From the NCBI GenBank assembly GCA_910575585.1, contig CAJTGF010000059.1:1-33858 (forward strand): 33,858 nucleotides of DNA. The letters are read 5' to 3'. A program made the translations under genes and the position numbers. The notes under the pieces were generated by a model that searched no databases, was not told the origin of the DNA, and was given only the letters and a program-made list of their open reading frames with translations. Shown piece by piece: positions 1-33,858 of this stretch (position 1 is its first letter; each line of letters begins with the position of its first letter). The stretch comes from Clostridiaceae bacterium. GTDB lineage: Bacteria > Bacillota > Clostridia > Lachnospirales > Lachnospiraceae.

Positions 1-118
1 GTGGTAAGGCACCCGAAGGCACCTGCCGCGTCATGCCTCTGCTCAGCTGCCTATCTCCCAAAGCGTCCGGGCTTTTACAAGCCCATTCCCTTTAGGGGAT
101 AGGTAGTTGACCTCCTGG
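1..118. mobile_element. Putative end of an IS200/IS605-like (TnpB-type) element, partial
   Basis: Read on the minus strand, this stretch is rich in small hairpins: GGGCTT-GTAA-AAGCCC is a perfect six-pair stem with a four-base loop, CCCTAAAGGG-type pairing lies beside it, and CC-TTCG-GG sits near the window edge. It begins with GGTCAACTACC, directly at the point where the transglutaminase-like gene stops resembling its family. Short subterminal hairpins and no terminal inverted repeats fit IS200/IS605 ends or the associated guide RNA of TnpB. The transposase itself would lie outside the window. The identification rests on general appearance and memory of similar sequences, so it is tentative. 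The junction could lie anywhere from about 105 to 125. Confidence 0.35.
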
Positions 119-962
119 GATGTGTCATGGCATTTGCTTCATTGGTCTCCAGGAAATATTTGTCATAGCCTGCAAGATCATCCCACATGACATCGATGCA
201 CCGTTCCTCTCCGTTGTCCAGGATGATCGTGTTATAGCAGTGCTTCATATCCAGATCCTTCATATCATACGTGACAGTACCCGTGTCCAGACCGCAGTAT
301 CTGCTGAAGATACAGAACAGGGTCGTATATACGTTGCAAACGCCGGATTTCGTAGACATCGCCTGGAGCGCATTGTATTTGACCGGGTCAGCGGTATCAT
401 TGTGTTCGAGCATATTGATGAGGAAGTCATGGATATATTTTGCTTTATCAACAGTCCCCATCTGGGCAGTCTGCGTTTTAAGCATCTCGGCAGTCTGGTA
501 TGCGGCTTTAAGGTTGTTATAGTTCTGCTCGTTGATCCCTTCGGCGTTCAGGGCTACTTTGTTTACCATGCAGTAATAATGGTTCCCGTCGTGAAAATCA
601 AGATACTTGTCGGCACCATTTAATGTGAAGAACCCCTGGAACATTTTAAGCGACTCTTCTTTGCTTAAAATACAGATCAGGTCATTTTTCCCATTCATAC
701 CCTTCTTGTTCCCCCAGTCGCGGTAATTCCCGCCAAACACGCCAGTCATGATCGTGTCATAGCAGACCCTCCTCTCCGCTTCATCCTTGAAATTTGCAGT
801 CAGGCTGCTGGCAATCTCGGTTACTTCTGCGTAATATGTATTATTACTTGCGGTTACGGTGCCTGCATAAACCTGGATCGGGTTGATAGATATAGCGAGT
901 ATGCTGGCGATCGTTACAAATGCTAAGATGATAGCTGCATGTCTTCTGATATTGCTCTTCAT
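75..962 (-). CDS. Secreted transglutaminase-like protein, C-terminus probably replaced by inserted element
   Basis: The protein has 295 residues. The start is the ATG at 962-960, preceded by GGAGGG at an eight-base spacing; an in-frame ATG at 1001 has no such site. Residues 1-34 are a signal peptide (basic start, hydrophobic core, cleavage probably after VYA). The C-terminal half carries a transglutaminase-like Cys-His-Asp triad: Cys209 in SGVCNVY, His241 in MKHCYN and Asp257 in CIDVMWDD. Such extracellular proteins hydrolyse or cross-link peptide amides, but the substrate here is unknown. Family members normally continue past the KYFL segment (268-271). Here the frame enters hairpin-rich DNA at about residue 281 and ends 14 residues later, so the natural C-terminus seems lost. 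The triad survives, so activity is possible. No CCATACT motif was found upstream. Confidence 0.75.
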   Translation of the reverse strand: MKSNIRRHAAIILAFVTIASILAISINPIQVYAGTVTASNNTYYAEVTEIASSLTANFKDEAERRVCYDTIMTGVFGGNYRDWGNKKGMNGKNDLICILSKEESLKMFQGFFTLNGADKYLDFHDGNHYYCMVNKVALNAEGINEQNYNNLKAAYQTAEMLKTQTAQMGTVDKAKYIHDFLINMLEHNDTADPVKYNALQAMSTKSGVCNVYTTLFCIFSRYCGLDTGTVTYDMKDLDMKHCYNTIILDNGEERCIDVMWDDLAGYDKYFLETNEANAMTHPRRSTTYPLKGMGL

Positions 963-1102
963 TGTTATTTCCCTCCGATATTCTTTATTTTTTGATACCA
1001 ACGGTTATCGGATTAAATCGGGGAAAATTCATAAATAAAATTCTTACTGTTTCCTTAAGAACGGACCGATTCCAGCAAAATATTTTTATCCATTTTTCGG
1101 GC

Positions 1103-1136
1103 ACAAAAAAACACGGCCCCATCAAGGGAACCGTGT
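1103..1136 (-). terminator. Rho-independent terminator of the EEKP-repeat surface protein gene
   Basis: On the minus strand, ACACGG pairs with CCGTGT around a GC-rich loop, followed by a run of seven T. It lies 14 bases after the stop codon at 1150. Confidence 0.85.
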
Positions 1137-1149
1137 CTTAAACACAAAA

Positions 1150-2166
1150 CTATCGCACAAGCATGCAGGACAAGCCTGCAGCATCTGCCTTTCTGCCTCG
1201 GATATCCGTCATGCCGAAGGAACACATGTTGTTACCGACGGCCTTGGAGGAAGCTGCCTTGGCGTTATTGGTAGATACACCGGTTTCCGCCAGCACATCT
1301 TCCGTCTCTTTTTCTTTCTTCTCTGCCAGCATCAGGATCGCAATGCCAAGCAGAGATAAAATGAATGAGAATGCCAGAAGGCTGGAACTTTCATCACCCG
1401 TCTTCGGCAATCCTGCCGGCATTGCGGCATCCGTTATGGCTGGGATATTCTCTGGGATCACAAGATATTTCTTATCAGGCCCATCACTGGGATCTGGGAA
1501 TACCACCTCGTAATCCTTCTCTTCTTCCTTTTCCGGCGCAACATATACGGGAATCACACGAACTGTTTCTGTATATTTATAATGCCGATGTACGGAAGGG
1601 GCTGGTTTTTCCGGCTTCTCTCCCGGCTTTTCTTCTGGCTTCTCCTCAGGCTTTTCTTCCGGCTTCTCCTCAGGCTTTTCCTCGGGCTTTTCTTCCGGCT
1701 TTTCCTCGGGTTTCTCCTCCGGCTTCTCCTCAGGCTTCTCTTCCGGCTTCTCCTCAGGCTTCTCCTCAGGCTTTTCTTCCGGCTTCTCCTCAGGCTTTTC
1801 CTCCGGCTTTTCTTCCGGCTTTTCTTCCGGCTTCTCCTCAGGCTTTTCCTCCGGCTTCTCTTCCGGCTTCTCCTCAGGCTTTTCCTCGGGCTTTTCTTCC
1901 GGCTTTTCCTCGGGTTTCTCCTCCGGTTTTTCCTCGGGAAAATCAAAAAAAGTATCCACATCACAGCCATCCTTGTCCCGGCTGTCTGTGGCATCACTCG
2001 TTGTGCCAACGGTTTCGTCACTGCCGGTTTTATCATCAACAGCAACAACAGACTCCAAATTTGTATCTGCTGCGTCTTCTGCTGCAGAACTATTGAACGC
2101 CAATGCAACGCTCAATAATATCGTTGTTGCCATAACTCTCATTTTCTTGATCATGTTTTTCTTCAT
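1150..2166 (-). CDS. LPKTG surface protein with 26 EEKP repeats
   Basis: The protein has 338 residues. The ATG at 2166 follows AGGAG with six bases between. A longer in-frame reading from 2463 has no ribosome site and runs through the promoter region. A signal peptide (about 1-28, MKKNMIKK... to NSSA) is followed by an acidic segment, then 26 consecutive EEKP tetrapeptides and one GEKP. Such repeats form an extended, charged wall-spanning stalk. A short linker leads to LPKTG and a hydrophobic segment (SLLAFSFILSLLGIAILML), the sortase A sorting signal, so the protein is expected to be covalently attached to peptidoglycan. It is odd in having about 55 residues after the membrane segment, where sorting signals normally end in a few basic residues. 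It has no recognisable globular adhesin domain. The sortase gene is not in the window. Confidence 0.8.
   Translation of the reverse strand: MKKNMIKKMRVMATTILLSVALAFNSSAAEDAADTNLESVVAVDDKTGSDETVGTTSDATDSRDKDGCDVDTFFDFPEEKPEEKPEEKPEEKPEEKPEEKPEEKPEEKPEEKPEEKPEEKPEEKPEEKPEEKPEEKPEEKPEEKPEEKPEEKPEEKPEEKPEEKPEEKPEEKPEEKPEEKPGEKPEKPAPSVHRHYKYTETVRVIPVYVAPEKEEEKDYEVVFPDPSDGPDKKYLVIPENIPAITDAAMPAGLPKTGDESSSLLAFSFILSLLGIAILMLAEKKEKETEDVLAETGVSTNNAKAASSKAVGNNMCSFGMTDIRGRKADAAGLSCMLVR
1612..1935 (-). repeat. 12-bp tandem repeat array encoding (EEKP)26-GEKP
   Basis: There are 27 uninterrupted 12-base units, all in frame. Third positions vary (TTC/TCC/CTC, TTT/CTT), and blocks of several units recur: the series near 1681-1720 is repeated near 1889-1926. 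This points to growth by duplication of multi-unit blocks. Copy number is expected to vary between strains. Confidence 0.95.
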
Positions 2167-2274
2167 TTTTTTCTCCTGCTTTGTCTTTTTTTTATTCAGT
2201 TTTTTTGAGTTTTTTCGTTTATGATAAACCCTGCGCCTCGGGTCTGAGGGGAAATAAAACGCTCCAAACAAAAA

Positions 2275-2281
2275 AGTATGC
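2275..2281 (-). promoter_or_regulatory. Variant of the CCATACT promoter motif (GCATACT)
   Basis: The minus strand reads TTTCGCATACTTTTTTG, 109 bases before the start codon at 2166. It may be a second, closer promoter for the EEKP protein gene, but the first C of the motif is replaced by G. Confidence 0.3.
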
Positions 2282-2485
2282 GAAATCAAGTACCTGTAAG
2301 AGGCTTTACAAAAGCGCCAAAATGTTAAGTCCGAATGATCTATTCCCTCGCAATGTACCGGATATTCAAAGACTCGTGCCTCGCATGTTGAGGCCTGCCA
2401 AGCCTTAAAAAATACTTTTTTGTCCCATTTTTGAACTGATCGTTTTTTGTATGTGAACTTCAAATACCTCTATCAGATCATTAAG

Positions 2486-2492
2486 AGTATGG
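2486..2492 (-). promoter_or_regulatory. CCATACT promoter motif, EEKP surface protein gene
   Basis: The minus strand reads CGTAGCCATACTCTTAATG. It lies about 320 bases before the start codon and just after the terminator of the SpaA-type protein gene. No TTGACA-like box lies 16-18 bases upstream. Confidence 0.55.
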
Positions 2493-2534
2493 CTACGGGA
2501 TCCTTATGAAAAACTGTTTTTTTCTGTACAGCAT

Positions 2535-2566
2535 ACAAAAAAACAGCCCGGGAGACTGTCCCGGGC
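2535..2566 (-). terminator. Rho-independent terminator of the SpaA-type surface protein gene
   Basis: GCCCGGG pairs perfectly with CCCGGGC around a seven-base loop, followed on the minus strand by TG and a T run. It lies 16 bases beyond the stop at 2582. Confidence 0.9.
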
Positions 2567-2581
2567 CATCCTATCGTTTGG

Positions 2582-5500
2582 TCACGCTTTATTTCTTGTC
2601 AGTTGGTATTTTTTCTTATCTGCCAGGAGCCCTGCCAGGGTGAGCGCCGCTGCCCAAAAAACCAGAGCGGATGCCGGCTGGTCATCCGTTTTTGGAAGCT
2701 GGCTTGGTGTCTGGGACGGAGCCGGTGTCGGTTCTGGCGATGGGGTCGCAGGCTGCGGTGTCGGTGCCGTGGACTGGGGTTCCACTCCAGGCCCATGGGA
2801 TGTGTTGCCTCCGCCGCTATGGCTTCCGCCGCCTCCGCCACTGTGTCCGCCGCCGCCGGAGGGTTTCCCTGGGAGCGCCTTGTCGTACATCACAACCGTA
2901 TTGCCTTCAACTTTCCCGTCTGTAACGGTAAAGGTGATAGATTCTGCAACCTCATACCCCTGCGGGGCTGTTATCTCGGTCAATGTGTAGGTGCCATCCG
3001 CAAGGCCGGTGATCTTATGCGGGGTATCCGTTGAAGTCCATTCTGCCACGGTATTGCCATCCACATCGGTGATCTTTAACTTTGCGCCCAGTAGCTCATT
3101 AGAGTTTGCCGCATCCCGTTTGGAAACGTAGAAAGATCCCTCTGGCTTATCCGGCCTTTCCAGCTTATCGGGCTTTTCTGGTGTTTCTGGTTTGTCAGGC
3201 TTGTCCGGCTTTTCCGGTTCTGAAGGGGTATTCGGCTTCTCCGGCTCGGAAGGGGTGTTTTTCTTCTCCTCCGGTGCGTCATACATCACAACCGCATTAC
3301 CATCAACCTTGCCGTCAGTAATGGTAAAGGTAATGTCCTCGGCTACTTCATATCCATCTGGCGCTGTCGTTTCAGTCAGGGTATAAGTCCCATCCGCAAG
3401 GCCCTCGATCACATGCGGGGTATCTGTGGATACCCATTCATCAACAACTTTGCCATCTTTATCCGTGATCTTTAAGGAAGCGCCCGGGAGTTCGTCACCA
3501 GTCGCCACATCACGCTTGGAGACATGGAAGGAAGACTCCTCCTTCTCCTCTGGTGCGTCGTACATGATAACAATGCCTCTCTCCACCTTGCCGTCAGTAA
3601 TGGTAAAGGCGATGTCCTCGGCTACTTCATATCCGTCCGGCGCTGTCACTTCAGTCAGTGTATAAGTCCCATCTGCAAGGCCCTCGATCACATGCGGGGT
3701 ATTTGTGGATACCCATTCATCCATGATGTCCCCCTTTTCATTCGTTACTTTCAGGGAAGCCCCGGGGAGTTCTTCGGAAGTCGCAAGGTCTTTTTTGGAG
3801 ACTGTAACCTTTCTTACCTCCGGCGCATCATACATGATGACGATTCCGCCCTCCACTGCGCCGTCCTTGATCTCAAAGGTGATGCTTTCGGCTGTCTGGA
3901 ACCCGTCTGGTGCTGTTACCTCAGTCAGGGTATAAGCCCCGTCCTCTGGCATGCTGACCGTATGCGGCTCGTCGCCGGATATCCATTCGTCTACCACGGT
4001 GCCATCCGCAGACGTGAGCTTTAAGAATGCCCCCGCAAGTTCTTCCGTACCCCCAACTGCCCGTTTCGAGATGACAAGGTCTTCCTTGACCGGTTTGATC
4101 TCGAACGCATACTGGATCGCCGTACTCTCAGTCTTCGTCCCGGATACCAGGAGGTTCTGTTCCCCTGCTCCACCCGGTGCGTAATACATCAGGCTCCCCT
4201 TTTCGTAGGTAAAGGAAAGCGGCTGGCCTTCCGGCTTTGCCTGGGAAGTGAGCCGGATCTCCGTCCCGCTCACGAAATCCATCCCGCTGTTCCCGTAGAT
4301 ACCGAACCCTTCACCGGAGAGCGTGATGCTGATCTTATAGCTGTCATTCCTATTGCCGTCACCATCAACAGCAGATACCTTGAACGGGTCGCTCAAAAAT
4401 GTACCGTCACCCTGCTCCCTGAATATCAGGGTGCCGCCTTCGATCTCGAACACCGGAGAAAACGTATAGTCCCCAGGATGTGCCGACGCATCACGAAGTG
4501 CTTCCGTGTATGCCCGAACGTTCGCTTCCGTGAAATAGATGGTGGACCCAATGCCGTCGATGATGTCAGACGGCCTCCCGTCTACGAGTTCCCATATCAT
4601 GGAGCTGACTGCGTTCAGGGCCGCGTTCCCGTTACGGGACATTTCCATATCCCGAATGGCTTCCGCATAGGGCACACCGAAGATCTCTTCAAACAGCCCG
4701 ATGCCGTCATATGGCACACCTACAAACATCACGGCGCTGACCTTGTCATAATTTGCCCCGTCGATGATGCTGCTGAAATCAGCTCCGTCTGTCACCCTGT
4801 CCGGGATATGCTTGTCGCTATTGTAGCAGAAGGCGGTCTGGTCATTGACGATGAATACGCCGTTGTTCTGGTTGTAGAAATGGAACACCTTATCCCTCTT
4901 CAAGCTGTCCGGGATGCTGCTGCTCAGGCTCCAGTACTGCGACATGGAATCAAAAGCGTCCGTGTCAATCTCCTGGTACCTGCTCCAGTCCACACCGTCC
5001 ATGACTCCGCCCGCAAGCTTGATGAGCGCTCCGTCACTGGTATACAGGCTATCCCCGTCCGTCTGCAGGTAATCCCCGGAACCCGAACTGGTCACGGAAA
5101 AACTGCCTGCATGGAGGCCTGGAAGGGAAAGCCTTGTGCTGCCGCTCCCAGTGGTGGTCCTTGCGTTATCCGCAATGACCAGTTCGCTGGCCGTCGTCCC
5201 AGACAAGGCGTGTTTTGCCAGGGTATCCGCTTTCATCAGGTCAAGCCTCCCGAAGGATGCGTTATCCATGGAATAGATGACCTTCGTCCCCTCATGGACC
5301 GTGTAAGCATCCCCATTTGACGCAGCTGACGGATAGTCCAGCAGGAAACTGTGCTGGTACGTGTAAAGCGCGGGATCGTCTTCCGATACCGTGAATGCCC
5401 TGGAATTCGAGACGATCTCCTCCAGATCCTTGGCCTCAAAGAATGCGTCAGCGTTCATGCCGGCGATCTTCGCCCCTAGTTCCACCCGCCTTGCCCCGGA

Positions 5501-5761
5501 CCCGGACAGGAAATTGCTGCCAAGGTGGATCACGTCTTTCCCATCAACGGATTCCGGGATCACCAGGGTATCCCCGGAAAGGGCTGAAGCGTCCGCTTCC
5601 ACGACGCTGTACCCCTCACGGCCGGAACTTGCGTAATCCGCATAGCTGACCCCGTTCTCCACCCGGGACACTGTGGTCGTCGCAATGGACTGGATCGGGG
5701 ATGTTACCGCAAGGATCCCGCACAAAGAACCGGCAAACAGTCTTGCTCGTTTCTTTTTCAT
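2582..5761 (-). CDS. Large sortase-anchored adhesin with four SpaA-type domains
   Basis: The protein has 1059 residues. The ATG at 5761 follows AAGGAG at about nine bases. A signal peptide (1-28) leads to a region resembling BspA-type leucine-rich repeats (about 40-200, with phrases such as LVIPESVDGKDVIHLGSNF), then about 350 residues of unassigned ectodomain. Four SpaA/Cna-B beta-sandwiches begin near residues 560, 651, 744 and 873. Each has the VSKRD strand Lys, the YTLTE Glu and a terminal MYDAP Asp, the residues expected to form an internal isopeptide bond. A Pro-rich linker separates repeats three and four, and a Gly/Ser/Pro-rich stalk precedes the sorting signal LPKTD (about 1022), a membrane segment and basic tail. 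LPKTD deviates from LPxTG, so a non-standard sortase may be needed. The likely role is a cell-surface adhesin; no ligand can be predicted. Confidence 0.85.
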   Translation of the reverse strand: MKKKRARLFAGSLCGILAVTSPIQSIATTTVSRVENGVSYADYASSGREGYSVVEADASALSGDTLVIPESVDGKDVIHLGSNFLSGSGARRVELGAKIAGMNADAFFEAKDLEEIVSNSRAFTVSEDDPALYTYQHSFLLDYPSAASNGDAYTVHEGTKVIYSMDNASFGRLDLMKADTLAKHALSGTTASELVIADNARTTTGSGSTRLSLPGLHAGSFSVTSSGSGDYLQTDGDSLYTSDGALIKLAGGVMDGVDWSRYQEIDTDAFDSMSQYWSLSSSIPDSLKRDKVFHFYNQNNGVFIVNDQTAFCYNSDKHIPDRVTDGADFSSIIDGANYDKVSAVMFVGVPYDGIGLFEEIFGVPYAEAIRDMEMSRNGNAALNAVSSMIWELVDGRPSDIIDGIGSTIYFTEANVRAYTEALRDASAHPGDYTFSPVFEIEGGTLIFREQGDGTFLSDPFKVSAVDGDGNRNDSYKISITLSGEGFGIYGNSGMDFVSGTEIRLTSQAKPEGQPLSFTYEKGSLMYYAPGGAGEQNLLVSGTKTESTAIQYAFEIKPVKEDLVISKRAVGGTEELAGAFLKLTSADGTVVDEWISGDEPHTVSMPEDGAYTLTEVTAPDGFQTAESITFEIKDGAVEGGIVIMYDAPEVRKVTVSKKDLATSEELPGASLKVTNEKGDIMDEWVSTNTPHVIEGLADGTYTLTEVTAPDGYEVAEDIAFTITDGKVERGIVIMYDAPEEKEESSFHVSKRDVATGDELPGASLKITDKDGKVVDEWVSTDTPHVIEGLADGTYTLTETTAPDGYEVAEDITFTITDGKVDGNAVVMYDAPEEKKNTPSEPEKPNTPSEPEKPDKPDKPETPEKPDKLERPDKPEGSFYVSKRDAANSNELLGAKLKITDVDGNTVAEWTSTDTPHKITGLADGTYTLTEITAPQGYEVAESITFTVTDGKVEGNTVVMYDKALPGKPSGGGGHSGGGGGSHSGGGNTSHGPGVEPQSTAPTPQPATPSPEPTPAPSQTPSQLPKTDDQPASALVFWAAALTLAGLLADKKKYQLTRNKA

Positions 5762-5823
5762 AAATATATACTCCTTTCTTTACGGCTCCCGCTGGGTACA
5801 CGGGATGCCCGGTTTTCAAGTAA

Positions 5824-5830
5824 AGTATGG
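5824..5830 (-). promoter_or_regulatory. CCATACT promoter motif, SpaA-type adhesin gene
   Basis: The minus strand reads ATGCTCCATACTTTACTTG, about 63 bases before the start codon at 5761. Confidence 0.6.
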
Positions 5831-5908
5831 AGCATTGTGCGGTTTTGGGCGTGTGCTTTGCAAAAGCAGGAATTTCCAAGTTTTTCCACATCATTTCTTT
5901 GCAGCCTA

Positions 5909-5922
5909 TTTTTGCGGATAAC
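5909..5922 (-). promoter_or_regulatory. TTATCCGCA-type 9-mer upstream of the adhesin promoter
   Basis: The plus strand reads TTTTTGCGGATAAC, containing an exact inverse of TTATCCGCA (5913-5921). It lies about 85 bases upstream of the CCATACT motif and is followed by T-rich DNA very similar to that at 32816-32840. A TTTTCCACA (one base from a DnaA box) is next to it at 5882-5890. Confidence 0.45.
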
Positions 5923-5963
5923 ATTTTTTAAGGTTTTTGTGCCACAGGAGGCGCCTTCCATAC

Positions 5964-5997
5964 AGAAAAAACACTCCCGCAGGCTGGCAGGAGTGTC
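5964..5997 (-). terminator. Rho-independent terminator of the segregation operon
   Basis: ACACTCC pairs with GGAGTGT, followed on the minus strand by TTTTTT. It lies about 37 bases beyond the stop at 6034. Confidence 0.9.
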
Positions 5998-6033
5998 CTT
6001 TTAAACTTATTGTTTTTGAAGAAGATTGGCACC

Positions 6034-6879
6034 TTACTGTCCCCCTCCATTGATGGCATCAGCCGTATCCCCTTCCTTACCTGTTTCTTCTTTTTCTCCG
6101 GGTATCCCGGCATTGCCCGGCTCCGGCTGCTGGCCCATGTGGTAATATACGGCTTCCTGTTCTTTTGCCTGCAGGAAAGAACCGTCCCCTTTCAAGATCC
6201 CCTGGTGCCTTTCATCGATCTTCGCAAATTCACCTGTATAGTCCTTATGCGGGTTCTGTCCCCCGCCCCATGTGATGTCAAGGCCAAGGCTTTTGCCGTG
6301 GAACACCGGCACCTGGATCTGCTCCGTTTCCTCTTCCTCCGGCTCATCCTCTGCCCTGGGCTCCATGATGACGTGCTGCATCACGGACTCCAGCACATTC
6401 TGTGCCACCTGACTTATGGTGCCCCCGTTGCCGTCCAGCCCGTCTGCCGGGCCCTCTGTCAGTCCTTCTTCCAACTCCTCTTCCAGCCCTGCCCCGCCCT
6501 CGATCATAGCCATATTCTCCTCATTGAATTTTGCCAAGACATCCTGGCTGTAGTACGTCTGTCTCTGTTCCTGTTCCGCCTCCTGGAACATCCTCAGTCC
6601 CTGCACACTTGGGGATACCGCATCAAAGCTTGGGATCGTGACAAAGCCGTGGTTCCGGATGTTTAAAAAGTCAGCGAACTTATCTTCCGTAAGACTGATC
6701 CCCATCGAGTTTGGCGTGATGGCTTCGCACAGGTATTCAGTTTTCTCTGCTGTGTTTTCGACTGCGGCCGTAAAGAAGAATGGGACGCGGGCTGCGTTCA
6801 GCTCGCTGAAGAACTCTTTCCCGCCATGCGTCTTGACGATCTCCTTTACCTCTTCTTTCATATTATAAAAGTCACTCAA
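6034..6879 (-). CDS. Unknown protein, third gene of the parM-like operon
   Basis: The protein has 281 residues starting at a TTG (6879), chosen because AAAGGAG lies nine bases before it; the upstream in-frame ATG at 6930 has no ribosome site. Residues 1-110 look globular (an alpha/beta stretch with KEFFSELNAARVPFFFTAAVENT). The rest is acidic and low in complexity (runs of Glu and Gly) and ends in GGGQ. No family was recognised. It follows the ParR-like gene by 129 bases with no terminator between, so it is probably co-transcribed with the partition genes and may be an accessory to plasmid maintenance. That link is inference from position only. Confidence 0.65.
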   Translation of the reverse strand: MSDFYNMKEEVKEIVKTHGGKEFFSELNAARVPFFFTAAVENTAEKTEYLCEAITPNSMGISLTEDKFADFLNIRNHGFVTIPSFDAVSPSVQGLRMFQEAEQEQRQTYYSQDVLAKFNEENMAMIEGGAGLEEELEEGLTEGPADGLDGNGGTISQVAQNVLESVMQHVIMEPRAEDEPEEEETEQIQVPVFHGKSLGLDITWGGGQNPHKDYTGEFAKIDERHQGILKGDGSFLQAKEQEAVYYHMGQQPEPGNAGIPGEKEETGKEGDTADAINGGGQ

Positions 6880-7008
6880 TGCTTTCCGCTCCTTTCTGCG
6901 GAAGGATACCATAGTGGCAGGGAATGCCACACAGAATCTTCCACCGCAGTATTGTTTTTTAATTTCCGGGCGCAGGGATATCCGCTCCGGCCCCGGTATA
7001 AGATATGG

Positions 7009-7881
7009 TCACTGTGTCCTTAACTGCTCAAAAAGCAGGGATGCGTCAAAGTCATCAAAATCTTCGGGATCATCCATGACTCCCATACTGTCCGGCATCC
7101 ATCTATTCCCTCTGCCTGCTGTATCCTGTCCCGCATCCATGGGATACTCATGGAAGGTGCTGCCGCCATGGATTCCGTTGTTCCAGCTGTTTCCGCTATC
7201 CGTACCATCCCCGGAAAACCCTGTGCAGGCCGCGGCTGGCTCCTCAGGCTGCTGTTTCCCCGCTGCCATGGCCGTCCCTGCTGCGGTACGGTAAGGGCTG
7301 GCCTCCGCCGACCCCTCCATGATGTCCGCCGGCCTCGTGCCAAGGATCTCCTCTATCGGCGTGCTGCGGATCTTTTCCCTGCCTTCTTCCGTTTTTCTCC
7401 GCTGTTCCTCTGTTTTCTCCCTGGTCGTGCTCACCTGGTCGATCCACTGCACGCTCCCCTGCCCGCTGTTTTTTTTCTTCCATTCCTTCAGGCGGACAGT
7501 CCTGCCTTTTCTTTTTTCCTTATCATTGTCTGGTACCCAGGTCCCGGCCTGCGACATCTTGTTAAGGGAATCAATGACGGAGCTTCCCAGGTACGTCCTG
7601 GCAATGTTCTTGATGCAATGGCATTTATACTGGTCAGGGAAAGCGCATACCCATAGGACCAGGTCCGGGTGTTTTTTCTCGTCCAGTGTGACCTTGACCC
7701 GGTATACCTTCCCCTTATGCGGCTTGAGTTCCAGCTTTCCCGGTATATCGAACCGGATATCTTCCTTTTTGTAATGTGCTTCCAGGGCCTTTGCGAACAC
7801 ATCGGACAGCCGGATCCCGTTCAGATACAGCTGAATCAGGTCATTATCATGATGGAGGTACAGTCTTACCTGGAATGTCAT
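7009..7881 (-). CDS. ParR-like partner of the actin-like partition ATPase (predicted)
   Basis: The protein has 290 residues. The ATG at 7881 shares its A with the TGA stop of the upstream actin-like gene (TGATG), a mark of translational coupling; the longer in-frame reading from 7977 lies inside that gene. In ParM-type systems the gene directly after parM encodes ParR, which binds the centromere and caps the filament. Residues 1-50 (VRLYLHHDNDLIQLYLN, then ALEAHYKKED) fit a strand-helix-helix DNA-binding fold of ribbon-helix-helix type. A second part (50-150) contains a CHCIKNIARTYLG segment. Residues 150-200 are highly charged, and the rest is low-complexity Gly/Ala/Thr with an acidic end (DDPEDFDDFDASLLFEQL), possibly the filament-contacting tail. 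It is longer than typical ParR (about 100-120 residues). The role is inferred mainly from gene order. Confidence 0.6.
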   Translation of the reverse strand: MTFQVRLYLHHDNDLIQLYLNGIRLSDVFAKALEAHYKKEDIRFDIPGKLELKPHKGKVYRVKVTLDEKKHPDLVLWVCAFPDQYKCHCIKNIARTYLGSSVIDSLNKMSQAGTWVPDNDKEKRKGRTVRLKEWKKKNSGQGSVQWIDQVSTTREKTEEQRRKTEEGREKIRSTPIEEILGTRPADIMEGSAEASPYRTAAGTAMAAGKQQPEEPAAACTGFSGDGTDSGNSWNNGIHGGSTFHEYPMDAGQDTAGRGNRWMPDSMGVMDDPEDFDDFDASLLFEQLRTQ

Positions 7882-9074
7882 CACTTCCCACCAGCTTCCA
7901 TGCGGCGCAGACGGCTGACCATACACAAGTAGTAGCCGCGCACGTTGGTATAGATGAGGTCTGTATGCTCCCTGCAATTCTCATTGCCCATCAGGATCGT
8001 CAGGCTGTCCATGGCCCCGAAATAGTCCCGGATCATCTCTTCCCATGGGGCGAAGGTTCCGCCGGTGAGTACCAGGTACTTGTATTCATCAAGCCCGTTG
8101 AACGTGCTCATGATCTTTTCGACCGCCTCTTCGCAGACTTCCTTCACGACTTCTTCCAGGATGTCTGCGATCGGGTATGTGACCTTATGCGGGCGGCGGT
8201 TTTCCGGCGTGGATACGTACCGTACCGCCTCCCCGGCTTCCAGTGCGTTCTGGATGGACGTCTGGTCCAGTGACAGGTGGTATTTTTCATTCGCCCGGGT
8301 GCAGACGCGGTTTAAAATTTCCCGCATTCCGAAATTCGTGAAGGTCTCCCGGCCGCGGATGACCCTGTTGTAGAGTTCATATAAGTCCAGCGTCTCAAAG
8401 CCCGCATCAGCGATCAGCAGGTTTGAGGAAAAGTAATCCCTTGCCGCCCGCACGCTCTTGCAGTTGTCATCCATGCTAAGGCTCATGAGCGTCCCTTCCG
8501 GCTGCGCCATGACGTCGATGTCTTCCGGCTTTAACGTGAAGTCATTAGGCATGGAGCGGTCGCCCATCTGCAGCATGAACCGGTGCCTTCCGGATAACGT
8601 GTTGATGAGCTCCTGCTTATCTGGGCCTTTTAAGTAGGCCGGTGGAAGGCCGGTCTGCAGGTAGCATGGCAGTTTTGTGTACGCCCCGCAGCCGGTGTTC
8701 ATCATGCCGAAACCCAGTCCGGTACGGGCGATCACCTGGAACAGGGTGCTGGAGTACCGGTGCCTGCCAAATAATTCTGACTGGGAATCGCTGGTGTCGT
8801 TGATACTGGTGGATTTCTGGGCGCATGCGCCCACCCTCCACACTTCATCGGTCTCAAGATCATGGTAAAGGATCTCGTCCTTGGACGGCAGGCCGAGGAT
8901 GTCCTTTTTCTTCCCGATCTTTTTCGCATAGGATGGGAAACAGAACAGGCTGTTCTGGGAATACCCCTTTACCCCGGAATAACCGATGTCAAGAGCCACC
9001 GGCCAGCGGTTCTGGCATGCGGCATGTTTTTCTGCTTTGATCTCCGTCCTTGTACGGTAATCTGTTGTCTTCAA
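7881..9074 (-). CDS. parM-like: ParM/StbA-family actin-like ATPase for plasmid segregation
   Basis: The protein has 397 residues starting at TTG (9074), with AGGAGG eight bases before it. It shows the actin-fold nucleotide-binding motifs in order: phosphate-1 DIGYSGVK (29-36), phosphate-2 IADAGFETLD (221-230) and the adenosine loop LVLTGGT (334-340). ParM proteins polymerise with ATP into filaments that push sister plasmids apart through ParR bound at a centromere. Size and motif spacing match the family. It is the first gene of an operon with the coupled ParR-like gene. No array of direct repeats resembling a classical parC centromere is visible in the 176 bases upstream; that stretch holds a CCATACT promoter and a TATCCGCA box instead. 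An alternative is a cell-shape MreB relative, which the length and context make unlikely. Confidence 0.88.
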   Translation of the reverse strand: MKTTDYRTRTEIKAEKHAACQNRWPVALDIGYSGVKGYSQNSLFCFPSYAKKIGKKKDILGLPSKDEILYHDLETDEVWRVGACAQKSTSINDTSDSQSELFGRHRYSSTLFQVIARTGLGFGMMNTGCGAYTKLPCYLQTGLPPAYLKGPDKQELINTLSGRHRFMLQMGDRSMPNDFTLKPEDIDVMAQPEGTLMSLSMDDNCKSVRAARDYFSSNLLIADAGFETLDLYELYNRVIRGRETFTNFGMREILNRVCTRANEKYHLSLDQTSIQNALEAGEAVRYVSTPENRRPHKVTYPIADILEEVVKEVCEEAVEKIMSTFNGLDEYKYLVLTGGTFAPWEEMIRDYFGAMDSLTILMGNENCREHTDLIYTNVRGYYLCMVSRLRRMEAGGK

Positions 9075-9144
9075 GATAGTTTCCTCCTGTCCCTGCGCAT
9101 AGCCATGTCAGGGCCGCGCATGATTTTTGCAGTTTTCTGATGCA

Positions 9145-9151
9145 AGTATGG
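9145..9151 (-). promoter_or_regulatory. CCATACT promoter motif, parM-like operon
   Basis: The minus strand reads ATCAGCCATACTTGCATC, about 70 bases before the TTG start. A CTATCCGCAAAAAACC box (9169-9184) lies about 18 bases upstream of CATACT, the same arrangement as at the HU gene. Confidence 0.6.
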
Positions 9152-9170
9152 CTGATTTATTCCGGACCGG

Positions 9171-9185
9171 TTTTTTGCGGATAGC
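9171..9185 (-). promoter_or_regulatory. Variant 9-mer CTATCCGCA upstream of the parM-like promoter
   Basis: The plus strand reads TTTTTTGCGGATAGC. It differs by one base from TTATCCGCA. It lies between the preceding terminator and the promoter motif, partly overlapping the T run of the terminator. Confidence 0.4.
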
Positions 9186-9214
9186 AAAAATGCAGGCAGT
9201 TTGTCCTGCCTGCA
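9185..9214 (-). terminator. Rho-independent terminator of the tandem OB-fold gene
   Basis: TGCAGGCA pairs perfectly with TGCCTGCA around an eight-base loop, followed by a short T run on the minus strand. Confidence 0.75.
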
Positions 9215-9250
9215 CATTTTGCTCTTCCGTTTCCAGGATGCCTGCAGCGT

Positions 9251-10078
9251 TTATTCGTTATCCGCAGGCTCTGTGCCGGTTTCCGCTTCTTCCGCCCGGG
9301 CCTTTGCGGCTCCCGCCAGCTCTTCCAGTTCCGGGATCTCCATAGGTTCTGCTTCTGCAGCAGGCTCCTCTGCCTCTGCGGCTACGTTGTAACGGTCAAC
9401 AAATTCTTTCTGGGTCACCAGTTCCTGGATCACAAACGTCTGTGTGAAATATACTTTTCCGCGGTACTCGCTGCGGGCGCTCTCCATCGCCCCGATCACG
9501 TACACGGTATCGCCAAGATGGATCCGCTGGTCCAGACCCTGCGGTACGCGGAAATACATCCCGGTCACGGCATAGGTGCGGTCGTCTTTCCTGGTCTCAA
9601 GGCGGATTTCATAGATGTCTTCCCGGCGCTTGGAGATGCCGGTGATCTTTGCTTCCAGGCGGATCTCGTTCGCCGCGTCAGCATATCTCCCGTTGAAACC
9701 GCCAAGCCCGAGCATCTGCTCCATGCGTGTGGCATCATGCTCGATCTCGTCAATGTAAATCGCCGTGCGTTCTGCGAAGCCTCCGCCGGTCTGGTAGGAA
9801 TATGCGCCAAGGTATCCCTTGATCAGTACGTGATCCCCTTCGCGGAAAGATTGGATGATCCCTTTCGTCTTCGTGGAGGCGTTGAACAGCGCTTCCGGGA
9901 AATATGTCTCCACGCTCTGCTCAAACCTGGACTGTCCGTTTTCGCGGACCCTTCTTGTGACGATCTCATTGTAAGGCACGGTCAGGGAGCCGAAACGTTC
10001 ATTCCCGTACAAGTGGGAGATCCTTCCTCTTAGATACACTTCATTCATTGGCTCATGGGTATTGTTCTGCTCTTTCAT
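9251..10078 (-). CDS. Tandem OB-fold, SSB-like protein
   Basis: The protein has 275 residues. The ATG at 10078 follows AAAGGA with five bases between; a longer in-frame reading to 10177 runs through non-coding DNA. Residues 12-115 resemble an SSB OB-fold (NEVYLRGRISHLYGNERFGS at the start, then GDHVLIKGYLGAYS). Residues 140-225 form a second OB-like unit (KITGISKRREDIYEIRLETR, then GDTVYVIGAM). The tail is acidic and Ala/Glu-rich but lacks the DDxPF tip of true SSB. It is probably a single-stranded-DNA-binding or nucleoprotein-assembly factor of the element's replication or transfer machinery. It is monocistronic, between its own promoter motif and terminator. A separate typical SSB is encoded at 30228-30677, so this one may have a specialised role. 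Confidence 0.65.
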   Translation of the reverse strand: MKEQNNTHEPMNEVYLRGRISHLYGNERFGSLTVPYNEIVTRRVRENGQSRFEQSVETYFPEALFNASTKTKGIIQSFREGDHVLIKGYLGAYSYQTGGGFAERTAIYIDEIEHDATRMEQMLGLGGFNGRYADAANEIRLEAKITGISKRREDIYEIRLETRKDDRTYAVTGMYFRVPQGLDQRIHLGDTVYVIGAMESARSEYRGKVYFTQTFVIQELVTQKEFVDRYNVAAEAEEPAAEAEPMEIPELEELAGAAKARAEEAETGTEPADNE

Positions 10079-10307
10079 GGTATTCTTTCCTTTCTTTCCT
10101 GGGCTTTTTGCCCTTGTATTATTAAAAAATGATAGCTTTGCGCCTGGTCCCGTGCAGCCTGCGTCTACGAGCGGCACCGGTCATCGCCGGGCGTTTTCTG
10201 TTCGTACATTGGTTTCCCGGCTCTGTATGGTGTCCTGCGTTTTTGCCCGCAGGGCGCACATATCCTCAAAGCTGGTCTGCCAGGGTCAACATCCGTTAAC
10301 TGCTTTA

Positions 10308-10314
10308 AGTATGG
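10308..10314 (-). promoter_or_regulatory. CCATACT promoter motif, tandem OB-fold gene
   Basis: The minus strand reads GCATCTCCCATACTTAAAG. It lies about 230 bases before the start codon, further than usual. A weaker CCATACA occurs nearer the gene, at about 10224-10230. Confidence 0.5.
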
Positions 10315-10374
10315 GAGATGCAGGGCAGTTTGGGTGCAGAAAAATATCCTGGAAAATCGGAGTATCTACGGTCC

Positions 10375-10505
10375 TGCGGATAACGATTATCTGCATGTTT
10401 TGTTTGGGCACGGCCTCCTGTATGCGAGGCTGTTGTCATGGAGGGGGTGATATTTTTGCGGATAATGTTTTTTTGATGCGAAATCCTGAATTTTTCTACG
10501 GATAA
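10375..10505. repeat. Cluster of four TTATCCGCA-type 9-mers
   Basis: TGCGGATAA lies at 10375-10383 and 10457-10465, TACGGATAA at 10497-10505, and TTATCTGCA in the opposite orientation at 10387-10395. The first pair forms a near-perfect dyad (TGCGGATAA-cga-TTATCTGCA). Two copies are embedded in T-rich runs. The 9-mer differs from the DnaA box TTATCCACA at one position. They may bind DnaA or an element-encoded initiator or regulator. Confidence 0.6.
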
Positions 10506-10514
10506 CGTATTTTA

Positions 10515-10540
10515 CAAAAAAAGCCCCCGGTCTCCCGGGA
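10515..10540 (-). terminator. Second Rho-independent terminator after the ATPase operon
   Basis: CCCGG pairs with CCGGG around a four-base loop, followed on the minus strand by GGGC and seven T. It lies about 100 bases beyond the first terminator and may insulate the 9-mer region from read-through. Confidence 0.75.
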
Positions 10541-10641
10541 TCCTGATCCAGATCATCTTGCGGGCATATCAGCCGGCCGGCCCTGCAACTGGACTATCTT
10601 TCCTAATGCAAACTGGGCATCCGCCGTTTCCACGCAGACAG

Positions 10642-10667
10642 AAAAACCCGCCTCACAGGGAGACGGG
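10642..10667 (-). terminator. Rho-independent terminator of the SMC-like ATPase operon
   Basis: CCCGCCTC pairs with GAGACGGG (one mismatch), followed by five T on the minus strand. It starts 24 bases beyond the stop at 10691. Confidence 0.8.
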
Positions 10668-10690
10668 CTTTTGGGATAGTGATGGGTAAT

Positions 10691-12478
10691 TTATTTTGCA
10701 TACAGCTGCACGGCGTCATCGCCTGCGAACACTTCCGTGATATCCTGGTTGTCCACGCCGCATACGAAGATGTGGTCGTAGGATTCCATGAACTCTTCCG
10801 AAGTCAGGATGCTGTGGGCATATTCCAGCGTCCGCCGGTCAAGCTGCTCCAGATTGTCGATGAACGCCATCCGCATCCCGGTCAGCTGGTTCAACATATC
10901 CAGCACGAGGAAGGAAACGAAGAGCTTCTCCCCGCTCGAAAGCCCAGTATAATAGACCGGCTCCGCAGCGGCAGGGGTCTTGGCATATACTTTTACCCCA
11001 TCCTCAGGCACAAAGCTGATCTCGAACCCTTCCGCCTTGGCTGAGTAGGTGTTGCACGCCTGCTCGAATTCCTTGACGTAGTAATCGATGATCCCTGTTT
11101 TTACCGGCCCCTTGTCGGCGAATGCGTCGATCAGGGCAGTATACACTGTGATATCGCTTTCCAGGCTCTGGTTCATAGCCTCCAGTTTTTTCCGGTGAAT
11201 GCTGGCTGTCACCAGTTCCTTTTCCTCTTCCAGCTTTTTCTTCCGCTCTGCGGTATCCGTCCCGTCCCCGGCCTCTGGTTTCTCCGGCAGCGTGACCAGA
11301 GCTTCCTTCAGCGTCTTCAGTTCGTTCTCAACGCGCTGGTACATGTTGTATTTCTTCTCTTCCACATGGTACCCGTCAATCGCCTTGTTGATCTCTGCTA
11401 TGCGGGCTTCACAGGCTTTGATGTCGTCTTCGTACTGCTTCACGAGTTTCCGGTTTTTCTCCAGCGCCTCCGACACTTCGCTCTTCGCCCCGCTCTTGTC
11501 CGTGGTGCAGGCGAGCTTCGTGGAGATGACGCAGGTCGGGAAATCCAAGTACCTCATGGTGCGTTCCAGGTTCTTGATAGCCGCGTCCGCAGTCGCATGG
11601 CCTTCGACGGCCTTCTTCCTGGCGGCATCCTTTTCCATGCGCTCCCGCTTCCATCCATCAAGTGAAGCAGGGTCAGGCTTCTTTGCAGGGTGGGTTTCCT
11701 TCCAGGCTTCTCTTTCCTTGATCTGTGCCTCCTGCTTTTTCTGCTTTGCCTCCATCATCTCGTAGTCCTTCTGTTTCTTTTCAGATTCCTTAGCCATACG
11801 CTCTGCGACCTGGATATCGATCAGTTCCGACTCGATCTGTTCCAGCGTCCGGGTAACCTCACCTGTCTTTAATGTGGCAAGGAACTGTTTGTTCTGGGTT
11901 AAGTTCGCTTTCAGCCCGCGTCTGGCGTCGGTCATTGCTGCGGCGCATTCATCGATCGTCTGGATCCCGAACGTCCCGTCAACCGGCAGGTAGAACCCCA
12001 GCATGGTGTCCATCTCCTCTGTAAACCCGCTGATATAAGAGATGATGGTCTCATAAGTCAGCTGCTCCGGGATGAATTCCGAAAGCAGCGACAGGAAGTC
12101 GTCCGGCTTCATCCGGGAAAAGACATCCCCGGAAGAGAGCAACTTAAGGTTTTCCAGGGAGATGCCGCTGACATCCACCAGCGCCTTGTTCAGTGCTTTT
12201 TCCGTAACCTTTTTCCCTTCCGGGCCGCCAAGCCTGCATGACGTTGATTCCCCAGTCCTGGCGCGGTAGATGTCAAGGCCGCTGGAGGCCTCCATGACCT
12301 CTACGGCAGCCCCATCCACCAGATATCCCGGAAGGCTCCCGGTAAGCCCGTACCGGATAGCGTCCAGCAGGGAAGTCTTCCCGTAGCCGTTCTGACGGAA
12401 GCAGTAGTTCAGCTTCCCGGGCACGAAATCGAAGTTTTTCTTTTTCCAGTTCATTACTTTGATCTTGGATAATTGCAT
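10691..12478 (-). CDS. Rad50/SMC-like ATPase with altered Walker motifs
   Basis: The protein has 595 residues. The ATG at 12478 follows GAGGG and comes one base after the TAA of the upstream gene. The N-terminal P-loop reads RQNGYGKTS (28-36), with Arg in place of the first Gly of the usual GxNGxGKT. Two coiled coils (about 205-310 and 330-460) flank a turn containing Cys316 and Cys324 (CVISTKLAC), where Rad50 has its CxxC zinc hook. The C-terminal lobe has the ABC signature LSSGEK (513-518), a Walker B FIDN (539-542) with Asn where the catalytic Glu is expected, and a D-loop LDRRT. These proteins bind DNA and ATP in recombination, repair or replisome clearing. It is much shorter than SbcC (about 1000 residues), and no SbcD nuclease is adjacent. 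It is the last gene of a four-gene operon. Confidence 0.75.
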   Translation of the reverse strand: MQLSKIKVMNWKKKNFDFVPGKLNYCFRQNGYGKTSLLDAIRYGLTGSLPGYLVDGAAVEVMEASSGLDIYRARTGESTSCRLGGPEGKKVTEKALNKALVDVSGISLENLKLLSSGDVFSRMKPDDFLSLLSEFIPEQLTYETIISYISGFTEEMDTMLGFYLPVDGTFGIQTIDECAAAMTDARRGLKANLTQNKQFLATLKTGEVTRTLEQIESELIDIQVAERMAKESEKKQKDYEMMEAKQKKQEAQIKEREAWKETHPAKKPDPASLDGWKRERMEKDAARKKAVEGHATADAAIKNLERTMRYLDFPTCVISTKLACTTDKSGAKSEVSEALEKNRKLVKQYEDDIKACEARIAEINKAIDGYHVEEKKYNMYQRVENELKTLKEALVTLPEKPEAGDGTDTAERKKKLEEEKELVTASIHRKKLEAMNQSLESDITVYTALIDAFADKGPVKTGIIDYYVKEFEQACNTYSAKAEGFEISFVPEDGVKVYAKTPAAAEPVYYTGLSSGEKLFVSFLVLDMLNQLTGMRMAFIDNLEQLDRRTLEYAHSILTSEEFMESYDHIFVCGVDNQDITEVFAGDDAVQLYAK

Positions 12479-12479
12479 A

Positions 12480-13277
12480 TTATTTCCCTCTCTTTATTTC
12501 ACGGTTCTCAAGGACCATGTAATCGAAAGCGAATACGCTCTCTCTTTTATCCCTGGTTTCCGGCTCCATCATGGCGCCACAGTCAGGGCATACCATCTTG
12601 CCAGAAGCTTCATCATACTGCATAGGGCCGCAGCTGATCGGGCATTCCGGCGGTACATAGTACGTCCGGACAGCCCCGCAGCGGAACACGGCCTTCTTGC
12701 GCAGGAGTATGCCGTTCCCAAGGTCCTTTTCTGCGAGGTCTGTCCTTGCCATGACCGCCTGGTCGCCTGTCAGGTACACGGAAACATGCTGATACATGGA
12801 CGTTCCGTCCGGGAGTCTGGTCTTTCCCGCATAAACATTGAGTTTCAGCGCATCCTGTTCCCTGACCGTCACATTCTTCATGGAAGTTACGGTCCCTGCC
12901 AGGACGCTCCGGTCGTCTTTCTCATGCTCGGTGTCCGGCTTGATCCGGATCAGGCCGCTGTAGTAGATGCCGTACCCGGTCGCCTCCTTTTTGGAGTCAT
13001 CCCGGAACCTGCACCGTACCACGATGACGCTCCCATCATGCAGGTTCTTCTGTTTGGCCCGGTCCGCCTGGTAGCGGCGGAAATCGTCAGCCTCCATGTC
13101 GTTCCAGAAGTATATGTCAGTATCCTTCATCTCCCCATTGTCTTCATAGCGCAGCTTCACGCAATACCAGGTATCCTCGCCTTTCTCGCCCTCGGCGGTC
13201 CCGGCGACGGTCCCCGCCACTACCATGTACCCACTGGCCCTATTGATATCCATGATTATCCCTGATCGTTTATCCAT
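12480..13277 (-). CDS. Predicted OB-fold protein with a C-terminal zinc ribbon
   Basis: The protein has 265 residues. The start at 13277 follows AAGGGG; a second ATG at residue 9 is also possible. It contains strand-rich segments typical of nucleic-acid-binding OB folds (YMVVAGTVAGTAEGEKGED near the start, then SVLAGTVTSMKNVTVREQDA) and a C-terminal metal-binding knuckle, CPISC followed about 13 residues later by CPDC. That set of four cysteines suits a structural zinc. It overlaps nothing but is spaced by a single base from the ATPase gene, implying coupled translation and a shared job, perhaps delivering single-stranded DNA to the ATPase. No named family was recognised, and the fold assignment is by pattern only. 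Confidence 0.6.
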   Translation of the reverse strand: MDKRSGIIMDINRASGYMVVAGTVAGTAEGEKGEDTWYCVKLRYEDNGEMKDTDIYFWNDMEADDFRRYQADRAKQKNLHDGSVIVVRCRFRDDSKKEATGYGIYYSGLIRIKPDTEHEKDDRSVLAGTVTSMKNVTVREQDALKLNVYAGKTRLPDGTSMYQHVSVYLTGDQAVMARTDLAEKDLGNGILLRKKAVFRCGAVRTYYVPPECPISCGPMQYDEASGKMVCPDCGAMMEPETRDKRESVFAFDYMVLENREIKRGK

Positions 13278-13358
13278 TGTTTTTATCCCCTTCCACGGGC
13301 CGACCCAGAAACGCGTTGGCTCTTTTTCTTAATGTCCTGCTACTGATTGATGCCCCGC

Positions 13359-14924
13359 CTAAGCTGCGTGATCCCGGCCTGCGGCCTTGCGCGTCCCGAA
13401 CAGGGCGAACTTGTCAATGACGCTGTCCCGATACTTGGCATAATCCAGGTAAGGGAGCCTTGTCATGGACTTCCTCATCTTTTCGGCGGTATCGTCGCTC
13501 TTTGTCATGATCTGGGTATCCAGAATGAGCGACATGATCTCATAGGCCGTATAGGATACGGCAGGATCCATGCCGTCTGTCACCCGTTCGATCCAGTCCT
13601 TTTTGTACTGCAGGGAAGAGGTCGTGACTTCCTTCATGACCCGCCGTACCAGCTCCGTCAAAAGCTTTTTGTGGTCTTTGAACTGCCGGTCTGCGGCTTT
13701 CTCCGCCCGGGCCAAAACTATGCACTCGGGGGCTTCTTCATCCCCAGCAGCCCCTGCATCCATGACGGCCTGCTGTGCCTCTTTCAGGGCCGCTGCTGCT
13801 TCCTGCACGCTCTGCGGCGTGATATCGGTTTCTAAAAGTTCCATGAACCGGTCAGGGAGCAGGGTATACCGCTCGAAGATCGTGTGCTTCACTTCGTCCA
13901 CGATCTTCTCTTCGTCAATGCCGCCGGAATGCTTCCGGGATACCTCGTCGGTGTACAGGTATCCGCGCCTCAGTTTCCAGAAGCCCCGGACGGTAAAGGC
14001 GTAATCCCCGATATCCGAGGAAATTATCTCAATGCCCGGAGCGGGTGTCTCCTCATCGGAAAGCCCGTACAAGCATGCCATGTCCTGGGTCTTTTCGTAG
14101 TCGAGGAAGGAGAAACGGATCCTCGATATACTGTGGTCAATCTCCCAGCCTTCGCATTTCATCCGCCCGATCCCGTTCTCTGTGCCAAAGATATGGTAGA
14201 TCCGCTCAATGGCCGTCATAGGGAGCAGCTTGTAGCCCTCGCTCGCAGCCATGAACACTTTGCCCAGGCCGTTTGCTGCCTTGATGATGAACTGGATGTT
14301 TTTGCTGGACTGCATGCGCCTGGCGATGAAGATGTCGCGCTCCAGGCTCGGTTCCTGGATCGCCCTCCCCTTCAGTTCGATCCGCTGCCCCAGTGTCGCA
14401 AGGGCCAGCTGGCTGACGATGTAGGTCTTCCTATCCACCTGGATCATGAGCCTGGTACTTTTCAGTTCCTGGACGACACCCTGGTTGTCAGCCGGTTCCC
14501 CGTTCCTCACTGGGTAAAAGCTGGCTTCCGGGATCGTCCGGGCCATCAGGCGGCCGATCGCCGTTTTCAGGGTCTCAGGCGTTTTCCCTGCGTCAGGGGT
14601 GCTGTCCTTCTCTTTCTTCCCGGCCGTCAGGCCGGCTCTGTTCCCCATGCAATGGTTGATATCCAGGAAGGTACTGCTGACGCCTCCCGCACCGAATACA
14701 TATACGGCAAGCTTCCCGTCCTGCGGCTGGTTCTCTTCCGGCAGCACGCTCAGGATATTGACGCACCGCATCGGGGCGACAAAGGAATAGGTGTTGTCCG
14801 AGACCCGTTTCTGGGTTTTTGCGAACAAGGCAGCATCGTCCCCATACACGGAAAAATCATCCAGCAGCAGAAATCCCATGGCCTCGTTGATGTCTGTTTC
14901 ATTTTTGATTGCTTTTGGTATCAT
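13359..14924 (-). CDS. Unknown 521-residue protein of the ATPase operon
   Basis: The start chosen is the ATG at 14924, with GGGGAG about ten bases upstream. The longer in-frame reading to 15107 overlaps the preceding small gene and lacks a site. The protein is soluble, with an N-terminal region (1-100) containing SFVAPMRCVNILSVLPEE, a central alpha/beta part (residues 200-360; EGWEIDHSISRIRFSFLD, then ISSDIGDYAFTVRGFW), and a helical C-terminal third rich in Ala, Glu and Lys. The central SSDIGDYAFTVRG stretch faintly recalls phage and plasmid proteins of the DUF932 type, but I would not assign it. It is the second gene of the operon, 22 bases after the small gene and 81 bases before the zinc-ribbon gene. 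Function unknown; position suggests DNA processing. Confidence 0.65.
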   Translation of the reverse strand: MIPKAIKNETDINEAMGFLLLDDFSVYGDDAALFAKTQKRVSDNTYSFVAPMRCVNILSVLPEENQPQDGKLAVYVFGAGGVSSTFLDINHCMGNRAGLTAGKKEKDSTPDAGKTPETLKTAIGRLMARTIPEASFYPVRNGEPADNQGVVQELKSTRLMIQVDRKTYIVSQLALATLGQRIELKGRAIQEPSLERDIFIARRMQSSKNIQFIIKAANGLGKVFMAASEGYKLLPMTAIERIYHIFGTENGIGRMKCEGWEIDHSISRIRFSFLDYEKTQDMACLYGLSDEETPAPGIEIISSDIGDYAFTVRGFWKLRRGYLYTDEVSRKHSGGIDEEKIVDEVKHTIFERYTLLPDRFMELLETDITPQSVQEAAAALKEAQQAVMDAGAAGDEEAPECIVLARAEKAADRQFKDHKKLLTELVRRVMKEVTTSSLQYKKDWIERVTDGMDPAVSYTAYEIMSLILDTQIMTKSDDTAEKMRKSMTRLPYLDYAKYRDSVIDKFALFGTRKAAGRDHAA

Positions 14925-14946
14925 ATGCCATTTTCTCCCCTCTTTC

Positions 14947-15159
14947 TTATTCCCTGATCTTTTCATACAGCATTCTGATGTCCGGGGAATCCGGGCATTC
15001 CAGGAGCTTCTTTGCCAGGATTGCCCTGGCCTGTCTGTTCTCTGGGTCGCTTTGCAGGGACCCGATGAGAGTCTGTTTTTCGCTTGCCGTGATCGCTGAC
15101 CGGGCATAGATAGCCGAGATCAGTGGTGCGCAGCTGGTAAACAGCAATTTTTTTGTCAT
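14947..15159 (-). CDS. Small protein, first gene of the ATPase operon
   Basis: The protein has 70 residues. The ATG at 15159 has a strong GGAGG site and lies 40 bases after a CCATACT motif, which supports it as real despite its size. It reads as two or three helices (SAITASEKQTLIGSL, then QARAILAKKLLE), with no signal peptide anchor or metal site. No family was recognised. It may be a small regulatory or adaptor subunit of the operon's DNA-processing machinery. Confidence 0.65.
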   Translation of the reverse strand: MTKKLLFTSCAPLISAIYARSAITASEKQTLIGSLQSDPENRQARAILAKKLLECPDSPDIRMLYEKIRE

Positions 15160-15198
15160 TTCCTATCCTCCTTCTGTGCCTTATTCCTGATCACCTGA

Positions 15199-15205
15199 AG
15201 TATGG
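15199..15205 (-). promoter_or_regulatory. CCATACT promoter motif, SMC-like ATPase operon
   Basis: The minus strand reads TGTTTCCATACTTCAGGTG. It shares GTTTCCATACT with the promoters of the sigma-factor and SSB genes. It lies 40 bases before the start at 15159. Confidence 0.65.
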
Positions 15206-15299
15206 AAACAGCACAATCTTTTAAGTAGCGTAAAATTGGGAAGAAAGCTATCTTTTTTGTTTTCCGGGTGGCATCATGACTTGTTTGGGACTACCGCAA

Positions 15300-15329
15300 C
15301 AAAAAAAGCCCCGCAGTCATATGCGGAGC
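15300..15329 (-). terminator. Rho-independent terminator of the exonuclease operon
   Basis: GCCCCGCA pairs with TGCGGAGC (one G-U pair), followed by seven T on the minus strand, about 30 bases beyond the stop at 15358. Confidence 0.9.
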
Positions 15330-15357
15330 CTTTTGCCTTGGTTGTTTTTTTGGTTGG

Positions 15358-16236
15358 TTACCTGTACTGCGCCAGTTCCTTTTCGGAACTGCACCTTGCG
15401 AACTGAAGCGCCTGTGAGATCATGTCCGGCATGTTGAACCGGTCTGTACTCATGGCTTTGTCCTTGCAACTCCAGCCCAGGTTATAGGTCTCCATGTAAA
15501 AAGAGACATCCCGGTCTGCAGTATTCACATAGATCCGGCGCATCTTCCCCTTTTCGTACCTGGACACTCCGGTCACTTTCACCTTGACGCCGGCATTATA
15601 GACCGGTGTCATGTTCCCTGTTTTTTCTTCCCTCTCCATGAGCATGCGCTCATAGATCTTCATCAATTCCATGGTTGCGGTGACATCACCGGAAGCATCG
15701 TGGAACGTAACGCTGTCCAGCCCGAAATGTTTGGCGATGGTCGCCAGCTTGTAGTTCTTGACATCCTTTGGGCTGACCATGTTCTGGGAGATTGGGTACA
15801 TATCCAGCGACAGGTACGGCTGGAACCGCTCTCCGCTATGACGTTTGTACATCTCATCCATGAACAAGTTGTCAAACCCACAGTTGTTGTACCCAACCAC
15901 GGCCATTCCGTTAAAGAAGTCCCTGATCTCCTCAAAGACTTCATCCTCTGACGGCTTGTCTGCTAAAAACTCATCCGTGATCCCTGTTAGTTCTACGATC
16001 TTATCCGGGACAGTCTCCACGGGCTTGATATACCATTCCCTTTCTGCAAGGGTACGGAACCCGCCTGCGTATTCATGGGCCAGATGGATGGCCGAGATTT
16101 GGATGATGTGGCATTCCGGCTCCGAGCCCCTTTTTACAGGGGTCAGGCCGGTAGTTTCGCAGTCATACACGATGACATCCTCGTCAAAGTGTAGGAAATC
16201 TGCGAATTCCGTCAGCTTTTTGGGCGTGAAATACAT
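15358..16236 (-). CDS. DnaQ-type 3'-5' exonuclease (DEDDh family)
   Basis: The protein has 292 residues. The ATG follows AAGGAG that overlaps the end of the preceding gene. All five DEDDh catalytic residues are visible: Asp25 and Glu27 in VYDCETTGL, Asp122 in NNCGFDNLF, and His179 and Asp184 in FHDASGD. The family removes nucleotides from DNA 3' ends and often proofreads for replicative polymerases. Residues 205-292 form a C-terminal extension of unknown fold (GVKVKVTGVSRYEKGKMRRI at its start). The gene is nine bases after the Ala/Lys-rich gene and directly downstream of dnaE. DnaE polymerases lack their own exonuclease, so this protein could serve as the proofreading subunit of the element-encoded DnaE. 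That pairing is inference; no clamp-binding motif was looked for in detail. Confidence 0.85.
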   Translation of the reverse strand: MYFTPKKLTEFADFLHFDEDVIVYDCETTGLTPVKRGSEPECHIIQISAIHLAHEYAGGFRTLAEREWYIKPVETVPDKIVELTGITDEFLADKPSEDEVFEEIRDFFNGMAVVGYNNCGFDNLFMDEMYKRHSGERFQPYLSLDMYPISQNMVSPKDVKNYKLATIAKHFGLDSVTFHDASGDVTATMELMKIYERMLMEREEKTGNMTPVYNAGVKVKVTGVSRYEKGKMRRIYVNTADRDVSFYMETYNLGWSCKDKAMSTDRFNMPDMISQALQFARCSSEKELAQYR

Positions 16237-16245
16237 TTTTTCTCC

Positions 16246-17268
16246 TTACAGTTCCTTCACATTGTACTTTTTCAGCAGTTCATGAGCCTTGCTGGTCGTG
16301 GCACGCAGTCCAATGTCGTGGCGCTGGCAGTACTCCAGGATCTGTGGGATGTACTGCTGCAATGCCGGAGGCTGGATCCCGATCAGCTTCTCGATGAAAT
16401 CAGAACGGTATTTCAGCACCTGGCTCAAGTATTTCGGGCCGGGTTTGAGGTCGCTCCTTTCTCCTGCATCCTTAAAGGGACCGTAGTTGACCACCATATC
16501 GCCCGGATCTTCGGGCCTCAGGCTGTGACATCCGATCCAGTCTTCCTCGTTGACATACCAGTACCCTGTCTTCGGGGCTGTGGATCCAGCATCCTGCTTG
16601 CGGGTTTCCTCGGCCTGCTTGTCGGTAGCAGCTTTTCTGGCAGCAGCCTCTTCAGCAGACTTCTTAGCGGCAGCTTCCTCGGCGGCCTTCTTTGCAGCAG
16701 CTTCCTCCGCAGCCTTCTTAGCGGCAGCTTCCTCCGCAGCCTTCTTAGCGGCAGCCTCCTTGGCAGCAGCTTCAGCAGCAACCTTCTTAGCGGCAGCCTC
16801 ATCAGCGACCTTCTTAGCGGCAGCTTCAGCAGCTTTTTTGGCGGAAGCTTCCTCGGCAGCCTTCTTTACAGCAGCTTCCTTGGCGGCAGCCTCTTCTGCG
16901 GCCTTGCGTTCCCGCTCTGCTTTTGTGGCTTTTGCGCCCTTGATCTGGTCAGCGGCAGCTGCGATATCCACTTCTACAGCGCTCCTGGTATTGATCCCGT
17001 ACAGGTCGATCACAGCGTTGTCAAAAGCCAGGTCTGCAGCCTGCGTGAACGCCGACGCCTGGCCTGTGCCGTAGCAGCGTACCCCCTGCGCATTGGACAC
17101 CACGCACATTGCCGATGCGTAACTGCCCACGCTGATATGTGGGAAGTCGAACATCACACCATCCTCCCTTGCCAGTATCTTCAGTTCCTGGTGGGGCACA
17201 TATGTTATGTTGTTCACAGTTACCTCCTTCAGCTCCCTTTCTTTGCCTGTTGTGGTTTTAATTTTCAT
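16246..17268 (-). CDS. Protein with a long Ala/Lys/Glu helical stalk, possible Rad52-like N-domain
   Basis: The protein has 340 residues. The ATG at 17268 follows AAAGGA. Residues 1-95 are globular. The pattern CVVSNAQGVRCYGTGQA, followed by a helix AADLAFDNAVIDLYG, faintly resembles the strand-helix unit of Rad52-like annealing proteins (low confidence). Residues 110-230 are almost only Ala, Lys and Glu in AAKKAAEEA-type repeats, a single long helix as in TolA. Residues 240-340 form a C-terminal domain beginning with GYWYVNEEDWIGCHSLR. There is no signal peptide, so it is cytoplasmic. It is the first gene of a two-gene operon with the exonuclease, under its own CCATACT motif. An alternative is a scaffold tethering two partners at a distance. 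Confidence 0.6.
   Translation of the reverse strand: MKIKTTTGKERELKEVTVNNITYVPHQELKILAREDGVMFDFPHISVGSYASAMCVVSNAQGVRCYGTGQASAFTQAADLAFDNAVIDLYGINTRSAVEVDIAAAADQIKGAKATKAERERKAAEEAAAKEAAVKKAAEEASAKKAAEAAAKKVADEAAAKKVAAEAAAKEAAAKKAAEEAAAKKAAEEAAAKKAAEEAAAKKSAEEAAARKAATDKQAEETRKQDAGSTAPKTGYWYVNEEDWIGCHSLRPEDPGDMVVNYGPFKDAGERSDLKPGPKYLSQVLKYRSDFIEKLIGIQPPALQQYIPQILEYCQRHDIGLRATTSKAHELLKKYNVKEL
16600..16920 (-). repeat. Degenerate tandem repeats coding Ala/Lys/Glu helix
   Basis: Related units around GCCTTCTTAGCGGCAGC on the plus strand recur with substitutions, always in frame. They reflect protein-level periodicity, not a separate DNA element. Confidence 0.8.
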
Positions 17269-17321
17269 ACTTTTTCCTTTCCGAGGACATTTCCTCTATT
17301 CCTATATATTTGTTCACCGGA

Positions 17322-17328
17322 AGTATGG
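17322..17328 (-). promoter_or_regulatory. CCATACT promoter motif, Ala/Lys-rich gene and exonuclease
   Basis: The minus strand reads CCTCGCCATACTTCCGGTG, followed by AACA. It lies about 55 bases before the start codon and 25 bases beyond the dnaE terminator. Confidence 0.65.
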
Positions 17329-17352
17329 CGAGGACAAGGGCGTTTTTCGCGC

Positions 17353-17383
17353 AAAAAAACCCGCACCGGGAAAAAGTGCGGGG
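17353..17383 (-). terminator. Rho-independent terminator of dnaE
   Basis: CCCGCAC pairs with GTGCGGG, followed by seven T on the minus strand, about 40 bases beyond the stop at 17423. Confidence 0.9.
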
Positions 17384-17422
17384 TTGATGGGAAACATAAT
17401 TTCATGCCTATGTTTTCCGCCT

Positions 17423-20400
17423 TTATAGGCGCATTTTCTGGACCGTGCATGTTACCGCCTGGTCCTTTACGATCACCGGGTTTAGCCTTAAATCGGTCTC
17501 CCTGAGTTCCCCGAACAAGGAGAAATACACCTGTACCGGGTTCCCATCCTGACTGATATAGGGCTTAATCCTGTTGAATGTCACCCTTTGCCAGGTATCC
17601 GGATCGGAATCATAGATCAGGATCGTATCCCTTTCCGGCTGTACCTCGGACACTTTGTCCACGGATATCTTGATCTCCGTTTCATCCTGCCCGTCCTTAT
17701 CATCAGCCATGGTCTTCCCTTCGATCAGCACGATGGCGTCTTCTTCCAGGAGGTCCCAGTATTCGGCGTATGCTTTCGTGAAGCAGCATACCGGCACGGT
17801 GCCGGATGTGTCCGCAATATCGAAGAACGCCATCCGTTTGCCGTCCGCTTTACGGTTTTTCTCCCGGTAATTCTGGATGATCCCGATGATGCGGATATGG
17901 CTCCCGTTCGGGTAGGCGAAGATGTCATTGGCTGTGGAAGCCTTAAATTTCTCCGGCGCAGGGTACATGTCCAGCGGATGCCCGGAGACGTAAGCCCCCA
18001 GAAGATCCCGCTCCTGTTTTAAGTTCCCCAGGGTATTGTCGCAGACTGTTTCATCCACCGTGACAGCTTCCAGCTTCCGCCTTTTTTCCGAAAGCCTTTG
18101 CAGGATCCTGCTGCGTTTGGTATAGTCTTCAGCCGTCTCCAGTTTTTTCAACTCGTCCTTTACAGCCTTGACCCCTTTGGCGTACTCGCCGCTTAACGCC
18201 ATGAGTGCTTTGCGGTTCGCGCAGAACTGGTCAAATACCCCTGTCTTGGTAAACGCATCATAGATCTTCGATGATGCCAGTGTCCGTTTCATGAAATCCC
18301 CAACAGAACAATATATCCCGTTTTTACTGCGTTCTTCCTCAATATAGCTGGTAGCCGTCCCCATGCCCTTGATTGAGCCAAGCCCGAAATAGATTTTCCC
18401 GTCATAAATCGAGAAATCCTGCTTGGAAATGTTCACATCCGGCCCCTTCAGGGTGATCCCCATGCGGTTCAGATCCCCGCACAGCTTAGGTATCCCGTCA
18501 AAGTCCGTGCAGTTTAATACCGCACACATATACTGCAACGGGTAGTGGTATTTCAACCATGCCGTCTGGTATGCGACGACCGCATAGCATGCCGCATGGC
18601 TTTTATTGAAGGCATATTTGGAGAAGTCCATCACCTCATCGAAGATGGTGTTCGCGATCTCCTCACTGATGCCGTTTGCCTTGCATCCGGCGATCCCCCT
18701 TTCCGGGTCACCGTTGATGAACGCCTCCCTTTCTGCTTTCAAAAGCTTTTCTTTTTTCTTGGACATGGCCCTCCGTACCAGGTCGGCCTGGCCTAAGGAG
18801 TATCCAGCAAGCTCGCGGAAGATCTCCTGTACCTGCTCCTGATACGTAATGGAGCCGTAAGTGTTCTGCAGGATCGGCTTTAATTCCGGCGTCAGGTACA
18901 CTGCCCGCTTTTTTCCGGATTTCACTTCGATGACGTCCCCTAAAAACTGTAGGGGGCCCGGCCGGTACATGGCGACCAAAAGCGTCAGGTCGAAGATACT
19001 CTCCGGCTTAAAGCCCTTCAGCATATTCTTCATCCCGTCCGACTCAAACTGGAAAACGCTGTTGGTGTTCGCTTTCGCAAATACCTCCCTGTATACTTCC
19101 TCGTCGTCCATCGGGATCCGGTCAATGTCAATGGCTTCTCCCGTATCCTGGTAGATGCTTTTCAGCGTGTTTGAGATAACGGTCAGGTTCTTTAAACCGA
19201 GGAAATCGATTTTTAAAAGCCCGATACCCTCGGCCTGTCCCATGTCGCAGGACGTCATCATGATCTCCTTGTTGGAGAGGATGAGCGGCACGTAATCGTC
19301 CACAGGACGCCCATCCGTGACGATCACGCCGGCAGCATGCTGCCCGAACTGTGTAACTGCACCCTCGATACACATTGCGAAATGGATAATCTCAAGGGCG
19401 TCCTTGTTTTTAGCAAAAATCGTCTTTAATCCCTCTACCCTTCTTTCTGTCTTTTCTCCGGTATTCTTATCCGTATCAGCCACGGTGAAATCATCTGCGA
19501 TGGCCCCGATGTTCAAGTACAGTTCGTTTCCCGCAAGTTCCTCTGCTTTCTTGGCGATCTCTTTTTCCAGTCCCATGAAACGCATGGAGTCCTGACCCAG
19601 TTTCAGGGCATAAGTCTTGGCGCCGGTGATCAGCGCCGCCTTCCCCTTCTGTGCGCCCCTCGTCATGATGCCGCATACGGAATCCTTCCCGTATTTATGC
19701 TTTACATACTCGATGACGTAGGGCCTGATCCCGGTCTCGATATCGCAGTCGATATCCGGCATGGACACACGGTCCGGGTTCAAGAAACGCTCGAACAAAA
19801 GTCCGTACTTCAGAGGGTCGATGTTCGTGATGCCGATCAGGTAGCACACCAGGCTGCCTGCCGCAGAACCGCGCCCCGGGCCGACATATTCCCCGACACG
19901 CCCTTCCGTGTACTTCTCGATCCGTTCAGTGTCGAAGGTCAGCGCAAGTGCGTGTTCCTTCTCATTATCTAAGTCCAGCTTCCCGGCTGCCCTGGCATAA
20001 CGGAGGAAATCCTCCACGATGCAGTGGTAGTCTGCATAACCCATGGAACAGATTACGTCAAGCTCATGTTCCAGCCTGCCATAATCCGTAAAGTTCCCGT
20101 CAGGGTAGCGTTTCGGGATCCCTTCATAAGCCATACGCCTTAAGTACTCCTCTGGCGTTGCACCGTCAGGGGCCACGAATTTCGGGTAATGGCTGCCCTG
20201 TTCCAGCGTAAAATTACATGCTGCGGCAACCTTCCCGACATTCTCCATGGCTTCCCTTGCCTTTTCTTCCGGGATGATCCTGCAGAGGCTTTCAAAAAGC
20301 TCCACGTCATCCTTTAAATACATTTCCCGGTCCCACGGCTCTGGGGCGTACCAGCGCTGGTACTGAAACCGGGTAGACTGGACGATCGCCCTTGCCAGGA

Positions 20401-21508
20401 CGGAATCTGGCTCCCTATCCGGGATATGGGCGTCATTTGCCGCCACGACTGGGATGTCCAACCAGTCAGACAGCCATGCCAGTTTCGGATACACTTCCTT
20501 TTCCATTTCGATCCCGTGGTTCTGGAGTTCGATATAGAAATCCCCGTGCCCGAACAGCTGGTCGTACCATTCCCCTTCCTTGATCAGGCGGTCATTCAGG
20601 GACTGGTCATCGATGTGGTTTTCCTGGATTGTCTGGATACGGCGCTCCCGCTGCATCCATTTAGCGATTTCCTTCTCATCTGCTGCGATGTGGGACTTGA
20701 TGATTTTCAAGTCCGCGGCGTTCTTTTCTGAAAGCGCTTTTGCTTCCTCCAGTTTCGCTGCCGCTTCCGCCTTTGCCTTCTCCGCCGCCTCATAAGCGGT
20801 GCGGGCTGCCATGCGTTTTGCTTCATCCTTGCCCGTTTCCGCCTGTTTGAGCAGCGCCTTCGTCCCTTTCGCTGCAGCCTTTTTCAAGGCCGCGATCTGT
20901 GTGGAAAGTTCCTTCTGCGCCGTCTCCAGGGCATCCCGCTTTGCCAGGTTCGCCTTGTAGGACTGGGAGTCAGGGGACGTGTATCTTTCCTGCTCTTCCC
21001 TCAGCGATTCGATATCCTCCTCCACGGACCGGTTCGCCAGAACGATGGATGCCAGCACGCCGCCTGCACATGCACTGGTGGCGATGACATTGCCGTGCCC
21101 TGCAGTCCCCGGGCCGAAGAACTTCGTCAGGAGTTCCTTGTTCGCCCTTGGATATCCGCCAAACGTGCGCAGGCTCGTGGCGCTCACGGCTTTGATCAGG
21201 GCCTGAAAGCCCTCCTTGTTCTTAGCCATGACGATCAGGTGCTTGCGCCCTTCGTTTTCTTCTTCGACATAGAATTCCACGCCGAGGATCGGCTTGATGC
21301 CGTTCTCTTCGCAGCACTGCACGAAGCTGATGTAACCCGTCATGACGCCGTGGTCGGTCAGGGCCAGCGCAGGGGCGCCGAGCTCCTTCGCACGCATGAC
21401 TAGGCGTTCCACGCTCATGGCGGAGTCGCGCAACGAATTCTCTGTATGGTTGTGCAGGAGCCCGTATTTCACCCTTGCCCCTGCTGCCATGGTAGTATTG
21501 TTTTCCAA
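17423..21508 (-). CDS. dnaE: DNA polymerase III alpha subunit with coiled-coil insertion
   Basis: The protein has 1361 residues starting at TTG (21508), with AGGAGG seven bases before it. The PHP domain (about 12-365) retains metal ligands: His19 and His21, Asp52 and His53, Glu78, Asp359 and His361. The polymerase core has GPGRGSAAGS (543-552), the catalytic pair in PDIDCDI (Asp587, Asp589) and the third Asp768 in LLKIDFLGLK. The finger helices (YSLGQADLVRRAMSKKK), tandem HhH and an OB fold (SHIRIIGIIQNYREKNRK) follow. It synthesises the leading and lagging strands with the beta clamp. Unusually, residues about 163-312 inside the PHP domain are an Ala/Lys/Glu coiled coil absent from typical DnaE, separating the SACAGG and FYIELQNHG motifs. 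It is monocistronic. A full-length replicative polymerase on an accessory element suggests partly autonomous replication. Confidence 0.95.
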   Translation of the reverse strand: MENNTTMAAGARVKYGLLHNHTENSLRDSAMSVERLVMRAKELGAPALALTDHGVMTGYISFVQCCEENGIKPILGVEFYVEEENEGRKHLIVMAKNKEGFQALIKAVSATSLRTFGGYPRANKELLTKFFGPGTAGHGNVIATSACAGGVLASIVLANRSVEEDIESLREEQERYTSPDSQSYKANLAKRDALETAQKELSTQIAALKKAAAKGTKALLKQAETGKDEAKRMAARTAYEAAEKAKAEAAAKLEEAKALSEKNAADLKIIKSHIAADEKEIAKWMQRERRIQTIQENHIDDQSLNDRLIKEGEWYDQLFGHGDFYIELQNHGIEMEKEVYPKLAWLSDWLDIPVVAANDAHIPDREPDSVLARAIVQSTRFQYQRWYAPEPWDREMYLKDDVELFESLCRIIPEEKAREAMENVGKVAAACNFTLEQGSHYPKFVAPDGATPEEYLRRMAYEGIPKRYPDGNFTDYGRLEHELDVICSMGYADYHCIVEDFLRYARAAGKLDLDNEKEHALALTFDTERIEKYTEGRVGEYVGPGRGSAAGSLVCYLIGITNIDPLKYGLLFERFLNPDRVSMPDIDCDIETGIRPYVIEYVKHKYGKDSVCGIMTRGAQKGKAALITGAKTYALKLGQDSMRFMGLEKEIAKKAEELAGNELYLNIGAIADDFTVADTDKNTGEKTERRVEGLKTIFAKNKDALEIIHFAMCIEGAVTQFGQHAAGVIVTDGRPVDDYVPLILSNKEIMMTSCDMGQAEGIGLLKIDFLGLKNLTVISNTLKSIYQDTGEAIDIDRIPMDDEEVYREVFAKANTNSVFQFESDGMKNMLKGFKPESIFDLTLLVAMYRPGPLQFLGDVIEVKSGKKRAVYLTPELKPILQNTYGSITYQEQVQEIFRELAGYSLGQADLVRRAMSKKKEKLLKAEREAFINGDPERGIAGCKANGISEEIANTIFDEVMDFSKYAFNKSHAACYAVVAYQTAWLKYHYPLQYMCAVLNCTDFDGIPKLCGDLNRMGITLKGPDVNISKQDFSIYDGKIYFGLGSIKGMGTATSYIEEERSKNGIYCSVGDFMKRTLASSKIYDAFTKTGVFDQFCANRKALMALSGEYAKGVKAVKDELKKLETAEDYTKRSRILQRLSEKRRKLEAVTVDETVCDNTLGNLKQERDLLGAYVSGHPLDMYPAPEKFKASTANDIFAYPNGSHIRIIGIIQNYREKNRKADGKRMAFFDIADTSGTVPVCCFTKAYAEYWDLLEEDAIVLIEGKTMADDKDGQDETEIKISVDKVSEVQPERDTILIYDSDPDTWQRVTFNRIKPYISQDGNPVQVYFSLFGELRETDLRLNPVIVKDQAVTCTVQKMRL

Positions 21509-21547
21509 GTGATATCCTCCTTTGCCTTCTTATGGTGTTCTGGTTAA

Positions 21548-21554
21548 AGTATGG
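21548..21554 (-). promoter_or_regulatory. CCATACT promoter motif, dnaE
   Basis: The minus strand reads CATCCTCCATACTTTAACC, followed by AGAACA. It lies 40 bases before the TTG start. Confidence 0.65.
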
Positions 21555-21607
21555 AGGATGGGTACTGCCTGGATAAATGCAAAAAGAACGGGCGCCTCCC
21601 TTCCGGC

Positions 21608-21850
21608 TTATCCGCCATTCTTCCTCTTTTGCCCGCCACGCCTGCGCCCTATGTATGCCCTGGCAGCTTTCACGGACGTACAGGCTGCCCGCAGCGCCAG
21701 CACAGCGATACTGAGATACCACAGAGAAGGCCATGCAGCGTACAGTGCGGGACGGATGCAGGTATACCAGTGCCAAAACATGGCGGAACCAATGACAATG
21801 CCGCCAATGGCGCACATGGCCTTCGGTTTCCACCCATTCTTCCCTGCCAT
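21608..21850 (-). CDS. Small membrane protein with two predicted transmembrane helices
   Basis: The protein has 80 residues. The start is the ATG at 21850, with GGAAGGGGG about ten bases upstream; the longer in-frame reading to 21970 runs through the promoter motif and terminator. Two hydrophobic stretches (MCAIGGIVIGSAMFWHWY and LWYLSIAVLALRAACT) are separated by a short loop and followed by a very basic tail ending in RRRGGQKRKNGG. The positive tail should be cytoplasmic. No family was recognised. It lies between dnaE and the VWA operon but has its own promoter motif. No convincing terminator was found before dnaE's promoter. Confidence 0.6.
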   Translation of the reverse strand: MAGKNGWKPKAMCAIGGIVIGSAMFWHWYTCIRPALYAAWPSLWYLSIAVLALRAACTSVKAARAYIGRRRGGQKRKNGG

Positions 21851-21883
21851 ATATGTAAGCCCCCTTCCTATCTCTTTTTGGGA

Positions 21884-21890
21884 AGTATGG
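21884..21890 (-). promoter_or_regulatory. CCATACT promoter motif, small membrane protein gene
   Basis: The minus strand reads ATCCCTCCATACTTCCC, 34 bases before the start at 21850. Confidence 0.6.
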
Positions 21891-21957
21891 AGGGATCTTG
21901 GCGGCATATGGCTCTGGCGGGTAGCTATTTTCCCGGTGTGCTTCCGTCGGCAGTGTG

Positions 21958-21987
21958 CAAAAAAAGCCACCCCGCAAGGGATGGCTT
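21958..21987 (-). terminator. Rho-independent terminator of the MoxR/VWA operon
   Basis: AAGCCA-c-CCC pairs with GGG-a-TGGCTT around GCAA, followed by a T run on the minus strand, about 30 bases beyond the stop at 22018. Confidence 0.9.
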
Positions 21988-22017
21988 AAGGAGATTGTAT
22001 CTGTCTGGTGCCTATGT

Positions 22018-22764
22018 TCAGGCTGTCAGGAGCAGTTCCTTCACATACTCCCGGAGCGTCCGGTCGTCTGCGTTCAGGAGATGCATCGCGTTCGGGAACC
22101 GGCCTTTTTCCCGGAGCAGTGCGGAAAGCTTCCCGTTGTCTGCCTGCCGGATATATGCCCTCAGTTCAAAGGAATCCATGAATTCCGCAGGCTTCTGTGG
22201 GGCTTTCGTCCCGGCACTGGCCGTGCCGGAGGATGCTCCAGCTGCCGCTGTGCCGGCCTGGGCGGCTTCCTTTACGCTTCCCGTCTGTTTTTTACCCTGC
22301 TCCGGCTCGGTCTCCGGAACCGGCATGAAATCTTCCGGGATCTCGGGCGGGGTAACCCTTCCCGCCTCCTGCTGTTTCCCTGCCGCCTGCCCGGCTGCTG
22401 CCTGGGCGGGTTTTGCGGCGTTCGCAGACTTAGCTGTCTGGGCGGGTTTCGCAGCCTGCGCTGCCTGTACCGCTGCTGACAGCCTTCCCGTTTCCTTCAT
22501 CTGCCGTGCTCCTGCCTGCATCTGTTCCATGAACACAGGCGGCTTGATCGGGGTTTCAGGTTCCTTCCCTGTTTTAGGGACTGGGATCTCCTTTTCCGTC
22601 CCCTTTAACTGGAACTGCGCTTCCCCGGTATGGGGTCTGATATGGCTCAGGGGCGAAACAGCTGTCCCCAGTGTTTCCACCAGGGCGCTCACTGCGCTCT
22701 TTTCATATCCCTCCAGTACCACGATCAGTCTGTTTCCATCTTCCAGTATCCTGATATTCTTCAT
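22018..22764 (-). CDS. Unknown Ala/Pro-rich protein, third gene of the MoxR/VWA operon
   Basis: The protein has 248 residues. The ATG at 22764 follows AAGGAG. A small N-terminal unit (1-55, IRILEDGNRLIVVLEGYEKS) and a helical C-terminal unit (about 195-248, SFELRAYIRQADNGKLSAL) flank 140 residues of Ala/Pro/Gln/Lys-rich linker. There is no signal peptide or membrane helix. Two short folded ends joined by a flexible arm suggest an adaptor. It begins 31 bases after the VWA gene and shares its terminator, so it may bridge the VWA/MoxR pair to a client. That role is inferred from context. Confidence 0.6.
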   Translation of the reverse strand: MKNIRILEDGNRLIVVLEGYEKSAVSALVETLGTAVSPLSHIRPHTGEAQFQLKGTEKEIPVPKTGKEPETPIKPPVFMEQMQAGARQMKETGRLSAAVQAAQAAKPAQTAKSANAAKPAQAAAGQAAGKQQEAGRVTPPEIPEDFMPVPETEPEQGKKQTGSVKEAAQAGTAAAGASSGTASAGTKAPQKPAEFMDSFELRAYIRQADNGKLSALLREKGRFPNAMHLLNADDRTLREYVKELLLTA

Positions 22765-22795
22765 TATTCTTTTCTCCTTTTCCTTGATAGATTTT

Positions 22796-24796
22796 TTACC
22801 AGTCCTTAACCACGGTCTTGATCAGGTCTGCTGCCCGGTCAGCCAGGTCGTTTGGCCGGAGGATGCTGATAAAATGATCCGCTCCATACATCTGGGTGAA
22901 TGTTCCCGTATTGCCTGCGTCCACGGCGATCCCGAACACCTCGGCCCCAGAGGCCCTGGCACCCTGGATGGCGGCCGTGTTTTCGCGTATCCCGTCCTCT
23001 CCGGTGAAATAATGGGAAGGGAGCCCGTCAGATATCACGCACATGAGCTTATGTTTCTCCGTCCGCTTCCGTAAAACCTCTGTTGCGTACCGGATGCTGT
23101 AGGAATCTAAGTTGTTCCCGTCCGGCCTCGCCGAAAGTATGCTCATGCGCTCTTCCGTGGTATTCTTCCACCGTACGAAATGCGTCTGGTATGCGTCGAA
23201 CCCATGGATATGCTGGAATCCCATGCAGTAGACGGGGATCTTCAGGACCGCAAAGGCTTCGCAAAGGACTGTTGCCGCAAGCTTCGCCTGCAGTTCCTTG
23301 GCACCCCGCATGGAGCCTGATAAGTCAAGTAACAGCATCAGGCACATGTCAGCCTTGTCCCCCGGCAGGATCCTCCGTTCGAACATCCTGGTGGTAGTCC
23401 TCCCGGATGCGGCCCGCTTCATGCTGATCCTGCCACGCTGGGTATACATCTTCCCTCCCCGGTCATCCATGAAGATCTTTTTTAACTGGGTGACCAAAGG
23501 GGCGGTGATCCATGCCGCTGCATTCAGTATGTCTGCGCCGCCGTCCGGTATGTCGTCCGCGGAGGGGATTATGTTTTTTTCTTTGATGCCGGAAAACTGC
23601 CTATGCTGGCTCCAGACTACCGCTGAATAAGACTCGGGTTTTTCCGTGCCGTCATCTGGCTTATCCCCGGCTCCCCCTGTCAGGAGGTAACGCTCCATGG
23701 CCTCGGCAAACTTCTCTGCGATATGCGGGTCGTATGCGAACACCGGCCCGTCATCCGTATCGTCGGTATCATTGGTGTCATCGGCATCAGCACCGCCTGG
23801 ACTGTCAGGATTTTGCTCCAAAAAAACCTTATCCGCAGAAAAATCCCTGTTTTGCCCGCCATTTTTGCGGATAACCCTTTTTCCTCCATTTTCTTCTTCC
23901 CCGCCCGGCATAAGTCCGGCATCCCTCATGAGCGCTTCGTCCTCTTTTAAGGACTGCGCCTCCATTTCCTTTTTGCGCCGCCCGTTCCTGGCGTCCTCCG
24001 CCTTCTGCGGAGTTTTCCCCTTCCCGGAACCGACGGTCCTGTTTTTGGCATAACGCCCTGCCACTTCCTCAAAACGCTTCTTGATCTTGCCGGATGACTG
24101 TCCGGCCCATAGGGCCTTGGCTTCCTGGTATACCTGCAGGGAAAGCCTGACCCGTTCCGCCCCATCGGGTTCATTGATAGCCCGGTAAATGATGGGGGCG
24201 GTCCTGTTGAAATACTCGCGGGCGGTGTCGGAGGAGAAGCCTCCTTTGACAATCCCCCGGTCGCCGAACTGGATCAGCGCTTCCAGGTATTCCTCCAGGG
24301 CCTGCCCATGGTTCTGCGGCCCGGAGACCGGCTGCGCTTCTTCATAGATCTTTTCGATTGTGAAATGCAGGGCGTCCAGGGCAAAGCCCCCGACCACCTG
24401 GCCGGCGAAATTCTCGATGGCCGGGTCTTCGATCAGGTTGAATATCCTTGCGAACATTTCCTGCTCAAACGGGTTGGCGATCGTTTCTGCTGTTGCGTTA
24501 AAAGTATCAAAGTCCGTAAACACTTGGTGGAGAGCTTCATGTACGTTCACGCCGAAACGGAACACCGCAGCCTCCTCCCTGGTGAACCGCCTGTAATAAT
24601 CATGCTCCCTTGCGACATGGATCACGGAGCCTTTGGACGTATAGCCAAGCTCCCCTATCTCCCAGAGGGAGACATCCATGACCAGGATGCGCCTCCCGGC
24701 AAGGAAAGTGTCCAAGGTCTCCATGGACCGCTTTTCGGCGTTCCATTCTTCTTCCGTAAGGGGGCGGTTCCTTTTCGGTTTCTTTGTGTCATTCAT
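22796..24796 (-). CDS. VWA (CobT-like) protein with an HExxH metallopeptidase-like motif
   Basis: The protein has 666 residues. The ATG is preceded by GGAAGGAAC at a long spacing. The N-terminal region carries HEALH (86-90), followed by FNLIEDPAIE (119-128), an HExxH plus downstream acidic motif seen in a class of VWA proteins with putative zinc-dependent domains. A disordered acidic linker (about 265-370) follows. The C-terminal VWA domain has an intact metal-binding MIDAS: DLSGS (491-495) and Asp590 in ISDG. It pairs with the MoxR-type ATPase encoded just upstream. Such pairs act as ATP-driven chaperones that remodel or insert metals into a partner, as CobS/CobT and NorQ/NorD do. The target here is unknown. 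The coding sequence contains two inverted TTATCCGCA 9-mers. Confidence 0.85.
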   Translation of the reverse strand: MNDTKKPKRNRPLTEEEWNAEKRSMETLDTFLAGRRILVMDVSLWEIGELGYTSKGSVIHVAREHDYYRRFTREEAAVFRFGVNVHEALHQVFTDFDTFNATAETIANPFEQEMFARIFNLIEDPAIENFAGQVVGGFALDALHFTIEKIYEEAQPVSGPQNHGQALEEYLEALIQFGDRGIVKGGFSSDTAREYFNRTAPIIYRAINEPDGAERVRLSLQVYQEAKALWAGQSSGKIKKRFEEVAGRYAKNRTVGSGKGKTPQKAEDARNGRRKKEMEAQSLKEDEALMRDAGLMPGGEEENGGKRVIRKNGGQNRDFSADKVFLEQNPDSPGGADADDTNDTDDTDDGPVFAYDPHIAEKFAEAMERYLLTGGAGDKPDDGTEKPESYSAVVWSQHRQFSGIKEKNIIPSADDIPDGGADILNAAAWITAPLVTQLKKIFMDDRGGKMYTQRGRISMKRAASGRTTTRMFERRILPGDKADMCLMLLLDLSGSMRGAKELQAKLAATVLCEAFAVLKIPVYCMGFQHIHGFDAYQTHFVRWKNTTEERMSILSARPDGNNLDSYSIRYATEVLRKRTEKHKLMCVISDGLPSHYFTGEDGIRENTAAIQGARASGAEVFGIAVDAGNTGTFTQMYGADHFISILRPNDLADRAADLIKTVVKDW
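23829..23875. repeat. Inverted pair of TTATCCGCA 9-mers inside the VWA gene
   Basis: TTATCCGCAGAAAAA (23829-23843) faces TTTTTGCGGATAAC (23862-23875), with 18 bases between. They lie in the codons of the disordered linker, where sequence constraint is low. Each arm matches the intergenic version of the motif, including the A/T run. Confidence 0.5.
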
Positions 24797-24818
24797 CTTT
24801 TTTTTCGTTCCTTCCTTT

Positions 24819-26486
24819 TTAGTGTTTTTTCGGTTTGAAATCCGGGAGGTTCGCGATCACGTTCTTGCTGATATTGTCAGCGGCCTGCGGATCCACGATC
24901 CCGACAGCGCCTACGACCGTATCGATCAGGGCCGTTTTCGCATCTTCCCCTTCGCTCATGTTCTCCAGTGCCCCGAGGCATGCCCGGGTGCTTAAGTTCA
25001 TGGCGTATTCCGCAGTCGCCCGGTTTGATGTCAGGAGGTTCATGACCTTCACATAGGCGTTATGGACATAGGCGGCCGCATCCCGGTCATACCCGTAATT
25101 GGTCAGGAACCGGATGAAGTCTTCCGGGGACGGGTCAGCAATCCGGTATTTCTGCTTGAAGCGGCTGGCAAACGACTGGTTCAGCCACATGGTGCCTTCC
25201 GTCCCGACATTCATGGTTGATATGATGACCGTGAACGGGTTCCGGTTCACCTTCAGGTACCCGTCCTTCATGATGAAGAAGGGGTATTCGATGGCATTGT
25301 TGAGCGCCCCGGTGACCACGTTCTGGTCTGCGCAGTTAATCTCCTCTAAGAGCAGGATTCCGCCCTTTTCGTAGCCTTCCAGGAAGTCTGTCTCTGTAAA
25401 GACGAGCTTCCCGGCAACGATCTTGTTCTTGCCTTCCACTTCGTCTGATTCTGTGTACTTATCAAACTTGACCTCGTATAACGGCATCCCGGTCGCGGCA
25501 GACAGCGCATGCGCCAGCACGGTCTTCCCGGTCCCGGGGTTCCCGTACAAGAGCACGTTCACGACGTCCCGGCGTATCAGTTCCGGTTCCGTCAGCCCGC
25601 ATTCGTACTGCATGGTCATGTTCTGGCCGATGCGCAGGTCAAGCTTGTTCATCAGGCGGAAAAACTCCGGGATCGGGACAAAGGTATCCAGAAATTCCGG
25701 CGGGATGACCCGCTTCTTCTGCTCCTCGCCCCATTCATGCCTGATGATATGCTCCCCGTTCCGGTAACCGGAAATATCTGGCCCTGCTGCCTCCTTCTTC
25801 GTGTCCTTTGGCTTTTTGAGTGCTTGTTTAGATTCCTCCTCCACCCTTATCGGGCTTTCCAGGAACGGAAATTCCTCATAATACCCGCAGGATACCGCCT
25901 GCTTCATCTCTTCCACAACGAGGTCGTCTGAGATCTCTGCTTCCTTCTGGCAGCCCATCAGGAATTCATAAAGGACCGTGTCGCAGAACTGGTACACCGT
26001 ACCAATCTTTCCCTGACCCACGAAATCCGTGTACAGCCTCATGCAGTTCGCGTTGGCCTGCGTGGCAAGGACTGCAGCCGGTATGAGCATGGCAGCCGGA
26101 TCCATTGGCATCTTCGTATAGGAAAGGCGGATCACCTGTCCTTGGCCCATGTGGGCTCTGCATGTGACAATGTTTCCTTTCGGGTGCTTGAACACCATGA
26201 AGACGTCATCCGATGCCCTGACGGCTTTCAGTGTCTTGTCATGTACGCACTGCAGCATGAACGCCGCCATGCTGAGCCTTGTCGTTTTTGGTATAGGGGT
26301 TGTGTGCGCCGAAGCGTCCGCATTGATATGTCCGGCGCTCATCGGGTACTTTCTGGTGATATGCCCGATCTTGGCTTCCTGGCCGTAGATAGCAGCAAGG
26401 AATGGGACGGTGGATATCTTGTCATCCGTGACCATGCCTTCCTGGATATTAGCTAATGCGGACAGGTTTTGTTTTACTGTAGCCAT
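24819..26486 (-). CDS. MoxR/CobS-type AAA+ ATPase
   Basis: The protein has 555 residues. The ATG at 26486 follows AAAGGAG. The AAA+ module lies in the C-terminal half: Walker A GNPGTGKT (315-322), Walker B ILLLEEINCAD (377-387), sensor-1 Asn426 in ISTMN and a likely arginine finger, Arg442, in SFASRFKQKY. The insertion at about 345-365 fits the MoxR/CobS/midasin group. Residues 1-300 form a large N-terminal region of unknown fold, longer than usual MoxR (about 330 residues in total). The ATPase is the first gene of the operon and is followed after 22 bases by the VWA gene. Together they should form a hexameric ring with a VWA partner that remodels proteins. The Glu-Glu in Walker B replaces the usual Asp-Glu. 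Confidence 0.9.
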   Translation of the reverse strand: MATVKQNLSALANIQEGMVTDDKISTVPFLAAIYGQEAKIGHITRKYPMSAGHINADASAHTTPIPKTTRLSMAAFMLQCVHDKTLKAVRASDDVFMVFKHPKGNIVTCRAHMGQGQVIRLSYTKMPMDPAAMLIPAAVLATQANANCMRLYTDFVGQGKIGTVYQFCDTVLYEFLMGCQKEAEISDDLVVEEMKQAVSCGYYEEFPFLESPIRVEEESKQALKKPKDTKKEAAGPDISGYRNGEHIIRHEWGEEQKKRVIPPEFLDTFVPIPEFFRLMNKLDLRIGQNMTMQYECGLTEPELIRRDVVNVLLYGNPGTGKTVLAHALSAATGMPLYEVKFDKYTESDEVEGKNKIVAGKLVFTETDFLEGYEKGGILLLEEINCADQNVVTGALNNAIEYPFFIMKDGYLKVNRNPFTVIISTMNVGTEGTMWLNQSFASRFKQKYRIADPSPEDFIRFLTNYGYDRDAAAYVHNAYVKVMNLLTSNRATAEYAMNLSTRACLGALENMSEGEDAKTALIDTVVGAVGIVDPQAADNISKNVIANLPDFKPKKH

Positions 26487-26544
26487 TTCTTTTCTCCTTT
26501 CCCTAAGCCGGGTATCCAGCTTTTCCTTATGTCTGTTCGCTTAA

Positions 26545-26551
26545 AGTATGG
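26545..26551 (-). promoter_or_regulatory. CCATACT promoter motif, MoxR/VWA operon
   Basis: The minus strand reads TGTACCCATACTTTAAGCG, followed by AACA. It lies 59 bases before the start at 26486. Confidence 0.65.
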
Positions 26552-26607
26552 GTACACTGGCAAGGTCGGAGCCGACGGATTTATCCCTGCCTCCCTGTCC
26601 AGGACAC

Positions 26608-26647
26608 CAAAAAACACGCATGCCCTGTTTCGTCCGGCGCATGCGTG
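26608..26647 (-). terminator. Rho-independent terminator of the wall-binding protein gene
   Basis: CACGCATGC pairs perfectly with GCATGCGTG around a 15-base loop, followed by a T run on the minus strand, about 25 bases beyond the stop at 26672. Confidence 0.9.
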
Positions 26648-26671
26648 CTGTATGCCTTATCCTTGCTGTCT

Positions 26672-27817
26672 TTAATTTTTTTTGCTGGTGACCCCCGGGC
26701 CGAAGTTGGCGTAATAGTCATCATCCTTTTCGGCCTCATCCTCCTGCTCCATGTATTCGCTGCTCATCTTCCCTGTCAGGATGCCGTCAGCCCCGGCTTT
26801 CCTTCCATCCGGTACGGCCTGGTTCACGGCCATCTTCCCGTCTGCTGTCATATAATAGCTGTCATTGCCCCAGCGGATCACCTTGTCCGTCACCATGTAA
26901 CCGTCCGAGCCGAAGAAATACCAGTCCCCGTTCAGCTCCGTCCAGTCGTACTGCAGGTAGGAGCCGTCTTCGTTCTGGTACCACCAGCCGGTATCGTCCT
27001 GTCTCCAGCCGACGTTCTTATGGATCACTTCCACGGTGCCGGGGCCGCCGCCTTCCGCGCCATCCAGTTTCCTGGTCTCGGTCTCCACGCCGTATGCGTC
27101 AGAATAGGCGTCTGCCATCTCCTTGGTGACGCTAAACGCCCCGGCCTCCGCCTGCTCGCCCCGGTACCCGCTCCGGGAAAGCGGGGAGACCTTTAAGGAA
27201 TAAGACCCTTCCTTGGTCATGAGCGGCTTAAAGTCATAGGTCGTCCCGCCTGTGTAGTAGATCTTGCTGCTCCCATTGCGCGAAAGGACGAGCCTATACC
27301 TGACTGCGTTATAAGCTGGATCCCAGGACGCCGTCCCGTCACTATGCCAGGCCGCCGCCTCCACGGGGCTGCAGACATCTTCCAGCTGGGTGAGCTGGAA
27401 TGTCAGGCGGAGCGTCGTGCCGTTATCGAGGCGTGAGGCTTTTACATATTTTGCGCCGGCCCCATTCAGTTTTACCTGGTCTGCTTTTGTCAGGTAGAAA
27501 GCATACCCGTCTTCTGCGGTAAACTCGATGATGTAGTTCTCTTCCGCTGCACTCTTTGTCTTCTTTGCGCTGCTGCCATCATCGTCATCATCATCCGCGA
27601 ACTCTGACTCTAAGTCAGCCGTCCCGCAGGAATAATGGGCGGATGACGGGACTTCCGCCTCGATCTCAGGATATCCGTATTCGTCATATCCCTCGATCTT
27701 GAAATCCACGGATACCCGGCTGATCTTTTCCGCTGCCAGGGCACTGCCCGGCGTCATGGCCGATGCGCCTGCTGCCGCAAGCATGGCGGCCATCAATGCT
27801 GTTACTTTACGTTTCAT
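26672..27817 (-). CDS. Secreted protein with cell-wall (choline-type) binding repeats
   Basis: The protein has 381 residues if started at the ATG at 27817. The GGAGG site lies 19 bases before that ATG but only seven before an in-frame CTG at 27829, and an ATG at 27856 is also in frame, so the true start is uncertain. All versions share a signal peptide (MKRKVTALMAAMLAAAG, cleavage near ALA). The ectodomain has a charged Asp run, beta-rich regions (about 85-230), and then two or three aromatic repeats (GWWYQNEDGSYLQYDW, then GDWYFFGSDGYMVTDK) typical of CW_binding_1 modules, which attach to wall teichoic or lipoteichoic acids. The C-terminus is acidic. It has no catalytic domain that I recognise. 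It may be a surface factor that acts in mating contact or adhesion. It has its own promoter motif and terminator. Confidence 0.7.
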   Translation of the reverse strand: MKRKVTALMAAMLAAAGASAMTPGSALAAEKISRVSVDFKIEGYDEYGYPEIEAEVPSSAHYSCGTADLESEFADDDDDDGSSAKKTKSAAEENYIIEFTAEDGYAFYLTKADQVKLNGAGAKYVKASRLDNGTTLRLTFQLTQLEDVCSPVEAAAWHSDGTASWDPAYNAVRYRLVLSRNGSSKIYYTGGTTYDFKPLMTKEGSYSLKVSPLSRSGYRGEQAEAGAFSVTKEMADAYSDAYGVETETRKLDGAEGGGPGTVEVIHKNVGWRQDDTGWWYQNEDGSYLQYDWTELNGDWYFFGSDGYMVTDKVIRWGNDSYYMTADGKMAVNQAVPDGRKAGADGILTGKMSSEYMEQEDEAEKDDDYYANFGPGVTSKKN

Positions 27818-27872
27818 GTTTTTGTCCAGGGGAGTTCCTCCCCCTCCTCCTTTCATGGATTATCCTGGTCTA

Positions 27873-27879
27873 AGTATGG
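27873..27879 (-). promoter_or_regulatory. CCATACT promoter motif, wall-binding protein gene
   Basis: The minus strand reads ACATCCCCCATACTTAGACC. If CATACT is a -10 box, transcription would start about 10 bases before the ATG at 27856, which argues for the later start codons. Confidence 0.6.
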
Positions 27880-27962
27880 GGGATGTGTCAGGAAACCTGC
27901 GCTGTTTTCCGGATCCATATGCAGATGAAAAAATTATTTCTGGAAATTTTGAGTTTATTGCC

Positions 27963-27968
27963 TATAAT
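27963..27968 (+). promoter_or_regulatory. Possible -10 box (TATAAT) for the plus-strand gene at 28078
   Basis: The plus strand reads TTGCCTATAATATGC. It lies about 110 bases before the start codon and has only a weak -35 region. It is unlike the CCATACT class, so this gene may use the host housekeeping sigma factor. The leader downstream contains GC-rich segments (about 27978-28050) with no clear structure. Confidence 0.4.
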
Positions 27969-28077
27969 ATGCACAGATAAAAAAGACGCAGCGGGGAGAA
28001 CCGCCCAGACGAAAAAATAAGACGCTTGTGGCGGGCAGGGGCCGCACACAAAGAACAGCAATAGGAGGATAAAAGAG

Positions 28078-28755
28078 ATGACAGACAATACAACAAACGT
28101 AAGACGGGATCAAAATGGATTTACCTTTATGGACCTGGACAGGATGGGGAACCTGATGGAGCAGCTTGGGCGGTGCGATGGGAAAAGCCGCACATACTTA
28201 TACGACCTGCTGCCGGAAAACAGCAGCCCGATGGCCGATATCCCGGTCCGCTCGGCGGTCAACGCTTCCGAGCATTACGGCGGGATGCGTATGGACGGGG
28301 TCCGTGGCAGCGGCGACGTCGTGTGCCGCACGGAGAATATGCCGTGCGTCTATAATGAGATCCTGATGAACCAGGTAACGCATATCGAGGACATCCTGCG
28401 CTACGCGGCGGTGGATACCTCGAAAATCACGGTGCTGTACAACAGTTACCTGATCAACCGTTTCCTCGACCTTTATGACCAGCCGATCCCGCTCGACCGG
28501 AACCATGCGATCGGCGACCTGAATATCCCGGAGGCAGGGTGTGATTACAGGCGGACGGACATGGCGAAGTTCGAATACCTTGGCCGTGATTCCGTATGGG
28601 CCAGGGGGCCGGAATACGCCAAACTGGAATGGGAGAATGAATTTAAGAGGAAGAAAAACGAGGAGCTTGCTGCCATGGCTGAAAAGCGGAGGGCGGAATC
28701 CAACAGGCGGCACACCATGCGCAAGGCCGTAGGAAAGGAAGGTGTAAGGGCATAA
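28078..28755 (+). CDS. Unknown 225-residue protein, opposite strand to most genes
   Basis: The ATG at 28078 follows AGGAGG with nine bases between, so the start is well supported. The protein is soluble, without a signal peptide or membrane helix. Notable stretches are DLDRMGNLMEQLGRCDGKS near residue 20, a helical middle (NEILMNQVTHIEDILRYAA) and a charged C-terminus (EFKRKKNEELAAMAEKRR) that is probably a helix. No family was recognised. It lies between the divergent wall-binding gene and the sigma-factor gene, ahead of a plus-strand terminator. Its promoter looks housekeeping-like, so it may be expressed before the CCATACT genes and could be regulatory. That is speculation from layout. Confidence 0.7.
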   Translation: MTDNTTNVRRDQNGFTFMDLDRMGNLMEQLGRCDGKSRTYLYDLLPENSSPMADIPVRSAVNASEHYGGMRMDGVRGSGDVVCRTENMPCVYNEILMNQVTHIEDILRYAAVDTSKITVLYNSYLINRFLDLYDQPIPLDRNHAIGDLNIPEAGCDYRRTDMAKFEYLGRDSVWARGPEYAKLEWENEFKRKKNEELAAMAEKRRAESNRRHTMRKAVGKEGVRA

Positions 28756-28796
28756 GAAAGTATAGGGGGCAGGGGACTCCTGCAAGAAGCAAAAGA

Positions 28797-28825
28797 AGAC
28801 GGACATCTGGGTTCGTCTCTTTTTG
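28797..28825 (+). terminator. Rho-independent terminator of the 28078-28755 gene
   Basis: AGACGGAC pairs with GTTCGTCT (one G-U pair), followed by CTTTTT on the plus strand, about 42 bases after the stop. Confidence 0.75.
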
Positions 28826-28905
28826 TGTGCCACGCCATACAGCCATGCCATGCCTGTTTCTGCCTCTGCCATGATTTTTCGGTATTTTTTCACATGCCCA
28901 TGTTT

Positions 28906-28912
28906 CCATACT
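28906..28912 (+). promoter_or_regulatory. CCATACT promoter motif, sigma-factor gene
   Basis: The plus strand reads TGTTTCCATACTCTCAATG. It is the only plus-strand copy found ahead of a gene and lies 47 bases before the start codon at 28959, suggesting that the sigma factor drives its own gene. Confidence 0.65.
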
Positions 28913-28958
28913 CTCAATGTCAAAGATCTATAGCAAGAAATCGAGAGGAGGATGCATA

Positions 28959-29867
28959 ATGGCAAGATGTAGTACACAAAAAGTAACAGAAACAGCGAAA
29001 TCGCATGGCGTGGCAAGGCCAGGGTCTTCCTGCATGCCAAGGAGTTCAAAGGAGGAGGCCAACAGGCTCTCTGTCGACGCCATCATGGACCAGTACCCGG
29101 TCCTGTCCGCTGCGGAGGAAAAGGAATTGGTCAGCCAGAAAGGTACCAGCCAGTGGCCCCAGGCCAAGGAGCAGCTGATGCTCCATAACCTGCGGCTGGT
29201 CGCTTCCATAGCAAGGAAGTATAACTGGATGGATGAGTACAGCTTTGATGACATCGTGTCACATGGTGTTATCGGGCTGATGTTAGCCATAGACCGTTTC
29301 GACCCGCGGGAGGGCACGAAGCTCGCTACGTATGCGACCTACTGGATACTCCAGGAGATCCGGGACAACCTCCTGTATAAGAGAGGGCCGGTCAAGAGGC
29401 CCGCTTATCTGGAGAAAATGGCCGCAAAGCTGAAGCGGTGTTGTTCCGAACTGGCCCAGGATGGGGACTCCAGCCCGTCAGACCAGCTGCTATCCCAGCG
29501 GACCGGCATCCCGGAACGCAAAGTCCGCGAGATCATGGACATCTACGGCAAAAACGCCATATCCATGAATGCGGACATCGGCGGTGGGGGGGATACGCAG
29601 GTCGGCGATATGATCCCTTCCAATGTCAATGTGGAAGACGAAGCAGTCAGGAAAATCACCCTGATGGATATCGCGGAAGCCGTCAAAAAGCTGAAGCCCA
29701 TAGAGCAGCAGGTGATCATGATGCGGTTCGGCTTCGTGGGCGGATCCCCGATGACGCTGGAACAGTGCGCAGAAGAGACTGGGTATTCGATTGAAGGCTG
29801 CCGCCAGGTACAGGAAACGGCCATCCGCAAACTACAGGCGGATTACAGGGAGACAAAGAAACATTAA
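28959..29867 (+). CDS. Sigma-70 family RNA polymerase sigma factor
   Basis: The protein has 302 residues. The ATG at 28959 follows GAGGAGG; an in-frame ATG at 28917 overlaps the promoter. Region 1.2-like (37-60) is followed by region 2 (68-150), with core-binding LMLHNLRLVASIARKY and the -10-reading helix ATYATYWILQEIRDNL. Region 3 (about 150-220) and region 4 (235-297) follow; the latter's helix-turn-helix TLEQCAEETGYSIEGCRQVQ includes an altered recognition helix. Gln132 matches Gln437 of E. coli sigma-70, but Arg135 stands where sigma-70 has Thr440, a residue that contacts the first base of the -10 box. Sporulation sigma-G, from memory, has Arg there and reads CATACTA. All regions are present, so it should direct RNA polymerase to a distinct promoter class, proposed here to be CCATACT. 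Confidence 0.9.
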   Translation: MARCSTQKVTETAKSHGVARPGSSCMPRSSKEEANRLSVDAIMDQYPVLSAAEEKELVSQKGTSQWPQAKEQLMLHNLRLVASIARKYNWMDEYSFDDIVSHGVIGLMLAIDRFDPREGTKLATYATYWILQEIRDNLLYKRGPVKRPAYLEKMAAKLKRCCSELAQDGDSSPSDQLLSQRTGIPERKVREIMDIYGKNAISMNADIGGGGDTQVGDMIPSNVNVEDEAVRKITLMDIAEAVKKLKPIEQQVIMMRFGFVGGSPMTLEQCAEETGYSIEGCRQVQETAIRKLQADYRETKKH

Positions 29868-29884
29868 AGCCAGCGACTGCATGG

Positions 29885-29922
29885 AAAAAGCTGCCCGGGA
29901 CGATCCGACGGCAGCTTTTTTG
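29885..29922 (+). terminator. Rho-independent terminator of the sigma-factor gene
   Basis: AAAAAGCTGC pairs with GCAGCTTTTT around a 16-base loop and is followed by T. The symmetric A and T runs could also terminate minus-strand transcription. Confidence 0.9.
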
Positions 29923-30024
29923 CTGTCCGCAAAACGGGAATGATATCCCGCCAGGGTGCTGTATAATTTTTGCAGGAAAGATACGGCAAGCAGTGTAAAA
30001 AATGGGGAGGTTGCGGCCCTCCGC

Positions 30025-30174
30025 ATGGGGGATACGGTAACGGTCAGGCATTTGTGCCATATGGGTGCCCAGTGCCAGTTGCAGCCAGGGGATACCATCC
30101 GTGTCCAGGATGGTAGTGGCACGGGGAAAGCGCAGGTTCTTGGTAGGGCTGCCGGCCTGCTGCGGATGTTCTGA
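30025..30174 (+). CDS. Possible small protein between two terminators
   Basis: An ATG at 30025 opens 49 codons (MGDTVTVRHLCHMGAQC at the start, GDTIRVQDGSG in the middle). GGAGG lies 13 bases upstream, rather far, and a TATAAT at 29962-29967 could be its -10 box. The two GDT(V/I)xV phrases look like short beta hairpins. The surrounding 360 bases (29868-30227) hold nothing else except the two terminators and a CGGGA/TCCCG palindrome (about 29936-29951). It may equally be non-coding. Confidence 0.25.
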   Translation: MGDTVTVRHLCHMGAQCQLQPGDTIRVQDGSGTGKAQVLGRAAGLLRMF

Positions 30175-30185
30175 CATCCAGGACA

Positions 30186-30219
30186 CAAAAAAACGGCATG
30201 TACACGCACGCCGTTTTTG
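30186..30219 (-). terminator. Bidirectional terminator of the ssb gene
   Basis: AAAAACGGC pairs with GCCGTTTTT. A runs on one side and T runs on the other would stop transcription from both strands. It lies nine bases beyond the ssb stop at 30228. Confidence 0.9.
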
Positions 30220-30227
30220 TCAGACAT

Positions 30228-30677
30228 TTAGTTGAACGGGAGTCCATCCAGTTCATCCAGCCCGTCCGGGATATTCATGAACCCGTCACCGATTGGAGAT
30301 GGTGCCGGTGCAGCAGCTGTTCCGCCGCCATTGCCTCCGTTACCTGCATTCTTGCTGTCAGCAAACTCCTGTTCGTCCACGATGGCATCAGTTGTGTAAA
30401 CTTTCTGACCATCGCGGTTAGTGTAATTGCCTGTCTGTATCCGTCCGGATATAAGAACTCTCATGCCCTGGCGGAAATACTTCTCCGCAAACTCGCCCCT
30501 TTTATCAAAGGCGATACAGTTGATGAAATCAGCGGTCGGCTGTCCGTCGCTGTTGTTTTTACTTCCCCTGCGGTCCACCGCCAGCGTATATCTGGCAATA
30601 GCCATGGAACGCTCTCCCTGGGAGTATCTTACCTCTGGGTCTCTTGTAAGTCTTCCCATTAATATGACTTTGTTCAT
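30228..30677 (-). CDS. ssb: Single-stranded DNA-binding protein
   Basis: The protein has 149 residues. The ATG at 30677 follows TAGGAG. It is a standard bacterial SSB: it starts MNKVILMGRLTRDPEVRY and continues with FINCIAFDKRGEFAEKYFRQ and GMRVLISGRIQTGNYTNRDG, the OB fold that coats single-stranded DNA as a tetramer. A Gly/Asn/Ala/Pro-rich linker leads to the acidic tip ELDGLPFN, matching the DDxPF tail that recruits partner enzymes, here with one extra Asn after the Phe. It probably serves replication by the element's DnaE or protects single strands during transfer. It is monocistronic. Confidence 0.95.
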   Translation of the reverse strand: MNKVILMGRLTRDPEVRYSQGERSMAIARYTLAVDRRGSKNNSDGQPTADFINCIAFDKRGEFAEKYFRQGMRVLISGRIQTGNYTNRDGQKVYTTDAIVDEQEFADSKNAGNGGNGGGTAAAPAPSPIGDGFMNIPDGLDELDGLPFN

Positions 30678-30750
30678 TTTTTCTCCTACTATTGTTTTAT
30701 TTTTTGTCTGACACAGTACTCGGTTCCTTTTACTGTATCAAATCAATAAG

Positions 30751-30757
30751 AGTATGG
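30751..30757 (-). promoter_or_regulatory. CCATACT promoter motif, ssb
   Basis: The minus strand reads CCGTTTCCATACTCTTATTG, 74 bases before the ssb start. It belongs to the GTTTCCATACT subgroup shared with the sigma-factor and ATPase-operon promoters. Confidence 0.65.
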
Positions 30758-30769
30758 AAACGGCAGGCG

Positions 30770-30795
30770 CACAAAAAAGCCCGTTTTTCAAAAAC
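30770..30795 (-). terminator. Weak terminator candidate after the membrane-anchored exported protein gene
   Basis: The minus strand reads CTGTTTTTGAAAAACGGGCTTTTTTG. The stem is AT-rich and the T run good, so function is uncertain. No better candidate lies between 30757 and 30831. Confidence 0.4.
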
Positions 30796-30830
30796 AGATT
30801 ATTTTGCATCCTGCCATCTCCCCTCCCGCA

Positions 30831-32150
30831 TCAGTGTTTCTCCGTCCCATCTTGGGAAAGCACCGTATAATAGGGGCAGTTTGTACAATCCCGGCCATAG
30901 GCGCATTTACGGGAATCGTCGTAAAGGCATTTCTTCTTTCTCTGCGATACCAGGAAAGTGACCAGGGCTGCCAGGAGCACCAGCTGTGTCGCTGCCAGGA
31001 CCGGATGCTCCATGACCGCTTCGATGACGCTGTGGTAGAATGCGGATATCACGCCCATGATCTTCCCGAACGGCGTCTGCTCCGCAGTGGATACATAGAC
31101 CGCCTCGGCCTCATAGGTATACACTGCCCGGTGGGAAGCATCCAGTTCCTCCGTGTACAGGCACTCCCATGCAGCACCGTCCTGGTGCGGCAGGGTGACT
31201 TCTGCGGAATATACTGCGTCAATGTCCCTCACATATTTTTCCCCAGTACCCACTGCGTTCCGGTAGGTCTCCCCGTTGCGCTCGTATGGCTCGCCATCCC
31301 AGTCTATCGAATCGACCCGGTAATATTCCCCGTCCAGGCCCAGCATATCAAGGAGCTCATCCGCATGGTTGGCAAGCGGCTCATCCGCACGGATCTCCTT
31401 GCCGTTTAAGTCCAGGGATTCAGCACCGTACCCGGATATCGTGATCGGGAACTCAAACGGCATCCAGTACCAGGCTCCTTCCGACTGGTCTGTCAAAGGG
31501 AGCATATCGTTTATGGACTCCCCGGTATCCTCGTCAGTGTAAGTGTACTCCACAGAGTCAGGGACTGGAACACCTGTTTCAACCCCGACGTACCGTTTTG
31601 TAGTCACCGCCTCCTTTACCCGGTCCTCGATCTCGCTGTCTACCAGTTGCTTTTTTGTGAGGCTCCAGGAAACTCCATCCTTTTTTATGGATTTATCTGG
31701 CAGGTACTCGTTTTCCGTGCCTTTGAGAAATGTTTCCGTGGTCAGTTCCATCGTCTGCCTCTCTGGTGTGCGGGAATCCGTCATCCGTAGCCCGTCAATG
31801 CTGCTCAAAACAAATTCCGTGTCCCCGACCAGGATGGATTCCGTCAGGTCATTGAACCCGGTGTCGGCATCATCATAAGATTCAAAAGTGATCGTGGTCT
31901 TAAATTTACGGTCGTCCCCGCTGACTCCGTCCAGATCAGCCGTAAAACCAAGCCCTGTACTGTCTGTGCAATCTGTCCCCGCTGTTTCTGCGGCCACTCC
32001 TTCCCCTTCCTGTACCGCCAGTGTGCCCAGCAGATCAGGTGCCTGGTCCGCAAATACCGGGCATGGCCGGATCATGGATGAGAGCAGCACAGCAGCCCCC
32101 AATGCGACATACCCGGTGCGGGATATATTTCGTTTACGCATCATAGTCAT
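30831..32150 (-). CDS. Exported protein anchored by a C-terminal membrane helix with a Cys-rich tail
   Basis: The protein has 439 residues. The ATG at 32150 follows AGGAGG. A signal peptide (about 1-37, ending near VFA) leads to a 340-residue acidic ectodomain with many aromatic residues and repeated VDSIDWDGEPY-like turns. A hydrophobic segment (ATQLVLLAALVTFLV) follows, then a basic stop and a short cytoplasmic tail with four cysteines (CLYDDSRKCAYGRDCTNCPYY) that could bind a metal ion. No family was recognised. Exported single-pass proteins of this layout are common on conjugative elements of clostridia and may take part in the transfer apparatus or surface. Whether the tail senses metal or redox state is unknown. 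Confidence 0.7.
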   Translation of the reverse strand: MTMMRKRNISRTGYVALGAAVLLSSMIRPCPVFADQAPDLLGTLAVQEGEGVAAETAGTDCTDSTGLGFTADLDGVSGDDRKFKTTITFESYDDADTGFNDLTESILVGDTEFVLSSIDGLRMTDSRTPERQTMELTTETFLKGTENEYLPDKSIKKDGVSWSLTKKQLVDSEIEDRVKEAVTTKRYVGVETGVPVPDSVEYTYTDEDTGESINDMLPLTDQSEGAWYWMPFEFPITISGYGAESLDLNGKEIRADEPLANHADELLDMLGLDGEYYRVDSIDWDGEPYERNGETYRNAVGTGEKYVRDIDAVYSAEVTLPHQDGAAWECLYTEELDASHRAVYTYEAEAVYVSTAEQTPFGKIMGVISAFYHSVIEAVMEHPVLAATQLVLLAALVTFLVSQRKKKCLYDDSRKCAYGRDCTNCPYYTVLSQDGTEKH

Positions 32151-32262
32151 AATTTTTCCTCCTGCTATTAGATACAAAGCGTATCATTGCTCTGCTCACT
32201 TTACTGCGTCGCCTCCTCCGCAGATCAGTATGTCAAAGGCTGTTACCTCTCCGGCATACAAT

Positions 32263-32282
32263 CCACCGGGCTTGCCCGGTGG
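32263..32282. repeat. Perfect hairpin CCACCGGGC-TT-GCCCGGTGG
   Basis: A nine-pair perfect stem with a two-base loop lies in the leader of the exported-protein gene. No T run follows on either strand, so it is not a terminator. It resembles the stem-loops of REP or IS200/IS605-type ends and may be a remnant of such an element, or a leader regulatory structure. Confidence 0.5.
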
Positions 32283-32316
32283 TCAGTGAAAGTCCGCCTC
32301 GCTTTTTATTTAAAAA

Positions 32317-32323
32317 AGTATGG
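32317..32323 (-). promoter_or_regulatory. CCATACT promoter motif, exported membrane-anchored protein gene
   Basis: The minus strand reads GGATGCGCCATACTTTTTT, about 165 bases before the start at 32150. A nearer ACATACTG (about 32228-32235) may be a second site. Confidence 0.55.
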
Positions 32324-32364
32324 CGCATCCTCCTGGTTTTTCTGTGCTTTTCCTGGCTCATGTT

Positions 32365-32398
32365 CAAAAAAGAGGCAGGCAATGTCGCCCCTGCCTCC
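32365..32398 (-). terminator. Rho-independent terminator of the HU gene
   Basis: GAGGCAG pairs with CTGCCTC, followed by TTTTTT on the minus strand, about 45 bases beyond the stop at 32443. Confidence 0.9.
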
Positions 32399-32442
32399 GG
32401 ATTCAGGCCTTCCCTAGCCTGTCTGCTGCTATTCCAGAAAAA

Positions 32443-32719
32443 CTACTCTTCTGCCGTACCCTTTATCAGTTTCTTGAACGCAGATGCCGCCGTGAACTTC
32501 GGAACCTTGGCAAGATCTCTTCCCCGGTACGCGGGTTATGCGCATGTCTCTCCTTGCGTTCCGCCTGTTCAAAGATCCCGAACCCGTGGATGGTGACCTT
32601 ATCCCCTGCCGCTACGCTGTCCATGATCACATCTGTGGCTGCCTTGAGTACCTTCTCCGTATCTGTCTTGCTGAATCCTGTATTTCCGCAATGTTATTCA
32701 CCAGATCTGTCCTTGTCAT
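32443..32719 (-). pseudogene. hup: HU-type nucleoid protein gene with two single-base frameshifts
   Basis: The ATG at 32719 follows AAGGAG. The reading MTRTDLVNNIAE is then lost, and the HU sequence continues in another frame (GFSKTDTEKVLKAATDV, then TIHGFGIFEQAERKERHAHN) to GEEI. It shifts again to AKVPKFTAASAFKKLIKG and a TAG at 32445-32443. One extra A after GCGGAAA and one extra G in ATCTTGCC restore a single 93-codon frame of 92 residues, exactly HU length. Both faults lie at short single-base runs (A and G), which suggests sequencing error at least as much as real decay. Intact HU bends and compacts DNA and assists replication initiation and recombination. The gene has its own terminator and a CATACT-type promoter (ACATACTGG at about 32789-32797). 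Confidence 0.85.
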
Positions 32720-32788
32720 AATAAAATCTCCTTTTCCTTTTTTATTATTTTTCTGCGGCAATCCCGCATGGATAAAGCTTACATCACC

Positions 32789-32797
32789 AGTATGTTT
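32789..32797 (-). promoter_or_regulatory. CATACT-type promoter variant ahead of the HU gene
   Basis: The minus strand reads GAAACATACTGGTG, with A in place of the first C of CCATACT. A CTATCTGCAAAAACC box lies about 19 bases upstream, as at the parM-like operon. Confidence 0.4.
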
Positions 32798-32815
32798 CAT
32801 CTTTTTTCCTTATGG

Positions 32816-32829
32816 TTTTTGCAGATAGC
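32816..32829 (-). promoter_or_regulatory. Variant 9-mer CTATCTGCA between the TraG-like and HU genes
   Basis: The plus strand reads TTTTTGCAGATAGC, followed by GTTTTTAAGGTTTTTT. It closely matches the block at 5909-5937 (TTTTTGCGGATAAC followed by ATTTTTTAAGGTTTTT). Confidence 0.4.
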
Positions 32830-32846
32830 GTTTTTAAGGTTTTTTC

Positions 32847-33743
32847 TCAGGCGTTCCCCTGGTTGAAGCTGGCGACCATATCCGCCAGCGCCTGGTTTTT
32901 CACTTCCTGTCCCTGGGCCACGACCCCCTTGCTTGGGGCGGAAGAAGCAGAAACACTCCTTAACGAACGCATGACGGAGGTCTCCCCTGGCTTTGCGTAT
33001 GAGGTCTCCTTGCGGCAACCCTTCTGCACGGTCCCCGCAGTCACCCCGCTCTGCTTCATGGCATCCTCTGGGATACCGACTTTCGGCATATTGTTTAAGA
33101 TCTGTTGCTTCTTTCCGTCATCCGCAGCGACTGCGGCCATTGCCCTGCCATCCAGCGGCACCGGCGTTGTCACCGGCCTGCTCTCCGGGTTCCTGCTCTT
33201 CTGCTGTTCCTTCAGCTTGTTGCTGTACAACTTCCGGTTCCGCTCCAGCCTCCTCATGTTGCTCGCCCGGGCGTTGCAGTAGGTAAAAGTATAGATGTTC
33301 TCGCCCGTGTTCAGGTTCCCCAGGTATTTCGCATTGGGATGTTTCTGGGTTGGGTAACGTTCTTCATAGATCGGCTGCTGGCCGGATACGAAGCATAAGG
33401 TATGCATGTTCTTAAGACGCCGAACCTCATCGATGGTAATCAGGTCCCTGGCCGCATATTTGTAGGACTTGCTGTCTGACCCGCTGCCCTTGCCATTCCG
33501 GGAGGAGGAAGAATCCTTGACCCTCATGGTCTCCTTGCCTGCCATCTTTACAATCTCTTCATGGGTGGATGTCTCGTTACCGCCCAGGTACAGGATCATG
33601 GAACACGCTCCTTTGATGGTCTCCCAGTCATCCTTGTATAGGTTTTTGATCTGCCCGATCGCCTGGATGAAGATCATGCAGGACAGGCCGTATTTACGCA
33701 TGGTGGTCAGCTTCTGCTGGAAATTCGGGATGACGCCGATATT
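32847..33743 (-). CDS. VirD4/TraG-family coupling protein, C-terminal exon (partial)
   Basis: This is 298 codons read from the end of the group II intron; the N-terminal part lies beyond the window. It opens with NIGVIPNFQQKLTTMRKYGL, then FIQAIGQIKNLYKDDWE and LYLGGNETSTHEEI, the hallmark of TraG/VirD4 ATPases just after Walker B (DEFxNIG). These hexameric ATPases dock the relaxosome to the type IV secretion channel and pump DNA. The remaining 200 residues are a basic, poorly conserved C-terminal tail (SSSSRNGKGSGSDS, then ERNRKLYSNKLKEQQ), probably for substrate selection. An ATG at 33701 is only an internal Met. Presence of this gene is the best sign that the element is conjugative. Full function requires intron splicing. 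Confidence 0.85.
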   Translation of the reverse strand, partial: NIGVIPNFQQKLTTMRKYGLSCMIFIQAIGQIKNLYKDDWETIKGACSMILYLGGNETSTHEEIVKMAGKETMRVKDSSSSRNGKGSGSDSKSYKYAARDLITIDEVRRLKNMHTLCFVSGQQPIYEERYPTQKHPNAKYLGNLNTGENIYTFTYCNARASNMRRLERNRKLYSNKLKEQQKSRNPESRPVTTPVPLDGRAMAAVAADDGKKQQILNNMPKVGIPEDAMKQSGVTAGTVQKGCRKETSYAKPGETSVMRSLRSVSASSAPSKGVVAQGQEVKNQALADMVASFNQGNA

Positions 33744-33858
33744 GTAGGCTAAGAATCCGGCGCCTTACTGTCTCACGACAGCAGGTTTCCGAACCCTCGC
33801 CCCGGAACCGCACGTACACCTCTCGATGTATACGGCTCCCCACTATACATCCTCTACA
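33744..33858 (-). mobile_element. Group II intron, 3' end, inserted in the coupling-protein gene
   Basis: It is recognised by a canonical domain V and a following domain VI-like stem (CCGG with CGCCGG, spanning 33756-33804). The frame upstream of NIG meets a stop inside this sequence, consistent with intron DNA. The likely 3' splice site is after CCTAC (33744), leaving AAT ATC GGC as the exon start. The orientation is the same as the gene, as needed for splicing. The reverse transcriptase/maturase and 5' exon are outside the window. Confidence 0.8.
33805..33838 (-). ncRNA. Group II intron domain V
   Basis: This is a 34-base hairpin: GAGCCG pairs with CGGTTC, with the catalytic AGC triad at positions 2-4, a two-base bulge and a GAGA (GNRA-type) tetraloop. 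Length and layout match domain V of known introns such as yeast ai5-gamma. Confidence 0.92.

Follow-up and report, generated by a model that had tools for sequence, protein, structure and literature searches.

The question raised by this locus is why a single heptamer, CCATACT, should stand before so many of its genes, and what might read it. The window, by which we mean the whole 33,858-nucleotide stretch of DNA that was analysed, contains 14 exact copies on its two strands: 12 sites on the minus strand and those at 28906 and 7083 on the plus strand. The expectation from 100 dinucleotide shuffles is 2.58 copies (sd 1.60, largest 7) and none of the shuffles reached 14, so that the "about four" chance copies allowed by an earlier, sequence-only reading were too many. 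The sites that it listed are all present, 13 before genes and the fourteenth, at 7083, within one. Twelve of the 13 gene-directed copies lie 23–146 nt before a sizeable gene in the correct orientation, and the remaining one (21884) precedes a small ORF. The earlier count of thirteen transcription units holds for 11, which pass the start-step test described below, and fails for the copies at 21884 and 32317, which lack this step; from their sequence the sites look like 11 good promoters and two doubtful ones. We consider it probable that CCATACT defines a private −10 class read by sig1, a sigma factor encoded on the element itself, the two forming a self-amplifying, element-wide regulon that works without a −35 element.

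Table 1. CCATACT sites and associated features of the window, with conservation of the sites in G009 and on contigs C4, C30 and C41 of G459.
Feature	Position	Strand	Predicted +1	Remarks
sig1, sigma70-family factor, 302 aa	28959..29867	+		proposed motif reader
CCATACT, −10 of sig1	28906..28912	+	28919	start step present
A/T tract of sig1 promoter	28874-28879	+		6/6 A/T
CCATACT before LPXTG-anchor protein gene 1150-2463	2486..2492	-	2479	kept in G009, G459 C4
CCATACT before SpaA-repeat surface protein gene 2582-5761	5824..5830	-	5817	conserved in G009 and G459 C4, both at −70
CCATACT antisense within gene 7009-7977	7083..7089	+		no start step; taken as chance
CCATACT before actin-like (ParM-type) gene 7881-9074	9145..9151	-	9138	kept in G009; ACATACTT in G459 C4 and C41; no relative of the protein in viral contigs
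CCATACT before gene 9251-10177	10308..10314	-	10301	kept in G009, G459 C4, C41
CCATACT before gene 13359-15107	15199..15205	-	15192	kept in G009, G459 C4; no relative of the gene in plasmids
CCATACT before gene 16246-17268, then exonuclease gene 15358-16236	17322..17328	-	17315	kept in G009, G459 C4; C4 gene start extrapolated (match begins at residue 234)
CCATACT before DNA polymerase III alpha gene 17423-21508	21548..21554	-	21541	conserved in G009, G459 C4, C30
CCATACT before small ORF (inside 21608-21970)	21884..21890	-		doubtful promoter; start step absent, tract 1/6 A/T; orthologue of the ORF looked for, none found
VWA-type gene after MoxR-like AAA ATPase gene	22796-24796	-
CCATACT before MoxR-like AAA ATPase gene 24819-26486	26545..26551	-	26538	kept in G009, G459 C4
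CCATACT before choline-binding-repeat protein gene 26672-27856	27873..27879	-	27866	kept in G459 C4; orthologue of the gene searched for on G009 C3, not found
CCATACT before gene 30228-30677	30751..30757	-	30744	kept in G009, G459 C4, C30; by eye, the gene product looks like a single-strand-binding protein
CCATACT 146 nt before gene 30831-32177	32317..32323	-		doubtful promoter; no start step; not conserved upstream of the orthologue in G009 or G459 C4

When 340 upstream regions were searched freely for motifs, tTCCATACTTTc..tGaA ranked first with a log-ratio of 384.0, compared with 370.8 for the ribosome-binding-site motif. The run seeded with CCATACT gave C in 98% at −12 and in 83% at −8, with T as the sixth base in 98%; the exact seed settled below the best optimum, at 361.9 (rank 24 of 120), the best scores coming from three shifted seeds. 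Of the 7-mers shared by the upstream regions of orthologues, CCATACT also ranks first. Among raw 8-mers upstream of the ORFs of a related element, G459 C4, CCATACTT comes fifth, behind A-rich and SD words, and its 17 occurrences there compare with 0 in chromosomal upstream regions.

In two diverged elements CCATACT is retained before orthologues in 10 of 11 cases (G009) and 10 of 12 (G459 C4), as against none of 10 in either element for the genes that lack it in the window (Fisher's test, 3.4e-5 and 1.0e-4 respectively); this is an easy control, since several of the ten lie inside operons and one is a cut coupling-protein gene with coding sequence upstream. Gene 22018-22764, motif-less in the window, has the motif upstream on G459 C30 (−201), and a transglutaminase-like match (28%) on G459 C40 has it at −145 although the window gene has none.

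The motif is spread over about 150 kb of the G459 C4 element, the one near-complete copy, with 70 occurrences against 30 of the reversed heptamer; in the chromosomal flanks the counts are 7 and 7. Within the element, 28 copies precede ORFs, 19 lie in other non-ORF sequence and 23 fall within ORFs, compared with 1, 1 and 28 for the reversed heptamer, and with a crude ORF caller (longest ORF) some of the inside sites may fall in false ORFs. The motif is not equally frequent in coding sequence here, the outcome that the sequence-only reading had named as contrary to it.

Promoter geometry was derived from 104 related CCATACT sites with an SD-like string 25–95 nt downstream, 58 copies lacking this string being excluded. 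Ten of the 13 window sites are included and some members are orthologous copies; because the sites were chosen by the motif, the identity of its seven positions follows from that choice and the flanks alone constitute evidence. A pyrimidine-purine step lies exactly at the expected +1 in 88 of the 104, as against 20 of the 58 excluded copies and 7 of 19 chromosomal copies, and its frequency at other steps of the 104 sites is 0–43%. By this geometry the heptamer behaves as a sigma70-type −10 element, with C at −13 and CATACT at −12 to −7. The step, 12/13 nt past the first C and followed by A-rich sequence, is the common downstream feature, in place of the GAACA proposed earlier at 7–12 nt, which is exact at just three of the 13 window sites. 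An AT about six bases upstream, also proposed, is weak, with AT at offsets −5 or −4 numbering 36 in the 104 sites.

The absence of a TTGACA-like −35 box was correctly noted from the window: in the 104 sites one-mismatch TTGACA occurs 6 times at offsets −45 to −20, against 13.6 expected, and with no such hexamer about 17 nt upstream the sites fall outside the −35/−10 class of sigma70 promoters. A −35 with variable spacing was rejected, the search returning just weak words (tt.Ggc at 39.6 and, over the A/T tract, aT..Gc at 63.6, with 27.2 in a control zone). The extended −10 (TGn at −15/−14) is likewise missing from a 94-site set, in which the SD-like string was limited to 25–70 nt and the contig ranges differed slightly; T at offset −2 has a frequency of 0.38 and G at offset −1 of 0.22. 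As for a second −10 near the motif, matches to TATAAT with one mismatch fall short of expectation in each of the five zones of the 104 sites. Upstream, an A/T tract is located at −45 to −40, and one-mismatch TTGCCA is slightly raised far upstream (27 vs 15.8). A candidate upstream element, TATCCGC, with 14 copies in the 104 sites, six of them at −32 to −30, was dropped.

The element probably carries a sigma factor that makes host RNA polymerase read CCATACT, and we infer that this factor is sig1. Its regions 2, 3 and 4 score 50.2, 43.6 and 35.3 bits, all above the curated Pfam cut-offs for the sigma70 family (24, 25.3 and 24.1), and the NCBIfam sigma70 superfamily model also exceeds its cut-off; sig1 is not an RpoD equivalog, the NCBIfam RpoD-type models matching it well below their cut-offs (RpoD_Cterm 151.9 bits, cut-off 354), and shares 32–35% identity with the two host RpoD-type sigmas. 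Homologues are found on G009 C3, G459 C4 and G459 C30, and all four sig1 genes have CCATACT upstream. Among 99 relatives, a strong sig1 match occurs in G000 and G009 only, and these are the only two with a clear excess of a genome pattern (35 vs 4 and 15 vs 1) that requires CCATACTT plus AGGAG and so misses other copies; a third genome with sig1, G459, gives 72 vs 10. As far as this pattern reports, the motif among these relatives is restricted to sig1-bearing genomes. Counting against this, G179, which lacks sig1, gave 18 vs 3 pattern matches, and G313 gave 11 vs 3.

On alignment with host SigA, in E. coli sigma70 numbering as we placed it, the four sig1 proteins have R, R, R and C for T440 and I, A, P and D for R584, and all four have Y for H455 and K for E458. 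These changes coincide with the parts of sigma that recognise −12, −14 and −31: a T-to-C change at −12 is reportedly suppressed by T440I and Q437H, and contacts are reported for residues 455 and 458 with −14 and for residue 584 with −31 (PMC2613000). The G009 protein departs from the other three at 437/440 despite an identical motif.

The main rival reading is that the motif is read by sig2, a second element-borne sigma-like protein of ~400 aa, with sig1 serving other promoters. We regard this as unlikely, even though contigs of the same genomes that bear sig2 (G000 C3, C10 and C62; G459 C21, C37 and C68), or on which no sigma was found, also contain motif sites, so that sig1 may not be the sole reader, or not the reader. 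The five complete sig2 proteins have, in a hand alignment, His at the position of E. coli sigma70 Gln437, matching the Q437H suppressor cited above (PMC2613000). Yet searches of G009 (E<=1e-20) and of the ORF set of G459 C4, both of which use the motif, yielded no sig2, and there is no same-strand CCATACT near any of the six sig2 starts; both absences are provisional, since G009 is no more than about 80% complete and other contigs of G459 do carry sig2. Mobile elements can have element-wide operators, and the motif might be where a DNA-binding protein activates or represses promoters of the ordinary host SigA kind, a reading with which a slight downstream excess of one-mismatch TTGACA (16 vs 11.2) would agree. 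It is very improbable, however, in view of the lack of TATAAT-like enrichment, the position of the motif itself at −12 to −7 of the start step, and its non-palindromic form and fixed direction towards the gene. We give slightly less credence still to a host sigma factor, for example of the sporulation SigE/SigK type. The −10 of such factors begins CATA and that of SigE, CATACANT, has CATAC in common with the motif, but its sixth base is A rather than the T of the motif, chromosomal copies flanking G459 C4 do not exceed background, and most chromosomal copies lack the start step; moreover, RpoD-type matches are present in 96 of the 97 sig1-less relatives, and in none of the 97 is the pattern clearly in excess (11 vs 8 at most). 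Chromosomal background and the absence of another −10 led us to reject both the host-sigma and the operator readings.

A fusion of sigma region 4 with the RNA polymerase alpha C-terminal domain, preceded by CCATACT, occurs at G000 C27:33506-34549 and on G459 C32. It was rejected as a universal reader because PF03118 has no match on G459 C4 and a single one in G009, in a 48-aa frame on another contig that is probably RpoA. Possible, though doubtful, is a layered private initiation apparatus comprising a whole sig1, a divergent sig2 with recognisable region 2, and the fusion, which would supply the −35 role in trans by recognising the A/T tract and so complete −10-only promoters. Co-resident elements would then have a promoter code in common and could activate one another.

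In the reading that we favour, with sig1 as reader, CCATACT (C-13 C-12 A T A C T-7) would be a −10 private to large conjugative elements of gut Clostridia (we take MGBC to be a mouse-gut catalogue), and sig1 would direct host core RNA polymerase to it. The promoters would rely on this −10 and on the A/T tract, probably held by alpha C-terminal domains. Since sig1 sits behind a CCATACT promoter it would amplify itself, and this may produce an all-or-none switch that covers genes for replication, partition and surface proteins, and probably those for transfer. The original proposal, a single regulator or sigma factor that switches the whole element, is still the best reading, supported by the rank, geometry and spread of the motif and its co-occurrence with sig1. 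If it is right, a single self-amplifying sigma factor can switch a large conjugative element carried by gut bacteria, which would explain how quiet elements later co-express replication, partition and surface genes; the promoter code becomes readable and can be used to find element transcription units; sigma factors already noticed on Tn1549-type elements gain a concrete regulon; and nature provides a test of changed −12 specificity and of function without a −35. None of the titles among the literature matches listed concerns promoters of a CCATACT class or a sigma regulon that spans an ICE, a weak negative.

We liken the sig1 regulon to that of SigN (ZpdN) of Bacillus subtilis pBS32, for which 19 listed element promoters (17 measured, 2 predicted) share a motif and the sigN gene has its own motif promoter, giving positive feedback, the authors reporting no chromosomal SigN promoters (PMC6751061). 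Here too the sigma gene is on the element and behind its own motif, and the motif is restricted to the element, as judged from the G459 C4 chromosomal flanks and the pattern counts. SigN promoters combine a −35-like TTTACGTTT with a GATATAA-like −10 (PMC6751061, Table 2), whereas those of the sig1 elements lack a −35 and have CCATACT as −10; SigN is reported to show weak homology to ECF sigmas, whereas sig1 has regions 2, 3 and 4; and pBS32 carries a cryptic prophage (PMC6751061), whereas the sig1 element has a conjugation coupling protein. This protein is VirD4-like and of CD1115 type, the G459 C4 homologue scoring 452.5 bits (cut-off 250); the window copy is the C-terminal part. All 14 ConjTn1549-family ICEs in streptococci are likewise conjugative elements with a sigma factor, which the authors suggest may regulate ICE transfer (PMC4701971), and the CD1115 family of the G459 C4 coupling protein adds to the resemblance. 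In its text on the sigma factor, the account of these ICEs gives no promoter motif or regulon.

Like host SigA/RpoD, sig1 has regions 2, 3 and 4, and its putative −10 lies at −12 to −7 with the start 7 nt on; unlike it, there is C at −12 and −8, no −35, and a change at each of residues 440, 455, 458 and 584. The A/T tract at about −45 to −40, with a −10 but neither −35 nor TG, recalls UP/-10 promoters, a class that carries a question mark in PMC2613000. Here this arrangement would be the rule for a whole regulon, with a presumed contact with alpha.

A sig1 alignment search of viral contigs returned 67 loci, at which CCATACT occurs 136 times and the reversed heptamer 143 times. Upstream counts for 33 of them (L172-L204) show a single CCATACT no more than 100 nt from an ORF at two loci and none at the other 31. 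That every large element with a related sigma should use the motif was rejected on these counts. At one locus, L174, CCATACT numbers 6 overall and the reversed heptamer 0.

The window is the whole of contig C59 of the source genome (G000; 6.1 Mb in 253 contigs) and carries 14 copies of CCATACT against 2.58 expected. A recount bears out the positions given by the sequence-only reading: twelve minus-strand copies and one plus-strand copy are directed at genes, and the single intragenic copy is confirmed, lying antisense within 7009-7977. Pfam matches in the window include transglutaminase-like, SpaA-repeat surface, actin-like, DNA polymerase III alpha, exonuclease, MoxR-type, VWA-type and choline-binding-repeat proteins, together with the terminal fragment of a conjugation coupling protein and with a sigma70-family protein, sig1. 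The latter starts 53 nt past the first C of the sole plus-strand promoter-like copy.

Related elements allow these sites to be compared. G009 encodes a 46% relative of sig1 on C3, whose 59 kb show synteny with the window (17 ORFs matching). From this synteny, the G000 element probably extends from C27 through the window, in reversed orientation, into the left part of G000 C3, contigs that are unjoined in the assembly. Clostridiaceae bacterium isolate C48_71_CS_BP (G459), reached through the window's actin-like protein, has a related element at about 50 to 205 kb of the 227-kb contig C4, with a coupling protein of the CD1115 family, and pieces of a second copy on C30 and C41; its sig1 homologues are on C4 (56%) and C30 (55%). 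On C4 a large serine recombinase gene adjoins codons 105-268 of sigG, a sporulation gene. A tblastn search of that contig found no codons 1-104, and sigG may be the insertion site of the element.

The heptamer is conserved where it precedes genes. Twelve window genes have it within 260 nt upstream, and it is kept, mostly at about equal distance, in 10 of 11 G009 orthologues and 10 of 12 on G459 C4, where the actin-like gene has ACATACTT instead. The ten window genes without it have none in either element (0/10 each). The Fisher values for this footprint (3.4e-5 for G009, 1.0e-4 for G459 C4) are guides only, since the elements are related and the control genes include several that are operon-internal as well as the cut coupling gene; two window genes without the motif have it 145-201 nt upstream on G459 C30 and C40. 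CCATACT is also the most shared upstream 7-mer (10 of 21 groups that include an orthologue from G009; 3 for the non-overlapping runner-up), and a de novo search of 340 upstream regions ranks tTCCATACTTTc..tGaA first. The G459 C4 element holds 70 copies against 30 of the reversed heptamer, its chromosomal flanks 7 against 7. Far from being equally frequent in coding sequence, 47 of the 70 lie outside ORFs, against 2 of the 30 reversed. Footprint, free motif search and position tests agree that the signal is real.

Placing CATACT at -12 to -7 sets +1 at 13 nt after the first C. A pyrimidine-purine step falls there in 88 of the 104 copies followed by a ribosome-binding-site-like string, compared with 20 of the 58 that lack such a string, 7 of 19 copies in chromosomal DNA and 0 to 43% at other steps. 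Eleven of the thirteen window sites fit; those at 21884 and 32317 miss, as does the intragenic copy at 7083. In none of the five zones examined around the sites does one-mismatch TATAAT reach its expected number. The lack of a -35 box noted earlier also holds, one-mismatch TTGACA being depleted at that position (6 against 13.6 expected), though slightly high downstream of the motif (16 against 11.2). The start-step placement, the lack of a TATAAT-like -10 nearby and the TTGACA depletion together make CCATACT itself the predicted -10, with C replacing the usual T at -12 and the usual A at -8. From a surrounding level of about 0.5, A/T content climbs to 0.72-0.76 between -45 and -40, a region that proximal UP elements occupy according to PMC2613000.

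Sigma-related and other features of the window and related contigs
Feature	Contig	Position	Strand	Locus position	Basis
sig1, sigma70-family protein	window	28959-29867	+		Pfam regions 2, 3, 4
sig2	G000 C3	13987-15207			~400-aa divergent sigma-like family
sig2	G000 C10	30323-31501			same family
sig2	G000 C62	21359-22419			same family
sig2	G459 C21, C37, C68				same family
Sigma region 4/RNA polymerase alpha C-terminal domain fusion	G000 C27	33506-34549		L010 13506-14549	Pfam Sigma70_r4 + RNA_pol_A_CTD
Same fusion	G459 C32	24065-25045		L140 4065-5045	Pfam Sigma70_r4 + RNA_pol_A_CTD
Serine recombinase/sigG junction	G459 C4	49163-51335		L126 9163-11335	
Group II intron 3' domain	window	33744-33840	-		Rfam RF00029, 50.9 bits
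HU-type DNA-binding protein	window	32466-32721	-		by eye
Actin-like protein	window	7881-9074			

The distribution of sig1 largely follows that of the promoter pattern. Of 99 relatives, only G000 and G009 yield sig1-grade matches (1.1e-74 or better; next best 8.3e-39). They are also the only two in which the pattern CCATACTT..AGGAG clearly outnumbers its reversed control, with 35 vs 4 in G000 and 15 vs 1 in G009, the highest count elsewhere being 11 vs 8. Among 397 family genomes, a set from which G009 was not drawn, only G000 has sig1 and it stands out in pattern count, 35 vs 4; G179 (18 vs 3) and G313 (11 vs 3) have the pattern with no sig1 match. G459, reached through a different gene, has both sig1 and the pattern (72 vs 10). 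All four sig1 genes have the motif upstream. Compared with host SigA, the residues that we take to be equivalent to E. coli 440, 455, 458 and 584 are changed in all four proteins, and those equivalent to 585 and 588 are retained. With the contact roles assigned to such residues in PMC2613000, these changes would fit a sigma factor for promoters whose -12 base is altered, which lack a TG element and in which the -35 is changed or missing. The proposal of one regulator or sigma factor switching the whole element is supported, and by sequence sig1 is a strong candidate for the protein that reads CCATACT.

A second sigma-like family on these elements, sig2, might also be considered. Contigs bearing it carry CCATACT, and 89 sites lie on contigs that are not part of the sig1 set, some of which bear sig2 and most of which have no sigma factor found; CC at -5/-4 is commoner there (0.46, vs 0.27 of the 104 sites). 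Given both observations, the motif may be shared, or one co-resident element may cross-read the sites of another. No sig2 was found in G009 or on G459 C4, and for this reason sig1 is preferred as the reader. The best explanation overall, which we hold to be probable, is that the element sigma factor sig1 reads the CCATACT promoter class. Around distant sigma relatives at 67 viral-contig loci there is no excess (136 vs 143 reversed), which makes the code appear confined to the present clade. One viral contig, IMGVR_UViG_3300032038_000475 (L174), has 6 copies vs 0 reversed close to a 32% sigma relative.

Sigma factors on conjugative elements are already known. The precedent is ConjTn1549, where a passage of PMC4701971 reports one on 14 of 14 streptococcal ICEs and suggests it as a transfer regulator, giving no promoter motif. 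The closest working parallel is SigN of pBS32, a plasmid sigma factor with its own promoter and a plasmid-wide regulon, whose authors found no chromosomal sites, as described in part of PMC6751061; the CCATACT class differs from it in the -10, the absent -35, the sigma type and the conjugative setting.

Some further features were seen. The sig2 copy on C62 is split across two frames. Both region 4/alpha fusion genes have CCATACT about 45-60 nt upstream; the fusion occurs in G000 only among the 397 family genomes, with no match in the plasmid collection searched. At the window end, the coupling-protein gene, present there as its C-terminal part, adjoins the intron 3' domain and is probably interrupted by the intron. 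The HU-type gene appears split across two frames, by frameshift or assembly error. The window actin-like protein has 33-35% relatives on the 420-kb and 361-kb plasmids of Ruminococcus albus 7 and Butyrivibrio proteoclasticus B316, and a 37% relative in a human-gut record of 83 kb labelled 'Bacteriophage sp.'.
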